The translations under genes were made by a program, and so were the position numbers. The notes under the pieces are model-generated. The model was not told the DNA's origin and made no database searches. It worked only from the letters and a program-made list of their open reading frames with translations. Shown piece after piece: positions 1 to 64,000 of a stretch of 64,000 nucleotides of DNA. Within the stretch, counting starts at the first letter, position 1; every line of letters starts with the position of its first letter. The DNA is from Eubacteriales bacterium. Lineage in GTDB: Bacteria > Bacillota > Clostridia > Lachnospirales > Lachnospiraceae. Where the stretch lies: assembly GCA_030524175.1 (NCBI GenBank), contig JAUNHC010000009.1:91472-155471 (forward strand). The letters are read 5' to 3'.

Positions 1-615
1 GCGTACAGAGACCGCGAGGGCACTGTTCGGAGCAGACCCGAAAGAAAGCGGAGAGATATATGTGAACGGCAAGAAGGTGGACATCAAGTCACCGATGGAT
101 GCAGTAAAATGCGGGATCGGATATCTGTCCGAGGACCGGAAGAGATATGGTATCGTTGTGGCGAAGAGCGTGGCAGAGAACTCAACCATGGCGAGCCTTG
201 AGAATTTCATGAGCGGGATCTTCATCAACAAGAAGAAAGAAGCGAAGATCGCGCAGGAATATGTGGAATCTCTGAAGACGAAGACGCCTGGGGTGGACCA
301 GCTGGTGGTAAACCTGTCAGGAGGAAACCAGCAGAAGGTAGTCATTGCGAAATGGCTGGTGCGCAACTGCGACATCCTGATATTCGACGAGCCGACGCGA
401 GGGATCGATGTAGGAGCGAAGAGTGAGATCTACCATCTGATGAATGAACTGGTAGCAGAAGGAAAGTCGATCATCATGATTTCCTCTGAGATGACAGAAA
501 TTTTAAGAATGAGTGACCGTATCGTGGTAATGTGCGAGGGAAAGAAGACAGGAGAGATAGATATCTCTGAGGCAACCCAGGAGAACATCATGCATGCGGC
601 AACCCTTAGAAATTA
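1..615 (+). repeat. Direct repeat copy 1 (of 2531-3145)
   Basis: Bases 1-615 match 2531-3145 with a single visible difference (572 T versus 3102 C). The match runs to the stop codon and stops there. The true left end lies outside the window. The spacing between copies is 2530 bp and the interval includes one permease gene. Confidence 0.95.
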
Positions 616-616
616 G
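1..616 (+). CDS. Sugar ABC transporter ATP-binding protein, C-terminal part (truncated by window edge)
   Basis: The reading frame is open from base 2 and ends at TAG 614-616, so the window cuts the gene and only about 204 residues are visible. They cover the second nucleotide-binding domain of an RbsA/MglA/RhaT-type double ATPase: the degenerate Walker A tail RTETARALFG, the signature LSGGNQQK, and Walker B with D-loop LIFDEPTRGIDVGAK. A GTG at 62 is internal and not a start. The DNA is the same as 2531-3145 except for one base (T at 572, C at 3102), so the protein is a copy of the C-terminus of the ATPase at 1653. It sits 11 bp upstream of a permease and should energise sugar import together with it. 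Confidence 0.93.
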   Translation, partial: RTETARALFGADPKESGEIYVNGKKVDIKSPMDAVKCGIGYLSEDRKRYGIVVAKSVAENSTMASLENFMSGIFINKKKEAKIAQEYVESLKTKTPGVDQLVVNLSGGNQQKVVIAKWLVRNCDILIFDEPTRGIDVGAKSEIYHLMNELVAEGKSIIMISSEMTEILRMSDRIVVMCEGKKTGEIDISEATQENIMHAATLRN

Positions 617-627
617 GAGGAAGAGAA

Positions 628-1617
628 ATGGAAAATTTTAAGAACAGTCCATTGGTTAAGAAAATTGGTTTTAACCGAATTGTTTTGTGCGGCGTTTTGC
701 TACTGATGTACATCATATTTGCGATTGTCAGCCCTACATTCCTTAGTTATTCCCGTATTTTAAGTGCATTAAACTATGCATACTTTCTGGGATTCCTGGC
801 TTTGGGCGTTACCTTTGTAATCGCGACGGGCGGAATTGACTTTTCTATCGGACCGGTTATGTTCTGTGCAGCTCTGATGGGCGGACGTCTTCTGGTTAAG
901 GACGGTGTTCCGGTTATCGTAGCATTGCTGGCATGTCTTCTGGTTGGTTTTGTGTTTGGTGTGATCAACGGCTATCTGGTTGCATATATGGGACTTCCGT
1001 CATTTATTTCATCCATGGCCCTGATGATGCTAGCCAAAGGTGTTGGCTCTGTATTTACACAGACACAGAGTATAAGCTGGCCTCAGGGAACTGATCCCAA
1101 TGGTCTTGGATGGTTCCGTAATCTGATCAAGATGAAGGTTGGCGGTGTGGATATTCCCACAGGCCTTATATGGCTTTTGATCGTGGCAGTGATCTGCGCG
1201 ATCATCCTGAATAATACAAAGATAGGACGGTACATCCTTTGTCTTGGAAGCAACAAGGAAGCTGTACGTCTTTCCGGTGTAAATGTTAAGAAATGGGAAA
1301 TGATCGCATTTATCATCAGCGGTACTTTGGCAGGTATGGCAGCCATTGCTTATGTAAGTGCTTATACGACTGTAACTCCCAGCGGCGGTGACATCTTTAA
1401 TAATGATGCTATTGCAAGCTGTGTTATGGGAGGTACCTCCATGTCGGGCGGACTTGCCTCCATTGGCGGTAGTATCATTGGTGTTATGATTATCTCACTT
1501 TTGCAGGAAGGTATTCTGGCAATGGGATTCCAGAAGGATTATCAATATATTATCACTGGTATTATCGTCCTTTTGGCAGTATTTGCCGATGTACGAAGCA
1601 GAAGAAGAAAGAATTGA
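628..1617 (+). CDS. Ribose/rhamnose-type sugar ABC transporter permease (first of two)
   Basis: The 329-residue hydrophobic protein has about 8-10 predicted membrane segments. Family landmarks of RbsC/RhaP-type (BPD_transp_2) permeases are visible: GGIDFSIGPV near residue 70, GRYILCLGSNKEAVRLSGV near 190-210 and the late glycine-rich GGTSMSGGLASIGGS. The ribosome site AGGAGG overlaps the stop of the ATPase fragment and sets the ATG at 628. It would form the membrane channel with the permease at 3161, to which it is clearly related but far from identical. The substrate is inferred as L-rhamnose or a related sugar from the rhamnulokinase at 5479. Confidence 0.9.
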   Translation: MENFKNSPLVKKIGFNRIVLCGVLLLMYIIFAIVSPTFLSYSRILSALNYAYFLGFLALGVTFVIATGGIDFSIGPVMFCAALMGGRLLVKDGVPVIVALLACLLVGFVFGVINGYLVAYMGLPSFISSMALMMLAKGVGSVFTQTQSISWPQGTDPNGLGWFRNLIKMKVGGVDIPTGLIWLLIVAVICAIILNNTKIGRYILCLGSNKEAVRLSGVNVKKWEMIAFIISGTLAGMAAIAYVSAYTTVTPSGGDIFNNDAIASCVMGGTSMSGGLASIGGSIIGVMIISLLQEGILAMGFQKDYQYIITGIIVLLAVFADVRSRRRKN

Positions 1618-1652
1618 TCATCTTATCTTAGAAAGGACGTATAGGTGAAGAC

Positions 1653-3146
1653 ATGGGTGAAGTCATTTTAACAATGAAAGGAATAGATAAGTCTTTTCCG
1701 GGTGTACATGCTCTTGACCATGTAGACTTAGAAGTAAGGAAAGGCGAAGTCCATGCACTGATGGGAGAGAACGGAGCCGGGAAATCCACATTGATGAAAG
1801 TCCTGACAGGTATTTATTCCAAAGATTCGGGAACGATTACCTACGAAGGAAAAGAAGTGGAGTTTACCAACCCCCGTGAAGCCCAGGCGGCAGGGATCGT
1901 CATCGTGCATCAGGAGCTGAATATGATGAACCACCTGACCGTGGCTCAGAATATATTCATCGGCCGTGAGATGATGAGCGGAAAGCTGATCAACGACAGT
2001 AAGATGAACGAAGAAGCCAAGAAGCTGTTCCGGCAGCTGAATATCGATATTGACCCGACAGAGAAGATGGGGAACCTGACTGTGGGCAAGCAGCAGATGT
2101 GCGAGATCGCGAAAGCGATATCCCATGAGGCGAAGGTGATCGTGTTTGACGAGCCGTCGGCAGCGCTGACAGAAGCAGAGATCGATGAGCTGTTCAAGAT
2201 CATCCGGGACCTGCGTGACAAGCAGCTGGGGATCGTATACATATCCCACCGTATGGACGAGATCAAGGTCATCACAGACCGTGTGACGGTCATGCGTGAC
2301 GGAGGTTACGTGGGGACCCTGATCACTAAGGACAGCACGAAGGACGATATCATCAATATGATGGTAGGGCGTGTCATCTATGAAGATCCGAAGACGGAGA
2401 GCACGGTGGCGCCGGATGCCCCGGTAGTGCTGAAGGTGGAACATTTAAATGCAGGAAAGATGGTACAGGATGTAAGCTTTGAACTCCATAAAGGAGAGAT
2501 CCTGGGATTCTCAGGACTGATGGGAGCAGGGCGTACAGAGACCGCGAGGGCACTGTTCGGAGCAGACCCGAAAGAAAGCGGAGAGATATATGTGAACGGC
2601 AAGAAGGTGGACATCAAGTCACCGATGGATGCAGTAAAATGCGGGATCGGATATCTGTCCGAGGACCGGAAGAGATATGGTATCGTTGTGGCGAAGAGCG
2701 TGGCAGAGAACTCAACCATGGCGAGCCTTGAGAATTTCATGAGCGGGATCTTCATCAACAAGAAGAAAGAAGCGAAGATCGCGCAGGAATATGTGGAATC
2801 TCTGAAGACGAAGACGCCTGGGGTGGACCAGCTGGTGGTAAACCTGTCAGGAGGAAACCAGCAGAAGGTAGTCATTGCGAAATGGCTGGTGCGCAACTGC
2901 GACATCCTGATATTCGACGAGCCGACGCGAGGGATCGATGTAGGAGCGAAGAGTGAGATCTACCATCTGATGAATGAACTGGTAGCAGAAGGAAAGTCGA
3001 TCATCATGATTTCCTCTGAGATGACAGAAATTTTAAGAATGAGTGACCGTATCGTGGTAATGTGCGAGGGAAAGAAGACAGGAGAGATAGACATCTCTGA
3101 GGCAACCCAGGAGAACATCATGCATGCGGCAACCCTTAGAAATTAG
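1653..3146 (+). CDS. Sugar ABC transporter ATP-binding protein, full length (RbsA/RhaT type)
   Basis: A 497-residue protein with two tandem nucleotide-binding domains, the normal length for RbsA/MglA. Domain 1 has Walker A GENGAGKST near residue 38, the signature LTVGKQQ and Walker B VIVFDEPSAALTE. Domain 2 has the degenerate Walker A GLMGAGRTE typical of this family, LSGGNQQK and LIFDEPTRGIDVG. It powers sugar uptake with the permeases on either side. The last 615 bp are almost identical to the gene cut by the window edge, so the operon has two nearly identical C-terminal ATPase domains and two different permeases. The first roughly 200 bp look more AT-rich than the remainder, consistent with a mosaic gene. 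Confidence 0.95.
   Translation: MGEVILTMKGIDKSFPGVHALDHVDLEVRKGEVHALMGENGAGKSTLMKVLTGIYSKDSGTITYEGKEVEFTNPREAQAAGIVIVHQELNMMNHLTVAQNIFIGREMMSGKLINDSKMNEEAKKLFRQLNIDIDPTEKMGNLTVGKQQMCEIAKAISHEAKVIVFDEPSAALTEAEIDELFKIIRDLRDKQLGIVYISHRMDEIKVITDRVTVMRDGGYVGTLITKDSTKDDIINMMVGRVIYEDPKTESTVAPDAPVVLKVEHLNAGKMVQDVSFELHKGEILGFSGLMGAGRTETARALFGADPKESGEIYVNGKKVDIKSPMDAVKCGIGYLSEDRKRYGIVVAKSVAENSTMASLENFMSGIFINKKKEAKIAQEYVESLKTKTPGVDQLVVNLSGGNQQKVVIAKWLVRNCDILIFDEPTRGIDVGAKSEIYHLMNELVAEGKSIIMISSEMTEILRMSDRIVVMCEGKKTGEIDISEATQENIMHAATLRN
2531..3145 (+). repeat. Direct repeat copy 2 (of 1-615)
   Basis: This is the second copy of the 615-bp direct repeat and forms the last 41% of the ATPase gene at 1653-3146. 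The sequences diverge immediately after the stop codon, before the downstream permease, which suggests recent duplication or gene conversion limited to the ATPase gene. Confidence 0.95.
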
Positions 3147-3160
3147 AGGAGGAGAGAGAG

Positions 3161-4165
3161 ATGGCAGGAAAAGAGAAAAAGGGTAATGCTTTTACCAATA
3201 ATCCTATTGTAAAAGCCATTGGTACCCAAAAAATTGTTGTAGTTTTAGTTATCATTGTATTGGCGCTGTTTTTCAGCATCAAGAGCCCGGCTTTCCGGCA
3301 GTATGCAACTTTAGTCAGCATTTTTGATTATTCTTATTATATCAGCTTTATGGCGATCGGTGTTACCTTCTGTCTGATTACCGGTGGTGTAGACCTTTCC
3401 ATTGGTACAGGTATGATATGTTACGGTCTGTTTGGCGGATATCTCATTACCCATAAGGGAATGCCGGTAGTTGTAGGCCTTTTGGCAACGATCGTCCTGG
3501 GCCTTTTGATCGGCCTTTTAAATGCAGTGTTAGTTGCGGTGATGGATTTGCCGCCGTTTATAGCAACGCTGGGAGCCATGATGATCACCCGTGGCCTTGG
3601 TTCGGTACTCACCGGAAGTATGAGTATCACCTGGCCTCCGGCATCAGCAGATCAGGGATGGTTCAGAAGTATATTTAAAATGAATGTAGGCGGCAGAATG
3701 CTGCCTGTGGGATTCCTTTTGGTTTTGATTCTGGTGTTCCTGATGTCAATTTTCCTGAACAAGTCAAGACCGGGCCGTTACATCATCGCTATCGGCAGTA
3801 ATAAAGAAGCAACAAGGCTTTCCGGTGTGAATGTTGTGAAATATCAGGGATTGGCATATGTGATCTCAGGTCTCTTCGCAGGACTTGCAGGTATTGCTTA
3901 TGCATCTACATTCCAGGCTATTGCACCTGGTACTGGTGCAGGACTTGAGTTGGACGCTATTGCGGGTGCCATCATCGGCGGAACTTCCATGACAGGTGGT
4001 GTGGGAACTATTTCAGGAACCCTCCTTGGTGTATTCGTAATGTCACTGTTAAAAACAGGTCTTCCGTATATCGGCCTTCAGGCTAACTGGCAGCAGATCA
4101 TCACAGGATTGATCCTGATCCTGGCAATCTTTATCGATGTATTAAAGAATAAGAAGACTGCATGA
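3161..4165 (+). CDS. Ribose/rhamnose-type sugar ABC transporter permease (second of two)
   Basis: A 334-residue multi-pass protein of the RbsC family. It has GGVDLSIGTG, a GRYIIAIGSNKEATRLSGV loop and GGTSMTGGVG near the C-terminus. It follows the ATPase by 14 bp with GGAGGAGAG as ribosome site. Its N-terminus differs from that of the permease at 628, so the pair probably forms a heterodimer, as RhaP/RhaQ do in rhizobial rhamnose import. That parallel is established knowledge; its application here is inference. Confidence 0.9.
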   Translation: MAGKEKKGNAFTNNPIVKAIGTQKIVVVLVIIVLALFFSIKSPAFRQYATLVSIFDYSYYISFMAIGVTFCLITGGVDLSIGTGMICYGLFGGYLITHKGMPVVVGLLATIVLGLLIGLLNAVLVAVMDLPPFIATLGAMMITRGLGSVLTGSMSITWPPASADQGWFRSIFKMNVGGRMLPVGFLLVLILVFLMSIFLNKSRPGRYIIAIGSNKEATRLSGVNVVKYQGLAYVISGLFAGLAGIAYASTFQAIAPGTGAGLELDAIAGAIIGGTSMTGGVGTISGTLLGVFVMSLLKTGLPYIGLQANWQQIITGLILILAIFIDVLKNKKTA

Positions 4166-4272
4166 TCTAAGATTCATACAGACTTCCGCAGGCTTACTTT
4201 TCAAAGATATGTACCGCCGAAACGGTTTACATATACAAAAACTATATAATCTTTATAAGGAGGATTACAAAC

Positions 4273-5349
4273 ATGACAAGAAAGAAATTAATGAGCGTTG
4301 CATTATGTGCAGCAATGGTGGGAACCATGGTAGGCGCAACAAGCGTATCCGCAGCAGATTATTCAGACCTGAGCATTGAAATCGTATCTAAAGGCTTCCA
4401 GCATCAGTATTGGCAGGCAGTTAAAAAAGGTGCTGAGCTGAAAGCAGAAGAATTAGGATGCAAGATCAACTTTGTAGGACCGAACTCTGAGTCTGACTAT
4501 GCAGACCAGGTACAGATGCTTAATAACGCTATCAATGCAAAACCAGGCGCAATTGCTTTAGCTGCTCTTGATACCCAGTCTTGCCTTGATGCCATCAACA
4601 CAGCTATGGGAGAAGGAATCCCGATCATCGGATTTGACTCTGGTGTTCCGGATGCTCCGGAAGGCTCTGTAGTTGCAAACGCTTCCACAGATAACTATGC
4701 AGCAGGTGAGCTTGCAGCAGAAAAAGCTTACGAAGTGCTGAAAGACAGAATCGCTAATGCAGAAGGTACTGTAAGAATCGGTGTTATGGGTCAGGATGCT
4801 GTTTCTGAGTCCGTGGTTAACCGTGGTCTTGGTTTCATCGACAAAATCGGTGAGCTTGCTATTGCTGACGGAAAGACTATTAAACTGGAAGGCAATGACA
4901 GATATGTAAACGATGCAAAAGTTGAATCTACTGATGACGGAAATGTAGTTATTGAGACACTTGTTCCTTCACAGGTTACTTCTGAGCTGTCCTCCATCGA
5001 CTGCCAGACTCTGTTAAATAAAGACGACATCATCTGCATCTATGGCTCCAACCAGCATTCCGGTGAAGCTATGGTAACAGGTAATGAAAACCTTATGAAA
5101 TTCGGCCAGGGCGAAGATCAGGTTCTCGGTGTAGCATTTGACTCCGGTGCTGTTATCAAAGCTGCTGTAGCTGACGGAACATTCTTAGGCGCTATTACTC
5201 AGGCTCCTGTAGCAATGGGCCAAACAGTTGTTGAACTGGCTTGCAAAGCTGCAAAAGGCGAAGAAGTAGCAGACGTTGATACTGGATGCCAGTGGTATAC
5301 AGCAGACAACATGGAAGATCCTGAAATCGCACAGAACCTGTACGACTAA
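4273..5349 (+). CDS. Sugar-binding protein of the ribose/rhamnose-type ABC importer
   Basis: A 358-residue secreted solute-binding protein (Peripla_BP_4 type). Residues 1-28 are a classical signal peptide ending in SVSA|AD; the only early Cys (residue 12) is not in a lipobox. The mature part begins IEIVSKGFQHQYWQAVKKG, the usual first strand and helix of D-ribose/rhamnose-type binding proteins, and later has IPIIGFDSGV. A strong AAGGAGG precedes the ATG. The gene lies after the permease and before the rhamnulokinase, with a GC-rich hairpin behind it. The specific sugar is inferred only. Lack of a lipid anchor is odd for a monoderm binding protein. Confidence 0.92.
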   Translation: MTRKKLMSVALCAAMVGTMVGATSVSAADYSDLSIEIVSKGFQHQYWQAVKKGAELKAEELGCKINFVGPNSESDYADQVQMLNNAINAKPGAIALAALDTQSCLDAINTAMGEGIPIIGFDSGVPDAPEGSVVANASTDNYAAGELAAEKAYEVLKDRIANAEGTVRIGVMGQDAVSESVVNRGLGFIDKIGELAIADGKTIKLEGNDRYVNDAKVESTDDGNVVIETLVPSQVTSELSSIDCQTLLNKDDIICIYGSNQHSGEAMVTGNENLMKFGQGEDQVLGVAFDSGAVIKAAVADGTFLGAITQAPVAMGQTVVELACKAAKGEEVADVDTGCQWYTADNMEDPEIAQNLYD

Positions 5350-5392
5350 TGAGCGCTGAAGCAACTGAGCTCATGTAAACATGATAAAGAGA

Positions 5393-5420
5393 ATCCCTGG
5401 CCGTCAGGCCGGGGATTTTC
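5393..5420 (+). terminator. Hairpin/terminator between binding protein and rhamnulokinase
   Basis: A 10-bp stem (5393-5402 with 5407-5416, one G:T pair) with a GTCA loop is followed by only a short T-run. It could end transcription partially and so keep kinase mRNA below binding-protein mRNA. Confidence 0.65.
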
Positions 5421-5478
5421 ATTCCAGGCCGGTACAGGCCGGTTTTTCCAATGGTATTTTACAGGGAGGATGAAATAA

Positions 5479-6954
5479 ATGACAAAGCGTGTACTTGCAT
5501 TTGACTTTGGCGCATCCAGCGGGCGCGCCATGATTGGTATTTATAACGGCGAAACCATCGAAATAGAAGAGATCCATCGCTTTTCCAATGACCCTGTCAT
5601 TGTAAACGGTGTTATGTATTGGGATACCCTTCGCCTGCTCTATGAGATCAAGCAGGGAATCATCAAGGCAAAACATGCAGGTGGTTTTGACAGTATTGGT
5701 ATTGATACATGGGGTGTGGATTTTGGCCTTCTGGATAAAGACGGAAGACTTCTGGAGAACCCGATCCATTATCGTGATGAGCGGACAAAAGGTATGGTGG
5801 AAGAGAGTTTTGAGCTTCTGCCAAAGGATGAATTCTACAAGATCACCGGCCTGCAGTTTATGGAACTGAACACTGTATTCCAGCTTCTTTCCCTGGCAAA
5901 GGAACGTCCGGAAATACTGGAGCGCACAGACAAGCTGCTTCTCACCCCGGATCTGTTCGCATACTTCCTGACAGGAATCAAGAGTACGGAATATTCCATT
6001 GCTTCTACTACCCAGCTTCTGGATGCCAGGGAGCGTAACTGGTCAAAAAGAGTATTGGATGCTCTGGGAATCCCGGAACATATATTTACAGACATTGTAC
6101 CTTGCGGAACAGTTATCGGCCAGTTAAGCGATGAAATCTGTGAGGAGCTTGGTGTGGAAAAGGTAGATGTTGTATCCGTAGCCTCCCATGATACGCAGAG
6201 CGCCCTCATTGCTGTACCTGCCAAGGAGAAAGATTTCATTTTCCTCAGCAGCGGTACCTGGTCACTTCTTGGAACAGAGCTGGATGCACCTATTATCAAT
6301 GAGAAATCCGAGAAATATAATGTGACAAATGAAGGCGGCTGTGAGTATAAAGCAAGCTTCCTGAAAAATATCATTGGCACCTGGCTGATCCAGGAGAGCC
6401 GCAGGCAGTGGATACGGGAAGGGCAGGAGTACGGCTTTGGCGAGCTGGAGGCCATGGCGAAGCAGGAGAAACCTCTCCAGAGCTTTATTGACCCGGATGC
6501 ACCGGAATTTGTTCCCGCAGGAAACATTCCCCGCCGTATCCGTGAATTCTGTAAGAATTCCGGACAGCCTCAGCCGGAATCCATCGCACAGGTGGTACGC
6601 TGTATTGATGAAAGTCTTGCCATGAAATACCGCATGGCTCTTGAAGAGATTGAAGACTGTACCGGGAAGCACTATGATACCATATATGTAGTTGGAGGCG
6701 GAACCCAGAGTAAGCTTCTCTGCCAGTTTACAGCCAATGCCTGCGGACGCAGGGTAGTGGCAGGCCCTATTGAAGCAACGGTTCTCGGAAATCTTGTACT
6801 TCAGCTTGTGGCTGCCAAGGATGTAAAAGAAATTGACGGCCTTCAGGCTGCCAGAGACTTGATCGCCCGTTCCTCTGTGATCGATACCTACGAGCCGGAG
6901 GACAGAGAGATTTGGGACGCTGCATTTGAGACATTTAAAAATATAATCGCATAA
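5479..6954 (+). CDS. rhaB: Rhamnulokinase (first copy)
   Basis: A 491-residue FGGY-family kinase that phosphorylates L-rhamnulose to L-rhamnulose 1-phosphate in the cytoplasm. The N-terminus has the phosphate loop FDFGASSGRAM; the substrate region has GIDTWGVDFGLLD and NPIHYRDERT; the ATP domain has FLSSGTWSLLG and VVGGGTQSKLL, all typical of RhaB. The ribosome site GGGAGG precedes the ATG. It follows the importer and a leaky hairpin, so it probably belongs to the same operon. A diverged second rhamnulokinase lies at 39908. Sequence alone cannot exclude L-fuculose or another ketose as substrate. Confidence 0.9.
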   Translation: MTKRVLAFDFGASSGRAMIGIYNGETIEIEEIHRFSNDPVIVNGVMYWDTLRLLYEIKQGIIKAKHAGGFDSIGIDTWGVDFGLLDKDGRLLENPIHYRDERTKGMVEESFELLPKDEFYKITGLQFMELNTVFQLLSLAKERPEILERTDKLLLTPDLFAYFLTGIKSTEYSIASTTQLLDARERNWSKRVLDALGIPEHIFTDIVPCGTVIGQLSDEICEELGVEKVDVVSVASHDTQSALIAVPAKEKDFIFLSSGTWSLLGTELDAPIINEKSEKYNVTNEGGCEYKASFLKNIIGTWLIQESRRQWIREGQEYGFGELEAMAKQEKPLQSFIDPDAPEFVPAGNIPRRIREFCKNSGQPQPESIAQVVRCIDESLAMKYRMALEEIEDCTGKHYDTIYVVGGGTQSKLLCQFTANACGRRVVAGPIEATVLGNLVLQLVAAKDVKEIDGLQAARDLIARSSVIDTYEPEDREIWDAAFETFKNIIA

Positions 6955-6960
6955 TCGTAA

Positions 6961-6990
6961 AGCGGCAGGTGTTTAGTCCTGCCGCTATTT
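6961..6990 (+). terminator. Rho-independent terminator between convergent rhaB and yesN-like genes
   Basis: A perfect 9-bp stem (6961-6969 with 6978-6986) with an 8-base loop is followed by ATTTATAT. It lies between two convergent genes and may serve both, although the T-run is weak on each strand. Confidence 0.7.
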
Positions 6991-7038
6991 ATATACCAGA
7001 AAAGCTTTTCGATTTTTGCTTCACGTGATGTAATGAAT

Positions 7039-8586
7039 TTATTTTTTTAAAGTCTTAATATATTCACTTGGAGACAAACCGATTTCTTTTTTGAATTTCT
7101 TGCTGAAATAGCCTGCATTATTAAAGCCTGTTTTTTCCGCCACATAAGTCACGTTGATCACTCCATTCTGAAAGAATTCCACTGCTTTTTCTATACGCAG
7201 GTTATTGAGATAATCATTGATGGTCATATGTTTATCTCGTTTAAAACAGGCACAGAGGTAGCTGTAATTCAGGAAAAGCGCATCCGACAGCAGAGGGATT
7301 GAGAATTCGGGATTTGAATAATTTTCCTGAATAAAGGTCTCTATTTTCGCTGTTACCCCGGAGTCAGCGGCAGACGTGAGTAAAAAGTTCTGCATTGCGG
7401 CTGTATAAATTTTTATGATCCAGTTTTTAATATCTCTTACATCTGTCATGCCGTTCAGTATATCAAGAATACTGTCAGAGCTGTTCAGGACGGAAACGGG
7501 CATGGACAGCCGGGTGCTTAAGGTATCTACCAGCATATGTACCAGCTCAATAGTGTTAAATATTAAAGAGTGGAACATATATTCCCCAGGTAAAAAGGAA
7601 TCATAGAATTCTGTGAGAAGACGCTGTGTTCCGGAAATATTTTTTTCCAGGACACAGGCTTTTAGCCGGTGCTGGAGTTTGGCCTCCACTTTCTGATATC
7701 CCCCGGCGTTATCCAGTTCATCGTAAAAGGTAATTCCTTTTTTCAGCAGACAATTATTCCGGAGTGCAATGATTGCCTCATTGTAAGAGCGATATACCAG
7801 ATTTAAGCTGGAACATTGAGTTCCGATTCCTACATGGGGAGAGTAATTCAATTTCTTTAATTCTCGTATACAGGATTCGAGAAATTCCACAAGGGCTTTT
7901 TTGTCTGAGGAGTCAAGGATTAAAAATATTCTTTTTTGGGAATCACAGCAGCAGATGTAATTCCGGAAGGGAAATACACCGGATATTTCTTTGAAATCAT
8001 CAGAGCCAAGGGGCATGGAGGTCTGTATCACGGCAATACAATAGGCTTTGTAATCCAGGATGAAATCTTCCGGAGCCAGTATGTCCTGATCATCGTAAAC
8101 AGCTTTATATACAGCAGAGCTGCAGCTTATGAGATCATTGTAATACTGCTCTAAGAGACGCTCCTTTTTTTCCAGTTCCAGGTCGGAGATTCTTTTGCTC
8201 AGTGACTCTGTGGAGCATATTTCATTTCCCAGTTCCACTAATGTGTCCATAAGAAGGATGTAATCAATGGGTTTCAAAATATAATCATATACTCCAAGCC
8301 TTAAAGCCTGCTGGGCATAGCTGAATTCATTGTAGCCTGTAAGGATAATACAGCGGCATGGTATTTTGTTTTCCTGGAGGCGGCGGATCAGCTCCAGTCC
8401 GTCGTAAATAGGCATATTGATATCCACAATGGCGATGTCAGGGCGCAGTACCATAATGTCTTCCAGAGCAGACTTTCCGTTATTCGCTTCCCCCACAACC
8501 TCAAATCCATGGTCCTCCCACGGCAGATTCCGCCGCAAAGAGGTTCTGACATAAAATTCATCATCCACCAGATATACTTTCATCAT
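7039..8586 (-). CDS. YesN-type response regulator with AraC DNA-binding domain
   Basis: A 515-residue regulator. The N-terminal receiver domain begins MKVYLVDDE, with likely phospho-acceptor Asp55 (IAIVDINMP) and the conserved Lys105 (YILKPID). The middle region resembles the linker of YesN-type regulators. The C-terminal 100 residues hold two helix-turn-helix motifs of the AraC family, ending NNAGYFSKKFKKEIGLSPSEYIK. The start codon lies inside the 3' end of the sensor gene (26-bp overlap), so the two are translationally coupled. The likely target is the divergent importer at 10625, upstream of which lies an AGAATATT direct repeat. Such pairs usually respond to extracellular oligosaccharides. 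Confidence 0.93.
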   Translation of the reverse strand: MMKVYLVDDEFYVRTSLRRNLPWEDHGFEVVGEANNGKSALEDIMVLRPDIAIVDINMPIYDGLELIRRLQENKIPCRCIILTGYNEFSYAQQALRLGVYDYILKPIDYILLMDTLVELGNEICSTESLSKRISDLELEKKERLLEQYYNDLISCSSAVYKAVYDDQDILAPEDFILDYKAYCIAVIQTSMPLGSDDFKEISGVFPFRNYICCCDSQKRIFLILDSSDKKALVEFLESCIRELKKLNYSPHVGIGTQCSSLNLVYRSYNEAIIALRNNCLLKKGITFYDELDNAGGYQKVEAKLQHRLKACVLEKNISGTQRLLTEFYDSFLPGEYMFHSLIFNTIELVHMLVDTLSTRLSMPVSVLNSSDSILDILNGMTDVRDIKNWIIKIYTAAMQNFLLTSAADSGVTAKIETFIQENYSNPEFSIPLLSDALFLNYSYLCACFKRDKHMTINDYLNNLRIEKAVEFFQNGVINVTYVAEKTGFNNAGYFSKKFKKEIGLSPSEYIKTLKK

Positions 8587-10339
8587 AAAAATCTCCTTTC
8601 AGATCATGTACAGCCGGAAATGTAAGCGTCACGCAGGTGTATTCGTTTTCCACACTGTCAATGTGCAGCTCTGCCTGATTGCCGCAGAAAATATTGAGAC
8701 GCTTCAGAACGCTGGCTATTCCAAAATAATTGTCTATCTCTTTATCCTGAGAAATGGAGTCCATAATTTCCTGAATCTTTTCATTGCTGATCCCTTTTCC
8801 CGTATCAAATATTTCAAACACAAGCATATTCTCCTTTAAGTATCCTGAAACGCTGAGGATACCGGGACTTCCTTTTTCCTTGAGGCCGTGGTAGATGGCG
8901 TTTTCGATCAATGGCTGTAGAGTCAGTTTGGGAATGGCATAATCATGGATATCCGGAGTGAAGGAGAGTGTGTAATCCATAAATTCAATATACCGCAGCC
9001 GCTGAAGACGAAGATAATGCTCCATCAGATCAATTTCCTGGGAGATACGTACCACATTTGCACCATTGTTGAGAGAGATTCTGTAAAAGCTTGCAAGGTT
9101 TGACACTACTTCAATGGATTCGTCCTTTAGATCACAGCGGATCATACTGTTGATGGTTTCCAACATATTGTACAGAAAATGAGGTTTTACCTGCTCCTGG
9201 ATAAGCTGGAACTGGATCTGCTGTTTCACTTTATAGTTGCGTTTTATGGTTTTTAACAGATTTTGTATGGTGTCCAGCAGGGTGTTGAAGGTAATTCCCA
9301 GTTCGGCAACTTCATCTTTTCCTTTCACCTTTACTCTGGTGTCAAAATCCCCGGTGTTTGTTTTGTCCATTGCCTTTTTCAGTTTCGAAACAGGCTTTGT
9401 AATGTAACGGGAAAGAATGAGGGCGGACAATAATGAGAAGATAAGCTCATAAATTCCGATAAACAAAGTATGTGTCACATTGGGCATTACCTGTTGTTTT
9501 AAATCCTCGTAGGAGGAAATGATCACAAGCTGAAAACCAAGGCGGCTGTAGTTTTTGGTGGTGACCACTAAGGCTCCCTCGTTTGTGTTGACAATCACAC
9601 TGCTTTCTGCAAGAAGGTAGCCGTAATTCACATTGTACATCTGAAAAATGCTCATATAATAGGGTACCTCATTTTTGCTTGCAGTAATACGTTCGGATTC
9701 CAATATGAGGGTACCGTCGTTAAAAGGAGAAAGCATTTCCTGAAGATGGACGGTAGGCACATAGAGCAGCAGGTAGCCCAGCAATTCCGACCTGTCATTG
9801 CGGACAGGAACAAAATGAGCGATAACACGCTGGACTTCATTTCGGGAGGCAAATTCAATTGAAAAGGTGGGAGTCCAGGCCGAGGTCGCATTTTCCATTC
9901 TTTTCAGATATGTAGGATTAAAAAACCAGGCAAGTCTGTCTTTGTTCAGGTCATTTTCATACAAAAATCTCCCGTTCTTATCCATAAAACTAATGTGGCT
10001 CACAGAAGAAAAATTAGCACTGTAATTTTCCAGCTTATGGGATAACTTTTCGTAATCGCTGACCTGGATATGAGGAGATTCTAAGGCGGGAACCAGGTAA
10101 TCCTGCGACAGATCTGACAGTATCTGCTGCCCCAGGTTTTCCACGGAATCCAGGTAGAGTGACATAGTGGAAGTAAGGGACGACAGATCCTTTAAATCAG
10201 ATAAGCGCTTTTGCTCCAGCATCATTTCATTTGTGTATTTCTCTGAAGTGTAGGACATGAGGATAATTGGCAATGCCATGAGCAAAAAGATTAAGAAAAA
10301 ACATTTTATCCACATGGAATGAAGATTGAATTTTTTCAT
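8561..10339 (-). CDS. YesM-type sensor histidine kinase
   Basis: A 592-residue membrane kinase. A transmembrane segment at about 10-30 is followed by a roughly 250-residue extracellular sensor (Cache-like by position), a second segment near 285-305, a HAMP region (RYITKPVSKLKKAM) and a His_kinase domain with QEQVKPHFLYNML, where the His near residue 385 is the phosphorylation site. The ATPase domain has LTLQPLIENAIYHG and FEIFDTGKGI. It is the upstream member of a two-gene operon with the response regulator. Its promoter must lie in 10340-10624, shared with the divergent importer. The ligand is unknown. Confidence 0.93.
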   Translation of the reverse strand: MKKFNLHSMWIKCFFLIFLLMALPIILMSYTSEKYTNEMMLEQKRLSDLKDLSSLTSTMSLYLDSVENLGQQILSDLSQDYLVPALESPHIQVSDYEKLSHKLENYSANFSSVSHISFMDKNGRFLYENDLNKDRLAWFFNPTYLKRMENATSAWTPTFSIEFASRNEVQRVIAHFVPVRNDRSELLGYLLLYVPTVHLQEMLSPFNDGTLILESERITASKNEVPYYMSIFQMYNVNYGYLLAESSVIVNTNEGALVVTTKNYSRLGFQLVIISSYEDLKQQVMPNVTHTLFIGIYELIFSLLSALILSRYITKPVSKLKKAMDKTNTGDFDTRVKVKGKDEVAELGITFNTLLDTIQNLLKTIKRNYKVKQQIQFQLIQEQVKPHFLYNMLETINSMIRCDLKDESIEVVSNLASFYRISLNNGANVVRISQEIDLMEHYLRLQRLRYIEFMDYTLSFTPDIHDYAIPKLTLQPLIENAIYHGLKEKGSPGILSVSGYLKENMLVFEIFDTGKGISNEKIQEIMDSISQDKEIDNYFGIASVLKRLNIFCGNQAELHIDSVENEYTCVTLTFPAVHDLKGDFYDESISGG

Positions 10340-10501
10340 AAAAATCCTCCTGATTTGTGATGAAATATTATACAGCAGTTCATGGAAACCGGCGTCCGGA
10401 TCTGTGGGGTCATGAGCTGCAGGATGATCTAAAAGGATGCCAAAATTATACCATAAATAAAAGACAGGATGTGGGATGAAACAGAAAATTCAAAAACATG
10501 C

Positions 10502-10530
10502 GAGAATATTACAAACCCATATAGAATATT
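10502..10530 (+). promoter_or_regulatory. Direct repeat AGAATATT, candidate response-regulator site
   Basis: AGAATATT occurs at 10503-10510 and again at 10523-10530, exactly 20 bp apart (about two helical turns). It lies just upstream of the presumed -35 region of the binding-protein gene. AraC-type regulators commonly bind such directly repeated half-sites, so YesN is the natural candidate. Confidence 0.4.
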
Positions 10531-10534
10531 CCAT

Positions 10535-10562
10535 TTGTTTTTTGAGTGCTGAAGGTTATAGT
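10535..10562 (+). promoter_or_regulatory. Weak candidate promoter for the oligosaccharide importer
   Basis: TTGTTT (10535-10540), a 16-bp spacer and TATAGT (10557-10562). The poor -35 would suit an activator-dependent promoter. The remainder of 10340-10534 shows nothing else recognisable. Confidence 0.35.
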
Positions 10563-10624
10563 ATAGATACAAGAAAAACAGACAAAAACATTGCAGTGAA
10601 CCTGCAGAAAAAGGAGGAAAAGAA

Positions 10625-11923
10625 ATGAGAAAAAGACTGGCAGCATCTTTATTGGCAGCAAGTATGGCGGTAATGACCGTAATTGGAGGAAGCGGTGTAA
10701 ACATAGTTTCTGCAGCTGAAAAAGCTCCAAAATCTGATGTCACATTGACACTTGCAATGTGCGGAGACGGAACTACAAAAGAATCCCTGGACGAACTTCT
10801 TGGGGAGTATACGGAGCAGACAGGGGTTAAGGTGGAGACTATTTTCATTGCGTCAGACTGGGGGAACTATTGTACAAAGATCCAGACTATGGTAGGAGGC
10901 GGCGAAGACCTTGACTGTGCTATTCTGGCCATTGAAGGTGTGAGCAAATTTATCGGAATGGATATTGCAGCCCCCATTGATGACTGGATCGAAGCAAACC
11001 CTGAGCTTGCGGAAAACGTGATCAACGATACAAATCCTGAGCATCAGAAGGTATTCCAAAAAGACGGCAAGACCTATGCACTGCCTTTTTCTTTTAACAA
11101 CGTTTTGATGCATTTTAATACCGACAGATTGGAAGAAGCGGGACTGGAGCTGCCTCCGGCAGACTGGGATAAGGAAATGTTTCTGGAATACTGCGAAAAG
11201 CTTACAACAGAAAAAGATGGTGTGAAGCAGTATGCTGTTGCCCTTCCTTATGGAGAATATTTCTGCACAGAAGCATGGCTTATCAACAACAATGGAGCAT
11301 ATATGAATGAGGATTTCACAGAATCCACCATCAATTCACCGGAATCTGTAGAAATGTTCCAGTTAATGCAGGACTTGATTTATAAGTATGGATATGCACC
11401 GGTTCCCGAAGAGAATGTAAGTGCCATTGAGCAGCTGATGAATGGTCAGTGCGCTATGGGATCCTGGGGAAGATGGCCAACAGCAAATTATATTGCAAGT
11501 GATTTTGACAGCGTTGCCGTACAGTATCTCCCAAGTTTTAAGAAAAACCAGCAGATTTTCGGTGTTGACGGAATCTTTACCATTGCCAGCTCCAAACATC
11601 TGGAAGAAGCAAAAGATCTGGCAGGATGGATGTCCCAGCAGGATTTTGCAGGAAAGTATCTGACAGCAGGAAATATTCCGGCGCTGAATTCTTTGGCCCA
11701 GGAGAAAATTGACAGTCTCGGCCTTCCGGAAAATTGCGAGATTTTCTACAAGGATTCCAATACTACAGATTATAAATCCGTCAGCGCACCGCCTCAGTAT
11801 ACAGAATGTTCTTATATAGTAACAACTGCACTTTCTGAAATTTTAGTGAATCAGGCAGATGTCCAGGAAACTTTGGACCAAGCTGCAGAAGAAATGAATG
11901 AGATTCTGGAGGAAAACAGATAA
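10625..11923 (+). CDS. Extracellular solute-binding protein family 1 (oligosaccharide importer)
   Basis: A 432-residue binding protein of the MalE/MsmE type. Residues 1-31 form a signal peptide ending IVSA|AE with no lipobox Cys. The mature part opens TLTLAMCGDGTTKESLDELL, the usual start of family 1 binding proteins, and has a hinge-like GKTYALPFSFNNVLMHFNTD near residue 140-165. The gene has AAAAAGGAGG as ribosome site and heads an operon with two permeases and a GH116 glycosidase. No ATPase gene is nearby, so a shared MsmX/MsmK-type ATPase encoded elsewhere is expected. The ligand is probably the oligosaccharide cleaved by the GH116 enzyme. Confidence 0.92.
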   Translation: MRKRLAASLLAASMAVMTVIGGSGVNIVSAAEKAPKSDVTLTLAMCGDGTTKESLDELLGEYTEQTGVKVETIFIASDWGNYCTKIQTMVGGGEDLDCAILAIEGVSKFIGMDIAAPIDDWIEANPELAENVINDTNPEHQKVFQKDGKTYALPFSFNNVLMHFNTDRLEEAGLELPPADWDKEMFLEYCEKLTTEKDGVKQYAVALPYGEYFCTEAWLINNNGAYMNEDFTESTINSPESVEMFQLMQDLIYKYGYAPVPEENVSAIEQLMNGQCAMGSWGRWPTANYIASDFDSVAVQYLPSFKKNQQIFGVDGIFTIASSKHLEEAKDLAGWMSQQDFAGKYLTAGNIPALNSLAQEKIDSLGLPENCEIFYKDSNTTDYKSVSAPPQYTECSYIVTTALSEILVNQADVQETLDQAAEEMNEILEENR

Positions 11924-11982
11924 CGCTGTAAGTTGGTTCTGTTAAGAGCGCAGCGATTCTGAGATGGAGAGGTGAAGGCTAT

Positions 11983-12900
11983 ATGAAAGCAGCGGGCGGA
12001 ACGATAGAGGAGCTGAGAAGAAAAAAGGCCAGGCGGAATAATGTGGCAGGATACATGTTTCTGGCTCCCACACTGATATTGTTTTTGGGGTTTATTTTAA
12101 TACCTATTTTACTGTCCTCAGTGTTGTCCTTTTTTAAATATAACTTAATCACAGATGCTAAATTTGTGGGACTGGACAACATTATAAAATTTTTTAATGA
12201 CAAGGGTGTCATGAACTCCTTTGGAAATACCTTTAAGTTTCTGGTGATCTTAGTGCCCATACATTGTGTACTGGGTGTTGTCCTTGCATTTTTGGTATAC
12301 CGTGCAAAAAGATTCCAGTTCTTTTTCAGAACAGCAATCTATTTCCCAACAGTAGTGACCACAGCTTCTGTGGCACTGGCCTGGGGATATATGTTCGCCA
12401 CGGACACAGGTGTGATCAATTACTTTGTGAGAATGCTCGGAGGAAGCAATATCCCGTGGCTGACAAACAAGACCTTTGTCTATGTCACGATTGCATTGTT
12501 CAGCTTCTGGAAGTTTATAGGGACTACGTTTTTATACTATTTTATCGGTTTGCAGAATATTCCGGATGTGTATTACGAGGCAGCTCAAATTGACGGAAGC
12601 AGTACCCTGCATACTTTTATCCATGTGACGCTTCCTCTTTTGACACCTACCATATTCTTCGTCATGATAACAAATATAGTAGGGGTATTCCAGATATTTG
12701 ACGAGCCGTTTTTGCTGACAAACGGAGGTCCCGGGTCTGCAACAAAAACAGTTGCCCTGGAAATTTACCAGACAGCATTCAAGGAGATGAATATCGGATA
12801 TGGAGCAATGATTTCGTTTGTACTGTTTCTGATCATTCTTGTAATTACGATCGTACAGTATGTAGGCCAGAATAAGTGGGTGGTGTATGACTATGAGTAA
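11983..12900 (+). CDS. Carbohydrate ABC transporter permease (MsmF/UgpA type)
   Basis: A 305-residue protein with about six membrane segments. The EAA-type loop is visible as YYEAAQIDGSSTLHTFIHVTLPLLTPT near residues 200-225, which contacts the ATPase. It starts at ATG 11983 after GGAGAGGTG and overlaps the next permease by 14 bp. It forms the channel for the solute captured by the binding protein at 10625. Confidence 0.92.
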   Translation: MKAAGGTIEELRRKKARRNNVAGYMFLAPTLILFLGFILIPILLSSVLSFFKYNLITDAKFVGLDNIIKFFNDKGVMNSFGNTFKFLVILVPIHCVLGVVLAFLVYRAKRFQFFFRTAIYFPTVVTTASVALAWGYMFATDTGVINYFVRMLGGSNIPWLTNKTFVYVTIALFSFWKFIGTTFLYYFIGLQNIPDVYYEAAQIDGSSTLHTFIHVTLPLLTPTIFFVMITNIVGVFQIFDEPFLLTNGGPGSATKTVALEIYQTAFKEMNIGYGAMISFVLFLIILVITIVQYVGQNKWVVYDYE

Positions 12901-13726
12901 AATGAAAGCAAAAATGCCCCAGATAATATTGATTGTATTTTTATTTGCATTATGCCTGATCATGCTGGCGCCTTTCGCATGGATCATTTCCACATCCCTC
13001 CGGCTGCCGGCAGAATCCTTTAAACTGCCGCCGCAGTTTTTTCCCACAAGTTTTCACTATCAGAACTATGTGGATGTTTTTACTTCCTTTCCATTTGCAA
13101 GATGTATTTTCAACAGTTTGAAAATCGCAGTCATTGTGGTAGCTGCAAATATCATTATTACCACAATGGCAGGATATGCCTTTGCCAGAATTCCTTTTAA
13201 AGGAAAGAATGTGGTCTTTATGCTTATTTTGGCAGGGATGATGATCCCAACACAGGCGAAGCTGATTCCCACTTACATTGTCATGTCAAAGCTGGGACTT
13301 GTGGGAACACATTCCGCCCTTATCCTGCCGGCTCTCATAAGCCCAATCAACATTTTCTTTGTCCGACAGTTTATGATGACCATACCCTCAAGTTACGAGG
13401 AGGCGGCATATATTGACGGTGCAGGAAGAGTGAAAATATGGTGGAGTATTTTCGTCCCCATGTCAAAATCAGTGATCGTCATGGTGTCGCTGCTGTCCTT
13501 TCTGGCGTCCTGGAACGACTTTATCAATCCGCTGATTTTCTTATCAAAATATGAGATGATGACCTTGCCGCTTGGACTCAAAACATTGAGCGGTGCTATG
13601 AACACGGGAAGTGCCTCTATTGTTCTGGCAGGAGTTGCAGTATCTCTCGTTGTGCCTACGCTTTTATACATATTCGGACAGAAGCATATTTTAAAAAGTG
13701 TTGTGATGTCAGGGCTGAAAACCTGA
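12887..13726 (+). CDS. Carbohydrate ABC transporter permease (MsmG/UgpE type)
   Basis: A 279-residue partner permease with about six membrane segments. The EAA loop reads SYEEAAYIDGAGRVKIWWSIFVPM near residues 165-190, and LASWNDFINPLIFL is the common C-terminal half motif. The start overlaps the previous gene by 14 bp; a second in-frame ATG six bases later is also possible. No ATPase follows, as is common in Lachnospiraceae oligosaccharide operons that use a shared ATPase. Confidence 0.92.
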   Translation: MTMSKMKAKMPQIILIVFLFALCLIMLAPFAWIISTSLRLPAESFKLPPQFFPTSFHYQNYVDVFTSFPFARCIFNSLKIAVIVVAANIIITTMAGYAFARIPFKGKNVVFMLILAGMMIPTQAKLIPTYIVMSKLGLVGTHSALILPALISPINIFFVRQFMMTIPSSYEEAAYIDGAGRVKIWWSIFVPMSKSVIVMVSLLSFLASWNDFINPLIFLSKYEMMTLPLGLKTLSGAMNTGSASIVLAGVAVSLVVPTLLYIFGQKHILKSVVMSGLKT

Positions 13727-13752
13727 CACACCGCTTAACAGAAGGGAAAATA

Positions 13753-16200
13753 ATGAATATGAAAAAAAATAACTGGAAACGGGAACGTACCATTCAGGAT
13801 AACACCAAGGTTTATACAAACAAAGATCTTGCTTTCCGTGCACTTCTGGGAGGTATCGGGACAGGAAATATCTCTCTGGATGCAGGAGGAAGGTTATGTG
13901 ATTTTGAAGTGATGAATCACCCGGATAAAGGGCTGAAAATCCCTTATACCTTTTTCGCACTATGGGCGAAATTTGGTCAGGAAGAACCAAGGGCTCTTGT
14001 TCTGGAAGCAAAGCATGAAGGGGTGAGCAGCCGGGCGCTGGGACACCCCACAGGGGAGCTTCTCGGTCTGCCCAGGTTTGACGAATCTGTTGTAAAAACA
14101 AATTACCCTTTCTATTCCCTGGAATTCAGGAAAAGGAATCTTCCCCTTGAAGTACGCCTGGAGGCAGTTTCTCCTTTTATTCCTCTGGATGAAGTGAATT
14201 CCGGAATCCCTGCTTTCCGTATGAAGTATACGGTTGCAAACAAAGGAGACAAAAAGGCAGCAGTGTCTGTCAGCGGAACTATGTACAATTTTGCCGGAAT
14301 GAGTCATTATAACGGATATGACCAGCTCATTCAGAACGGACAGCCTTATAATAAAAAATTTGAGGAATGGGGTGTATCCGGCATCTATATGAGCACCAAA
14401 GGCCAGGAGGAAAATGATGTAACCTACGGAAGTCTTGCCATTGCAACGGCAAATAAAAATGTAACCAGTAAGCCTTTGTGGCAGTTTGGAAGCTGGTGGG
14501 ACGGAGCAGAGGAATTCTGGCAGGATTTCCGGGAGGATGGCAGGCTTAAGGAAGATACAGCCTCAGACGCAGTAGGCTCAAACATCAAGGGCACAGAGTC
14601 CAATCGTTACGTAGGCTCAGTTGCGGCTATGGAGGAGATCGGACCGGGAGAGGAAAAAGAGTTTGTCTTCTATATCTCCTGGGATTTTCCAAACAGATAC
14701 GGCTGGTGGCCGGACGGGCATCATATGCTTGAAGACGGTAGTGACAAAAAGATCTGGCACAATTACTACAGCACACTGTGGAAAAATGCAGCGGAGACCA
14801 TAGGATATTTCCGTGAGAACGAAGCAATGCTTATGGAAAAAAGCCGGCTTTTTGCAGATGCCCTTTACAGCACGACACTGCCGGCAGATGTGATTGAATC
14901 TCTGGTATCAGCGATCACTGTAATAAGGTCCAACACATGTTTCCGTATTGAGGACGGCAGGTTTTTCGGGTGGGAAGGATGCTTCGAACATGCAGGAAGC
15001 TGTCCCGGTACCTGTACCCATGTGTGGAATTATGCCCAGGCACTGGCTTTTCTGTTCCCGAAGCTGGAACGCAGTGCAAGGTATACAGAATTTTTACAGG
15101 AGACAGATGAGACGGGCAATATGGCGTTTCGGGCAAAAAGGCTGCTGGATGGTGAAAAATGGGATATGCTGCCGGCAGCGGACGGACAGCTTGGCTGTAT
15201 CATGAGAGTATACCGGGAATGGAAGCTTTCCGGGGATGATAAATTTCTGCAGGACGTGTGGGATAAGGTGGTTCAGGCCATGGACTATTCGCTGAGAACC
15301 TGGGACCCGGACGGAGATTTTGTCATGGAGGAGCTTCAGCATAATACTTATGACATTGAATTTTACGGATTGAATTCCCTTACGAATTCCATTTTGTACG
15401 GCGCTCTTTGGGCATGCAAAGAAATGGCGGAATATCTTGGAGATACAAAGCGGGCTGCATTTTATGGAGAAGGTGTGCTGCGGGGCAGTGAAAAAATGGA
15501 CAAGGAGCTGTGGAACGGCAGCTATTATGAGCAAAAAATCAGTGATGAGGATCTGAATAAATACAGGTATCAGTATGGAAAGGGCTGTCTTTCAGACCAG
15601 CTTCTGGGGCAGGAACTGGCACATTTGTACGGTCTGGGCTATATTCTTCCTAAGGAGCATGTGGCCAAGTCTGTCAAGGCTGTGTACGACTATAATTTTA
15701 AAGAAAGTCTGGAAGGCCACGAGAGCGTTCAGAGAACGTATGCTTTTGAAGATGAAGGCGGACTGCTGCTGTGTTCATGGCCCTTGGGAGGCAGGCCGAA
15801 ACAGCCCTTTGTGTACAGCGATGAGGTGTGGACAGGAATTGAGTATCAGGTGGCAGTCCATCTGATATATGAAGGTTTTACTCAGGAAGCACTGGAGATG
15901 ATAAATGTGCTCAGGAAACGATATGACGGGACGAGAAGAAGTCCGTATAATGAGATAGAGTGCGGAAATCACTATACCCGTTCGATGGCAGCGTGGGGAC
16001 TGCTGGTATCTCTGTCAGGCTATGAATTTGATCTGACCCAAAATAAGGTATCCTTTTCACCGCGTATCAATCAGGAGGATTTTACATGTTTCTATTCCAA
16101 CGGAACTTCCTGGGGAGTTTACCAGCAGAAATTCAATGATAAGGGAACCATGGAAAAAGAACTGATTTCACTGTGGGGCAGTGAAAACCAGCTGGTTTAA
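13753..16200 (+). CDS. GH116-type glycoside hydrolase (beta-glucosidase/glucosylceramidase superfamily)
   Basis: An 815-residue cytoplasmic enzyme without a signal peptide. The N-terminal beta domain begins with LLGGIGTGNISLDAGG and DFEVMNHPDKG; the C-terminal catalytic (alpha/alpha)6 domain has GTCTHVWNYAQALAFLFP (about 417-435), EELQHNTYDIEFYG (526-539) and YSDEVWTGIEYQVA (688-701). By analogy with characterised GH116 enzymes, a Glu of the 526-539 block and Asp690 are the candidate nucleophile and acid/base; that assignment is inference. GH116 members cleave beta-glucosides, beta-xylosides or N-acetylglucosaminides. The gene closes the operon with the importer at 10625, so it probably hydrolyses the imported glycoside. 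Confidence 0.85.
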   Translation: MNMKKNNWKRERTIQDNTKVYTNKDLAFRALLGGIGTGNISLDAGGRLCDFEVMNHPDKGLKIPYTFFALWAKFGQEEPRALVLEAKHEGVSSRALGHPTGELLGLPRFDESVVKTNYPFYSLEFRKRNLPLEVRLEAVSPFIPLDEVNSGIPAFRMKYTVANKGDKKAAVSVSGTMYNFAGMSHYNGYDQLIQNGQPYNKKFEEWGVSGIYMSTKGQEENDVTYGSLAIATANKNVTSKPLWQFGSWWDGAEEFWQDFREDGRLKEDTASDAVGSNIKGTESNRYVGSVAAMEEIGPGEEKEFVFYISWDFPNRYGWWPDGHHMLEDGSDKKIWHNYYSTLWKNAAETIGYFRENEAMLMEKSRLFADALYSTTLPADVIESLVSAITVIRSNTCFRIEDGRFFGWEGCFEHAGSCPGTCTHVWNYAQALAFLFPKLERSARYTEFLQETDETGNMAFRAKRLLDGEKWDMLPAADGQLGCIMRVYREWKLSGDDKFLQDVWDKVVQAMDYSLRTWDPDGDFVMEELQHNTYDIEFYGLNSLTNSILYGALWACKEMAEYLGDTKRAAFYGEGVLRGSEKMDKELWNGSYYEQKISDEDLNKYRYQYGKGCLSDQLLGQELAHLYGLGYILPKEHVAKSVKAVYDYNFKESLEGHESVQRTYAFEDEGGLLLCSWPLGGRPKQPFVYSDEVWTGIEYQVAVHLIYEGFTQEALEMINVLRKRYDGTRRSPYNEIECGNHYTRSMAAWGLLVSLSGYEFDLTQNKVSFSPRINQEDFTCFYSNGTSWGVYQQKFNDKGTMEKELISLWGSENQLV

Positions 16201-16226
16201 CAAACATATATAAGCAATCAGACGAT

Positions 16227-16275
16227 AAGGCTTTCTATGACAAAGATCCGATCATAGGAAGCCTTTTATTTTGTT
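16227..16275 (+). terminator. Rho-independent terminator after GH116 gene
   Basis: A 14-bp stem (16227-16240 with 16252-16265) with an 11-base loop is followed by TTATTTTGTT. It isolates the GH116 operon from the glycyl radical cluster. Confidence 0.85.
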
Positions 16276-16343
16276 CTGTATTCCATTAAATATCAACCAA
16301 ACGGGCAGGCCTCTTTTTGTGAAAAAATACAATGAAATGTACA

Positions 16344-16372
16344 TTGACATTGGAGAGAAGATATCGTATATT
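16344..16372 (+). promoter_or_regulatory. Promoter of the glycyl radical enzyme cluster
   Basis: TTGACA (16344-16349), a 17-bp spacer and TATATT (16367-16372) fit the sigma-A consensus. Transcription would start near 16379, leaving a leader of about 70 nt with an inverted repeat. This supports ATG 16453 over ATG 16390 as the first start. Confidence 0.75.
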
Positions 16373-16412
16373 AAAAATAGTAACAACGTTTGAAATTTCT
16401 TTTTTTAATACA

Positions 16413-16439
16413 AATTGGTATTATATCACAATACCAATT
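16413..16439 (+). promoter_or_regulatory. Perfect inverted repeat in the leader, candidate GntR operator
   Basis: Ten bases (16413-16422, AATTGGTATT) are repeated in inverted orientation at 16430-16439 across a 7-base gap. GGTAT..ATACC half-sites are usual for GntR-family operators, and a GntR-type regulator is encoded at 19811. It lies downstream of the predicted start site, where a bound repressor would block elongation. Confidence 0.55.
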
Positions 16440-16452
16440 ATGGGAGAATAAA

Positions 16453-17325
16453 ATGAAACTGAAAGTATTTCAAAAAGGATTTAATTATTCCCAGGACGGC
16501 CGGGGAAACCGATTGATCTATCACCTCCAGGGCTGTAATATGCACTGTCCCTGGTGCTCCAATCCCGAGGGGATTTCCGTGTGCGGTGTGCTCTTTGTGG
16601 AGAAGGAGTGGCTGGATGAAAATTCCTGTCCCAAAGGAGCAGTGCGGGACAGCGTGCTGGACAGGAACATGTGCAAGCAGTGTGAAGATGTTCCCTGCAT
16701 CACGGGAAGACGTCAGAAAGGGATCCGCCTATCCTGCAAAGAGTACGAAGTGGATACCATTGTGAGAGAATGTGTGGACAGTAAGCCCATGTTTTTTGAC
16801 GGCGGCGGTGTCACTCTCACAGGGGGAGAGATCACTCTTCAGTTCCAGGCGGTGAAGGAGCTGTTGGAAAAACTTCATCAGGCTGAGATCCATACGGCTA
16901 TTGAGAGTAATGGCTCCCACCCCGGAATGGAAGAATATCTTCCGCTGGTGGATGAGTGGATCATGGATTTGAAGCATTATGACAACAGGAAGCATATGGA
17001 ATGGGTGGGAGTGCCAAACACCTGGGTGATCAATAATATCCGCATGGCAGCAGAGCGCCACCCGGATGTATTGATCCGAATTCCTCTCATACCAGGTTTT
17101 AACGACAGCAGGGAGGAAGCGGAGGGCTTTACAGAGTTCCTGAAATCTTGTGGGATAAGGCAAAATGTGAGAGTGGAGCTTTTAAGCTATCATGAGTTCG
17201 GAAAAGGAAAATGGGAACAATGCGGTTTTACATATACTATGAAGCCTGGCAGGATATCACCGGAGACAGTGGACTATTTAGAGAATAAGCTGAGACAAGA
17301 AGGAATCAATGTTGTCCGTACTTGA
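16453..17325 (+). CDS. Glycyl radical enzyme activating enzyme (radical SAM)
   Basis: A 290-residue radical SAM protein. The motif GCNMHCPWCS carries Cys28, Cys32 and Cys35, the CX3CX2C set for the SAM-binding [4Fe-4S] cluster. A short Cys-rich insert follows (Cys59, 74, 77, 82), fewer cysteines than the two ferredoxin-like clusters of the larger activases, so perhaps one auxiliary cluster. FDGGGVTLTGGEITLQ is the family's SAM-binding GGE region. It should generate the glycyl radical on the enzyme encoded 82 bp downstream. I chose ATG 16453 because the frame's earlier ATG (16390) lies almost at the predicted transcription start and has no ribosome site. Confidence 0.93.
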   Translation: MKLKVFQKGFNYSQDGRGNRLIYHLQGCNMHCPWCSNPEGISVCGVLFVEKEWLDENSCPKGAVRDSVLDRNMCKQCEDVPCITGRRQKGIRLSCKEYEVDTIVRECVDSKPMFFDGGGVTLTGGEITLQFQAVKELLEKLHQAEIHTAIESNGSHPGMEEYLPLVDEWIMDLKHYDNRKHMEWVGVPNTWVINNIRMAAERHPDVLIRIPLIPGFNDSREEAEGFTEFLKSCGIRQNVRVELLSYHEFGKGKWEQCGFTYTMKPGRISPETVDYLENKLRQEGINVVRT

Positions 17326-17407
17326 AAAATTGCGCATATAACGTAACAGGGCAGGCTTGCCTGAACTGTTACCACATAACAAAGGGAAACGAAAGGAGAT
17401 CAATACT

Positions 17408-19798
17408 ATGAAAATTCAGGAATTGTACAATGCAAATGAAATCACACAGCTTGCCAAGGACCGTTTCCAGGAGGAGCGTTCCCTAAATCATCTGGAGGGA
17501 TGGTTTCTGGCAAGAGAAATCGCCATGAACTGCGATGAAATTTACAAAAATGAGCCGGACAGTATCCGGATCGCTAAGACTCAGCTTGAAGTGGTGAAGA
17601 GACTTCCCTTGACGCTTGGCAGCTATCATGTTTTTGCCGGAACCCAGGATGATGCCTTTGCCCGCTCATACGCGCTGATCAACCCTGCATTCCAGGTAAG
17701 TTCCTTCACAGGTTACTGTGATCCAACAGCAGTATTTGGGGATATTGATCCCATTGGAGACATTACAGAGGAACGTATTGCACATGTCAAAGAGTATTAT
17801 ACGAAAAATGAGTTTGCAAAGGTTCTCACTGCTGCCTACGCTCCGGCGGAGAAGTATACAAAGGAGGCTGTTTTCTTCATAGAGCAGGTAACCGGGCATG
17901 TGATACCGGACGTACGTCATCTCCTTGAAAAAGGTGTACGCTTTGTTCAGGAAGAGATCAAGGAAAAACAGAAGGAGTCTCAGGATGCCCGGAAGAAACA
18001 GTATTATGAGGCCATGGGCATATCTCTGGAGGCAGTTCTTGTCCTTGCTGCCAGATATGCATCCCTTGCCACAGAGAAAGCCAATGCAGCACAGGGAAAA
18101 GAAAGAGAGAGGTACCTTCTCATGGCAGAAACTTTACAGAAGGTTCCGGCAGAGGGAGCAGAGGATCTTTATGAGGCGATCCAGTCCTTCCTTCTTATCT
18201 GGCAGGCAATGTGCCTGGAACAGGCACCCAATCCCTTCGCTTTTTCTGTGGGAAATGCAGACCGTATCTTTGAGCCTTACAGGGCGAAAGAGGATACAGA
18301 CAGGGATATGGCAGCATCACTTTTGAAGCATATGCTGGTATTTTATAATGTGGCGGACAGAAGCTGGGCAATTTCCCAGAATCTTATTATCGGAGGAAGA
18401 GATGTTCAGGGAAATGATCTGACGAATCCTACTTCCTATGCCCTCCTGGATGCTTATTTTGACATGAACCTGCCACAGCCTATCCTTTCAGTGAAACTGC
18501 ATAAGAATACTCCAGATAAACTGTATGAAGAGATGGGACGTTTCTTCTTTACCCCAGGTGTGCTTACCCCTTCCCTTTTCAACGACGACTCACTTTTTGA
18601 AATCCTCAGAGCCAACGGTGTGGCGGAAGAGGATCTGCCCGATTATTCCGTAGCCGGCTGCCAGGAGCCGCTTATTATGGGAAAGGACAATGGAAATACC
18701 ACCAATAGCTGGCTGAACATGCCGAAGGTTCTGGAACTTGTTCTCCAGGGCGGGAAATCTGAGATTACCGGAGAACAGATCGGAAAGACGAGAGAAGCCC
18801 TGGGTTACACCAGCAGCCTGGAACTTCTGAAAAATATCAGGGAAGTATTTTATAAAGAGCTTGACTATTATGTGGATGAGATGGTAGAAGCTGCAAACAA
18901 TGCTTCACGTGCCATCGGACTTTACCAGGTGCCTTTCCTTTCTGCAATGATGGGAGGCATTGAGTCAGGAATTGATATGAGAGATACGAAACAGCAGGGG
19001 ACCAAATATAACGGAAGCGGCTGCCTCATTCACGGCCTGAGTGTGATGGCGGATTCCTTCATTGCCATTGATACGCTCCTTGAGGAGCGTCCCCAGGATG
19101 CTGACCGCCTTCTGGATGCACTGCGCACCAATTTTGAGCAGGATGAGGAACTGCATCAGTACCTGCTGGAATGTGATAAATACGGCAACAACATCCCACG
19201 GGTAGACCAGGAGGCAAAGGAGATCGCAGAACGGGTATCTGCTATGGTCGCTTCCAAGAAGAATTATCTGGGAAATCCCTTCCGGCCGGATTATGCAACT
19301 CCATCCACCCATCTGATGTACGGTTACTGGGTAGGGGCAACCCCTGACGGAAGGCAGGCAAGAGAGATGCTGAATTACGGCGTGGATCCTTTATACGGAG
19401 AAGCTTCCGGAGGTCTTGGAATGCGTATGCTCTCCAACCGGTATCTGCCTTTCGAAAAAATGGTGGGCGGTTATGCATCACACTTTGGGATCAATCCAGG
19501 GTATTTCCGTGGAAAGAGTCTTGAAGAAAAGGGATTGGAATTTAAGAATAAAATCTTTAATCCTCTGTTCTTTAACCAATATGATGAAGAGAAAATATCA
19601 CCCTTCTATCTTTATGTAAATGTTACAACACCTGATATGCTTCGCAAGGTGCTGGCGGAACCGAAAAAATATGCTCCAAGCGGTGTGTATATTGTGCGTA
19701 TTCACGGAACCTTCGTGAATTTCCTGGATCTTTCTCCGGAAATCCAGGAGGATATCATCAAGCGTCTTGACCCCGGCTCAACCGAAATGAGTGCCTGA
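17408..19798 (+). CDS. Glycyl radical enzyme, probable dehydratase/C-O lyase of a sugar-phosphate-like substrate
   Basis: A 796-residue PFL-like enzyme. The active-site loop reads SVAGCQEPLIMG with Cys418 and Glu420: a C-x-E arrangement as in glycyl radical dehydratases, not the Cys-Cys pair of pyruvate formate-lyase. The C-terminal radical loop is VRIHGTFVNFLDL with Gly767; His before and Thr after the glycine replace the usual small residue and Tyr. Start 17408 follows AAAGGAG; an upstream TTG at 17357 in frame is unsupported. The next genes encode a FGGY kinase, an FSA-type aldolase and a second kinase, as expected for C-O cleavage of an anhydro-sugar or polyol phosphate followed by aldol cleavage. 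The substrate is not known. Confidence 0.9.
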   Translation: MKIQELYNANEITQLAKDRFQEERSLNHLEGWFLAREIAMNCDEIYKNEPDSIRIAKTQLEVVKRLPLTLGSYHVFAGTQDDAFARSYALINPAFQVSSFTGYCDPTAVFGDIDPIGDITEERIAHVKEYYTKNEFAKVLTAAYAPAEKYTKEAVFFIEQVTGHVIPDVRHLLEKGVRFVQEEIKEKQKESQDARKKQYYEAMGISLEAVLVLAARYASLATEKANAAQGKERERYLLMAETLQKVPAEGAEDLYEAIQSFLLIWQAMCLEQAPNPFAFSVGNADRIFEPYRAKEDTDRDMAASLLKHMLVFYNVADRSWAISQNLIIGGRDVQGNDLTNPTSYALLDAYFDMNLPQPILSVKLHKNTPDKLYEEMGRFFFTPGVLTPSLFNDDSLFEILRANGVAEEDLPDYSVAGCQEPLIMGKDNGNTTNSWLNMPKVLELVLQGGKSEITGEQIGKTREALGYTSSLELLKNIREVFYKELDYYVDEMVEAANNASRAIGLYQVPFLSAMMGGIESGIDMRDTKQQGTKYNGSGCLIHGLSVMADSFIAIDTLLEERPQDADRLLDALRTNFEQDEELHQYLLECDKYGNNIPRVDQEAKEIAERVSAMVASKKNYLGNPFRPDYATPSTHLMYGYWVGATPDGRQAREMLNYGVDPLYGEASGGLGMRMLSNRYLPFEKMVGGYASHFGINPGYFRGKSLEEKGLEFKNKIFNPLFFNQYDEEKISPFYLYVNVTTPDMLRKVLAEPKKYAPSGVYIVRIHGTFVNFLDLSPEIQEDIIKRLDPGSTEMSA

Positions 19799-19810
19799 GG
19801 GGGAGATGGC

Positions 19811-20827
19811 TTGGAAGAACAGAATCTTTATCAGAATGTGAAAAAGAAAATCTGCAGGATGATCTATGAAGATATTTACCAGGACGGCGACTTGATCCCG
19901 CCGGAGCGTAAACTCTCTGAGGAGCTGGGGGTGAGCAGGGTAACTGTGCGCAAAGCCCTCAAGCTTCTGGAGGAGGAACATATCATTGAGCGTATCCAGG
20001 GAAGCGGAACAAGGATTGCCCTGCAGTACGGTGCCAGGGAGGGGAATATGGATATCATTACCCTTGTTGCACCTGCCCAGAACGCCTTTTTTTCCAGGTT
20101 TATCGATGCATTCCAGACTACGGCGGAGGAGAAGGATTCTCTGGTGCTTTTTAAGCAGAAGCCTGGAAATATGTCATTGGAAAAGTGTTTATACCAGATA
20201 TATGAGAAGGATCTGCGCAATGTGGTCCTCTGGCTTGAGGATATGGAGCTGACGTCAGAGGCATTGAGGAAACTGCGGGGCCTGGGGATGAATATTGTTC
20301 TCTTTGACACTACCTTTAAAAGCGCTTATGCAGACGCGGTATGTGTGGACAACAGCGATGCCGTGAAGCGCCTGTACCAGGTATTGACGGATAAGGGCTG
20401 CAGCAAGATAGGATTTGTGGGCTGGGATGAAAAACGTGTAAGAAGTGTGCGGATCCGTGAACAGGAATTTTGCCGTCTGGCCCCGGAAGCTCCGGTGTGC
20501 CGGATGTCCTGGGACTATAGAAACAGACTGGACGAAATGTCCATGGAGGAAGTGGAAGAAAAGGTACAAGGCCTTTCCGGCTGTGACGGCATCATTTACA
20601 GTGTGGCGGAGCTGGGTATCCCCTTTGAGCGCAAGGCTAAAGAAAAAGGGATCGTTCACAGGTCAGCCATGATAGATGTACTTCCGGGGGCTGAGCAGCT
20701 TGGGATTACGGCTATGGAACAGGATTTCCAGGGGATGTCGGAGAAAATTTTTGACTGCCTGAAGCGTCAGAACCAGGGCGGAAGTGCCTGGAAAGCAGGA
20801 GTCTACCAGGTAAAGGGAAAACTGTGA
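19811..20827 (+). CDS. GntR/LacI-hybrid transcriptional repressor (AraR-like architecture)
   Basis: A 338-residue regulator starting at TTG 19811, 12 bp after the glycyl radical enzyme, with GGGGGAG as ribosome site. Residues 1-70 are a GntR winged helix: DLIPPERKLSEELGVSRVTVRKALKLLEEE. The remaining roughly 260 residues form a LacI-type periplasmic-binding-like effector domain (IGFVGWDEKRV, DAVCVDNSDA). This is the architecture of AraR of Bacillus subtilis. It is inside the cluster it probably controls, and the inverted repeat at 16413-16439 is a candidate operator. The effector is presumably the pathway sugar. Confidence 0.88.
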   Translation: MEEQNLYQNVKKKICRMIYEDIYQDGDLIPPERKLSEELGVSRVTVRKALKLLEEEHIIERIQGSGTRIALQYGAREGNMDIITLVAPAQNAFFSRFIDAFQTTAEEKDSLVLFKQKPGNMSLEKCLYQIYEKDLRNVVLWLEDMELTSEALRKLRGLGMNIVLFDTTFKSAYADAVCVDNSDAVKRLYQVLTDKGCSKIGFVGWDEKRVRSVRIREQEFCRLAPEAPVCRMSWDYRNRLDEMSMEEVEEKVQGLSGCDGIIYSVAELGIPFERKAKEKGIVHRSAMIDVLPGAEQLGITAMEQDFQGMSEKIFDCLKRQNQGGSAWKAGVYQVKGKL

Positions 20828-20865
20828 AACATAGTTTCTGATATAGTAGGATAAGGAGAAATCAT

Positions 20866-22227
20866 ATGCGTGCAATGGGAATCGATATGGGAACCACCAC
20901 GATCAGTGTGATCATCATTGACGGTGAAAGTGGGGAACTGATAAAAAGCAGGACCATTCCTCACAATGCTTTTATGAACGGGGAACTGCCCTCCAGCCGT
21001 ATCCAGGATCCGGATAAGCTTCTGCTTCTGGTGCAGCAGGCAGTGGAGGAAATGACAGGTGAATGCGGTGTTCCTGACAGTATAGGAATGACGGGACAAA
21101 TGCATGGGGTCTTGTATGTGGATGAGGAGGGAAAGGCAGTAAGTCCTCTTTATACATGGCAGGACGGAAGCGGCAATGAGAGAATGGAAGACGGCAGGAC
21201 TTATGCCCAGGCTCTCCTGGAGTCAGCCGGGGCAGCCGCCGCAGGATATGGACTTACCACACATTTTTATCTTCAGAAAAACGGCAGGATACCAGGCCGG
21301 GCAAAGAAGATGACAACCATCAGCGATTATATTGCCATGAGATTATGCGGCAGTAAGGAGCCTGTGATCGCCATGGATATGGCTGCCAGCTGGGGCTGTT
21401 TTGATCTGGAAAAGGGTGAGTTTTTCCTGGACAAACTTGAAAATACAGGGGTGGATATCTCTTATCTGCCCAAGGTGACAAAGGGACATGGAGTGATGGG
21501 AAATACTCCGTCGGGGATTCCGGTGACAGTGTCTATGGGAGATAATCAGGCCAGTGTTCTTGGTTCTGTCCGGGATTTATCGGATACGGTTCTGGTGAAT
21601 ATCGGGACAGGAAGCCAGGTTTCCTTTGGCACAGAGAAATTTCATGATGCCCAGGGGTCCATAGAGCTGCGCCCCTGTACAGAAAAACTGTATCTCATGG
21701 CCGGGTCAGGCCTGTGCGGAGGGAGAGCCTATGCTATGCTTGAACAGTTCTACCGGGAAGCATCAGGAAAGAGTAAGGATCAGGAGCTTTATTCCGTCAT
21801 GGAGGCACAGGCCAGAGATTTCCTGAAAGCCTACGGAAAAGAAAATGCCTGGAAGATCAGGACTACCTTTTCCGGGACAAGAAGTAATCCCCAGGAGAGA
21901 GGCAGTATCCGCGACATCAGTGTGGAAAACTTCCATCCCGGTGCAATGACAGTGGGGATGATCCAGGGAATCCTGGAGGAACTGTATGAAATGTACGGAG
22001 AAATGTGCCGTATGACAGGAACCAAGGCAGTTCGGCTGGTAGGCTCAGGAAACGGTGTCAGGAAAAATCCCCTGATGCGTGAGCTTGCCGAGTCTCTGTT
22101 CGGCATGAAGATGAATATCCCTGTGTGTAAAGAAGAAGCTGCTTATGGGGCCGCCTTACAGTCCCTGGCAGCAGCCGGGCTTTACGGATCCATGTCTGAA
22201 TTACAGCAGAAAATCAAATATTTATGA
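20866..22227 (+). CDS. FGGY carbohydrate kinase, sedoheptulokinase-like
   Basis: A 453-residue sugar kinase. It has MGIDMGTTTISV as the N-terminal phosphate loop, GMTGQMHGVLYVD, TWQDGSGNERM, DMAASWGCFDL and SMGDNQASVLGS; the last four resemble human-type sedoheptulokinase more than xylulo- or glycerokinase. The C-terminal domain has VRLVGSGNGVRKNPLM. By position it would phosphorylate the substrate before the glycyl radical enzyme acts. A seven-carbon ketose, an anhydro-hexitol or another polyol are all possible. Confidence 0.83.
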   Translation: MRAMGIDMGTTTISVIIIDGESGELIKSRTIPHNAFMNGELPSSRIQDPDKLLLLVQQAVEEMTGECGVPDSIGMTGQMHGVLYVDEEGKAVSPLYTWQDGSGNERMEDGRTYAQALLESAGAAAAGYGLTTHFYLQKNGRIPGRAKKMTTISDYIAMRLCGSKEPVIAMDMAASWGCFDLEKGEFFLDKLENTGVDISYLPKVTKGHGVMGNTPSGIPVTVSMGDNQASVLGSVRDLSDTVLVNIGTGSQVSFGTEKFHDAQGSIELRPCTEKLYLMAGSGLCGGRAYAMLEQFYREASGKSKDQELYSVMEAQARDFLKAYGKENAWKIRTTFSGTRSNPQERGSIRDISVENFHPGAMTVGMIQGILEELYEMYGEMCRMTGTKAVRLVGSGNGVRKNPLMRELAESLFGMKMNIPVCKEEAAYGAALQSLAAAGLYGSMSELQQKIKYL

Positions 22228-22322
22228 TGCCGGGATCACGAAGTGCAGAGAAATTCCAAGGTATCAGGGGGTAAAATACCTTTTGCCCCAAACATCGTAT
22301 ATAACAAATGGAGGAAAAGAAC

Positions 22323-22994
22323 ATGGAAATTTTATTGGATACAGCGAACCTGGAGCAGATCAGAAAATATGTGGATTTATATGAAATCACCGGAGTGACG
22401 TCCAATCCAACAATCATTTCAAAGGAAAAAGCTGATTTTTGGCCTCTTCTTACGGAGATTAAGAAGGTAATAGGCGATAAACAGCTTCACGTACAGGTGA
22501 CAGCAGATACCTGGGAGGAAATGCTTAAGGAAGCAGACTGCATCCGTGAGAGACTGGGAAAAGACACTTATATCAAAGTCCCCACCATTGAACAGGGTAT
22601 CTGTGCCATGAAGCATTTAAAAGCAGCAGGTGCCAATGTGACAGCCACTGCCGTATATACTACACAGCAGGCTATGATGGCAGCCAGCGCAGGAGCTGAC
22701 TATGTAGCACCGTATTTTAACCGCATGAACAATTTGAATGTGGACAGCAAAAAGGTGATCGGGGATATGGCTCAGCTCTTCCGTACCCATAACAAGCCTA
22801 CAAAGATTCTTGCAGCCAGCTTCAAGAATACAGAGCAGGTAATGGATGCCCTTACAGTGGGTGCCCAGGCAGTTACTGTATCCGTTGACCTTCTCACTAC
22901 TATGGTGAAAAATGCTATCATTGATTTTGCTGTGGATGGGTTTAAGAAGGATTGGATCGATACTTATGGCGATAAGAAAATATATGAATTATAG
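22323..22994 (+). CDS. Fructose-6-phosphate aldolase / transaldolase-like aldolase (FSA family)
   Basis: A 223-residue aldolase, the length of E. coli FsaA/FsaB and short for a true transaldolase. The Schiff-base Lys85 is in DTYIKVPT, and APYFNR places a Tyr at position 131, the residue that separates fructose-6-phosphate aldolases from transaldolases (Phe there). GVTSNPTII and LAASFK are further family motifs. I chose ATG 22323, 8 bases after GGAGG, over the in-frame ATG 22308, which precedes that site. In the E. coli radical pathway this enzyme class splits 1-deoxyfructose 6-phosphate into hydroxyacetone and glyceraldehyde 3-phosphate; a similar role here is inference. Confidence 0.88.
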   Translation: MEILLDTANLEQIRKYVDLYEITGVTSNPTIISKEKADFWPLLTEIKKVIGDKQLHVQVTADTWEEMLKEADCIRERLGKDTYIKVPTIEQGICAMKHLKAAGANVTATAVYTTQQAMMAASAGADYVAPYFNRMNNLNVDSKKVIGDMAQLFRTHNKPTKILAASFKNTEQVMDALTVGAQAVTVSVDLLTTMVKNAIIDFAVDGFKKDWIDTYGDKKIYEL

Positions 22995-23009
22995 TAACTG
23001 TTCAGTACA

Positions 23010-23034
23010 GGACTGTGCTTTTACTGCACAGTCC
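23010..23034 (+). other. Intercistronic hairpin
   Basis: A perfect 9-bp stem (23010-23018 with 23026-23034) with a 7-base loop and no T-run. It lies in the 186-bp gap between the aldolase and kinase genes and may be an mRNA processing or stability element. Confidence 0.5.
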
Positions 23035-23180
23035 GTGCGGAAACGTTGAACTGCTACTTATAATGTTTTTCCGGCTGCGTCCGGTTCATAAAAGGTACTG
23101 CTGATCCGCAGGTTTTCAGGTGTCTATATACCTGCAGAGAGCTTCTGCGGGCAGCAATAAAAATTTAGGAGGTAACATTT

Positions 23181-24689
23181 ATGAGCAGATATTTGCTTGC
23201 ACATGATATCGGCACATCGGGAAATAAGGCATCTCTGTTTTCTGTAGAGGGAGAGTTGGTGAAAAGCACAGTTGCCCCTTATGAGACAAATTACCAGTCC
23301 GGAGGGATCGCAGAACAGGAACCCCGGGACTGGTGGAATGCTGTCTGCTGCTCCACCAGGGAAATTATGAGTGGTATTGCTCCTGAGGATGTGGCGGCGG
23401 TATCTTTTTCAGGCCAGATGCAGTGCTGTCTCGTGGTTGATAAACAGGGACAGGTGCTGCGTCCTGCCATGATATGGGCAGACCAGCGGGCAGAACCACA
23501 GGCAAAAAAGCTTAGAGAAGCTTTTGATGAACGTTATGCCTATGAGCTGCTGGGGCACCGCCTCAGCCCTTCATACAGCATAGAAAAGCTTATGTGGATC
23601 AAGGACAATGAGCCGGAAATTTTCAGGAATACATATAAAATGCTCCAGGTAAAGGACTATATTATCTATCGCATGACCGGTAAATTCGTCACAGATTATT
23701 CCGATGCATCAGGAACCAATGCCCTGGATTTAGAGAACTTATGCTGGTCACAGGAGATTCTGGACGCAGCACAAATAGACATAGATAAGCTTCCGGAGCT
23801 GCACAATTCCACAGATGTGATAGGCACCTTGACAGAGGAGGCGGCAGCGGCACTGGGTCTTACAACAATGACTAAAGTTGTATGCGGAGGAGGAGATGGT
23901 CCCTGTTCTGCGCTGGGAGCCGGGTGCATAGAAAAAGACCAGATGTTTCTCACCTTTGGAACCTCTGCCTGGATAGGCGGTACCACTGATAAGAAATTCC
24001 TGGATGAAGATCAGGTTTTCTTCTGCTTCGCCCATGTTATACCGGGGCGCTATATGCCCTGCGGCACTATGCAGTCTGCCGGAAGCGCTTACTCATATGC
24101 CAGAAATACCTTCTGCCAGGAGGAAATCCGTAAGGCGCAAGAGGAGGGGAAAAGCTCCTGGGAACTTATTAATGAAATGGTGGAAAATTCTCCTGCAGGG
24201 GCAAAAGGACTACTCTTCCTTCCCTACCTCACAGGGGAACGGGCCCCAAGATGGAATCCTGATGCATCAGGCAGCTTCCAGGGAATCCGTATGTATCATC
24301 AGAGGGAAGATTATATACGGGCGGTTGTGGAAGGCGTTGCCATGAATCTGGAACTGATCCTTAATGCGTACAGAAAATATCTTGATATCGACAGTATGAT
24401 CCTCACAGGAGGCGGCGCCAAGGGTGACATTGTGGCACAGATCCTTTCTGATGTGATGTCTGCAGAGCTTGTCAGGCCGGATCATGTTGAGGAAGCAACT
24501 TCCATTGCGGCTGCCGTGATCGCTGGTGTGGGCTGCGGTATTTATGAAGATTTTACTGCCATCAAAAGCTTCCTGAAGTTTGGAAATCCTGTAGTGCCAG
24601 ATAAAAGCAATGAAGAAGTTTACTCCAAGGCAAAAAAACTTTTTGACGATGTCTATGAAGCGTTAAAACCGCTGTATGCACGGTTTTAG
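23181..24689 (+). CDS. FGGY carbohydrate kinase, xylulokinase-like
   Basis: A 502-residue kinase of normal FGGY length. The N-terminus LLAHDIGTSGNKASLF is the ATP/phosphate loop; VSFSGQMQCCLVVD and MIWADQRAEPQ belong to the sugar-binding domain; FGTSAWIGG and LTGGGAKGDIVAQ to the second ATPase-fold half. It ends the cluster that starts at 16344 and is followed by a clear terminator. It is not closely related to the kinase at 20866, so the cluster appears to phosphorylate two different compounds, or this one serves a side branch. The substrate cannot be set from sequence alone. Confidence 0.87.
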   Translation: MSRYLLAHDIGTSGNKASLFSVEGELVKSTVAPYETNYQSGGIAEQEPRDWWNAVCCSTREIMSGIAPEDVAAVSFSGQMQCCLVVDKQGQVLRPAMIWADQRAEPQAKKLREAFDERYAYELLGHRLSPSYSIEKLMWIKDNEPEIFRNTYKMLQVKDYIIYRMTGKFVTDYSDASGTNALDLENLCWSQEILDAAQIDIDKLPELHNSTDVIGTLTEEAAAALGLTTMTKVVCGGGDGPCSALGAGCIEKDQMFLTFGTSAWIGGTTDKKFLDEDQVFFCFAHVIPGRYMPCGTMQSAGSAYSYARNTFCQEEIRKAQEEGKSSWELINEMVENSPAGAKGLLFLPYLTGERAPRWNPDASGSFQGIRMYHQREDYIRAVVEGVAMNLELILNAYRKYLDIDSMILTGGGAKGDIVAQILSDVMSAELVRPDHVEEATSIAAAVIAGVGCGIYEDFTAIKSFLKFGNPVVPDKSNEEVYSKAKKLFDDVYEALKPLYARF

Positions 24690-24695
24690 CAGATA

Positions 24696-24741
24696 AAAAA
24701 CCGATGGTTTTGGCTGAATTCAGCCTGTGCCATCGGTTTTT
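24696..24741 (+). terminator. Rho-independent terminator after the glycyl radical cluster
   Basis: Stem AAAAACCGATGG (24696-24707) pairs with 24730-24741. The loop contains a second small palindrome (GGCTGAATTCAGCC), giving a long two-part hairpin that ends in a T-run. Confidence 0.88.
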
Positions 24742-24839
24742 CTATATACCAGGAAAGCACTCCCCATTGTTCTCTCAAATCCGCATCTGTACAATAATAT
24801 AAAAAGCAATAAAAAGCTATAGAAAATGCATTTCCCTGC

Positions 24840-24868
24840 TTGATTATTCATAAAAATAATGATATAAT
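24840..24868 (+). promoter_or_regulatory. Promoter of the LIV-type importer operon
   Basis: TTGATT (24840-24845), a 17-bp spacer and a perfect TATAAT (24863-24868). The predicted start near 24875 leaves a leader of about 60 nt before the binding-protein ATG. Confidence 0.7.
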
Positions 24869-24935
24869 TTGGGAAATGTTCGGTGGACAAATACAAATGT
24901 CCTTGCGAAAAGAACAAAGAGGGAGGCTATATTCT

Positions 24936-26111
24936 ATGAAAAAAAGCTTAATATCTGTTTTACTCACAACAGCAGTAGCAGCATCAATGGTTATTGGATC
25001 GGCAGTGCCGGCATTTGCAGCAGACACGGTAAAAATCGGTGTTTACGAGCCTGCATCAGGTGATAACGGGGCGGGCGGCAAGCAGGAGACTCTTGGTATC
25101 CAGTATGCAAACAGTATTGCACCTACCGTGGAGATCGGCGGAACAGAATACAATGTTGAACTGAAGGTAGTGGATAATGAGTCATCCAATGACAAGGGAC
25201 CGTCTGCGGCAGCATCACTTGTGAGCGAGGGCGTTTCTATTGTACTTGGTTCCTACGGCTCCGGCGTTTCCATTGCAGCATCGGATATATTCAAAGAGGG
25301 CGGAGTTCCGGCTATGGGCGTTACCTGTACCAATCCTCAGGTTACTCAGGGAAATACTCATTATTTCCGTATCTGTTTCCTTGACCCGTTCCAGGGTACC
25401 GTACTTGCCAACTTCGCAAATGAGAAATTCGAAGCCAAGAAAGCCTATGTCCTGACAAAATTAGGAGATGACTACTCCACTGGCCTTGGACATTACTTCA
25501 CAAAAGCCTTCGAAGAGCTTGGAGGAGAAGTGATTGCCGAGACATTCCCGGAAGGCAATAGTGATTTTGCTTCCTATATAACTTCTGCCAAGAATGCAGA
25601 CGCAAGTGTTTTCTTTGCACCTGTATCCACAGAAGCAGCAGCTCTTATTATTGAGCAGGCATCCGCACAGGGGATGGAGATTCCCATTATGGCAGGCGAT
25701 ACCTGGGATTCAAACGTTATCTTAAGTGCAGCCAAAGGCAAAAACGTTCAGGTTTATGTCACCACTTTCTACCAGGAAGGCGGAAATCCTGAGTTTGATG
25801 AGGGTATGAAGGAATTTATCAATGCAGATTCCACAGCCAAGGCCAACAACGGCGGTGACGATACTATTTCTGCAGTATCTGCAATGGGATACGATGCTTA
25901 TTTCGTGGCCCTGGAGGCCCTGAAGGCAGCCGGAAGCACTGATCCGGCAGCAGTGAACGAGGCTCTGTGGGATGTTACATACGAGGGCGTTTGCGGTAAG
26001 GTTGAGTTCGATGACGAAAACGGCGATGCAATGCGCAACACTGCTTATGTAAAGAGTGCAAACACAGAGACTGGTGCATGGGAATTCGTTGGAGAACAGA
26101 GCATCAAATAG
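24936..26111 (+). CDS. LivK-type solute-binding protein (branched-chain amino acid family)
   Basis: A 391-residue secreted protein. The signal peptide (residues 1-29, ending AFA|AD) has no lipobox. The mature part has VKIGVYEPASGDNGAGGKQ and later VVDNESSNDKGPSAAASLV, GVTCTNPQVTQG and DDYSTGLG, which are the ligand and hinge regions of Peripla_BP_6 proteins such as LivJ/LivK. Start 24936 follows GGGAGG by 9 bases; the longer frame starting at 24840 overlaps the promoter and is unlikely. It heads a five-gene LIV operon and is followed by a GC-rich hairpin. Its usual ligands are Leu/Ile/Val, though this family also binds amides and other small molecules. Confidence 0.93.
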   Translation: MKKSLISVLLTTAVAASMVIGSAVPAFAADTVKIGVYEPASGDNGAGGKQETLGIQYANSIAPTVEIGGTEYNVELKVVDNESSNDKGPSAAASLVSEGVSIVLGSYGSGVSIAASDIFKEGGVPAMGVTCTNPQVTQGNTHYFRICFLDPFQGTVLANFANEKFEAKKAYVLTKLGDDYSTGLGHYFTKAFEELGGEVIAETFPEGNSDFASYITSAKNADASVFFAPVSTEAAALIIEQASAQGMEIPIMAGDTWDSNVILSAAKGKNVQVYVTTFYQEGGNPEFDEGMKEFINADSTAKANNGGDDTISAVSAMGYDAYFVALEALKAAGSTDPAAVNEALWDVTYEGVCGKVEFDDENGDAMRNTAYVKSANTETGAWEFVGEQSIK

Positions 26112-26144
26112 AACCGGACGAAAAATAAAATACAGGAATCATGG

Positions 26145-26166
26145 GGCGGGCAGGAATTGTCCCGCC
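26145..26166 (+). other. Intercistronic hairpin after LivK-type gene
   Basis: GGCGGG (26145-26150) pairs with CCCGCC (26161-26166) across a 10-base loop, with only a weak T-run. It may protect or truncate the mRNA so that more binding protein is made than permease. Confidence 0.5.
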
Positions 26167-26195
26167 TCTGATTTTGATTGTAAGGGAGGATTTCT

Positions 26196-27080
26196 ATGGA
26201 GTGGTTCAGCAGAAACCTGCCGTATTTGCTGGCAGGTGTTTCGGTTGGCGGTCAGTATGCGCTGATTGCCATTGGGTATACCATGGTATATGGTATCCTG
26301 CGTCTGATCAACTTTGCCCACGGCGATATTTTTATGGTGGCAGGTTTGATCATGGTTTACACATCGGCTACTTTGCCAATGTATGTTTCCATACCAATTG
26401 TTTTGATAGCAACAGTGCTTCTTGGTTTTGTGATTGAGCGTGTGGCATATAAGCCTCTGCGTTCAGCACCCCGTATGTCCATTATGATTTCTGCAATCGG
26501 TGTCTCTTATCTGCTGCAGAATCTGGCGTTGTACATAACAGGCGGCCTGGCACAGCAGTATCCGGCTATTCCCTGGGTCAGCGATACCGTCCAGGTATTT
26601 GGGGCAACCACGAAACGTGTGACTGTGATCACGCCTATTCTTACCATAATCCTGGTGGTGGCGTTGGTTATGCTGATCAAGTATACAAAGATAGGTATGG
26701 CCATGAGAGCGGCTTCAAAGGATTTTGAGACGTCTCAGCTTATGGGGATTAAAATTAATTCCGTTATCAGTATGACTTTTATCATCGGCTCATTTTTAGC
26801 AGCAGTGGGCAGCCTTTTGTTCTTTACCAATTACACAGGTGTGACGCCTATTGCCGGGGCTATGCCGGGGCTGAAGGCGTTTGTGGCTGCGGTATTCGGA
26901 GGGATCGGATCGATTCCCGGCGCAGTTATCGGCGCATTTATCATCGGCATTTGTGAGAATATCATCAAGGGTATGGGATGGACTACTTTTTCCGATGCAT
27001 TTACCTTCGCCCTGCTGATCATTATTCTTATTGCCAAGCCAACAGGCCTTTTCGGTGAAAAAGAGACAGATAAAGTATAA
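26196..27080 (+). CDS. livH: LivH-type ABC transporter permease
   Basis: A 294-residue inner-membrane permease with about eight segments. The conserved N-terminal GGQYALIAIGYTMVYGILRLINFAHGD and the C-terminal GIGSIPGAVIGAFIIGICEN are typical of LivH. The gene follows AGGGAGG and precedes LivM by 12 bp. It acts with the LivM, LivG and LivF subunits encoded next. Confidence 0.93.
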   Translation: MEWFSRNLPYLLAGVSVGGQYALIAIGYTMVYGILRLINFAHGDIFMVAGLIMVYTSATLPMYVSIPIVLIATVLLGFVIERVAYKPLRSAPRMSIMISAIGVSYLLQNLALYITGGLAQQYPAIPWVSDTVQVFGATTKRVTVITPILTIILVVALVMLIKYTKIGMAMRAASKDFETSQLMGIKINSVISMTFIIGSFLAAVGSLLFFTNYTGVTPIAGAMPGLKAFVAAVFGGIGSIPGAVIGAFIIGICENIIKGMGWTTFSDAFTFALLIIILIAKPTGLFGEKETDKV

Positions 27081-27092
27081 GGAGGCGTTATC

Positions 27093-28178
27093 ATGACAAA
27101 GAAAAAAGAGACGATCATTAACGCAGCCTTAATCGCTGCGCTGCTGATTGTATTGTTTATTATGGAACAGGTGCTGCCCCCGACGGCAATGATTTTTACT
27201 GTTCTGAAAAAGGGTGCCATTTATGCCCTGGTGGCAGTTTCCATGAACCTGCTCAACGGATTCACAGGCTTGTTTTCTCTGGGACAGGCAGGCTTTATGC
27301 TTCTGGGAGCTTATACCTACGGAGTTCTCACCATACCTGCAGATCAGAGGATCAATGTTTATCAGTATTTTGACGGGGGTGTGATCCAGTTTGCAGTACC
27401 GGTTATCATAGCTCTGATAGCAGCCGGTGTGGTGGCTGCCGTGTTCGCTTTTTTTATCGGGCTTCCTGTGCTCCGGTTAAAGAGTGACTATCTGGCAATA
27501 GCTACTTTAGGATTTGCAGAAATCATCCGTGCTATTTTCCAGTGGGATAAGCTGGGACCTCTGACAAACGGATCCAACCTGCTGAGGAATTATCCTACCT
27601 TTAAAAGCGTGATCTATCCTTTTGTGGTATCAGGTATCTGCATTGCTGTCATTGTAATGCTGATCAATTCTACCTATGGAAGGGCCTTCAAGGCTATCCG
27701 TGACGATGAGGTGGCAGCTGAGGCCATGGGTATTAATCTGGCACACCATAAGAGAATGGCCTTTGTGATCAGTTCCTTTTTTGCCGGGATTTCAGGTGCA
27801 CTTCTGGCCATGTATCAGACAACTATCCAGGCATCCATGTTTAAATCAGCAATGACCTATGAGATTCTTCTTATCGTGGTGATCGGAGGAATTGGTTCTG
27901 TGACAGGAAGCTGTATCAGTTCCTTCCTGTTTATCATCTGTTCAGAGTGGCTGCTGCGTTTTCTGGACAATGACACCTTCATCGGCAGCTTCCATGTGCC
28001 CCTTCTGCGTGCAGGCTTCCGTAAAGTGGTATTTTCCATTATTATCATGATCATTGTGCTGTTCTTCCGAAAGGGTATTATGGGTACACGTGAATTCTCT
28101 GTGAGGGGGATTTATAACTTCTTCACAGGTAAGTCCAGGAAGAAAAAAGTACCGGAGGGAGGTGGCTCCAATGAATAA
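27093..28178 (+). CDS. livM: LivM-type ABC transporter permease
   Basis: A 361-residue permease with about nine segments. NLLNGFTGLFSLGQAGFMLLGAYTYG near residues 50-75 and the loop GRAFKAIRDDEVAAEAMGINLAHHK near 190-215 are LivM hallmarks; VVIGGIGSVTGSC is near the end. The C-terminal tail is basic. Its stop overlaps the ribosome site and first codons of LivG. Confidence 0.93.
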   Translation: MTKKKETIINAALIAALLIVLFIMEQVLPPTAMIFTVLKKGAIYALVAVSMNLLNGFTGLFSLGQAGFMLLGAYTYGVLTIPADQRINVYQYFDGGVIQFAVPVIIALIAAGVVAAVFAFFIGLPVLRLKSDYLAIATLGFAEIIRAIFQWDKLGPLTNGSNLLRNYPTFKSVIYPFVVSGICIAVIVMLINSTYGRAFKAIRDDEVAAEAMGINLAHHKRMAFVISSFFAGISGALLAMYQTTIQASMFKSAMTYEILLIVVIGGIGSVTGSCISSFLFIICSEWLLRFLDNDTFIGSFHVPLLRAGFRKVVFSIIIMIIVLFFRKGIMGTREFSVRGIYNFFTGKSRKKKVPEGGGSNE

Positions 28179-29010
28179 TGTACTGAAAGCAGAGAATATA
28201 ACCATGCAGTTCGGCGGTGTCATTGCCGTGGACAATGTGAACATTGAGGTAAATAAGGGGGAAATCGTTTCTCTTATCGGTCCTAATGGTGCAGGAAAGA
28301 CCACTGCCTTCAATGTTATCACAGGCGTTTATGCCCCCACAAACGGTGCCGTGTATTTTAACGGGGAAAAGGTAATTGAAAATCACCCCCAGGGGAAAAT
28401 GAAAAAAATGTACCAGGGACAGAACAACGGCAAATATACAGGTGTCACTGCCCCTACTCCTGACAAGATCACAAAGCTTGGTATTGCCCGGACTTTTCAG
28501 AATATACGTTTGTTTAAGAGCCAGACAGTATTTGAGAATATTTTGATAGCTAAGCATCTCAGACGTACCAGTAATCTTTTTAGTGCTACCTTCCATCTGA
28601 ATGGGAAAGAGGAGGCAGAGATGCGCCGGGAGACGGAAGAGCTGCTGAGAATCCTTGAATTGGAGGAGGTGCGTGATGAGCTTGCAACCTCTCTTCCCTA
28701 CGGTAAACAGCGCCGTCTGGAAATTGCCAGGGCGCTTGCCACGAAACCCAGCCTTCTCCTTCTTGACGAGCCGGCAGCCGGCATGAATCCACAGGAAACA
28801 GATGAGCTGACAGCATTTATCGGCAGGATCAGGGATGATTTCGGTCTGACTATTTTTATGATCGAGCACCACATGGATTTGGTAATGGAGATTTCCGACA
28901 GGATTTATGTACTGGATTTCGGAAAGCTCATCGCGGAGGGAACTCCCGGTGAGGTGCAGAACAATCCGCGGGTTATTGAAGCATATCTGGGAGGTGCCGT
29001 TGATGAGTAA
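28171..29010 (+). CDS. livG: LivG-type ABC transporter ATP-binding protein
   Basis: A 279-residue ATPase: Walker A GPNGAGKTT, signature LPYGKQRRLEIARAL, Walker B LLLLDEPAAGMNP, and the LivG-specific GIARTFQNIRLF. About 30 residues rich in Gly, Asn and Lys are inserted between the GEKV strand and that motif (about 68-98). I chose ATG 28171 after AGGTGG, which gives an 8-bp overlap with livM; a GTG nine bases upstream is possible but lies inside the ribosome site. Confidence 0.94.
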   Translation: MNNVLKAENITMQFGGVIAVDNVNIEVNKGEIVSLIGPNGAGKTTAFNVITGVYAPTNGAVYFNGEKVIENHPQGKMKKMYQGQNNGKYTGVTAPTPDKITKLGIARTFQNIRLFKSQTVFENILIAKHLRRTSNLFSATFHLNGKEEAEMRRETEELLRILELEEVRDELATSLPYGKQRRLEIARALATKPSLLLLDEPAAGMNPQETDELTAFIGRIRDDFGLTIFMIEHHMDLVMEISDRIYVLDFGKLIAEGTPGEVQNNPRVIEAYLGGAVDE

Positions 29011-29728
29011 TATATTGGAAGTAAAGAATCTGAGCGTATCCTACGGCGGTATTAAGGCTGTTAAGAATATAAGCTTTGAGGTTCCCCAGGGGGAGATCGT
29101 AACCCTTATCGGAGCCAACGGTGCGGGAAAAAGCTCTACGCTGCGGTCTATTGTAGGGCTTGTAAAGCCGTCATCCGGAAGTATTATCCTAAACGGTAAA
29201 GAAATTGCAGGAAAGTCCCCGGATGCCATTGTTTCCCAGGGGGTAACCCTTGTGCCGGAGGGCCGCAGGGTGTTTGCAGACCTCACTGTTTTGGAAAACC
29301 TGAAGGTGGGGGCTTACATGCGTAAGGACAATATTGAAGAGGACATAAAGTGGTGCTACGACTTGTTCCCAAGACTTAAGGAACGCCACTGGCAGCTTTC
29401 CGGAACCTTGTCAGGGGGTGAGCAGCAGATGCTGGCTATCGCCCGCGCATTGATGAGCCGTCCGAAAATCATTATGATGGATGAACCGTCTCTTGGCCTG
29501 GCTCCGCTGATCGTCCAGGGAGTTTTCGATATCATCCGGGAAATCAACAAGCAGGGCGTGACCATCCTTCTGGTGGAGCAGAATGCCAATATGGCTCTAC
29601 ATGCTGCTCACCACGGATATGTTATGGAAACAGGAAACATTACCCTGTCCGGTACCGGCAAGGAGCTGGCGGAAAATGAGTCCGTCAAGGCAGCTTATCT
29701 GGGCAAGGCAAAAGCGAAAAAGAAATAA
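29003..29728 (+). CDS. livF: LivF-type ABC transporter ATP-binding protein
   Basis: A 241-residue ATPase: Walker A GANGAGKSS, signature LSGGEQQMLAIARALM, Walker B IIMMDEPSLGLAP, plus VPEGRRVFADLTVLENL, all typical of LivF. ATG 29003 overlaps the stop of livG by 8 bp and has GGAGG 8-12 bases upstream, so the longer in-frame extension to 28907 is not needed. It pairs with LivG to drive the importer. Confidence 0.94.
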   Translation: MSNILEVKNLSVSYGGIKAVKNISFEVPQGEIVTLIGANGAGKSSTLRSIVGLVKPSSGSIILNGKEIAGKSPDAIVSQGVTLVPEGRRVFADLTVLENLKVGAYMRKDNIEEDIKWCYDLFPRLKERHWQLSGTLSGGEQQMLAIARALMSRPKIIMMDEPSLGLAPLIVQGVFDIIREINKQGVTILLVEQNANMALHAAHHGYVMETGNITLSGTGKELAENESVKAAYLGKAKAKKK

Positions 29729-29731
29729 AAA

Positions 29732-29776
29732 GGGAACCGGAGTTCAAGTGAATAACTGGACTCCGGTTCCTTTTTT
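29732..29776 (+). terminator. Rho-independent terminator after livF
   Basis: An 11-bp stem (29733-29743 with 29760-29770) with a 16-base loop is followed by six T. It lies between livF and the convergent LacI-type gene. Confidence 0.92.
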
Positions 29777-29812
29777 GCGCACATTCAGGCTGCAGGCAGA
29801 TTCCTCTTTGTT

Positions 29813-30838
29813 TTACAGGATTTCTCTGCTGATGATTTCAATTGGAATTTCATAATAATAATTGCTGGGAGTGTGCATTTTAATGAGGTGGTCAAAGAGC
29901 TGTTTTACAATCTGATAGCCCTGTTCTCTGGCATTCTGGGAAATAACGAAATCAATGATCCCTTCCTTTAAAAGTGTTTCCGTCTCTGGCACCAGATCAT
30001 GGCTGATGATCTTTACCGGACGTGTCACATTGGCCACCGCAAGTGCATTTCTAACACCGTCGCTTCCGCTTCCGGAAAGATAAAATCCACTTAAATCAGG
30101 GTATTTGTTAAGATAGCTTAACGCAATACGGAATGCCTCTTCTTTCTTGTCCTGGTTCTCCTTTACATCTACGATGGAGATGCCGTTGTCATGCTCATTC
30201 AGACGCGTCTGGAACCCTTTTAATCTGTCAGGATGACAGGAAAGTGTTTTGGAGCTGATGATAATGCCTACTTTACCACCCTCCGGCAGCAGCTTCTCCA
30301 TGAGGCCTGCGGCTACTGCACCGGCCTTCACATGATTCTGTCCTACATACCGGAAACCATGGATTTCCTCAAGGGGGGAATTAAAAGTAAGAATCTTGAT
30401 CCCCTTTTTCTGCATTTGATGAATTTTATTGATCACTTGAGGACTGTTCAGGGGCAGCAGGGCAAGTCCTGCTATATTCATATTTTCCAGTTCGATCAAA
30501 ATGCTGATAAGCTCTGCGGGTTCGAGGGTGGTAAGCATCTTTACCTCCACCTCAAAGCCGAAGGATGCAAATTCCTTCTCAGCTTTCTGGATTCCGCTTA
30601 AGAGTACCTGGATGAAGGGATTGTAATCAGGTGTGAGGATCACACCTACTTTCATAGGATTTTTGCTGAGGACTAACGCTTTTCCGATGAGATTGGGGTG
30701 ATAATCAACATTTTCTATGATGGCCTGCACGCGGTCCTTCGTTTCTTTTTTTACTCCCGGGCGGTTGTGGATGACTTTATCCACTGTGGCCCTGGACACA
30801 TTGGCTAACTTTGCTATTTCATTTATAGTAACAGACAT
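29813..30838 (-). CDS. LacI-family transcriptional repressor
   Basis: A 341-residue regulator. The N-terminal LacI helix-turn-helix reads TINEIAKLANVSRATVDKVIHNRPGVK, followed by the hinge helix NLIGKALVLSKN; the rest is a periplasmic-binding-like effector domain (VGVILTPDYNPFIQVLL, FYLSGSGSDGVRNAL). The effector domain resembles the ribose-binding group. It is divergent from the sugar operon at 31274, which it probably represses. Candidate sites are a 14-bp dyad 33 bp upstream of its own start and three copies of ACACGAGCACAA in the intergenic region. Confidence 0.93.
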   Translation of the reverse strand: MSVTINEIAKLANVSRATVDKVIHNRPGVKKETKDRVQAIIENVDYHPNLIGKALVLSKNPMKVGVILTPDYNPFIQVLLSGIQKAEKEFASFGFEVEVKMLTTLEPAELISILIELENMNIAGLALLPLNSPQVINKIHQMQKKGIKILTFNSPLEEIHGFRYVGQNHVKAGAVAAGLMEKLLPEGGKVGIIISSKTLSCHPDRLKGFQTRLNEHDNGISIVDVKENQDKKEEAFRIALSYLNKYPDLSGFYLSGSGSDGVRNALAVANVTRPVKIISHDLVPETETLLKEGIIDFVISQNAREQGYQIVKQLFDHLIKMHTPSNYYYEIPIEIISREIL

Positions 30839-30870
30839 ATGCTTACTCCTTTATGCTGACAAAAAACATG

Positions 30871-30884
30871 TGTACCACGGTACA
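30871..30884. promoter_or_regulatory. Dyad TGTACC-AC-GGTACA, candidate autoregulatory operator
   Basis: TGTACC and GGTACA flank an AC dinucleotide, 33 bp upstream of the LacI-type start codon. A short, nearly perfect palindrome of this kind is typical of LacI-family operators. Confidence 0.5.
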
Positions 30885-31017
30885 AGATAACCCTGAAGAT
30901 ACTACGAGATGGCATGCCCAGTTATCACTATATTTTTTGAAATGTGTTTGTCTAAATTTTATCATAAAGGAACTAATCGGGCAAGTAGTATAGTTCTCTA
31001 AATTCCATTTTTTTCTT

Positions 31018-31029
31018 TTGTGCTCGTGT
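31018..31029 (-). promoter_or_regulatory. 12-mer regulatory repeat, copy 1
   Basis: ACACGAGCACAA on the minus strand. It is an exact inverted copy of 31104-31115; the match extends three more bases (AAG/AAA). Confidence 0.5.
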
Positions 31030-31103
31030 AAAAATAACAATCCACTAAGAAATAAAAAATAACAGGAAAAATTTTGTACAAATTCAAAGGATTAAGTTTG
31101 TAG

Positions 31104-31115
31104 ACACGAGCACAA
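31104..31115 (+). promoter_or_regulatory. 12-mer regulatory repeat, copy 2
   Basis: ACACGAGCACAA on the plus strand, 94 bp upstream of the -35 box at 31198. Confidence 0.5.
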
Positions 31116-31197
31116 AAAGGGGGTTGACATTAAAAAACACCAAAATAATGTGTAAAACTACCAAATAATACAGGTATTAAATGTAAAAACTAGATAA

Positions 31198-31226
31198 TTG
31201 ACACAAGGATACAAAACTGCTATTAT
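31198..31226 (+). promoter_or_regulatory. Promoter of the epimerase-kinase-importer operon
   Basis: TTGACA (31198-31203), a 17-bp spacer and TATTAT (31221-31226). The predicted start near 31233 lies directly before copy 3 of the 12-mer, as in repressor-controlled promoters. Confidence 0.8.
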
Positions 31227-31236
31227 TTAATAAAGA

Positions 31237-31248
31237 GCACGAGCACAA
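31237..31248 (+). promoter_or_regulatory. 12-mer regulatory repeat, copy 3 (at predicted +1)
   Basis: GCACGAGCACAA matches the other two copies in 11 of 12 bases and covers the first transcribed bases, where a bound repressor would block initiation or elongation. Confidence 0.55.
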
Positions 31249-31273
31249 TTTTAAAGCGAAGGAGAAAGACACT

Positions 31274-32152
31274 ATGAAATATGGAATTGGATATGCTTAT
31301 TGGGGCACAACCTGGGACTGTGATTTAGAAAAATATAAAAAGGTGGCAAAAAAACTTGCGGATTTTGGTTTTACCATGTTTGAAATCAGTGCGGATCACC
31401 TTTATCACATGAACGAGAAGGAACTGACCGAAATGGCAGCCATAGGTAAGGAGTACGGTCTCACCTTTTCCACTAACAGCGGACCTGCCAAAGAGTACGA
31501 CTTATCTTCAGGAGAGGAAGCAGTGAGAAGCAACGGACTCAACTACTTCAAGCAGATAGTGAAGAACATGGATGCGATCAAATCCCCGGTGCTTGCCGGT
31601 GCCATTTATTCCTTCTGGCCCAGTGATTTTGCACAGACAGATAAAGCCGCGGCGTGGGAACGCAGTATCCCGCTTCTTCGTGAATTGGGAAATGTGGCTG
31701 AGGGATACGGCATTGAATGTGCACTTGAGGTTCTCAACAGAAATGAGACATACATACTGACAGACTGTAAGGAAGCCATAGATTACTGCAATCAGGTGGG
31801 AAGTAAAGCGGTCAATATCCTGCTGGATACTTACCATATGAATATTGAGGAAGACAATATGTGTGATGCCATCCGCCTTGCTGGAGATATGCTGGGTCAC
31901 TTCCATGTAGGAGAAGCAAACAGAAAGCTTCCGGGAATGAATAACAGCATTGACTGGGACAGTGTGGGAAAAACGCTTAGAGATATCAATTATGATAAAG
32001 GCGTGGTTATGGAGCCGTTCTTGCTGTCAGGCGGGGCAGTGGGGAGCAGTATCAGAGTTTGGAGAGATTTAAGCAATAATGCTGACGAGGCTATGATGGA
32101 TGAATATCTGAAAAAATCCCTTGCCTTTCTTAAAAGCAAATGTGAGGGCTGA
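31274..32152 (+). CDS. Sugar 3-epimerase/isomerase of the D-tagatose 3-epimerase family
   Basis: A 292-residue TIM-barrel protein. The start MKYGIGYAYWGTTWDCD and later ALEVLNRNETYIL, LLDTYHMNIEE, GHFHVGEANR and VVMEPFLLSGG are the metal-binding and substrate segments of the D-tagatose/D-psicose 3-epimerase family (Glu, Asp, His and Glu ligands). It is related to the enzyme at 62383 but diverged in the first 100 residues, so its substrate may differ. First gene of the LacI-controlled operon, before a PfkB kinase, which suggests that the epimerised ketose is then phosphorylated. Confidence 0.88.
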   Translation: MKYGIGYAYWGTTWDCDLEKYKKVAKKLADFGFTMFEISADHLYHMNEKELTEMAAIGKEYGLTFSTNSGPAKEYDLSSGEEAVRSNGLNYFKQIVKNMDAIKSPVLAGAIYSFWPSDFAQTDKAAAWERSIPLLRELGNVAEGYGIECALEVLNRNETYILTDCKEAIDYCNQVGSKAVNILLDTYHMNIEEDNMCDAIRLAGDMLGHFHVGEANRKLPGMNNSIDWDSVGKTLRDINYDKGVVMEPFLLSGGAVGSSIRVWRDLSNNADEAMMDEYLKKSLAFLKSKCEG

Positions 32153-32169
32153 GAACAGGAGGCAAAGAA

Positions 32170-33108
32170 ATGGCAGAAGTTTGGATCATGGGCGAAATGA
32201 TAGTGGAAATCATGAGAGCTCAGGAAGATATGCCCCTTGACAAACCGGGGCTGTTTAAAGGACCGTACCCCAGCGGTGCGCCGGCCATCTTCATTGATAC
32301 AGTGGCAAGGCTTGGACACAGTGCAGGGATTTTAGGTGGCGTAGGTAAGGACGATTTTGGCAAATGCCTTGTGGAGAGACTGAAAGGTGACGGTGTAGAC
32401 TGCTCACAGGTTATTGAAAGCGAAACATGTGCCACAGGTGCGGCCTTTGTCACATATTTCTCTGATGGCTCTAGAAAATTCATATTCCACATGGGAAATA
32501 CCCCGGCAGCGGATCCTAAAATGCCCCAGGCATCAGTTCTTGAGGGAGTGAAGTATTTTCATATTATGGGTTGTTCCCTGGCGGCCAAAAAGGAATTTGG
32601 GGATGAAATTTTAAAGACGATGCGTCTGGCTAAAAGTCTTGGGGCGAAGATTTCCTTTGACCCCAACATCAGGAAGGAATTGCTTTCAGATGGATCTTCT
32701 TTCGATATGGTTAAGGAAGTGGTGGCAAATACCTCTGTCTTTCTTCCAGGAGTGGAAGAATTGCTGATGATAACAAATAAGGAGACAGTGGAAGAGGCTG
32801 TGGAATGCTGCTTTGAGAATCCCAACCTGGAAATCCTGGCCTTAAAGAGAGGCTCTAAGGGATGCAAGGTTTATACAAGAGAGGAAACCATAGAGATGGG
32901 AGTATATCCCATAGAAGCGGTAGATGCAACAGGAGCAGGGGACAGCTTTGACGGAGCTTTCATCAGCGGCTTGCTGGAAGGGAAATCTATCCCGGAAATC
33001 CTAAGGATGGCTTCTGCAGCAGGGGCCTTGAATACAGCGGCCTTCGGACCGATGGAGGGCAGAATAAATCAGAAGACCATACAGTCGATGATTGATGCCA
33101 ATGCTTAA
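32170..33108 (+). CDS. PfkB-family carbohydrate kinase
   Basis: A 312-residue ribokinase-superfamily kinase. The C-terminal signature DATGAGDSFDGAF carries the catalytic Asp and anion hole, and the N-terminal region has GGVGKDDFG. KISFDPNIRKEL is typical of KdgK/fructokinase-like members. It lies 17 bp after the epimerase gene and 21 bp before the ABC genes. A likely role is phosphorylation of the ketose made by the epimerase; the sugar and the carbon phosphorylated are unknown. Confidence 0.9.
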   Translation: MAEVWIMGEMIVEIMRAQEDMPLDKPGLFKGPYPSGAPAIFIDTVARLGHSAGILGGVGKDDFGKCLVERLKGDGVDCSQVIESETCATGAAFVTYFSDGSRKFIFHMGNTPAADPKMPQASVLEGVKYFHIMGCSLAAKKEFGDEILKTMRLAKSLGAKISFDPNIRKELLSDGSSFDMVKEVVANTSVFLPGVEELLMITNKETVEEAVECCFENPNLEILALKRGSKGCKVYTREETIEMGVYPIEAVDATGAGDSFDGAFISGLLEGKSIPEILRMASAAGALNTAAFGPMEGRINQKTIQSMIDANA

Positions 33109-33129
33109 ATATCGGCAGATGGAGGGACT

Positions 33130-34620
33130 ATGAGCGAAGAGATTAAATTAGAGTTACGGAACATATCAAAAAGCTTTCCGGGTGTAAAAGCCCTGGACGG
33201 GGTAAGTATTGTCCTGAAAAAAGGAACGGTTCACGCTGTGGTGGGAGAAAACGGAGCAGGTAAGTCAACATTGATGAAGATTATCAACGGCTTATATCAG
33301 CGGGACAGCGGACAGGTACTCCTGGATGGAAAAGAGGTACATTTCTCCGGCCCCATGGAGTCATCGGCAGCGGGAGTTGCCATGATCTACCAGGAATTGA
33401 ACTTCTTTCCGGAGCTTACAATTGCAGAAAATATTTATATGAAGCGTCAGCCCACCAAGGGAGGCTGCGTAAGCTGGAAGAAAATGGTGGAAATGGCTCA
33501 GAAAATTCTTGATGAAAATGATCTGCCTTATGACCCCAGAATGAAAATAAAGGATTTGCCTATTGCCAGTATTCAAATGTTGGAAATTGTAAAGGCGGTA
33601 GCCTTTAATGCACAGGTGATCATTATGGATGAACCTACCTCTTCTATTTCCAATAAAGAAGTGCAGATGCTGTTCGACAAAATCAACCATTTAAGAAAAA
33701 AGGGAATCAGTTTCCTTTACATAAGTCATAAAATGGAAGAAATCTTTAAGATTGCGGATGACATTACTATTATCCGTGACGGAAAGAGCATCATCAGCGG
33801 TCCGGTTCATGAATTTACAGAAGATTCTATCATTGCCCATATGGTAGGGCGTTCTATTGAGAATGTCTATCCAAAGGAGATCATCCCTGTGGGAGACGTG
33901 GCATTTGAAGCTAAGAATCTCAGCAGCAAAGGCATGTTTGAGGATGTTTCCATGAATGTGAGAAAAGGTGAGATCGTGGGAATGGCCGGACTGGTAGGTG
34001 CAGGCAGAAGTGAGGTGTGCAGGGCGATTTTCGGGCTGGATCATCTGGATTCGGGCGAGATCACACTCTGCGGAAAGCCCTATACTCCAAAGGATGTCAC
34101 CCACGCCATCAAAAATAAGATTCTCATGATTACAGAAGACCGAAAAAAAGAGGGCATTATCGGGGTCAGGAGCTGCCGTGAGAATATTACGCTCACCAGC
34201 CATCATATCAGAAAAGGCGTATTCATGAATCTGAAGCAGGAAGTGAAGGAAGCACAGGAGATGTCAGAGATGCTTAAGGTAAGATTTGCCGGGATTGAGA
34301 CACCCATCGGCTCCTTAAGCGGCGGTAATCAGCAGAAGGTGCTTCTGGCACGCTGGCTGATGCTTGACAGTGATCTGCTGATCCTGGATGAGCCTACCCG
34401 TGGTATCGACGTGGGCGCTAAACTGGAAATTTATAATATCATGACAGACCTGGCAAAAAAAGGATATGCAATTTTAATGATTTCCTCTGAATTACCGGAG
34501 CTTTTAGGGATGTGTGACAGAATTTATGTGATGAGCCAGGGCTATGTGACAGGATGCCTGAATCGAGAAGAATTCGAACAGGAAAGAATCATGCAGTTAG
34601 CCACAGGGCGGGTGAAATAA
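33130..34620 (+). CDS. Sugar ABC transporter ATP-binding protein (RbsA type)
   Basis: A 496-residue protein with two nucleotide-binding domains. Domain 1: Walker A GENGAGKST, IIMDEPTSSISNKE. Domain 2: degenerate GLVGAGRSE, LSGGNQQKVLLARWL, LILDEPTRGIDVG. It is of the same type as the ATPase at 1653 but clearly diverged from it. It works with the permease at 34649 and the binding protein at 35776 to import the sugar for this operon. Confidence 0.94.
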   Translation: MSEEIKLELRNISKSFPGVKALDGVSIVLKKGTVHAVVGENGAGKSTLMKIINGLYQRDSGQVLLDGKEVHFSGPMESSAAGVAMIYQELNFFPELTIAENIYMKRQPTKGGCVSWKKMVEMAQKILDENDLPYDPRMKIKDLPIASIQMLEIVKAVAFNAQVIIMDEPTSSISNKEVQMLFDKINHLRKKGISFLYISHKMEEIFKIADDITIIRDGKSIISGPVHEFTEDSIIAHMVGRSIENVYPKEIIPVGDVAFEAKNLSSKGMFEDVSMNVRKGEIVGMAGLVGAGRSEVCRAIFGLDHLDSGEITLCGKPYTPKDVTHAIKNKILMITEDRKKEGIIGVRSCRENITLTSHHIRKGVFMNLKQEVKEAQEMSEMLKVRFAGIETPIGSLSGGNQQKVLLARWLMLDSDLLILDEPTRGIDVGAKLEIYNIMTDLAKKGYAILMISSELPELLGMCDRIYVMSQGYVTGCLNREEFEQERIMQLATGRVK

Positions 34621-34648
34621 TCCATTGGGAAATGAGGAGGAAATGTAA

Positions 34649-35626
34649 ATGAAAGCAAAATCAAAGATAGATATCAGGAAATATTCCCTCATACTGATTC
34701 TTATTGGAATGATGGTGGTATGTTCCATTTTATCTCAGAACTTTTTTACGGCAAAGAATCTTACAAATATTTTAAAACAGGTTAGTATTGTGACCATCTG
34801 CGCTTTTGCCCAGGGCATGATTATTATCAGCGGTGAAATCGACTTATCCCTGGGGTATCTGGCAGGTATGGCAGGAAGTTATTCCTGTATCATGTATGTG
34901 GCCACACAGAATCTGCCTCTGGCATTTATGTTCGGTATTCTTCTGGGTGCTTTGGTGGGTGCGGTTAACGGTTTGTTCGTAGCATACTTTAAGCTTCCGT
35001 CATTCATTGTCACACTGGCCATGCAGACTGTCTGTTTCGGTGCGATCTGCCTTTACACAGGGGGGCAGAATATATATAAGATCGGTGATTTTAAGATATT
35101 AGGGCAGGGGGATGTATTTGGGATTATTCCCATTACAGTTGTCTTCATGCTGATCATGCTCATCGTGACACATGTTATTCTGAAATACACCAAATTCGGA
35201 CGCTACCTGTATGCGATCGGGGGTAACTCCGAGGCAGCCAATGCGGCAGGTGTCCAGGTATGTAAAGTAAAATGGGCTGCATTTATTGTATCCGGTATTT
35301 TTGCCGCTATTGCAGGTATGGTAATGATGGGACGGCTTAATGCCGGTATCCCAAGTGAGGGCAGCGGATATGAAACAGATGCCATCACAGCAACCGTTAT
35401 CGGCGGGACCAGCTTCTCAGGCGGTGCGGGTACTGCTTTCGGAACCTTTTTGGGATCACTTATTATCGGAGTCCTGAATAATATTATGAACCTGATGGGG
35501 ATTGATTCTTACTTACAGATGATCATCAAGGGCGCCATCATTATACTGGCAGTTTTGGCTGACGTTCTTACAAAGACACAGAAAAGAAGTGTTAAGATCA
35601 TGGCTACAGGTTCAGCAAACAAGTAA
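34649..35626 (+). CDS. Sugar ABC transporter permease (RbsC type)
   Basis: A 325-residue multi-pass protein. It has SGEIDLSLGYLAGMAG, GRYLYAIGGNSEAANAAGV and GGTSFSGGAGTAFGT, which are standard RbsC-family landmarks. A single permease gene is present, so this importer is presumably a homodimer, unlike the one at 628-4165. Ribosome site GAGGAGG. Confidence 0.93.
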   Translation: MKAKSKIDIRKYSLILILIGMMVVCSILSQNFFTAKNLTNILKQVSIVTICAFAQGMIIISGEIDLSLGYLAGMAGSYSCIMYVATQNLPLAFMFGILLGALVGAVNGLFVAYFKLPSFIVTLAMQTVCFGAICLYTGGQNIYKIGDFKILGQGDVFGIIPITVVFMLIMLIVTHVILKYTKFGRYLYAIGGNSEAANAAGVQVCKVKWAAFIVSGIFAAIAGMVMMGRLNAGIPSEGSGYETDAITATVIGGTSFSGGAGTAFGTFLGSLIIGVLNNIMNLMGIDSYLQMIIKGAIIILAVLADVLTKTQKRSVKIMATGSANK

Positions 35627-35775
35627 AGTTAAGTTTCAGAAGCCGGCAGATCCATGACTGGGATGCTGCCTGATCAAAGAATTTTTATTGCAAAGCAATT
35701 GTAACCGTTCAGTATGGTTACGGGCAATTAAAAATAACAAGAAAACATGAAAAAAACAAAAAGGAGGATTTTACA

Positions 35776-36756
35776 ATGAAAACAAAGAAAATGCTCAGCG
35801 TGCTTTTAGCAGCGGGAATGGTAACAGGGATGATGGCAGGTGCAGCTACAACAGTACATGCAGAGGCTGAAGAAACATATAAGGTGGCATTCCTGCCCAC
35901 TGATATGTCTGCCACCTTTGCTTCCTGGCTGGCAAGTGAGTTAGAGACTGCATTTAAAGGGTATGACGATATGGAACTGACAGTCATCGACTCTAAGAAC
36001 AATCTGGAAACCCAGATCAGTGCAATGGAAACCTGTGTTTCCCAGGGATATGATTATATTATCCTGCTTCCTCTTGAGCCGGCTGCGGAAGATGATCTTG
36101 TAGAAAGCTACATAGAAGACGGAACTCCTATGATGAATATCAACCTTGATGACCTGGCAGTTGAGAAGGCTTCCAGTGTAATTGCCAATCCTTATGACCT
36201 TGGAACTGTCGTGGCAGAGCATGCAGCTACCCTGCTTCCGGAAGACGCCAACGTAGTTGTACTTTTAGGGCCGTCCGGCAATACAGACTCCATTGAGCGC
36301 CGCAAAGCATATGAAGATGTGATTTTCTCAAAGAATTCTGGAATCACAATTTTAGATGAGCAGATTGGTGACTGGGAAAAATCAAAAGGTATGGAATATA
36401 TGGAAAACTGGCTTCAGGTTCACGAGAAAATTGATGCGGTTATTTCTATGAATGATGCAATGGCGATCGGTGCTTTCGAGGCAGCCAAGGATGCAGGCGT
36501 TGCTGATGATATCCTCTTCTTTGGTGTGGACGGGCTTGCAGACGCGGCAGTGGCCATTGAAGCTGACGAGATGGATGCAACCGCACTTCAGGACGCACAG
36601 GTAATGGCAGAAGAAGGTGCACGTATTGTACACGAAGTTCTCACAGGCGAAAATAAAGAAGGCTTTGAGAAAGTTCAGATTCCTGTAACCCTGATCACAA
36701 AAGACAATGTGGATGAATTTATTACAAGATATACAGAAAACGGAATGATCAAATAA
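35776..36756 (+). CDS. Sugar-binding protein (Peripla_BP_4 type)
   Basis: A 326-residue secreted binding protein. The signal peptide (1-30, ending TVHA|EA) lacks a lipobox. YKVAFLPTDMSATFASWLASEL is the first strand and helix of ribose-binding-type proteins; later INLDDLAVEKASSVIANP and AVISMNDAMAIGAFEAAKD fit the same fold. AAAAAGGAGG precedes the ATG. The 149-bp gap before it contains a small hairpin (35701-35721), and a strong hairpin follows the gene. Confidence 0.92.
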   Translation: MKTKKMLSVLLAAGMVTGMMAGAATTVHAEAEETYKVAFLPTDMSATFASWLASELETAFKGYDDMELTVIDSKNNLETQISAMETCVSQGYDYIILLPLEPAAEDDLVESYIEDGTPMMNINLDDLAVEKASSVIANPYDLGTVVAEHAATLLPEDANVVVLLGPSGNTDSIERRKAYEDVIFSKNSGITILDEQIGDWEKSKGMEYMENWLQVHEKIDAVISMNDAMAIGAFEAAKDAGVADDILFFGVDGLADAAVAIEADEMDATALQDAQVMAEEGARIVHEVLTGENKEGFEKVQIPVTLITKDNVDEFITRYTENGMIK

Positions 36757-36785
36757 TACATTGGTTATTGAAAATAAACATTACA

Positions 36786-36812
36786 GGCTCTCCCTGATTG
36801 ACAGGGAGAGCC
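36786..36812 (+). other. Intercistronic hairpin after the binding-protein gene
   Basis: A perfect 10-bp stem (36786-36795 with 36803-36812) with a 7-base loop and no T-run. It probably stabilises the upstream binding-protein mRNA or causes partial attenuation. Confidence 0.6.
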
Positions 36813-36839
36813 GGAAAAGATATGGAGGACATAAATAAC

Positions 36840-37859
36840 ATGAAACAGGCAGTATTAACAGCACCAGAGACAATAACATTCAGTGAAATTGAGAAACCGG
36901 CCGTCAAACCAAATGAGATTCTGATGAAGGTAAAGAATATCGGAATCTGTGGTTCAGATATTCATGCTTATTACGGAAAACATCCGTTTATGTCCTTCCC
37001 GATTCGCCTGGGCCACGAGATGGCAGGAGAAGTTGTGGAAGTCGGCGGGGAAGTGACAGGGATTGAAACAGGAGATCTTGTGACTGCAATGCCTCAGGAG
37101 TTCTGCCATGAATGTGAGCCATGTAAAAGCGGAAGATATAATATATGCAATACTTTGAATGTGATTGGATGTCAGACTCCCGGGGCTGCATGTGAATATT
37201 TCAATGTAGATGCTGCACTCGTTAAAAAGATACCTCAGGGAATGACTGCGGAACTGGCAGCCACTATCGAGCCGGCAGCCGTTGGCGTCCATGCGGTGAG
37301 AAGAAGCGGCAGTGTAAAAGGTATGAATGTAGTTGTTATGGGTGCAGGTACCATAGGAAATGTAACAGCCCAGGCAGCTTTGGCCGAAGGCGCCAAAAGT
37401 GTTCTTATCACAGACCTCTCCGACTATCGTCTTGAACTGGCAAAAACCTGCGGCATTCCTCATGCGGCCAATACCGGAAAGATGACCATGCAGGAGGCTG
37501 TCAGTGAGGCATTTGGGGATGAAGGAGCAGATATTTTCTTTGAGTGTATCGGTATCGGCGCTGCTGTAAATCAGGCTATTGAATGTTCTAAGAAGGGCCA
37601 CGACATTGTCATTGTAGGAGTATACGGTTCTACGCCTGAGATTAATATGGCATGGGTCCAGGACCGGGAATTCAGACTGATCGGTTCCTTGATGTATGTG
37701 GACAAAGATTTCCAGGATACCATCGACTATATGGCAGAAGGGAAAATTAACATGAAACCTCTGATTTCCAAGGTCTTTAAATTCGATGAATATCAGGATG
37801 CCTTTAAATACATCGAAAATAACAAAGATGAAAGCCTGAAGATTCTTATCGAAATGTGA
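36840..37859 (+). CDS. Zinc-dependent alcohol/polyol dehydrogenase (MDR family)
   Basis: A 339-residue dehydrogenase of the sorbitol/threonine dehydrogenase group. Catalytic zinc residues lie in GICGSDIHAY and GHEMAGEVVEVG; the structural zinc site is CHECEPCKSGRYNIC; the NAD-binding Rossmann motif is VMGAGTIGNV. I chose ATG 36840, 11 bases after GGAGG, over ATG 36822, which would leave GGAGG inside the gene, and over 36798, which lies in the hairpin. In this operon it may oxidise a polyol to the ketose used by the epimerase and kinase, or reduce an aldolase product. Confidence 0.88.
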   Translation: MKQAVLTAPETITFSEIEKPAVKPNEILMKVKNIGICGSDIHAYYGKHPFMSFPIRLGHEMAGEVVEVGGEVTGIETGDLVTAMPQEFCHECEPCKSGRYNICNTLNVIGCQTPGAACEYFNVDAALVKKIPQGMTAELAATIEPAAVGVHAVRRSGSVKGMNVVVMGAGTIGNVTAQAALAEGAKSVLITDLSDYRLELAKTCGIPHAANTGKMTMQEAVSEAFGDEGADIFFECIGIGAAVNQAIECSKKGHDIVIVGVYGSTPEINMAWVQDREFRLIGSLMYVDKDFQDTIDYMAEGKINMKPLISKVFKFDEYQDAFKYIENNKDESLKILIEM

Positions 37860-37886
37860 TTTTTTGAAAGCTGCAGGACATCTGCG

Positions 37887-37916
37887 AAAAGCCCGGCTTT
37901 TGCTGGGCTTTTCTTT
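37887..37916 (+). terminator. Rho-independent terminator after the dehydrogenase
   Basis: An 11-bp stem with a TTTT loop (AAAAGCCCGGC paired with GCTGGGCTTTT, one G:T pair) followed by TTTCTTTA. Confidence 0.82.
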
Positions 37917-38020
37917 ATAAAGATCAGGGCGGCACAAGAGTGGGGGCGGGAATGGTCTTTCCTGTGTAAGCACTTCTCCTTTACACTCTGATCTTATAAA
38001 AAATGAAAGAAGGTAAAAAC

Positions 38021-38800
38021 ATGGAAGAGAGCAATAAATACAGAAATTTTAATGAGGATTTTTCTCTTGAGGGGAAAACAGCCATTGTCACAGGTGCCTC
38101 CAACGGTATCGGTATTGAGATTGCAAAAATGTTCGCCAGAAAAGGAGCGGATATTGTATGCTTTGATCTGAATGATTCAGAGGAATTAAAGGAATATGTG
38201 ACAGGACTGGGAAGAAAATATTTGTCCTACGCAGGGGATCTCACAGTGACTGGTGATATTCAGGCTGCGGTGGATATGACAATAGAAACTTTCGGGAAGA
38301 TTGACGTGCTTGTGAACTGTGCGGGAATTGGTTTCCTGGAGATGGCCGATGAAAGTACGGAAAAAGTCTGGGATATGACAATGGCGGTGAATCTTACAGG
38401 GAGTACAAGGATGGCGCTTGCTGTGGGTAAGACCATGATCAATAACGGAGGAGGAAGTATTATTAATATTGCATCCCAGGCAGGAGTTGTTGCCTTAGAG
38501 CGCCATCTGGCTTATGGAACAGCAAAGGCCGGTATTATCCAGATGACGAAACAGCTGGCGCTGGAATGGGGACAATATAATATCCGTGTAAATGCTGTCT
38601 CACCAACGATCATCCTCACCAGGATGGGCGAAATGAACTGGAATAACGAAAAAGGGGAAGCTTTTAAGAAGACGATACCATCCCGCAGATTTGGCTATCC
38701 GGAAGAGGTTGCAGCATGTGCTGTTTATCTGGCCAGTGATGCAGCAAGTTTGTTTAACGGGGCAAATCTTGTACTGGACGGCGGGTTTACAATCTGTTAG
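38021..38800 (+). CDS. Short-chain dehydrogenase/reductase (SDR)
   Basis: A 259-residue NAD(P)-dependent oxidoreductase. The cofactor motif TGASNGIG is near residue 27, NCAGIG near 103, and the catalytic Ser/Tyr/Lys are in NIASQAG and YGTAK. I chose ATG 38021 after AAAGAAGG over an in-frame ATG 38003. It is 12 bp before the aldolase gene. SDRs of this length in sugar operons often act on gluconates, polyols or deoxy-sugar acids; its substrate is not clear. Confidence 0.87.
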   Translation: MEESNKYRNFNEDFSLEGKTAIVTGASNGIGIEIAKMFARKGADIVCFDLNDSEELKEYVTGLGRKYLSYAGDLTVTGDIQAAVDMTIETFGKIDVLVNCAGIGFLEMADESTEKVWDMTMAVNLTGSTRMALAVGKTMINNGGGSIINIASQAGVVALERHLAYGTAKAGIIQMTKQLALEWGQYNIRVNAVSPTIILTRMGEMNWNNEKGEAFKKTIPSRRFGYPEEVAACAVYLASDAASLFNGANLVLDGGFTIC

Positions 38801-38812
38801 GAGGAAGAAGGA

Positions 38813-39664
38813 ATGACACTTGTCACAACAAAAGAAATGTTATTAAAGGCACAGAAAGAGCATTATGCTGTAGGCGCTTTTAATGTGGAGAATATGGAAA
38901 TGGTACAGGCTGTAGTGGCGGCAGCGCAGGAAATGCAGTCTCCGGTGATTCTGCAGACAACTCCTTCTACTGTCAAGTATGCAGATCTGGATTATTTTTA
39001 TGCCAATGCCAAGGTGGCTGCACAGAAGGCCACTGTGCCGGTGGCAATACATCTGGATCATGGCAGCAGTTTTGAGTTAGCCATGCAGGCATACCGGGCC
39101 GGCTATACTTCCATCATGATCGATGGTTCCCACGAAAGCTTTCAGGAGAATATCCGCGTTACCAAGGCAGTGGCAGATGCCTGCCGGCCATCCGGAATAC
39201 CGGTAGAAGCAGAACTGGGTAAGGTGGGCGGAAAGGAAGATGACCTGGAAGGCGGAGACGGAAATCCATATACAGACCCACAGGAAGCAGCAGAGTTTGT
39301 GGATGCTTCAGGTGTTGATTCCCTGGCAGTGGCGATCGGAACTGCCCATGGAGTTTACAAAGGGATTCCCAGGCTTGACGTAGAGCGTCTCAGTGAAATA
39401 CGCAAAGCGGTATCCATTCCTCTTGTTCTTCACGGAACCTCCGGTGTTCCTGATGAAACAGTGAGAGAATGCATTAGGCGTGGAATTTGTAAAGTGAATT
39501 ACGCTACTGATCTGCGGATCGCTTTCTCAGAAGGCGTGAAAGAGGTGCTGGAAGAAAAACCGGAAACCATAGATCCTAAGAAGTATAACGCTGTTGGCCG
39601 GGAAAAGGTGAAACAGTATGTCATAGGAAAAATCAGAGTTTGCGGAAGTGACGGAAAAGCTTGA
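38813..39664 (+). CDS. Class II ketose-bisphosphate aldolase (FBA/GatY-like)
   Basis: A 283-residue zinc aldolase. IHLDHGSSFE carries the catalytic Asp and a zinc His; VEAELGKVGGKEDD, GTAHGVYKG and LHGTSGVPDE are the remaining active-site segments, most like tagatose-bisphosphate and fructose-bisphosphate aldolases. It would split a ketose 1,6-bisphosphate or 1-phosphate into two trioses. Since no rhaD is seen in the window, it could also be the aldolase for rhamnulose 1-phosphate; that is speculative. Confidence 0.89.
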   Translation: MTLVTTKEMLLKAQKEHYAVGAFNVENMEMVQAVVAAAQEMQSPVILQTTPSTVKYADLDYFYANAKVAAQKATVPVAIHLDHGSSFELAMQAYRAGYTSIMIDGSHESFQENIRVTKAVADACRPSGIPVEAELGKVGGKEDDLEGGDGNPYTDPQEAAEFVDASGVDSLAVAIGTAHGVYKGIPRLDVERLSEIRKAVSIPLVLHGTSGVPDETVRECIRRGICKVNYATDLRIAFSEGVKEVLEEKPETIDPKKYNAVGREKVKQYVIGKIRVCGSDGKA

Positions 39665-39692
39665 AATATAAATGAAGAGGGTTGGAGCCCAT

Positions 39693-39727
39693 AAAAAGTG
39701 TCCTTGCAAATAAGGACACTTTTTTTG
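39693..39727 (+). terminator. Rho-independent terminator after the aldolase
   Basis: A 13-bp stem (39693-39705 with 39712-39724) with a 6-base loop, running into T. A TTGACA at 39725-39730 directly behind it may be the -35 of the following rhaB-rhaA pair, but the -10 is ambiguous (TATTGT 39746 or TATAGT 39759). Confidence 0.9.
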
Positions 39728-39907
39728 ACAAACGAGGTTCTTCCATATTGTGATAAGGTATAGTATGATGGTTACATCAGATAGAAAGACAATTTGACGT
39801 GGCTGCACAGGGTGATATCAGAGCCTTATGTGTCTGGAATGATTTGAAAATTCATTCCGGGACAGAGTGATAAATGCAGAGGACTTACATATTGAGGAGG
39901 TTTTAAA

Positions 39908-41311
39908 ATGGCTACATATTATTTGGCAGTAGACATCGGCGCATCCAGCGGGCGCCACATTTTAGGACATATGGAAAACGGCAGGATGATGCTGGAGGAA
40001 GTGTACCGTTTTGAAAATGGAATGGTAAAAAAGGACGGAGAGCTTTGCTGGGAATTTGACCGTCTGTTTCAGGAGATCATCAGTGGTCTGAAGAAATGTA
40101 AAGAAATCGGAAAGATTCCGGTGAGTATGGGAGTAGATACCTGGGGTGTTGACTTTGTTCTTCTTGATAAAGAGGAGAATGTCATCGGAAATACTGTGGG
40201 ATACCGTGATCATCGTACTGACGGTATGGACGAAAAAGTATACGAGAAAATTTCCCTTAAGGATCTGTACGAGAGAACAGGAATCCAGAAAGCCATATTT
40301 AATACCATTTACCAGCTGATGGCTATCAAGGAGAAACATCCTGAGTATTTAGAAAAGGCAGAAGCCCTTCTTCATGTTCCGGATTATTTCCATTACCTGC
40401 TTACCGGACAGAAGACTTGCGAGTATACAGAGGCTACCACAGGACAGCTTGTAAGCCCTGACACCAAGGATTGGGATTATGAGCTCATTGATATGCTGGG
40501 GTATCCCAGAAAGATTTTCCAGAAGCTGATCATGCCGGGAACCAGTATCGGGCATTTTAGCGACAAGGTAAAAGAAGAAGTCGGTTTCGATCTTGAGGTT
40601 GTGGCTCCGGCTACTCATGATACAGGATCAGCAGTTCTGGCAGTTCCTGCAAATGACGACGACTTTATCTATATCAGCTCCGGAACCTGGTCCCTCATGG
40701 GGCTTGAACGTGAGCAGGCAGACTGCTCTGAGAAGAGCTGTGAGCTGAACCTTACAAATGAAGGGGGATATAACGGCAAATTCCGTTACCTGAAGAACAT
40801 TATGGGACTTTGGATGATCCAGTCCGTGCGCCATGAATATGAGGATAAGTATAATTTTGCCCAGATCTGTGAAATGGCAGCGGAAGTGAAAGACTTCCCC
40901 TCCAGAGTAGATGCAAATGCGGACTGTTTCCTTTCTCCCGAAAATATGACAAAAGAGGTACAGGATTACTGCAGAAGAACAGGCCAGCAGGTTCCGGAAA
41001 CCTTAGGCGAGATTGCCACAGTCATCTACACCAGCCTTGCAGAGTGCTATGCCAAAACTGCAAAAGAACTGGAGGAAATGACAGGCAGGACTTACAGCAG
41101 GATCCACATTGTAGGGGGCGGAGCCAATGCAGGCTACTTAAATGAGCTGACAGCACAGGCTACTAAAAAGGAAATCCATGCAGGCCCTACAGAGGCAACT
41201 GCCATTGGAAATATCACTGCCCAGATGTTGAAGGCAAAAGAGTTTGCATCTGTGGAGGATGCCCGTAATGTGATTCACGAATCATTTGACATTAAGATTT
41301 ACAATGCATAA
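39908..41311 (+). CDS. rhaB: Rhamnulokinase (second copy)
   Basis: A 467-residue FGGY kinase. AVDIGASSGRHILG, GVDTWGVDFVLLD, GYRDHRTDGM, ISSGTWSLMG and HIVGGGANAGYLN are RhaB motifs. It is diverged from the copy at 5479 and is followed by L-rhamnose isomerase, which strengthens the rhamnulose assignment. The ribosome site is TTGAGGAGG. The 243-bp upstream gap contains a terminator and probably its own promoter. Confidence 0.92.
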   Translation: MATYYLAVDIGASSGRHILGHMENGRMMLEEVYRFENGMVKKDGELCWEFDRLFQEIISGLKKCKEIGKIPVSMGVDTWGVDFVLLDKEENVIGNTVGYRDHRTDGMDEKVYEKISLKDLYERTGIQKAIFNTIYQLMAIKEKHPEYLEKAEALLHVPDYFHYLLTGQKTCEYTEATTGQLVSPDTKDWDYELIDMLGYPRKIFQKLIMPGTSIGHFSDKVKEEVGFDLEVVAPATHDTGSAVLAVPANDDDFIYISSGTWSLMGLEREQADCSEKSCELNLTNEGGYNGKFRYLKNIMGLWMIQSVRHEYEDKYNFAQICEMAAEVKDFPSRVDANADCFLSPENMTKEVQDYCRRTGQQVPETLGEIATVIYTSLAECYAKTAKELEEMTGRTYSRIHIVGGGANAGYLNELTAQATKKEIHAGPTEATAIGNITAQMLKAKEFASVEDARNVIHESFDIKIYNA

Positions 41312-41411
41312 CAGCGGCCCTGGCAGCAGTATGCAGAAACTTATGGGAAACAGCAGAGCAGGCGGATCTGCCTGCCTGCACTTAATATAACAATCAAGGA
41401 GGATATAAGAA

Positions 41412-42674
41412 ATGACAACCAAAGAAAGATATGAGTCAGCAAAAGCCGTATATGCAAAATATGGCGTGGACACAGACAAAGCAATTGAAATCCTGAAAAA
41501 TGCACCTGTATCAGTACACTGCTGGCAGGGTGATGACGTTATTGGATTTGACCATGACGGCCCTCTCACAGGCGGAATCCAGACAACAGGAAACTATCCC
41601 GGAAAAGCAAGAACTCCGGAAGAATTATTCGCTGATATGGAGAAAGTATTGTCTCTCACACCAGGCAAGAAAAAAATCAATGTCCATGCCTGCTATGCAA
41701 TCTTCGAAGACGGAGAGTTTGTAGACAGAGATAAAATCGAGCCGAAACATTTCCAGAAATGGGTGGATCTGGCAAAGAAATACAATACAGGACTTGACTT
41801 TAACCCAACCTTCTTTTCCCATCCTATGGTGAAAGACGGCCTGACTCTTTCCAGCCCCGATGAAGCTACAAGAAAATTCTGGATCGAGCACGGAAAAGCC
41901 TGCATCCGTATTTCCAAATACTTTGCAGAGCAGACAGGTGTTCCTTGTGTCATGAATATCTGGACCGGAGACGGATTCAAAGATGTACCTGCAGACAGAA
42001 TGGGACCAAGAATGCGCTATAAAGATTCCATCGAGCAGATTCTCTCAGAGCCATATGACTTCAATATGGTAAAACCTTGCGTAGAGTCCAAGGTATTCGG
42101 TATCGGTGTGGAATCTTACACAGTAGGAAGCGCTGAGTTTGCACTGTGCTTTGCAGCAGAACATAAAGATAAATGCCTTCCGCTCATGGACAACGGACAT
42201 TATCATCCAACAGAAGTAGTATCCGACAAAGTTCCGGCTCTGCTCACCTTCTTTGATGAGATCGCACTTCATATTACACGTCCGGTACGCTGGGATTCCG
42301 ACCATGTAGTACTTTTTGATGACGAGACAAAAGAAATTGCAAAAGAAATCGTTCGCAGCGATGCTATGAACCGTGTATATATGGCACTTGATTACTTTGA
42401 TGCAAGCATCAACAGAATCTCTGCCTGGACAGTAGGAATCAGAAGCTGGGAGAAAGCACTTCTCAATGCTCTGTGTACTCCTAATGCAGAATTAAAGAAA
42501 CTTCAGGACGAAAGCAGACTTACTGAACTTATGGTAATGCAGGAAGAAGCAAAAACCCTTCCATTCGGAGACATCTGGAAACAGTACTGCGAAGAATGCG
42601 GCGTAGCCGGAGACGAATCCTGGTTTGAAGAAGTAAAGAAATACGAAGAAGAAGTTCTCTCTAAGAGAAACTGA
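41412..42674 (+). CDS. rhaA: L-rhamnose isomerase
   Basis: A 420-residue enzyme of normal RhaA length; it interconverts L-rhamnose and L-rhamnulose in the cytoplasm. VSVHCWQGDDVIGFD, NVHACYAI, LDFNPTFFSHP, NIWTGDGFKD and DNGHYHPTE are conserved RhaA segments holding the metal-binding Glu/Asp/His residues. It follows rhaB by 100 bp with GGAGG as ribosome site. RhaA enzymes also act on D-allulose/D-allose, so a side role with the epimerase at 31274 or 62383 is possible. Confidence 0.95.
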   Translation: MTTKERYESAKAVYAKYGVDTDKAIEILKNAPVSVHCWQGDDVIGFDHDGPLTGGIQTTGNYPGKARTPEELFADMEKVLSLTPGKKKINVHACYAIFEDGEFVDRDKIEPKHFQKWVDLAKKYNTGLDFNPTFFSHPMVKDGLTLSSPDEATRKFWIEHGKACIRISKYFAEQTGVPCVMNIWTGDGFKDVPADRMGPRMRYKDSIEQILSEPYDFNMVKPCVESKVFGIGVESYTVGSAEFALCFAAEHKDKCLPLMDNGHYHPTEVVSDKVPALLTFFDEIALHITRPVRWDSDHVVLFDDETKEIAKEIVRSDAMNRVYMALDYFDASINRISAWTVGIRSWEKALLNALCTPNAELKKLQDESRLTELMVMQEEAKTLPFGDIWKQYCEECGVAGDESWFEEVKKYEEEVLSKRN

Positions 42675-42712
42675 TAATTTTGCCCTCTAACTTTAAAATA
42701 CACATATTCAAT

Positions 42713-42750
42713 GAAAAAGAGACGTTTGCCTGGCAAAGGTCTCTTTTTCA
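42713..42750. terminator. Terminator between convergent rhaA and cassette A
   Basis: An 11-bp stem (42713-42723 with 42739-42749) plus an inner TTTGCC/GGCAAA pairing. A-rich on the left and T-rich on the right, so it can serve both strands. Confidence 0.88.
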
Positions 42751-42794
42751 TATTACATGCCGGGTGGGGGAGGTGATTCATAAGCACCTGCCTA

Positions 42795-43448
42795 TTACTT
42801 CGGAGGTAGTGAATTAGGTTTGACCAGCTTTCCACCGTCAATCTCATAGATTTCATCACAGAGCACTCGAATATCCTCTTGGCTATGGCTTACAAGAACA
42901 ATAGTCTTATCGTGTTCTTTTAAATCAAGCAATAATTCTCTGATTTCTGCGACTCCCTTTCGGTCCAGTCCATTCATTGGCTCATCCAGCAGCAGTAATT
43001 GAGGATCCTCCATAATTGCCTGTGCAATTGCTAACCGTTGTTTCATTCCCAACGAATAATGTTTTACTTTTTTTGTGGATTTCGCATCCAGTCCAACTGT
43101 TTGCAGTATCTTGGCAATTAAATTCGGATTGGGCCGGTTGCGGACGGAATACAAAAATTCCAGATTTTTCTTACCGCTGTATTCTTTCAAAAAAGCAGGC
43201 TCCTCAATAATTACCCCTGCATCCTGTATCATATCCATGTCTTTTTTTAATTTTTTTTCCAGAATTGTTATTTCACCCTCGTCCAAAGTAAGAAAACCAC
43301 AAATGCACTTTAGTAAAACTGTTTTTCCGCTGCCATTATATCCTACTATCCCATATATTTTTCCGGAGGAAAAGGAAATATCCAGGTGGTTTAATACCTT
43401 CTGGCCTTTAAAACTTTTCACCGCATTGCTGACCCTTATTGTTTCCAT
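42795..43448 (-). CDS. Cassette A ATPase (lantibiotic-immunity-type ABC transporter)
   Basis: A 217-residue single-domain ATPase. Walker A is GYNGSGKTV with Val after the Thr; the signature is YSLGMKQRLAIAQAIMEDP and Walker B LLLLDEPMNGLDRKG. These three features, plus GVIIEEPAFL, are shared with the ATPases at 50205 and 57905, so the three are paralogues. The family (LanF/BcrA-like) works with two separate membrane subunits to expel or block peptides at the membrane. It is the last gene of the minus-strand cassette A. Confidence 0.9.
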   Translation of the reverse strand: METIRVSNAVKSFKGQKVLNHLDISFSSGKIYGIVGYNGSGKTVLLKCICGFLTLDEGEITILEKKLKKDMDMIQDAGVIIEEPAFLKEYSGKKNLEFLYSVRNRPNPNLIAKILQTVGLDAKSTKKVKHYSLGMKQRLAIAQAIMEDPQLLLLDEPMNGLDRKGVAEIRELLLDLKEHDKTIVLVSHSQEDIRVLCDEIYEIDGGKLVKPNSLPPK

Positions 43449-43451
43449 GTC

Positions 43452-44294
43452 TTATTCTTCCTCCATCCATTCAAAATCTTTTTTTTTGATACAAAAAAAA
43501 CCAAGAAAAAACACAGTGCACAAAAAGATAGGAAGCATGATACAGACATATTTTTGTGTTGGAGCAAACTCGCTGTATCTTACACCTAATTCTGTAATCT
43601 GCATCCAGGATAGAGGTATAAGATATCGGATCCACGTTGGATAATAATTCTGGATACCAAAAATCAGTGTCATGATCGTTGCAATAATAATAGCTGTCTT
43701 TCTATTTCGAATCAGACTGATGCAAAACATAAGTATCCCGATAAAACATACAACACCCCAACCAATAAGCAAAGAATAGACTATTGCTTCCGCTGGTTCA
43801 TACCGGTTCAGTATCTTATAAGGAACCGCAATTACAATGTCAAACTGCTGTCCGGCATCAGTCAGCGCCAATGTCCCCAGGACACGGTCCCACGACAAGC
43901 TATATTTCAGTATGGGAAGAAGACGTAGCATACAGAGAAAAAACGCTGACAATACAATCAGCAATGAACTGATAACAATATATACAATCTGATCCAGATA
44001 CCATCTGATTTTACCGGTTCTCAATATTACATACAACTGCTCATGGGTAATAAAAGGAGTATCTGAATAAAATACCATGATTTCCAGGAAAAATATCAGT
44101 AAAAAGCCGGCATATGACTGCAGAAAAACATATGCTGCGGGAGTTATTCTTTCACCGGCTGCTGCGCCAAGTGCAGCAACCTGCTGCAGCATCATATCTT
44201 CCGTAAGCCAAAGAATCCCTAACAGAATGACTGTTTTTACATTAAAAATTCGATGACGCAGCAGATGTGTATGAAAGTCCAAATATTTAGCCAT
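43452..44294 (-). CDS. Cassette A membrane subunit 2
   Basis: A 280-residue protein with about six hydrophobic segments. No named family is recognised, but it shares TPFITHEQLYVILRTGKIRWYL with APFVNEQ...VRTQRRAW of the protein at 49364 and MPFVGVG...MRINRAIW of that at 57009. It overlaps the upstream gene by 8 bp and precedes the ATPase by 3 bp. Probably one half of the exporter channel. Confidence 0.82.
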   Translation of the reverse strand: MAKYLDFHTHLLRHRIFNVKTVILLGILWLTEDMMLQQVAALGAAAGERITPAAYVFLQSYAGFLLIFFLEIMVFYSDTPFITHEQLYVILRTGKIRWYLDQIVYIVISSLLIVLSAFFLCMLRLLPILKYSLSWDRVLGTLALTDAGQQFDIVIAVPYKILNRYEPAEAIVYSLLIGWGVVCFIGILMFCISLIRNRKTAIIIATIMTLIFGIQNYYPTWIRYLIPLSWMQITELGVRYSEFAPTQKYVCIMLPIFLCTVFFLGFFCIKKKDFEWMEEE

Positions 44295-45078
44295 TGATAC
44301 ACCTCCTGCCCATTCCCCATCGTGCGGCCTTTTCTATCAGAATCAGGAATATCAACGTGACCAGCACTACCCACCCGAAACAGAGCCAGTCATTTTCCCA
44401 TGGCTTGCTATAGCAGACCTTAAAAATTATGTGTAATTGCAGATATGGTTTTTCTTCCCCAATTCTTGCAAATATATTGATCATAAAATAATACAGAAAC
44501 AATGGCGTTGAAAACACCAGCAGACGATTCGTTATAAATGCTGAGAATGCCATGCCTGCGGCCGTAAGTATTCCTGCAAGCAGGCCAAACTGGAATCCAA
44601 TCATAAAAAGGTAGAAAAAATACTGTTTTGTCTGCAGCAAATGTCCATAACTCTGCATGTAATAATAATTATAATCTGCCCCGCGTAATGTGACAGGAAA
44701 TTTGAAAGACAGAACAAAACAGAACAGCAGGAATCCCACTGTCATTGCTCCGCATGCAGCTGCGAAACAGGTTATTATTTTAGAACGCAGATACTTTTTT
44801 GTGTTTCCCCGTATATAAAGCAGACGATAATACTTTTTTTCGCAGTCTGCACATAGACCATCACCAAAGGAAAATGTACAAAAAGGAATTGTGAGCATAA
44901 CCATACGTCCCCAGAAAACACTATCCACTATATCTATGATTCCTGCCTCTGAGTTAAACATATCTGTACTACAAAAAATAAAAGCGAGAAAGACCCCAAA
45001 AACAGACAGAATCCATTTCCATGAGCCAAAAGCCCGGATGCGGTCCATTTTCCAATAGCTACTTTTAGTATAATTCAT
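44287..45078 (-). CDS. Cassette A membrane subunit 1
   Basis: A 263-residue protein with about six membrane segments. The start ATG at 45078 follows AGGAGAAGAGG and overlaps the lipoprotein gene by 14 bp; an in-frame ATG at 45105 is less likely. Its IPFCTF...KKYYRLLYIRGNTKKYLRSKI region aligns by eye with the P-F/A...K..Y region of the proteins at 48612 and 56201. Cassettes B and C carry equivalents in the same position. Confidence 0.8.
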   Translation of the reverse strand: MNYTKSSYWKMDRIRAFGSWKWILSVFGVFLAFIFCSTDMFNSEAGIIDIVDSVFWGRMVMLTIPFCTFSFGDGLCADCEKKYYRLLYIRGNTKKYLRSKIITCFAAACGAMTVGFLLFCFVLSFKFPVTLRGADYNYYYMQSYGHLLQTKQYFFYLFMIGFQFGLLAGILTAAGMAFSAFITNRLLVFSTPLFLYYFMINIFARIGEEKPYLQLHIIFKVCYSKPWENDWLCFGWVVLVTLIFLILIEKAARWGMGRRCING

Positions 45079-46234
45079 ATATGACCTCTTCTCCTGTAGC
45101 TGCATGAATGATCAATTGCTTCATTGTGTCAACGCCATCTCTTCCGGTCTGTTCATAATTACAGTACCAGACAGGAAGCAGCCGATAAACTTCATCATTC
45201 ACAGCTTCGGTCATAAAGCTAAATCGAAATTCTCTGATGCTCACCTTATCTCCGGTAATTGTGAGTCCAAATCTCTTTTTTACCGCATTTACAATATCTT
45301 CAAAAGGAAGCATTTTCCAGGACTTATCGGTTTTCGTAATTTGGCCGAAGATGCGTGTGAGTTCCAGCATCTGTATTCCGGATTTGTCTATATAGGCCAA
45401 AACATTTGCGGTGTCTGCTTCACCCTCTATTCCGTTTCCGTAATATGTATTGGCAAAAACAGTATTTCCATCAATACACTGCACGGCCGAAATGTAATAA
45501 CCGTTGTCCTCCTCACTCCAGATTTTATCCTTTTCTTCACTTCTGACATCATCCCGATTTTTATTTTTTTCGTCCTCTTGCTCCAAGGTCTTATAATTCA
45601 TATAGAAAATTGTAGGTTTCAGTTCTGTTTCCACACCAAGCTTCTGAAGTGTTTTACACAAAGCTTCCCAATTTTCTTCGGCTGTGCCAAAGGCAAATTG
45701 CTGTGGCTTTGTGTACAGTTCCGCGTTATATGCCAAATCTTTTCGCGACAATTCTATGGCATTTTTGACTTTTGCCCAGTGCGTTTTCTCCATACGGAAC
45801 ATTCCTATATTATTTGACATTATTTCGTCCTGTCCGCCATATGCACTTTGATGTAAGCTGTTTTCTGGCTGAAGAATTATTTCCTCTTTTTGTATGTTAT
45901 CCACATCTGAAAATAGTTCTTCCAGAGCCGTATTAAAATCTACGACCATATAAGTTACCTCAATTTCTGCATTTTCTGCCTTTAGACCTATTGGGGGAAC
46001 AATGTCTGCGTGAAAGCTTAAGGTATCATCTACATCTTCCTCATACACTTTCGGAAACGTAAGAGGTGTCTCTTTAGTGATCTCATTGGTGATTTCAATG
46101 GAAGTGTTTTTTAAATTATCAGCATTCCTCTTTTGCTTATCACTATCACAGCCTGCCATTAGTGCTACAGACAGCAAAATAGACATAAAAATTATCATGG
46201 TTTTATTTGCCACTGTCTTATGCTTCCTTTCCAT
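45065..46234 (-). CDS. Cassette A lipoprotein
   Basis: A 389-residue protein. LMAGC at residues 25-29 is a proper lipobox, so it should be anchored to the outer face of the membrane by Cys29. The C-terminus has LLPVWYCNY and IIHAATGEEV, matching IPVWNV..INAVDGS of the cassette B lipoprotein and LPVWDF..INAIDGT of the cassette C protein. The fold is not recognised; the C-terminal segment recalls PepSY/YycH-like domains (DUF6034-like). As in lantibiotic systems, a surface lipoprotein next to an ABC exporter suggests immunity or substrate capture; this is inference. Confidence 0.82.
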   Translation of the reverse strand: MERKHKTVANKTMIIFMSILLSVALMAGCDSDKQKRNADNLKNTSIEITNEITKETPLTFPKVYEEDVDDTLSFHADIVPPIGLKAENAEIEVTYMVVDFNTALEELFSDVDNIQKEEIILQPENSLHQSAYGGQDEIMSNNIGMFRMEKTHWAKVKNAIELSRKDLAYNAELYTKPQQFAFGTAEENWEALCKTLQKLGVETELKPTIFYMNYKTLEQEDEKNKNRDDVRSEEKDKIWSEEDNGYYISAVQCIDGNTVFANTYYGNGIEGEADTANVLAYIDKSGIQMLELTRIFGQITKTDKSWKMLPFEDIVNAVKKRFGLTITGDKVSIREFRFSFMTEAVNDEVYRLLPVWYCNYEQTGRDGVDTMKQLIIHAATGEEVIYELY

Positions 46235-46328
46235 ATCGGCATTTTCAAATAATAGATAACAATATTTCTAAGCATATAAATGGATTTGTATTTTTATCTA
46301 ACAATTATACCGATTTATCATGTAAGAT

Positions 46329-46742
46329 TTACGGGGTATATCTACCCTCTACATATATAGGCTGAGCTGTGGGCCCGTCAATAAAATTTGCAAATAAATA
46401 ATAGTAATAATTTGAGGGGCAGGCACCACCGTAGGTATACTTCTTCAGTACATTGTTGTTGCTCCAATAAATGGTTACAAAGCCTCCTACTGCCGGTTTA
46501 TTACTCTCAGTAATTATACGATGTGGCTGAACTTTGTAATTCTGATTTCTGGAAAAATAGGTTGGCCGCACATAATATATGCTTTCATAAGCACTTCCGC
46601 CAGCCTTCATAGTGCGTTTTGTTGCATCGGTGGTACCCCCACCTAGATTGAAATAATAATCCGTTGTATCTGCCGAAACAGTCACTGCAAATACGTTGCA
46701 CAAGGTAACAACAAATAATAATATCTTTAATAGCCTTTTCAT
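46329..46742 (-). CDS. Cassette A small secreted protein
   Basis: A 137-residue protein with a signal peptide (1-24, ending TVSA|DT) and a mature part of about 113 residues rich in Tyr, Asn and Gly. The mature start DYYFNLGG matches QFYFNLRN of the protein at 47120, and the C-terminus YVEGRYTP matches VSGRFWLYP of that at 52788. ATG 46742 follows AGGAGG; an upstream TTG (46748) lies too close. It is the first gene of cassette A. The family may be DUF2712-like, uncharacterised small secreted proteins; I cannot confirm it. Confidence 0.8.
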   Translation of the reverse strand: MKRLLKILLFVVTLCNVFAVTVSADTTDYYFNLGGGTTDATKRTMKAGGSAYESIYYVRPTYFSRNQNYKVQPHRIITESNKPAVGGFVTIYWSNNNVLKKYTYGGACPSNYYYYLFANFIDGPTAQPIYVEGRYTP

Positions 46743-46835
46743 TTTCAATCCTCCTAGTTTTTAGATATAACGTAAAATCCATTTATATGCCTTTGGCGGT
46801 GGTGTTGCCTTATTAATTTGTATTACGTACAGAAG

Positions 46836-46845
46836 TACAACTGTA
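46836..46845. promoter_or_regulatory. BlaI/MecI-like operator dyad
   Basis: TACAACTGTA fits the TACA-NN-TGTA core of BlaI/MecI operators. It is about 95 bp upstream of the cassette A protein. A BlaI-like repressor is encoded at 50896. Confidence 0.4.
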
Positions 46846-46960
46846 AACATACATTAACATATATATATTGAATGTTCAATACATTGCTTTCTTAAAAATA
46901 GACAAAATTTATCTTTGGATTTTATTAGTTTTCACATATTGAAAATGTTTACGAAACATA

Positions 46961-47004
46961 ATACAATATGCAATATGTATTACAAACTATAATACTAACT
47001 ACAG
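46961..47004 (+). promoter_or_regulatory. Cassette B promoter with overlapping dyads and CTAACTACAG box
   Basis: TATAAT lies at 46988-46993 with a poor -35 region that overlaps an ATACA...TGTAT dyad (46961-46980). CTAACTACAG (46995-47004) covers the predicted start site. The same 10-mer occurs at 50862-50871 before the blaI-like gene, consistent with one repressor acting on both. Confidence 0.45.
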
Positions 47005-47119
47005 GAAATTGTGAAACGCCTACTTACTTATAATTAACGGAAGGAGGTTGGTCTTTTTTAGTGCAGTTGAGATAAAACTTATTTGATAATGAGCAGCAAT
47101 TCTAAAAAAGGAGAAATGA

Positions 47120-47542
47120 ATGATGAAAAGAAAAGTGGTAAAATTATTAGGAGTTGGATTAGTTAGTGTGTTACTTACAACAACAAATGTGCTAGCTTCC
47201 TCGCCACAGTTTTATTTTAATCTTAGAAATACCGGCCAGAATTTCCAGATAGATTGGGATTCTGCAAATAATAAGGTATATGCGGGGCAGGATTGGACAT
47301 TTAAACCCTTACATTTAAACACTGGATCTTCCCCTTATGGAATGTTATTTGCACCGTATGGCAATGGAACTGTATATACAAGCGCACAGATATGGCGGAA
47401 GACAGGACAATATGATAAGAAATACGTTCCTTTTTCTAATGGTAAGAAAGGAACACACTATTTATCATCACGTATTGATGATGATTATAGTGGGCCATTT
47501 GCTACGGATGGTTGGTGGAACGCAGATAGAGCATCAAGCTGA
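47120..47542 (+). CDS. Cassette B small secreted protein
   Basis: A 140-residue protein (139 if the second ATG is used). The signal peptide covers residues 1-27 and ends VLA|SS. The mature part starts QFYFNLRN like cassette A's DYYFNLGG, is rich in Gly, Tyr and Trp, and ends DGWWNADRASS. It has no Cys. It is followed 15 bp later by the lipoprotein gene. Function unknown; by position and size it is the likely exported peptide or the ligand of the system. Confidence 0.8.
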   Translation: MMKRKVVKLLGVGLVSVLLTTTNVLASSPQFYFNLRNTGQNFQIDWDSANNKVYAGQDWTFKPLHLNTGSSPYGMLFAPYGNGTVYTSAQIWRKTGQYDKKYVPFSNGKKGTHYLSSRIDDDYSGPFATDGWWNADRASS

Positions 47543-47557
47543 TGAAAGGAAAACTTT

Positions 47558-48622
47558 ATGAGAAGAAAAGGAATCACATATCTCGTACCGTATTGTGTAA
47601 TTGCAGCAATGATGCTGAGTGCCTGTGAGAAGGCACCGGAAAACACGGTGAAGGACGGTGCTTTGGTATCAGAGTCAACAGATAATAAGGTTAAATCCGC
47701 AAATGACTCAAATGCAAAGGAAAGAGAGCGGCTGTCTCCGCAGGAAATACTCCAGTCTTTTCCTTCGCATTATACAAAAGAGTTTTCAGCGGGAACGAAT
47801 TGCCTGTGTGTGGATGCGGATATTGTGATTCCAGCTCAAGACATAAAGCTTTACCAGGCTGATGTGCTTTTGGATCCGTGGTCGGAAGAGCAGGTACGGG
47901 TAGTTTCTGCGAAACTGGAGGAGGCGGGACTGCTTTCTGGAAGTGAATTACCGGAGGCTTTCGACTACACATCCCAGGTACCCCTGGTAGGTATTACTTA
48001 TTCAAATTCAGATTTATCAAAACAGGAAAAATCCGGCACTTTGCAGGGCGGACAGGAAGAGGAATTCTCCCAATATCTGGAGGACTTTTGCCGGATATTC
48101 GCTGCGAGTGGGCTGCCGGTCAGGGCAGAACCGCAAAATGATATGGAGGGAAATTGGGATGGCAGAACCTATTCGTTGGCCGCAACGTTTGAGGAGATTC
48201 CGCTGGCAGCAGGGTTTCCGGCTACGGGAACCGGGAGAATTATAAATGAATTTACAGGTGGTTCTGTGACCTTTTCTGAGGATGGAATTGTAGACTTTTT
48301 TATGAATGAAAAATTTAATTTTACCAATCAGGAGGAGTGCAAATCGCTGGCATCCATGGAAACGATTGCCAACACCCTGCAGGCGGCCCTGGATTCCGCG
48401 GAATTAATCTTTTCCAGGGATTTAAAGGCTGTTAAGCTTTCATTGGAATATCTGATTGTCAGTGAATCGGAACATCTGCAGATGATACCGGTCTGGAATG
48501 TGACATTTGATGTGGACGCTTACTATCATGCACTGGAAGAAAGCACGGATCAGGAACAGAAAATGAGCATGATGAATTTGTGCATCAATGCGGTAGATGG
48601 AAGTGTGGCCTATGCATCGTAA
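47558..48622 (+). CDS. Cassette B lipoprotein
   Basis: A 354-residue protein with lipobox MLSAC (Cys23), hence membrane-anchored outside the cell. The mature part has FPSHYTKEFSAGTNCLCVDADI, similar in position to FPKVYEEDVDDTLSFHADI of the cassette A lipoprotein, and ends with MIPVWNV and CINAVDGSVAY, the segment shared by the three paralogues. It overlaps the start of the next gene by 11 bp. Possible role: immunity or substrate-binding partner of the exporter. Confidence 0.83.
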   Translation: MRRKGITYLVPYCVIAAMMLSACEKAPENTVKDGALVSESTDNKVKSANDSNAKERERLSPQEILQSFPSHYTKEFSAGTNCLCVDADIVIPAQDIKLYQADVLLDPWSEEQVRVVSAKLEEAGLLSGSELPEAFDYTSQVPLVGITYSNSDLSKQEKSGTLQGGQEEEFSQYLEDFCRIFAASGLPVRAEPQNDMEGNWDGRTYSLAATFEEIPLAAGFPATGTGRIINEFTGGSVTFSEDGIVDFFMNEKFNFTNQEECKSLASMETIANTLQAALDSAELIFSRDLKAVKLSLEYLIVSESEHLQMIPVWNVTFDVDAYYHALEESTDQEQKMSMMNLCINAVDGSVAYAS

Positions 48623-49367
48623 GTGGGATCAAAATATTTATCTGGAGGATTTGAAAAAGGCTGTGGGAAACGTCGGCTTTGTTATGGGCGTGGTGGTACT
48701 GACTGTAATTTTGATGCGGACGGTTCTTGTGTTTGCCAAAACGCCGGGAACAACTCCTGTATTGGAAATCTGTTCGTTTCCCATGGCTCTGTCCGGTTTT
48801 ACAATTTTTTCGGCGGCCTTTCCTTCCTGGGCGTATGCGAATCAGTATTATAAAGAAGCAAGGAATCATTATGATTATTTTGTTGTGAGCCGGATGTCGT
48901 GGAAAAAATATGGCGTCATGCGCATTATTTCTGTGAGTATTTCCGGTGGTTTGATTATGGCAATTCCTTTGGCAATCGTTTTTTCTTATTCTTATATGAT
49001 AGGAAGCCGGGAACTGGGTTATCTTTTTGAGGGTATGAAAATAAGAGTGGTCATACAGAACCTTGGAATTCCCATGGTGCTTTGCATCAAGACGGGACTG
49101 GGATTTCTGTTCGGTGCTTTCTGGGCGCTGGTGGGATTTTTGTCATCCTTTCTGCTGAAGAACAAATATGCACCGTTTTTAATACCATTTGTTTTAAGCC
49201 AGTTTTTCTGGGTTATTTTCCAGGACTATCCCATGCTGAACCCCAATCACCTTGTCCGCGGTGAAAACCTGGATTCTTATGGACTTTCCGCATTCCTGCT
49301 TTTCGTATATGTTTTTATTGCAGCACTTTCTATTTTTCTGGCTTTTTTGAGAAAGGAGAACCAGTGA
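48612..49367 (+). CDS. Cassette B membrane subunit 1
   Basis: A 251-residue protein with about six membrane segments, encoded with an 11-bp overlap with the lipoprotein gene. ATG 48612 is preferred over the in-frame ATG 48597. It has FPSWAYANQYYKEARNHYDYFVVSR in the loop after the second segment, equivalent to the YKSHF...K region of cassette C's subunit. It pairs with the protein at 49364. Confidence 0.8.
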   Translation: MHRKWDQNIYLEDLKKAVGNVGFVMGVVVLTVILMRTVLVFAKTPGTTPVLEICSFPMALSGFTIFSAAFPSWAYANQYYKEARNHYDYFVVSRMSWKKYGVMRIISVSISGGLIMAIPLAIVFSYSYMIGSRELGYLFEGMKIRVVIQNLGIPMVLCIKTGLGFLFGAFWALVGFLSSFLLKNKYAPFLIPFVLSQFFWVIFQDYPMLNPNHLVRGENLDSYGLSAFLLFVYVFIAALSIFLAFLRKENQ

Positions 49368-50179
49368 GCATGTTTTCCTCCCTGAGAATTTTGCAGCATC
49401 AGATGAAATTTGAGAGACACACGGCAAGAGTGTGGCTTGGGATAGGGATGGGGATGGCATTGTGTGTCCATATCCTGGTAAGGGTTTCTGCGTACAGTGC
49501 GGCAAGAGGGGAGCCGGTCAATGTTATGGAAGGCTTTTTGTATTGTGTGCTGGAGCCTCAGAACATGATGCTGCTCTCCCTGGGGTATCTGTTTCTCATA
49601 TCCGACGCCCCCTTTGTCAATGAACAGACGCTGCAGGTGGTTGTACGGACACAAAGAAGGGCATGGAATACCGGATGTCTGCTGTATATTGTGGCGCAGG
49701 CCTGTTTTTATTATCTGGCCTTGCTTGGTTTTTCCATGCTCCTGCTTGGGAAACATGGATATATCGGAATGGCCTGGAGTATTCCCACGGTTCAGGCATC
49801 CCAAAATATAAATGTGATCATATCAAATTTCCGGGTCAGTTTTCCTTATTGGGAGTTTATCCAGGAAAATACGGTGATAAGTGCGGTTGCCCTGACTCTG
49901 TGGGGGAATATTTTATATTCCTCCATGCTGGGAGGAATTCTGTATCTGGGAAATCTGGGAAGCAGATATTCATTGGGAACATGGATGGCCATCGTGGTTC
50001 ATTTTTCAGGATATATCACCAGGAGAGAGTGGAATGGGCAATGGTCTTTACAGACCTTGTCCTCTCCGGCGGAAAATGATAATTTTTGTCCGTTCTATAT
50101 TATTTTCCTTGTGATTGCCCTGGCTTCTTACTGGAGGGCCAAAAGAATGGATTACCATATTGTGGATAAGGATACTTGA
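49364..50179 (+). CDS. Cassette B membrane subunit 2
   Basis: A 271-residue multi-pass protein starting at GTG 49364, which overlaps the previous stop (GTGA) and sits 7 bases after AGGAG; ATG 49370 is an alternative. The loop DAPFVNEQTLQVVVRTQRRAWNTG is conserved with the second subunits of cassettes A and C. Followed 25 bp later by the ATPase. Confidence 0.82.
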   Translation: MSMFSSLRILQHQMKFERHTARVWLGIGMGMALCVHILVRVSAYSAARGEPVNVMEGFLYCVLEPQNMMLLSLGYLFLISDAPFVNEQTLQVVVRTQRRAWNTGCLLYIVAQACFYYLALLGFSMLLLGKHGYIGMAWSIPTVQASQNINVIISNFRVSFPYWEFIQENTVISAVALTLWGNILYSSMLGGILYLGNLGSRYSLGTWMAIVVHFSGYITRREWNGQWSLQTLSSPAENDNFCPFYIIFLVIALASYWRAKRMDYHIVDKDT

Positions 50180-50204
50180 GCGTGTTACAGGAAAGAGGGA
50201 CAAA

Positions 50205-50846
50205 ATGGAGAAGCTGACATTTTCTCATGTATACAAAGGCTTTCGCAACGGAATGATTTTAGAAGATGTAAATATGGAGTTTGCACCCGGAAAAATATAC
50301 GGATTTATTGGTCCGAATGGTTCAGGCAAAACAGTGATTCTAAAAATGGCAGCGGGACTTCTGTGCCCTACAAAGGGCAGCATTTACCTTGATTCCCAGA
50401 TGCTTGGAAGGAATATGGATTTTCCGCCAAGCATGGGTGTTTTAATAGAGAATCCGGGGTTTCTCGCCCATGATACAGGCCTTCAGAACCTTCTTTATCT
50501 AACAAAAATAAAGGGACTGATAGGGAAGCGGGAGGTAGAGGAGGCAATGGACAAGGTCGGTATTCTTTACGCTGCCAACCAAAGGACGGGACAGTATTCC
50601 CTTGGGATGAAGCAGCGCCTTGGTATTGCACAGGTTATCATGGAAAATCCGGAATTGTTGATTTTGGACGAGCCAATGAACGGATTGGATCAAAAGGGGA
50701 TTGCGGAAATCCGGGCTCTTTTGTTGGAACAAAAAAGTCAGGGGAAATTAATATTACTTGCCAGTCATGCACAGGAGGATATAAAGCTTTTGTGTGACCA
50801 GATATATGTTATTCAGGACAAAAGAACGCAGGTTATGCAGGGTTAG
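50205..50846 (+). CDS. Cassette B ATPase (lantibiotic-immunity-type ABC transporter)
   Basis: A 213-residue ATPase: Walker A GPNGSGKTV, GVLIENPGFL, signature YSLGMKQRLGIAQVIMENP, Walker B LLILDEPMNGLDQKG. I start it at ATG 50205; the longer frame to 50115 overlaps the permease and has no ribosome site. It is a paralogue of the ATPases at 42795 and 57905. Confidence 0.9.
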   Translation: MEKLTFSHVYKGFRNGMILEDVNMEFAPGKIYGFIGPNGSGKTVILKMAAGLLCPTKGSIYLDSQMLGRNMDFPPSMGVLIENPGFLAHDTGLQNLLYLTKIKGLIGKREVEEAMDKVGILYAANQRTGQYSLGMKQRLGIAQVIMENPELLILDEPMNGLDQKGIAEIRALLLEQKSQGKLILLASHAQEDIKLLCDQIYVIQDKRTQVMQG

Positions 50847-50861
50847 GCGTTTCGCAAATGG

Positions 50862-50871
50862 CTAACTACAG
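50862..50871 (+). promoter_or_regulatory. CTAACTACAG box upstream of the BlaI-like gene
   Basis: This is an exact copy of 46995-47004 in front of cassette B. The ACTACA half-site resembles half of a MecI operator. It lies in the 49-bp gap between the ATPase and the repressor, 24 bp before the start codon. Confidence 0.4.
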
Positions 50872-50895
50872 ACAAAATAAAAAGGAGAGATTATT

Positions 50896-51267
50896 ATGCA
50901 TGATGACATCAGCGAATCAGAACTACTTATTCTGGAATATTTATGGTCCAGAGATACGCCCGCTAAATTTTCAGAGATAATGAAGTATTGTTGTGAAACA
51001 GAAGGGAAGGAATGGAAGAAGCAAACGATTAATACTTTTTTGTCAAGGCTTGCCCAGAAGGGCTTTATCATTGTTGATAAAAATCACATCAGGGCTTTGT
51101 ATTCCCCCGCACTTACAGCTACAGACTATTATCAAAGTCTTGCCTGTAAAATAATTGATAAATCCTACAAGGGTTCCTTGAAAAACTTTCTGTGCGCTTT
51201 TACAGGGCAGCATACTCTTGCGAAGGATGAAAAAGAAGAATTGTTAGATTACATTGAGAGGTTATAA
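50896..51267 (+). CDS. BlaI/MecI-type transcriptional repressor
   Basis: A 123-residue winged-helix protein. SESELLILEYLWSRD and KKQTINTFLSRLAQKGFI are the conserved BlaI segments; the C-terminal dimerisation helix has SLKNFLCAF with Asn97-Phe98, the same dipeptide that BlaR1/MecR1 cleaves in BlaI/MecI. The stop is 3 bp before the BlaR1-like gene. It would repress cassette B and perhaps A until the protease acts. The exact targets are inferred from shared boxes. Confidence 0.92.
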   Translation: MHDDISESELLILEYLWSRDTPAKFSEIMKYCCETEGKEWKKQTINTFLSRLAQKGFIIVDKNHIRALYSPALTATDYYQSLACKIIDKSYKGSLKNFLCAFTGQHTLAKDEKEELLDYIERL

Positions 51268-51270
51268 AAT

Positions 51271-52563
51271 ATGCCATTGCCTTTTGCCATGACCCTTGCA
51301 GGAAGTATTCCTCTGGTTCTATGTATACTTTTGTGGCTGCTTCAAGCCTCCAATTTTGATGTTTTCTTAGGTATACGTTTTCTTAAACTCAGTATGTTTT
51401 TTTATCTTGTACCTGTACAGCTTATTTTTCATATACTTCCTGAACCGGTATATCGTTTTTTATTTTCCTGGAAAGAAGATAAGCCTTTTGATAAGCCTAT
51501 ACGTACGTATTATGAAGGCGAAATGATTATCTCTTGCAAGGAACAGTATATATGGATTCCGGCGTGGGTCTGTATTTTGTTCCTTTGCTGGATGATTTGT
51601 GTATTATTATTTGCGGCTTTGCAAATGAAAAGTTACAGAAAACTTATAAAGTCCTTATCTATTCCAGACAAAACAAATACAAAAAAAATGTCTTTCCAAG
51701 TGCTGAAATCAAATAACTCCTTCAGCCCGTTTTCTGTTGGGTTCATTAAGAATTATATTGTTTTTCCTACTAAAGAGGATTATGAACCTGAAGACAGGAA
51801 CTTTATTTATAAGCATGAGTTATGTCATATTAATAACCATGATGTATGGATGAAGTTATTGTGTCTTGTAATTATCTGTATACATTTTTATAATCCTTTC
51901 GTATACATACTCCTGGTTATGTATGGTATTTTAAGCGAATATGCGTGTGACTCTTATGCCGTAGAAAACCTCAGTGATATACAAAGAAAGCGGTATGCAA
52001 GACTCTTAGTGGAGCTTTCCTGTACAGATGCACCCTTGCCAATCGTTTGGAAAAACAGCTTTTCATTTACAAAATTTAACTTAAAAAGGAGGATTCTGTA
52101 CATTATGAAAAAGAATGGAATGTCAAAATTATCGAAAAGATTTACTGTGATTACGCTATCAATTTTATCTGTTTTTATTTGCACAAGTACGATATTAGCC
52201 TATGAACCGGCTAAAAGCACTGCGTGGAACCCCAAAACAGAAATTCCTGAAAATGGTTTTATAGAGTTTGCTCCATTGGACTGCAAAACGGGTTTAAATC
52301 AATATACGTTTCTTGATTTTTCAAAGTCAAATGTGCTATGGTGTCCAGAAAATGGAGAGCAAACGCCTATCTTATCTGATGAAGTAAAAGTTCAGAAAAA
52401 CTGTTTCCACTCTTATGAGCCTGGGATGCTATTTTACCATACCCGTAACGGTTCGGGGGGCTGTACCATAAATCAATATACGGTTTCGCGTTGTAGCAAA
52501 TGTGGAGCTGAAAAAAATAAAACTTTTTATACCAGCTTTTCATTTACCGTATGTCCGCATTAA
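51271..52563 (+). CDS. BlaR1/MecR1-like M56 membrane metalloprotease with a short Cys-rich sensor
   Basis: A 430-residue protein. Four membrane segments surround a cytoplasmic M56 zinc protease with KHELCH (His182, Glu183, His186) and a downstream SEYACDSYAV that supplies the third ligand. The last segment (about 288-310) leads to an extracellular domain of only about 120 residues with six or more Cys (WCPENG, NCFHSYEPG, GGCTIN, RCSKCGAEK, VCPH). It has no SxxK and is far too short for the penicillin-binding domain of BlaR1. It should sense something other than a beta-lactam and cleave the repressor encoded just upstream. Confidence 0.9.
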   Translation: MPLPFAMTLAGSIPLVLCILLWLLQASNFDVFLGIRFLKLSMFFYLVPVQLIFHILPEPVYRFLFSWKEDKPFDKPIRTYYEGEMIISCKEQYIWIPAWVCILFLCWMICVLLFAALQMKSYRKLIKSLSIPDKTNTKKMSFQVLKSNNSFSPFSVGFIKNYIVFPTKEDYEPEDRNFIYKHELCHINNHDVWMKLLCLVIICIHFYNPFVYILLVMYGILSEYACDSYAVENLSDIQRKRYARLLVELSCTDAPLPIVWKNSFSFTKFNLKRRILYIMKKNGMSKLSKRFTVITLSILSVFICTSTILAYEPAKSTAWNPKTEIPENGFIEFAPLDCKTGLNQYTFLDFSKSNVLWCPENGEQTPILSDEVKVQKNCFHSYEPGMLFYHTRNGSGGCTINQYTVSRCSKCGAEKNKTFYTSFSFTVCPH

Positions 52564-52787
52564 TAAGTATTGTTATATGTGGGACTATCCGGAATGTGCC
52601 TTGTTTTTTCAGTAGCTTTATGCTGCATTTGAAAAGTGAGTTTGGGGAGCGGTAACTATTAGAAAGACTGGGTATTGATTGTATAGAAGGCACATAGAAG
52701 GGAGGAGATTCCGATGCAGTAAATAACAAGATTTTTTCGCTGAATACCAGATGATAAATTGCTATAAAAAAGATGGAGGTATTGAAA

Positions 52788-53168
52788 ATGAGAAAAAGAT
52801 TGGTTGCATTGGTTCTTGGCATTATGATGTGCTTTGGAACTACGTCGGTTGTAATGGCTGATTATGCTGATTACTATACAAATATGAATAATTATGATTA
52901 CAGTCCGAGTTTGCGAAAAATCAACGATACAAATCCCGTTGATCACAATACATATTGTATATACACATCCAGTGGTAATAGATCAGGTTATTACACTTCT
53001 GTTTGGGCTAACAAGTCATATAGGATGACTGAGGCGTTTGGCTTGAATAGCGGTGGCCGTATTTCGTGGTTTCTGCCTAAACGGGATGATGGTTATATCC
53101 AACTGCGGTTGGAAAATCCCCATTCATCTAAGATTACTGTGTCTGGCCGCTTTTGGCTTTATCCATAA
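52788..53168 (+). CDS. Cassette C small secreted protein
   Basis: A 126-residue protein. The signal peptide (1-24, ending VMA|DY) is followed by a mature part of about 102 residues rich in Tyr, Ser and Asn with one Cys. It opens DYADYYTNMNNY and ends KITVSGRFWLYP, like YVEGRYTP in cassette A. ATG 52788 is 8 bases after GGAGG; the in-frame ATG 52773 lies before it. A very stable hairpin follows the gene. The upstream gap (52564-52787) shows only a weak TTGAAA/TAACTA promoter candidate. Confidence 0.8.
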   Translation: MRKRLVALVLGIMMCFGTTSVVMADYADYYTNMNNYDYSPSLRKINDTNPVDHNTYCIYTSSGNRSGYYTSVWANKSYRMTEAFGLNSGGRISWFLPKRDDGYIQLRLENPHSSKITVSGRFWLYP

Positions 53169-53208
53169 TTGTTTCTTAATACTTGCTTAAAGACTATTTG
53201 ATTATGGT

Positions 53209-53245
53209 GTCTGCGGAGACCCGGTATTCTGCCGGGTTCCCGCAG
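53209..53245 (+). other. Strong intercistronic hairpin in cassette C
   Basis: Fifteen bases (53209-53223) pair with 53231-53245, with one mismatch and one G:T pair, across a 7-base loop. There is no T-run behind it and the next ribosome site follows at once. It probably stabilises or limits the transcript so that the small protein is made in excess. Confidence 0.65.
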
Positions 53246-53260
53246 AAATGAGGAGATGTA

Positions 53261-54049
53261 ATGGCTCTATTTAGCAAAAAGACAAATTTAAAGCCGATGT
53301 GTTTGCGGGATAATAAATGGGTAATTAGTGTATTTGGAATTTTAATGGCGGGAGCTTCCTGTATTTCTTTCCAATATGCTATGATGTCACAGGAGAAAAT
53401 CCCATTTTTTTATGACATTATACTTGATCAAACAAATGGGTTGCTGGATATTTGTCTGATAATTCCTTTTGCCTGGCTATTAGTTACAGGTAATCCAAAA
53501 TCTTTATTTTATGGGCAAAGTTTTAAAACAATCATAGTCATAAAAAATGTTTTTGCTATAAATGCTATTTGTCTATTTTGTTTTTATGTTATGAACCTCA
53601 TTATTTATTTGTGGTTTTCTGGATTTAAAAATCCTTTTATAAATTATTGGACAGCGAACAATCAAATGTACAGGATGGGTTTTGGGCCAATAAATGCCTG
53701 CCTTGTTTCTTTGTTGTTGTTGTATATAAGGATGACTTTTTTTACATTAGTATCGCTTGTCATCAATATGATGTTCAATAGTGAAATATATGGTTTTGTA
53801 GGGGTTTTAACACTATGTCTCATTGACTGGGGGGTATATGAATGGCTTAAAATTTATAAGCCGACAGGATTGCTTCTTGTTGAGCATTCGAGAATTCTCT
53901 ATACTACAGGATATGCGCCAATGATTAGAACGGATGTCCGCATCTCTTTTGGTTTTACAATTTTTTATTGGGTATCATTGTACGTGGTAATGATATATTT
54001 ATTCATACGGTTTAGAGGAAAAAATGTTGAGGTATTACAGAATGAGTGA
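53261..54049 (+). CDS. Cassette C extra membrane subunit (first of pair)
   Basis: A 262-residue protein with about six membrane segments, starting after GAGGAG. It is shaped like the exporter membrane subunits (short cytoplasmic N-terminus, PFAWLL after the second segment) but diverged from the subunit at 56201. No ATPase directly follows this pair. It may share the ATPase at 57905. Confidence 0.75.
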   Translation: MALFSKKTNLKPMCLRDNKWVISVFGILMAGASCISFQYAMMSQEKIPFFYDIILDQTNGLLDICLIIPFAWLLVTGNPKSLFYGQSFKTIIVIKNVFAINAICLFCFYVMNLIIYLWFSGFKNPFINYWTANNQMYRMGFGPINACLVSLLLLYIRMTFFTLVSLVINMMFNSEIYGFVGVLTLCLIDWGVYEWLKIYKPTGLLLVEHSRILYTTGYAPMIRTDVRISFGFTIFYWVSLYVVMIYLFIRFRGKNVEVLQNE

Positions 54050-54749
54050 AGTGTTAAGAACTTTAAAAAAATCACGCTTTTGGATATATGCAGGCAGCGT
54101 AGTGATGCTGGATTTTGCGTGGCTATATATTGTGAACGGAAATATTTTTATATATAAAAGAAGTTTTATTAATTTGTTTCTCCTGCCAAAGGTTTACACG
54201 GTAAATATGGTTGGCTTTTTGCTTCCTATCGTACCATTATTATTTATTTTTTCGAAAAGTGTTAAGGAAGACTACAATGGAGTGAAGTATTGCATGGTTA
54301 TGGCATTGTCCGCTCCAGTTATGCTCGCTTTTGCTTACTTGGCGGAGCTTTTGTTATATTGGGTTATAGATCCATCTGTTAAAACGTTGGCATTTCCGCC
54401 TTCAGGCCTGTTTTCTTCTGTTTTAGAAACGAATCCGATTGGCTATATATTTTTGTATATTGTACATATATGTGTATGGGGATACGTACTCACACTATTT
54501 GGCCTTGCTGTTTATCAACGTACTAAAAATGAATTTTATGCAGTGGTGATGGCATTTTTATTAAGTCGATTCTCCTCATATATACCAGTTGTTTTTTGCA
54601 ATATAAAAGTATCTGTTTTGAGCTATATTGTTCCTCAATTACCATATGAAATATCACAAATGGAGGATAATTGCTATACAGGCATGATGCAGGTTTTAGT
54701 AGTATTTATCGTTTCAATTATTCTCATGATGGTAAAAAGAAGTAATTAG
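54042..54749 (+). CDS. Cassette C extra membrane subunit (second of pair)
   Basis: A 235-residue hydrophobic protein with about six membrane segments. Two in-frame starts are possible: ATG 54024 (26-bp overlap with the previous gene) and ATG 54042 (8-bp overlap, GAGG 9 bases upstream), which I prefer. No family recognised. It resembles the second membrane subunits only in topology. Confidence 0.75.
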   Translation: MSEVLRTLKKSRFWIYAGSVVMLDFAWLYIVNGNIFIYKRSFINLFLLPKVYTVNMVGFLLPIVPLLFIFSKSVKEDYNGVKYCMVMALSAPVMLAFAYLAELLLYWVIDPSVKTLAFPPSGLFSSVLETNPIGYIFLYIVHICVWGYVLTLFGLAVYQRTKNEFYAVVMAFLLSRFSSYIPVVFCNIKVSVLSYIVPQLPYEISQMEDNCYTGMMQVLVVFIVSIILMMVKRSN

Positions 54750-54815
54750 TTCTACATGAGATAAATCTTTTTACTATTTGGGTTGTCGGAAAAGGGCAAC
54801 GGAATGGAGCGCATT

Positions 54816-56204
54816 ATGAAAAAAAAAGGTATTGTTTTGCCTATGGTTTTAGTTTCGATTTTAACTTTATCAGCATTCCAAAAAACACCTGACGCACCAA
54901 TTATAGCAAACAAAAAGGATGGCAATTTAGAAAAAGCTATATTGTCGAAGGATGAACCAAAAGAGACCCTGAATCCGGAACTGGAATGGAAAGAGCAATT
55001 AACCAGCGCGGATAAGAAGGTAACGATCAGCGTAGACGCTGCAGTTGAAGGACCGGAGGTATCCCGGATTTCGGTCGTATCCTGTATGCCACACTATTTT
55101 ACACTAGATGAAACAAAAAACGCAATAAAGATATTTTACGGTGATACTACGCTTTATGACAATTCTTTAAGTGATAAGGACTGGCTTGAAACGGAAATCA
55201 TAAAAAGCAGGACAGATCTGGAATACTTAAAAAGGAATAGTGAATATCCAAAGATAGAAGGACAGGAAGCGCAGAGAGTAGTACTTAATCTGGAAGAAGA
55301 AATTGCCTGGCTTGAGAATAAGATTGCAAGGCTGGAAGCTGATTATCAAACTGTTTTAGATGAATCAGAAGGCATCGCAGAAATTGAATTGAAAGAAAAT
55401 GAGAATGGTTCAGAATCTGTAAATGTGAGAGACAGTCAATTGCCGCCAATGCAGTTCTATGTTTTTAATGATAAGAATGTAAATGATTCGGCAATGGGGT
55501 ATGAGATGACAGGAAGTGATTTTTCGTCGAGTACCCCGTTGCAGTCAACGGAGCAGCTCAATATAAATATTTCAAGAAAGGAAGCTGAGCAAAAAGCACT
55601 GGAAGTGGCTTTATCGTGCGGCATTCCTGAATGTAAAGTTATGTCTGCAGCCGAAGTGCAGATAAATGGACAATCAAGTTATGTGTTTACGATGGGAAGG
55701 CTAGTCGGCGGAGTACCAAGTATGCCGGTTTTCAACTATGATGGGACGCGGGCATTTGGAACTGACGGCGAAGAATATAGAGAACCTTGGAGACAGGAAA
55801 ATATTCAAGTTGCAGTTAATGATAAAGGCGTGGTCGGTTTCCTGTGGGAATATCCGCCGGAAATCCTCAAGGTACTGAATCAAAATGTAGCATTGCTGTC
55901 ATACAATGAAATAAAGGAAATAGCGAAAAATCAACTCCAGAGAACTCAAACTGCAGATGAGTTTGAACTAAATATCAATGGTGGGAAAGTAGTGGAAATA
56001 AACAGAATTGTATTTAGTATGATGCGCGTTGCTCAGAAAGGATCTCAAGATAGCTATTATTATCTGCCGGTATGGGACTTTTTGGGGAAAACTGTTGATA
56101 ATAATATGGAAACACAGGAGGATGCTGTTCCCGTATCCGAAAAGTCTTTTCTGACAATTAATGCAATTGATGGAACGATTATTGACAGAGGATTAGGATA
56201 TTGA
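54816..56204 (+). CDS. Cassette C lipoprotein paralogue that has lost its lipobox cysteine
   Basis: A 462-residue protein with an N-terminal hydrophobic segment ending TLSAF, where Phe21 (TTC, 54876-54878) stands where the cassette B paralogue has the lipobox Cys (MLSAC; TGC/TGT). A central stretch at about 145-180 is predicted coiled coil (NLEEEIAWLENKIARLEADY). The C-terminus YLPVWDF and LTINAIDGTII is the segment shared with the other two lipoproteins. Without Cys it would be either secreted or held by an uncleaved signal anchor. ATG 54816 follows GGAG. Confidence 0.82.
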   Translation: MKKKGIVLPMVLVSILTLSAFQKTPDAPIIANKKDGNLEKAILSKDEPKETLNPELEWKEQLTSADKKVTISVDAAVEGPEVSRISVVSCMPHYFTLDETKNAIKIFYGDTTLYDNSLSDKDWLETEIIKSRTDLEYLKRNSEYPKIEGQEAQRVVLNLEEEIAWLENKIARLEADYQTVLDESEGIAEIELKENENGSESVNVRDSQLPPMQFYVFNDKNVNDSAMGYEMTGSDFSSSTPLQSTEQLNINISRKEAEQKALEVALSCGIPECKVMSAAEVQINGQSSYVFTMGRLVGGVPSMPVFNYDGTRAFGTDGEEYREPWRQENIQVAVNDKGVVGFLWEYPPEILKVLNQNVALLSYNEIKEIAKNQLQRTQTADEFELNINGGKVVEINRIVFSMMRVAQKGSQDSYYYLPVWDFLGKTVDNNMETQEDAVPVSEKSFLTINAIDGTIIDRGLGY

Positions 56205-57016
56205 AGAACAATGCTTTTTCAGCGGACATGGATTGTGCTTTAAAATCACGGGGATTTGTTGCTGGTACAGTTGGTATGGCAGCAGCAGCTTTTTTCAGTG
56301 TGTTTCAACAAATACTGCCCGTGTTTCAGGGGCAGTATGCGGAAACAGGATTGGACAAAGGATTCGTGATGCGTTTGGTGTTTACCGCATTATCCTCCGA
56401 TTTGGTTTTATTGGTGTTACCGATTTTGTGTACGCTTCCCTTTGCTTCGGCATTTTTAGATGATTACAAAAGTCACTTTATACGCAAATATCTGCCACGT
56501 GCTGGAAAGAAAAACTATGTAAAAGCGAAGGTTTTTACGACAGCTCTGTCAGGCGGGCTAACACTTTTTATCGGTGCAATTTTAGTATTTCTTGTTTTTG
56601 CTATACTATTTTTTCCGATGGAAACGACAACAGAGGCATCTGAAGCATTCAGATTGGACACACAGTTAACAGAAAATGAATTAACAGCACAAAAAAATTT
56701 TGTAAAGTTTATGATGCAGGCATTTGTCTTCTTTTTAAATGGATGTTTCTGGTCATTAGTAGGTGGTATACTGGCAGCTGTAACCATGAGCAGGTATATG
56801 GCTTATGCTTCTCCTTTTATTTTATATTATGTACTTGTCATATTTTCCAAGCGATATTTTGATAAATTATATGTGTTAAATCCACAGGAATGGATAAATC
56901 CTGTTTCCGATTGGGTAGGAGGAATAAAGGGCGTTGTTTTATTCATTGTGGAATTAATCATTACAGTGGGATTTCTATATAGTTATTTTATTGAAAGGAA
57001 ATTACAGGATGTGTAA
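56201..57016 (+). CDS. Cassette C membrane subunit 1
   Basis: A 271-residue protein with about six membrane segments. It starts at TTG 56201, overlapping the previous stop (TTGA); the first ATG is at 56228. LPFASAFLDDYKSHFIRKYLPR and TTALSGGLTLFIGAILVF match the loop and following segment of the cassette B subunit at 48612. It overlaps the next gene by 8 bp. Confidence 0.8.
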   Translation: MKNNAFSADMDCALKSRGFVAGTVGMAAAAFFSVFQQILPVFQGQYAETGLDKGFVMRLVFTALSSDLVLLVLPILCTLPFASAFLDDYKSHFIRKYLPRAGKKNYVKAKVFTTALSGGLTLFIGAILVFLVFAILFFPMETTTEASEAFRLDTQLTENELTAQKNFVKFMMQAFVFFLNGCFWSLVGGILAAVTMSRYMAYASPFILYYVLVIFSKRYFDKLYVLNPQEWINPVSDWVGGIKGVVLFIVELIITVGFLYSYFIERKLQDV

Positions 57017-57905
57017 ATTGAGGCAGGTATATGCTGTATGCAATTATAATTTTTGCCAATGGCATAAAAATCCGCGTATTTTTATTACGTTTTCACTTGC
57101 TTTTATTCTTTGTTATCTTCTTTCTGAAAAAGCTGTGGGATTTGCAGAGGAATACGGTACAACTATGCAGCTTGTGGAAGCTTTTGTATGGACATTTGGG
57201 GATGCTACAAACATTATGCTTTCGTCACTGCTTCTGATACTTCTGTTTGCAGATATGCCGTTTGTTGGAGTTGGAACACCATTTTATTTGATGCGCATTA
57301 ACCGCGCGATATGGGCTTGGGGGCAAATCATTTATATTATGCTTGCCACTGTGCTGTACATAACGTTTATTCTGGTAGTAACATCTTTAATTTGTGCAGA
57401 TAACAGTTTTGTTGGAAACATGTGGAGTGAAACTGCAGCGATGCTTGGGTATTCAGGACTGGGGGAAATGGTTGCTCTTGCATCGTCTGTAAAAACAATG
57501 GAAATGTCCTATCCATATGAGTGTATGGCGTTTATATTTTTACTCATGATTTTATATACACTGTTGATGGTATTGATTATGCTTGTTGTAAATTTGCGAA
57601 AAGGTCAGTTTTGGGGCACGGTTAGTGTATTTGCTTTTAGCCTTTACGGTTTATTGCTTAACCCCCAAATGTTTAAGCAAATTTTTGGCTTATCGGATCA
57701 GCTTATGTATAAAGCAAATTTAGCAGTAGGATGGCTATCGCCACTTAATCATGCCACGTATTATATGCACAATTTTGGATATGATCTTTTGCCGCGCTTG
57801 TGGCAAACTTGTGTTATATTTATAGGATTGATAACAATGTGTTTTTTTCTCATACTGAATTCCATGAGAAAATACAACTTTAATTTTACGGGAAGTGAGA
57901 TTTAG
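57009..57905 (+). CDS. Cassette C membrane subunit 2
   Basis: A 298-residue multi-pass protein. ATG 57009 follows GAAAGGAA; the frame extends to TTG 56991 but that lies in the ribosome site. The loop ADMPFVGVGTPFYLMRINRAIWAWG corresponds to that of the second subunits of cassettes A and B. Its stop (TAG) overlaps the GTG start of the ATPase. Confidence 0.8.
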   Translation: MCKLRQVYAVCNYNFCQWHKNPRIFITFSLAFILCYLLSEKAVGFAEEYGTTMQLVEAFVWTFGDATNIMLSSLLLILLFADMPFVGVGTPFYLMRINRAIWAWGQIIYIMLATVLYITFILVVTSLICADNSFVGNMWSETAAMLGYSGLGEMVALASSVKTMEMSYPYECMAFIFLLMILYTLLMVLIMLVVNLRKGQFWGTVSVFAFSLYGLLLNPQMFKQIFGLSDQLMYKANLAVGWLSPLNHATYYMHNFGYDLLPRLWQTCVIFIGLITMCFFLILNSMRKYNFNFTGSEI

Positions 57906-58549
57906 TGGAAGATATAGCAATTAGAATAGAACATGTATATAAAAAGTTTAATGGAGATGTTGTGCTGAATGATATCAATCACAACTTTGAGCGTGGAAAA
58001 ATACATGGGGTTGTAGGTAATAATGGTTCGGGAAAAACAGTGCTGTTTAAATGTATTTGCGGTTTTATGTTTCCTTCCAAAGGGAGAATATTTATTGATT
58101 ATGAGCAGGTGGGTGTGGATATAGACTTCCCGGACGACATGGGCATTATTATTGAAACACCCGGTTTTCTTCCAAATATTTCAGGGTTTAAGAACTTGCA
58201 GATATTAGCGAGTCTTAAAAGAAAAATCGGAAATAGGGAAATAAGAAAGGCAATTCAGCAGGTCGGACTTGATCCTGATATAAAAAAACATGTTGGTCAA
58301 TATTCTCTCGGTATGCGTCAACGCCTGGGTATAGCACAGGCAATCATGGAGGATCCCGCATATCTTATTTTGGATGAGCCGTTCAATGGTCTTGATAAAA
58401 ACGGTGTCAGAGAGATGAGGATAATAATTAAGGAACTATGTGCGAAGGGGAAAACAATATTACTTGCTAGCCACAATGTTATTGATATTGAAGAACTGTG
58501 TGATACAGTCTGTGAAATAGACAGGGGAATACTAACAGTGATCAGGTGA
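57905..58549 (+). CDS. Cassette C ATPase (lantibiotic-immunity-type ABC transporter)
   Basis: A 214-residue ATPase with GTG start. Walker A GNNGSGKTV, GIIIETPGFL, signature YSLGMRQRLGIAQAIMEDP, Walker B LILDEPFNGLDKNG. It is a third paralogue of the ATPases at 42795 and 50205, and closer to cassette A in the CICGF segment after Walker A. The following MacB-type ATPase starts 4 bp later. Confidence 0.9.
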   Translation: MEDIAIRIEHVYKKFNGDVVLNDINHNFERGKIHGVVGNNGSGKTVLFKCICGFMFPSKGRIFIDYEQVGVDIDFPDDMGIIIETPGFLPNISGFKNLQILASLKRKIGNREIRKAIQQVGLDPDIKKHVGQYSLGMRQRLGIAQAIMEDPAYLILDEPFNGLDKNGVREMRIIIKELCAKGKTILLASHNVIDIEELCDTVCEIDRGILTVIR

Positions 58550-58553
58550 GAGT

Positions 58554-59261
58554 ATGGAGAAAAATATACCAATTATTAGTCTGCGTAATGTAGTGAAAAT
58601 ATATAAAACAAGAAAGGTACGATTTAAGGCTTTGGATAATATCAGCCTTGATGTGTATCCTAATGAATTTGTTGCTATTGTTGGAACGTCAGGCAGTGGA
58701 AAATCTACTATGCTGAATCTTATAGCGGGATTAGAAAAGCCAACGGCAGGGAAAATCTTTGTAAAAGAGAGGCCTGTGCATAAGATGAGTGAGGATGAAC
58801 TTGTGGATTTTCGGCTAAAGCACGTGGGATTTATTTTTCAAAATTTTAATTTGCTGGATTCTCTTACGACTCTTGAAAATGTGGCGTTTCCATTAATCTT
58901 GCGTGGAGTATGGGAGAAAGAAAGTTTGAAAGCAGCAAAGAAAATACTGAATGACTTGAGCTTGCAGGAACATCTTCAGCATTATCCTGATGAATTGTCC
59001 GGAGGACAGCAGCAGCGTGTTTCTATTGCAAGAGCTATTATTACCCATCCTCAGATTATTTTTGCTGATGAACCGACCGGAAATCTGGACAGTTGTACGG
59101 CGGAACAGATTATGAATATTCTGAAAGAAATTGTACACCAGAGGAGCAGTACTCTTTTGATGGTAACGCACGACATGGAGAAGGCGAAGTATGCTGATAA
59201 GATTGTCCGTATTGCGGATGGAGTTATTGTCAATGTAGAAACAAGAGAGGAACAGGTATGA
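58554..59261 (+). CDS. MacB/LolD-type ABC transporter ATP-binding protein
   Basis: A 235-residue ATPase: Walker A GTSGSGKST, Q-loop FIFQNFNLLDSLTTLENV, signature LSGGQQQRVSIARA, Walker B IIFADEPTGNLDS. This is the MacB/LolD/FtsE class, different from the other cassette ATPases. It overlaps the next gene by 4 bp (ATGA) and works with the permease at 60987. Family members export peptides, antibiotics or sense peptides; the substrate here is unknown. Confidence 0.93.
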   Translation: MEKNIPIISLRNVVKIYKTRKVRFKALDNISLDVYPNEFVAIVGTSGSGKSTMLNLIAGLEKPTAGKIFVKERPVHKMSEDELVDFRLKHVGFIFQNFNLLDSLTTLENVAFPLILRGVWEKESLKAAKKILNDLSLQEHLQHYPDELSGGQQQRVSIARAIITHPQIIFADEPTGNLDSCTAEQIMNILKEIVHQRSSTLLMVTHDMEKAKYADKIVRIADGVIVNVETREEQV

Positions 59262-60976
59262 AAAAGGTAATTCTGGCCATGGTATGTGTTCTGATAGTGT
59301 TAATGCCGAATACAATATTGGCAAGTAATGAAAATGAGTTATTATTTTCAGACAAATCCATCTCGGATATGTCGGCTGACAGTGAATGTGATTTTTCATT
59401 TCAGGAAGGTATTGACACCGACAAAAAAAATGATAGCAATAACAAACTAGTAGTTACTAACGAATTTGTTCCTGATACGGGTTTGAGTAACGAAAATAAT
59501 TTGCCATGTCCAATTGAACCGCGTCCAGACATTGCCCAGGGGAAAATATTGAGCATTGACAATGAAAATGTATATGAAAAAATGAATAAAACATATGACG
59601 AGGGGTATTATCCAATTGTGCAAAATGAGACTGCTACGTTAGTGCTGCCGCTTATTGCCTCTGGAGACATACTGAATGATCAGATTCGTGTGAGGTTTGA
59701 TTTAGGTGATGCTGTTTCTTCACCGTTTAGGTTTGATAATTATGATAAAACAGTGATGCTGCAAAGCCATCCTGTTAATAATGGTGTTAATGTAGTTGAT
59801 TCATTTTTAATTTCAGTGGATATACCATTAGTTGAAAATTGGACAGAAGGCCGATTCCTTGTAAATGTCAAAACAGCAGGACAATGGGCGGATGGTTCTC
59901 CTTTCTTACAGGAGTTTCCATTGTATGTTACGTTAGTTGCGGAAACTGATTCTAGTGATATCCTTTCTCCGCCATTAAGTCCGGTACCACAACCGGAAGA
60001 AGTGCCACAACCTGTACCAGAGTCAGGAAACTTGTCAAAATCGGAACCTGCGGAGGAACAGCCGGTTCCCCAGGCGAAAATCATGCTGGAGAGTTTTTCA
60101 GTAAATCCATCTTTTGTTATGACAGGTGAGGAATTTAGTATCTTAGCAGTTTTTAGAAACACAAATAAAAAGCAGTCTTTGAATAATGTGAAAATAACTG
60201 TGACAGGAGAAACGACGGATGTTATTCCTGCCGGGGGTGATGATACGGGGAGTTTCTACTTTGAAAGAATTGCCAGCCAGGGCGCTGCTGCCATTGATAT
60301 GAAAATGAAGGCGGCGTACAATGCAGAAGCAGGGCCACATAAAATAAAGTTTGCTATAGAGTATGAAGGCAATAAAGCAATGGCATATACAACAGCAGAA
60401 GAGGCTTTGGTACAAATTATGCAGCCTGTACGGCTAGAATTTGATGAACCTGAGATACCTAAGGAAGTTAATGCGGGTGATACAATATTAATTTCTTTAA
60501 ATGTAATGAATCTAGGGCTTGATATGGTACATAATGTTCGGATGACGGTGAAAGCACAGGGATTAGTGCCAGAAAAAACGGTGTTTTTAGGTAACATAGA
60601 AAGTGGTGCAGCTAAAAAAGGTGATTTATATGTTTTTGTCGAAACGCTGAACATGTCTGATTCAAAGACGATAAAAAAAGATGGTAATTATGGTGTGACA
60701 GAAGGGAATGTTATTTTGCTCTATGAAGATGAATATGGACAGGAATATACGAAGCAATTTGGGGTTCGTACAAACATTAATCCACCTGTGATTTTGACTA
60801 AAAAAGAGTCTGAGGAAGAGGAAAAACCTAAGAACCAGGGGCAATGGTGGATTTCTGTGATTATTTTTGCAGGGATTATCGTTTCATTTGCAGGCATACG
60901 CATATATACCAGAAAAAAGAAAGAGAGGATTCTCCGTCAGGAAGATGATGATTTGATTGGAGATTCACAATATTAG
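59258..60976 (+). CDS. Surface protein with Ig-like/CARDB-type repeats between MacB-like ATPase and permease
   Basis: A 572-residue protein. Signal peptide 1-24 (ILA|SN), an N-terminal beta-rich domain, a Pro/Glu-rich linker around 235-275 (PVPQPEEVPQPVPE), two Ig-like domains (about 275-380 and 390-500, with VFRNTNKKQSLNNVKITVTG and LNVMNLGLDMVHNVRMTV) and a C-terminal membrane segment (about 528-548) followed by KKKER. The two repeats resemble the COG1361/CARDB 'S-layer' domains that sit next to MacB-like transporters in Bacillota and archaea. It occupies the place of the HlyD-type adaptor and may be the extracytoplasmic partner. Confidence 0.82.
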   Translation: MKKVILAMVCVLIVLMPNTILASNENELLFSDKSISDMSADSECDFSFQEGIDTDKKNDSNNKLVVTNEFVPDTGLSNENNLPCPIEPRPDIAQGKILSIDNENVYEKMNKTYDEGYYPIVQNETATLVLPLIASGDILNDQIRVRFDLGDAVSSPFRFDNYDKTVMLQSHPVNNGVNVVDSFLISVDIPLVENWTEGRFLVNVKTAGQWADGSPFLQEFPLYVTLVAETDSSDILSPPLSPVPQPEEVPQPVPESGNLSKSEPAEEQPVPQAKIMLESFSVNPSFVMTGEEFSILAVFRNTNKKQSLNNVKITVTGETTDVIPAGGDDTGSFYFERIASQGAAAIDMKMKAAYNAEAGPHKIKFAIEYEGNKAMAYTTAEEALVQIMQPVRLEFDEPEIPKEVNAGDTILISLNVMNLGLDMVHNVRMTVKAQGLVPEKTVFLGNIESGAAKKGDLYVFVETLNMSDSKTIKKDGNYGVTEGNVILLYEDEYGQEYTKQFGVRTNINPPVILTKKESEEEEKPKNQGQWWISVIIFAGIIVSFAGIRIYTRKKKERILRQEDDDLIGDSQY

Positions 60977-60986
60977 GTAAGCATAC

Positions 60987-62270
60987 ATGAAAGCAAAAAA
61001 CCTTCTAAAATTTGCTGTTTTCGGATTAAAGCGCCGCAAAGCCCGAACTAGTTTGACTGTGTTGGGAGTGGTTATCGGTACAGTATGTATTGTTCTAATG
61101 TTTGCAATAGGTCTTTCAAACTATAGACAATTTGAGCAGAATATGCTCTCGGATCAAAGCCTGTTAGAGATAACGATTAACAATTATTATGACAGTACAA
61201 TGAAAAACGGAATCACGGACAGTATAATACAATCTATTAGTACCTTGCCGCATATTAAGACGATATCGCCTGTGATAGAATTTCCCGTGACCATAGTCGC
61301 AGGAAATTATCAAGCAAACCTGCAGCTTAAAGGAATTGCGCCTGAGGCTTTGAATGTGGTATTTGACAAAGGCTGTGGCTTTAAAGACAGCAATGCTATT
61401 TTTCCAATCGTGTGCGGCGGAAATACTGTTCAGCAGTTCATTGATCCGCAAAATCCACCAAATTATGCGGATTTTAATGCCATGGAAAACTATAGCCCTG
61501 ATATTGATTTGATGAATACAGAGATGGTAATGTCTTTAGGTATGGGGATAGAGGATTCTGAAATGCCATTATCACAGCAATACCGGGTAACAATATCAGG
61601 GATTACTGAAAAATCTTATAGTGAATCAAGCTACAGTACGTATATTGATATTGATTCTGCAAAACAGATTCTTATGGAAAACCGGGAACTTGCAGAAGAA
61701 ATGGGGCTTAGTATAAGTTCATATAATACAGTGAAAATTATAGTAAATGAGATGGATAATGTGGAGACCGTTTTGCAGGAAGTAAAAAAGTTGGGTTATG
61801 AAACTCACAGCCCTACGGAATCTATTATACAAATACAGGAAGAACAGGCGCGCCAGCAGGGTCAGCTTTTTGCAATAGGGTTTATTTCACTTTTGGTATC
61901 AGCGATTGGAATCGCGAATACCATGTATGCAAATATATTGGAGCGCAGACGTGATATTGGGATTATGAAGGTGTTAGGAATGCGAATATATCTGATTCGC
62001 AATTTATTTATGACGGAAGCAGCTTTAATTGGTCTGCTGGGAGGCTTGATCGGTATAGGAATTAGTTATATTATAACTATAGTAATAAATGTGAGTAATT
62101 CAGAAATATCTTTTTTAGGAATGCATTTTTCGGAGGGGATAGTAGTGTCCATACCCGTCTGGCTTTCAGTGGCGGCTATATTTATTACAATGGTGGTAGG
62201 AATTTTATCAGGTATTTATCCTGCATATAAGGCGACAAAAATGAGCGTACTGGAGGCAACGCGGAAGTGA
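60987..62270 (+). CDS. MacB/FtsX-type ABC transporter permease
   Basis: A 427-residue permease. One membrane segment (about 20-40, LTVLGVVIGTVCIVLMF) is followed by a roughly 250-residue extracellular MacB_PCD domain, then three C-terminal segments with ANTMYANILERRRDIGIMKVLGM, the FtsX coupling motif. It lies 10 bp after the Ig-domain protein. With the ATPase at 58554 it forms a mechanotransmission-type exporter. It is the last gene of the long cassette C operon. Confidence 0.93.
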   Translation: MKAKNLLKFAVFGLKRRKARTSLTVLGVVIGTVCIVLMFAIGLSNYRQFEQNMLSDQSLLEITINNYYDSTMKNGITDSIIQSISTLPHIKTISPVIEFPVTIVAGNYQANLQLKGIAPEALNVVFDKGCGFKDSNAIFPIVCGGNTVQQFIDPQNPPNYADFNAMENYSPDIDLMNTEMVMSLGMGIEDSEMPLSQQYRVTISGITEKSYSESSYSTYIDIDSAKQILMENRELAEEMGLSISSYNTVKIIVNEMDNVETVLQEVKKLGYETHSPTESIIQIQEEQARQQGQLFAIGFISLLVSAIGIANTMYANILERRRDIGIMKVLGMRIYLIRNLFMTEAALIGLLGGLIGIGISYIITIVINVSNSEISFLGMHFSEGIVVSIPVWLSVAAIFITMVVGILSGIYPAYKATKMSVLEATRK

Positions 62271-62340
62271 TGGAGAAGTTAATGCATCAAATGAGTGAAT
62301 CTTTTTTTTAATCAACGTCTGCTGTCTGCTTGTGCCACGC

Positions 62341-62370
62341 AAAAAAGGATACCATCTGATATCCTTTTTT
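62341..62370. terminator. Bidirectional terminator between cassette C and psicose epimerase
   Basis: An 11-bp stem (62341-62351 with 62360-62370), A-rich on the left and T-rich on the right, with an 8-base loop. It serves both convergent genes. Confidence 0.92.
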
Positions 62371-62382
62371 ACTAAAAAAGTT

Positions 62383-63255
62383 TTATTTCCAATCCAGCAT
62401 ATATCTCTGGAATATCACTGCATCCCGTGCATCTGCATCCAGTTTCTCTTCATTCAAGTCCGGAATCATTTCTCTCCAGACCTTGATATCAGATCCGACC
62501 TTTCCTCCGGTCTGTACAAAAGGTTCCATAACAACAGCCTTGTCATACTCAATATCCCGCAGAGCATCATGGATCTCCCGCCACGGGGTACGTCCCTTAC
62601 CGGGGACAAGCCTGTTGCACTCACCTGTATGGAAGTGTCCAAGAAGAGGCCCTGCCGTGCGGATGGCATCACCGATACTTGTCTCTTCAATGTTCATATG
62701 GAAGGTATCCAGCATTACCTTCACATTTTCTTTATCCACTTCCTTTACAAAACGGGTTCCTTCCTCAGAGGTGTTGAGCAGATAACCCTCAAAGCGGTTT
62801 AGCACCTCCAAGCAGAGTGTGATATTGTTTTTTGCGGCGATATCTGCCATTTCACGGACGCCCTCTATACTTCGTTTCCAATCGCCTTCTTTGTCAATTG
62901 GTTTGGTGTAATCCACAGGCCAATAGGAGTAAATTCCTCCTCCGATCAAATCAATTTCCAGTTGTCCCATTACGTCAAAGAGACGGCTGTAAAATTCTAT
63001 AGCATGTGCATGGACTGCCGGGTCCGGGGAAGCTATATTGCAATCCGGAGCCGGCCCATGTCCGGCTGTCAGAAGGATTCCATTGGCTTTGGCGCAGTTT
63101 TTCAGGGCTTGAATCTGTTCATGAGTGTAATCCGGAAGTGGGCTTGCCGCAATCTCCAGAATGTCAAATCCAAGCCTGGCGGCTTTTTCTGTGTAATAGA
63201 GATAGTCGCCCTCCCATTGTTTCTCCCAGTATGCATAATAAATACCGTGCTGCAT
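62383..63255 (-). CDS. D-psicose (D-allulose) 3-epimerase
   Basis: A 290-residue TIM-barrel enzyme that epimerises D-fructose and D-psicose at C3. The start MQHGIYYAYWEKQWEGDY, LEIAASPLPDY, GGGIYSYWPVDYT, LEVLNRFEGYLLNT, MLDTFHMNIEE, GHFHTGECNRLVPGKGRTPW and the end FQRYMLDWK are close to the Clostridium scindens/Dorea-type enzymes as I recall them. The metal ligands (Glu in LEVLNR, Asp in MLDTF, His in GHFHTG, Glu in VMEPF) are all present. It is monocistronic with AAGGAGG 5' of the ATG. It is related to the protein at 31274. Confidence 0.93.
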   Translation of the reverse strand: MQHGIYYAYWEKQWEGDYLYYTEKAARLGFDILEIAASPLPDYTHEQIQALKNCAKANGILLTAGHGPAPDCNIASPDPAVHAHAIEFYSRLFDVMGQLEIDLIGGGIYSYWPVDYTKPIDKEGDWKRSIEGVREMADIAAKNNITLCLEVLNRFEGYLLNTSEEGTRFVKEVDKENVKVMLDTFHMNIEETSIGDAIRTAGPLLGHFHTGECNRLVPGKGRTPWREIHDALRDIEYDKAVVMEPFVQTGGKVGSDIKVWREMIPDLNEEKLDADARDAVIFQRYMLDWK

Positions 63256-63356
63256 AGAGTATCCTCCTTATAATCTGTGTTTGTGACAGGTAACAGTAAA
63301 AAAATGTCAATATATCGTATGTTACAGAGCGATATGTACTGCGTGTCTATGAATGA

Positions 63357-63385
63357 AGTTTAAGATTGTTGTGTTGATTTGTCAA
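63357..63385 (-). promoter_or_regulatory. Promoter of the psicose epimerase gene
   Basis: On the minus strand TTGACA (63385-63380), a 17-bp spacer and TAAACT (63362-63357). A second TTGACA nearer the gene (around 63307) lacks a good -10. Confidence 0.55.
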
Positions 63386-63811
63386 TATATAGAGTCAGTT
63401 ATTATATAAAATTGGTGAATTTCACTATAACCAAAGCACAAAATTTATTTTAAAATATTTAGATATTTTCAAATGAAATAAACATTCGGATTAATATATA
63501 ATATGCTCATTAAAATATTTTTCTCTGTAAAGAATATGGTTAAAAGAATCGTTTGCAATTTAAAAATGTACCATATAAAGCAGAATAAAGAAAAATCCAG
63601 TACCACTGCTAATAATAAGGGTAATCCAATGTTGATGTTTTTTCCGGGGGATTCTTTTTTAATAGATAATTGCCGATGAAATATTAATAGAAGTCATGGC
63701 TGGATTGAGTTACGTTACGCCCCTCTCTCAGCCCGCCCCAGCCACAGCCTCCCGCAAAAGCGTCCCAATACCCCATTCCTCTTTATTTTACAGATAAGAG
63801 AAAACAATACC

Positions 63812-63841
63812 TTGACATTTTGTCTGGACAATTTTTATGAT
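63812..63841 (+). promoter_or_regulatory. Promoter of the gene starting at 63990
   Basis: TTGACA (63812-63817), an 18-bp spacer and TATGAT (63836-63841). It would give a leader of about 140 nt before the ATG. Confidence 0.6.
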
Positions 63842-63894
63842 ATTTTAATTTTATTTTGTTGTCAGATATGATATTATGATATAGTTATGAATTA

Positions 63895-63989
63895 TGTAAT
63901 GGCAAGTCGATGCCCTGTTCTTGGGTACGAAGCATCTCATCTGAAAAGCATTTCTTAATAATCTTATGCCTTATAAGGAGGTCAAATCT
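63895..63989 (+). other. Structured 5' leader of unknown class
   Basis: GATGC (near 63909) pairs with GCATC (near 63932), with an inner CCC/GGG pairing; CCTTATAAGG next to the ribosome site can fold back on it. I could not match it to a riboswitch class that I know. Its length and the small paired blocks suggest a cis-acting RNA, but this is weak evidence. Confidence 0.35.
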
Positions 63990-64000
63990 ATGAAAACAAA
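63990..64000 (+). CDS. Start of an unknown gene (truncated by window edge)
   Basis: ATG 63990 follows AAGGAGG by 8 bases and the first codons read MKT. The lysine after Met and the long leader resemble the binding-protein genes in this window (for example 35776, MKTKK), but three codons cannot identify it. Confidence 0.6.

Follow-up and report, generated by a model that had tools for sequence, protein, structure and literature searches.

Gene cassettes linking small secreted proteins with lipoproteins and two-permease ABC transporters: putative bacteriocin-like units in Lachnospiraceae

An island at 42795..62270 of the 64-kb stretch of DNA from a gut Lachnospiraceae bacterium analysed here (the window) carries three related cassettes, A, B and C. 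In each, the gene for a LanF-like ATPase is accompanied by genes for two permeases, for a small secreted protein and for a large extracytoplasmic protein, the last being a lipoprotein in A and B. We give an even chance to the proposal that these cassettes specify Sec-secreted, envelope-acting, bacteriocin-like proteins, with the lipoprotein and the pump as putative self-protection. The three multi-gene cassettes lie where the initial annotation had placed them and all their frames are open; the starts of A_small (most likely 46742), B_atp (50205) and C_small (52788) are our choices.

42795..43448, minus strand: A_atp, LanF-like ABC ATPase (TIGR03740 177.8 bits, below the cut-off of 309.75)
43452..44294, minus strand: A_p2, permease subunit 2 (matches B_p2 and C_p2)
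44287..45105, minus strand: A_p1, permease subunit 1 (paralogue of C_p1; profile against Bacilli permease 1)
45065..46234, minus strand: A_lipo, lipoprotein with LMAGC lipobox and YycI/5COZ-like model (AF2, Foldseek, profile)
46329..46748, minus strand: A_small, small secreted protein (signal peptide by sequence; family HMM without window members); start most likely 46742, ATG 6 nt after AGGAGGA
46749..47119, no strand: gap between the divergent A_small and B_small, holding TACANNTGTA at 46836-46845
47120..47542, plus strand: B_small, small secreted protein (family HMM; mature part against L157)
47558..48622, plus strand: B_lipo, lipoprotein with MLSAC and weak DUF6034 (PF19499 25.8 bits, cut-off 27)
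48597..49367, plus strand: B_p1, permease subunit 1 (matches C_p1)
49364..50179, plus strand: B_p2, permease subunit 2 (matches A_p2 and C_p2)
50205..50846, plus strand: B_atp, LanF-like ABC ATPase (TIGR03740 177.9 bits)
50896..51267, plus strand: BlaI-family repressor (PF03965 7e-22)
51271..52563, plus strand: BlaR1-family M56 protein (PF05569 2.5e-31)
52773..53168, plus strand: C_small, small secreted protein, likely start 52788 (family HMM, marginal)
53261..54049, plus strand: C_x1, membrane protein (without relatives among the loci read)
54024..54749, plus strand: C_x2, membrane protein (without phmmer relatives among the loci read)
54783..56204, plus strand: C_lipo, DUF6034 protein without lipobox Cys (PF19499 2.3e-56)
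56201..57016, plus strand: C_p1, permease subunit 1 (matches A_p1 and B_p1)
56991..57905, plus strand: C_p2, permease subunit 2 (matches A_p2 and B_p2)
57905..58549, plus strand: C_atp, ABC ATPase of the M_sec-bearing clade (NCBIfam scan, ATPase tree)
58554..59261, plus strand: MacB/LolD-type ATPase (TIGR02211 237 bits, below the cut-off of 307.75)
59258..60976, plus strand: M_sec, secreted, with C-terminal hydrophobic stretch, C-type clade (phmmer)
60987..62270, plus strand: MacB/FtsX-type permease (PF02687 5.5e-20, PF12704 3.2e-9)

The three ATPases are pairwise 46–51% identical (E 1e-63 to 1e-69), so the cassettes are not recent copies, and all carry the NGSGKTV and YSLGM(K/R)QRL motifs to which the initial annotation had drawn attention. 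Permease 2 matches in every pairing (B–C, 8e-9; A–B, 5e-6; A–C, 2e-3), and the loop by which its copies had been paired is conserved as P-F-[IV] ... R ... W, P80, R92 and W98 being invariant in five copies; permease 1 matches for A–C (8e-7) and B–C (7e-5), with no direct A–B match at E ≤ 10 in a database of 22 proteins. The large proteins had been described as lipoproteins ending in a PVW...NA..G segment: A and B are lipoproteins but the C copy lacks the lipobox Cys (LSAF), and the segment fails for A, which ends in PVW...HAATG instead. Cassette C falls in a clade apart, marked by a downstream gene of its own, M_sec, which has 33 other ORFs as phmmer relatives in the loci read and adjoins 29 of 139 cassettes; C also has two extra membrane genes (53261-54749). 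This different lineage of C, the BlaI/BlaR1 genes in the island and a counterpart in Bacilli go beyond the initial annotation.

That the small secreted protein travels with the lipoprotein and the two-permease ABC transporter as a multi-copy modular unit, as had been suggested, is supported by a survey of 145 genomes. Cassette genes adjoin every one of the 37 small-protein matches at E ≤ 2.6e-9: in 34 cases a permease-2 match is no more than 9 kb away, and the other three sit next to a lipoprotein-like ORF, their contigs having no permease-2 match. The possibility that these proteins occur without cassette genes did not materialise among these strong matches. The 56 weaker matches (E 3e-7 to 1e-3) lie mostly away from cassettes, the one inspected (L215) being a secreted protein with no cassette genes nearby, and in 104 of 139 cassettes a small gene was not recognised. 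On contig C9 of the same genome, one ABC module is accompanied by five small genes, three with a lipoprotein gene directly after; small and lipoprotein genes have been duplicated together there. Across 30 small-bearing loci, a lipoprotein gene directly follows 28 of 42 small genes, and the cassettes diverge as units (29 cassettes; Mantel rho 0.32–0.38, p 0.002). A lipobox pattern, at 17 of 38, proved overly stringent and was discarded. Four small genes were tagged by hand in the 139-cassette, Mantel and 30-locus counts; L090, L164, L115 and L004 were dropped by hand as duplicates, overlaps or off-topic from the neighbourhood count of 32 and 110 cassettes given below, and the 139-cassette count omits L057 and L059 as well for the same reasons. 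No empty insertion site was seen, no second genome having both flank genes on one contig (the flanking rhamnose isomerase was matched in 6 of 41 genomes and the epimerase in 22 of 41).

The small proteins, for which neither Pfam nor NCBIfam has a model, carry Sec-type signal peptides by sequence, to which (the first ~35 residues) the pairwise similarity of A, B and C is confined. With an HMM built from 40 members outside the window and the signal peptide removed (six doubtful small proteins had been excluded and two added by hand), A_small scored 24.5 bits and B_small 21.7 bits, each unequalled in 1000 shuffles, whereas C_small scored 9.3 bits, a value reached by 2 of 1000 shuffles (best, 13.6); the proposed kinship is thus clear for A and B and marginal for C. 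Moreover, the mature part of B_small matches L157 at E 1e-12. Values of dN/dS of 0.04–0.52 in five small-gene pairs indicate purifying selection, and hence real genes, with no sign in these pairs of diversifying or positive selection, and mean column identity is 20%. The AF2 model of A_small is all-beta with seven strands, at low confidence (pLDDT 59.4), and this poor model gave no PDB match at E ≤ 0.001 in Foldseek. In the C-type loci L103 and L108 the small secreted protein belongs to the PG_binding_1 family, as it does in L102 (ATPase and M_sec of C type, permeases not seen), which suggests a connection with the cell wall.

For the A lipoprotein, the AF2 model (pLDDT 79.2, pTM 0.75) retrieved 5coz (E 3.5e-16) and YycI (2o3o; E 1.4e-6 to 1.2e-5) as leading Foldseek matches, with no LanI entry by title among the best 50 of 504, and sequence profile A9 matched 5coz at E 1e-19. 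The protein is therefore predicted to have the fold of YycI and of 5COZ (EUBREC_2869), the latter annotated as 'uncharacterized'. A PADLOC scan of 10 island proteins gave one weak match for A_lipo (E 0.0043, 50 residues). The lipoprotein is not universal: no gene for it was recognised in 4 of the 32 small-bearing cassettes (a second count gave 6 of 30 loci), and it is missing from Bacilli loci. YycI is part of the WalRK system and a kinase regulator, which would favour sensing over bacteriocin-like action: the small protein could be a ligand in kin or density sensing that the YycI-like lipoprotein relays to the ABC transporter or a regulator, no killing being involved. We regard such a signal–receptor system as unlikely.

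Regulators are swapped between cassettes, being Agr-type, BlaI/BlaR1 (here beside B, at 50896-52563, between B and C) or other two-component systems, and the adjacent ones presumably act on the cassettes; the nearest relative of B_atp on the ATPase tree, L078, also has BlaI/BlaR1 alongside. Consistent with sensing, agrB or an agrC-like gene lies within 9 kb in 13 of 32 small-bearing cassettes (13 loci) and blaR in 8 of 32 (spread over 4 loci; the window holds three of them), and in L116 permease 1 is immediately preceded by a BlaR1-like protein of 696 aa whose outer part is long. However, agrB or agrC-like genes are also near 27 of 110 cassettes without a small gene, Agr-type systems have their own peptide signal, and a two-permease ATP-driven pump would be superfluous; nor does the lipoprotein HMM match the outer part of the L116 protein, so that a BlaR1–lipoprotein fusion there was dropped. 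A BlaI operator in the A/B gap is a weak candidate: TACANNTGTA, a BlaI-box consensus, has one exact occurrence in the window where 0.69 are expected by chance, the double motif has no match, and among 10 further loci that carry BlaR1 or BlaI-like genes 4 have any match, at positions that are not shared.

LanFEG/LanI self-protection and Cpr-type resistance, as outlined in passages of PMC5786555, served for comparison. The cassettes share with LanFEG/LanI one ATPase, two separate permeases and an adjacent lipoprotein, and the best-scoring curated NCBIfam family for the A, B and C ATPases is TIGR03740 (lantibiotic protection). The likeness drawn in the initial annotation holds as an analogy of layout but not of membership, as the ATPases (172.5–177.9 bits) fall below the cut-off of 309.75, the A lipoprotein model is YycI-like, no lanthipeptide precursor or modification gene was found among the island proteins scanned, and Pfam and NCBIfam gave no permease family, LanE/LanG included, for p1 and p2 of A and B at E ≤ 1 or of C at E ≤ 0.1. 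The permeases accordingly do not prove to be housekeeping subunits either.

Cpr-type lantibiotic resistance is resembled in layout by relatives whose C-type cores, without a recognised small gene, adjoin HK/RR pairs (three scanned: L045, L072, L111); the window has no such adjacent two-component system, with BlaI/BlaR1, typical of wall stress, in its place. Resistance of the Cpr kind to antimicrobial peptides or envelope stress, in which the small protein would be a wall-bound decoy or accessory of the resistant cell, could also accommodate the PG_binding_1 small proteins, yet neither joint duplication with the lipoprotein nor such sequence variety would be expected of a generic decoy, and we consider it distinctly unlikely. 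Most improbable is that transporter and lipoprotein serve specifically to export the small protein, to whose gene theirs are linked, or to mature it outside the cytoplasm, because its Sec-type signal peptide makes export by the pump unnecessary, most cassettes have no recognised small gene, and Pfam and NCBIfam scans of the window's ATPases and permeases showed no peptidase domain.

The counterpart in Bacilli, with the same plan minus the lipoprotein, is the DUF2712 operon: besides a related permease and a LanF-like ATPase, all of the loci read (8/8) encode two further membrane proteins. We take their DUF2712-DUF2705-WxPxxD-DUF2705-ABC order to be that of Bacillus subtilis yybNMLKJ. A profile of five permease-1 copies matched Bacilli permease 1 (hhalign 96.1%, E 3.4e-9), and Bacilli ATPases scored 231–249 bits against the window-type ATPase HMM. 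Both systems thus combine a small signal-peptide protein with a homologous permease 1 and ATPase, but the Bacilli operons have three membrane proteins instead of the two permeases of A and B (a third TM gene is present in some clostridial relatives), and their mature small proteins are not demonstrably homologous to those of the cassettes. DUF2712 has no match in the genome of the window nor in 27 small proteins, and the full-length profile match (96.5%) fell to 1.4% without signal peptides (B-type alone, 0.3%), so that identity with DUF2712 was rejected; shuffle tests gave a slight excess, with a median of 0.95 versus 0.0 bits (P 2e-5, for sequences that are not independent), with 8 of 46 sequences in the top 2 of their own 50 shuffles. 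A passage of a 2024 review (PMC11841835) calls the yybN operon 'of unknown function'. Papers on Rok mention yybN, and YybJ is described elsewhere as an ABC protein whose function is unknown; among mainly non-subscription papers, none was found for DUF6034 or DUF2712 and none of relevance for DUF2705 or WxPxxD.

A further parallel is the lactococcin 972 family, including mediterrocin, which PMC12345188 describes as an unmodified bacteriocin with a signal peptide, produced by a species of Lachnospiraceae and encoded in a cluster that includes an ABC gene. The cassettes share this combination, and their small protein is weakly predicted to be beta-rich, as would suit the beta-sandwich of that family, but they differ in ABC type and in the extra lipoprotein. 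They lie outside the family, as PF09683/TIGR01653, presumably the lactococcin 972 domain, is absent from the Pfam and NCBIfam families matched by 27 small proteins at E ≤ 0.1, and no DUF1430 seven-helix partner was matched among the island membrane proteins scanned.

The bacteriocin-like reading draws on the linkage, the paired duplication, the divergence as units, the dN/dS values, the lantibiotic-protection family of the ATPases, the HK/RR pairs beside C-type cores, the PG_binding_1 proteins, the like plan in Bacilli and the mediterrocin precedent; against it stand the non-universal lipoprotein, the many cassettes without a small gene, the scattered weaker matches, the poor small-protein model, the lack of any sign of diversifying selection and the kinase-regulator role of YycI. 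On this reading, the small protein (~100 residues, probably beta-rich) would leave by the Sec route and act on the envelope of neighbouring Gram-positive cells; the YycI/5COZ-fold surface lipoprotein may bind its cognate small protein outside the producer membrane, and the LanF-type ATPase with its two permeases may clear that protein from its target site or shield the site, with expression set by the exchangeable regulator, whether Agr-type, BlaI/BlaR1 (beside B) or another two-component system.

More tentatively, and on balance with some doubt, the cassettes may represent a large and previously undescribed class of antibacterial proteins of Clostridia, Sec-secreted and unmodified, with a branch in Bacilli and many sequence types, each with a cognate YycI-like lipoprotein and a LanFEG-like pump, under quorum-sensing (Agr) or wall-damage (BlaI/BlaR1) control by regulator swap, and with at least four units stackable per genome (A, B, C and contig C9). 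If so, gut Lachnospiraceae and their relatives would possess a competition system that escapes the models of Pfam and NCBIfam used here, the operon of the B. subtilis yybN type would gain a testable function, BlaI/BlaR1 would be tied to something besides beta-lactamase, and DUF6034 proteins and the uncharacterised structure 5COZ would acquire a role.

The initial annotation had read this island as three paralogous cassettes, and each of A, B and C indeed carries genes for a small signal-peptide protein, a large extracytoplasmic protein that is a lipoprotein in A and B, permease 1, permease 2 and a LanF-like ATPase:

Cassette A: 46748 down to 42795, minus strand, gene set confirmed
Cassette B: 47120–50846, gene set confirmed
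Cassette C: 52773–58549, gene set confirmed

The signal-peptide protein is the first gene in all three, and both ATPases (46–51% identity to one another) and permeases (cross-set matches with E from 2e-3 to 8e-9, the A and B copies of permease 1 being linked through C only) are related. GC content is 0.36–0.45 in the island versus 0.42–0.50 in the preceding DNA (2-kb steps). Genes for a BlaI repressor and a BlaR1 M56 protein sit between B and C. Downstream of C come an ATPase of MacB/LolD type, then M_sec (59258–60976), which is secreted and hydrophobic over a C-terminal stretch, and then a permease of MacB/FtsX type; the contig ends with the window. By eye, sugar genes flank the island at 38003–42674 and 62383–63255 (aldolase, rhamnulokinase and rhamnose isomerase; sugar epimerase).

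The three small proteins align pairwise over the signal peptide only, no Pfam or NCBIfam family was common to more than one member among 27 small proteins scanned (the best single match, PF02812 in one member at E 7.9e-5, was put down to chance), and PDB sequences gave no small-protein match (best E 1). Small secreted proteins adjoining related cassettes elsewhere served for comparison, as a leave-window-out HMM of 40 non-window members (signal peptide cut off, six doubtful sequences excluded, two added). Against it A scored 24.5 bits and B 21.7 bits, equalled in 0/1000 shuffles each, and C 9.3 bits, with 2/1000 shuffles as high. By these scores A and B belong to one family and C is marginal.

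The loci read comprised 61 stretches around permease-2 matches (from relatives and the source genome), the best 80 of at least 579 confirmed ATPase relatives in genome_contigs, and two of 93 candidate stretches from viral_contigs; a simple script predicted the genes, and HMMs grown on the same loci tagged them, so member tags are partly by construction; the permease-2 HMM among these strayed towards other membrane proteins (268 matches). A search of 145 genomes for the small protein, capped at 28 scored candidates in each, yielded 37 strong matches (E ≤ 2.6e-9, a limit set after the list was seen), 34 of them within 9 kb of a permease-2 match; the other three (G034:C15 and two on G047:C260), on contigs without such a match, are each, by eye, directly beside a lipoprotein-like ORF. 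Another 56 weaker matches (E 3.2e-7 to 1e-3), many in longer frames, are probably for the most part signal-peptide matches; one (G080:C7) lies 2 kb from a permease-2 match, and the one examined is a secreted protein of 159 aa, flanked by 1.5 kb on each side in which cassette genes are absent. The reverse linkage fails, permease 2 being found in 39 of 145 genomes and a recognised small gene in only 35/139 cassettes of the loci read. Where small genes occur (30 loci), 28 of 42 directly precede a lipoprotein gene.

M_sec has 33 further homologous ORFs in the loci read and adjoins 29/139 cassettes, which fall under one ancestor (42 leaves, support 0.951) with window C included; A and B are of another kind. 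Window C is also the only one of these 29 with a recognised A/B-type small gene. Response regulator and histidine kinase genes precede the cores of the three M_sec-kind relatives scanned (L045, L072, L111). Beside C-like ATPases, a PG_binding_1 protein replaces the small secreted protein at L103:6403–6873 and L108:207–674, and likewise stands at L102:7699–8337, a locus that showed no permeases in the stretch from lipoprotein to ATPase. The ATPase nearest to that of B (L078) has BlaI/BlaR1 beside it, and a small gene looked for there was not seen.

Differing regulators adjoin differing cassettes, and presumably control them. An agrB or agrC-like gene lies within 9 kb of 13/32 small-bearing cassettes versus 27/110 without a small gene, and BlaR1 within 9 kb of 8/32 versus 7/110, counts that are not independent (the eight cassettes, three of which are in the window, come from four loci) and in which the agrC HMM may catch other GHKL kinases. 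All six AgrB candidates scanned were PF04647, and a LytTR regulator and GHKL kinase are also present at L042 and L182. The latter, an IMG/VR contig classed viral, carries these with AgrB, lipoprotein, two permeases and ATPase, so mobile elements may carry the module. At L116:3524–5614, a 696-aa BlaR1-like M56 protein with a long outer part, directly 5′ of permease 1, occupies the expected lipoprotein place; the lipoprotein HMM did not match it. Within or adjoining Agr-linked cassettes are alike 95–114 aa proteins with, by eye, one predicted helix (L010:10235–10528, L043:6969–7256, L047:9400–9744).

The source genome holds further copies: contig C9 (L010) combines a single ABC module with five small and three lipoprotein genes, adjoining AgrB (PF04647) and a GHKL kinase, and contig C87 has a lipoprotein–ABC set without a small gene. 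Small-protein distances correlate with the lipoprotein, permease-1 and ATPase distances (Mantel rho 0.32, 0.34 and 0.38, respectively; 29 cassettes, 500 permutations, p 0.002, under a null that ignores phylogeny), the pattern that inheritance of whole cassettes would produce. With dN/dS of 0.04–0.52 in five small-gene pairs and 0.32 in one lipoprotein gene pair, both genes are under purifying selection.

An AlphaFold2 model of the A lipoprotein (39 sequences; pLDDT 79.2, pTM 0.75) matched 5coz (E 3.5e-16) and, in 2o3o, 11 chains of YycI (E 1.4e-6 to 1.2e-5) in Foldseek; an independent sequence profile matched 5coz (E 1e-19) and did not match YycI. The YycI fold of the model favours a sensing role for the unit, a fairly improbable alternative. 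The C copy (54783–56204) is DUF6034 (E 2e-56) with Phe in the lipobox Cys position (LSAF), and hence may be secreted or otherwise anchored. A second DUF6034 protein of the source genome (L004:8940–10337) has no ABC genes beside it and follows genes that, by eye, resemble a two-component system. At L106:2299–8304, four lipoprotein-family genes in a row precede an ABC module.

Virus contig L183 encodes a small protein that belongs to DUF2712 (E 1.9e-19). In all eight DUF2712 loci read, the DUF2712 gene is accompanied by a permease that the permease-1 HMM recognises (40–108 bits, L183 being among its training loci), two further membrane genes and an ATPase (231–249 bits against the five-copy ATPase HMM; L183 came via its ATPase and is hence not independent). 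Two are Priestia plasmids found via DUF2712 (L184, L185) and five are the matches in 150 genomes from the order to which the L140 genome belongs; four further DUF2712 matches, Listeria and phage records, were left out. At L197 the DUF2712 gene comes after the ABC genes, not before. Profile comparison joined the clostridial and Bacilli permease-1 families (96.1%, E 3.4e-9), with no join between window-type and Bacilli permease 2 or mature small proteins, and Pfam assigned DUF2705 to 5/6 first and third Bacilli permeases scanned. DUF2712/DUF2705 operons are the nearest true relatives of the cassettes. The Bacilli operon is, we take it, B. subtilis yybNMLKJ, and B. subtilis has a DUF2712 match. 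The yybN region has been described as a postulated horizontal acquisition of unknown function that Rok binds, as it does sdp and sunA (PMC2978689, PMC11841835), and one listing gives YybJKL as unknown (PMC11466899).

No published description of the cassette system was found in the literature searched, in agreement with the initial annotation. The likeness to LanFEG/LanI that it drew stands for layout but not for membership, the cassettes having fallen outside that system when tested. Of the roles it offered, export would not require the pump, as the small protein carries its own Sec-type signal, and immunity survives as self-protection, at about an even chance. Unmodified bacteriocins with a signal peptide have precedent in lactococcin 972 and in mediterrocin of Mediterraneibacter (PMC12345188); when tested, the cassettes fell outside that family too. 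Given the Sec signal, ATPases whose best-scoring curated relatives are pumps removing lantibiotics from the producer's membrane, and lipoprotein genes duplicated jointly with small genes, we consider it an evenly balanced proposition that the unit comprises a putative bacteriocin-like secreted protein that would act on the envelope, with lipoprotein and pump protecting the producer against it.
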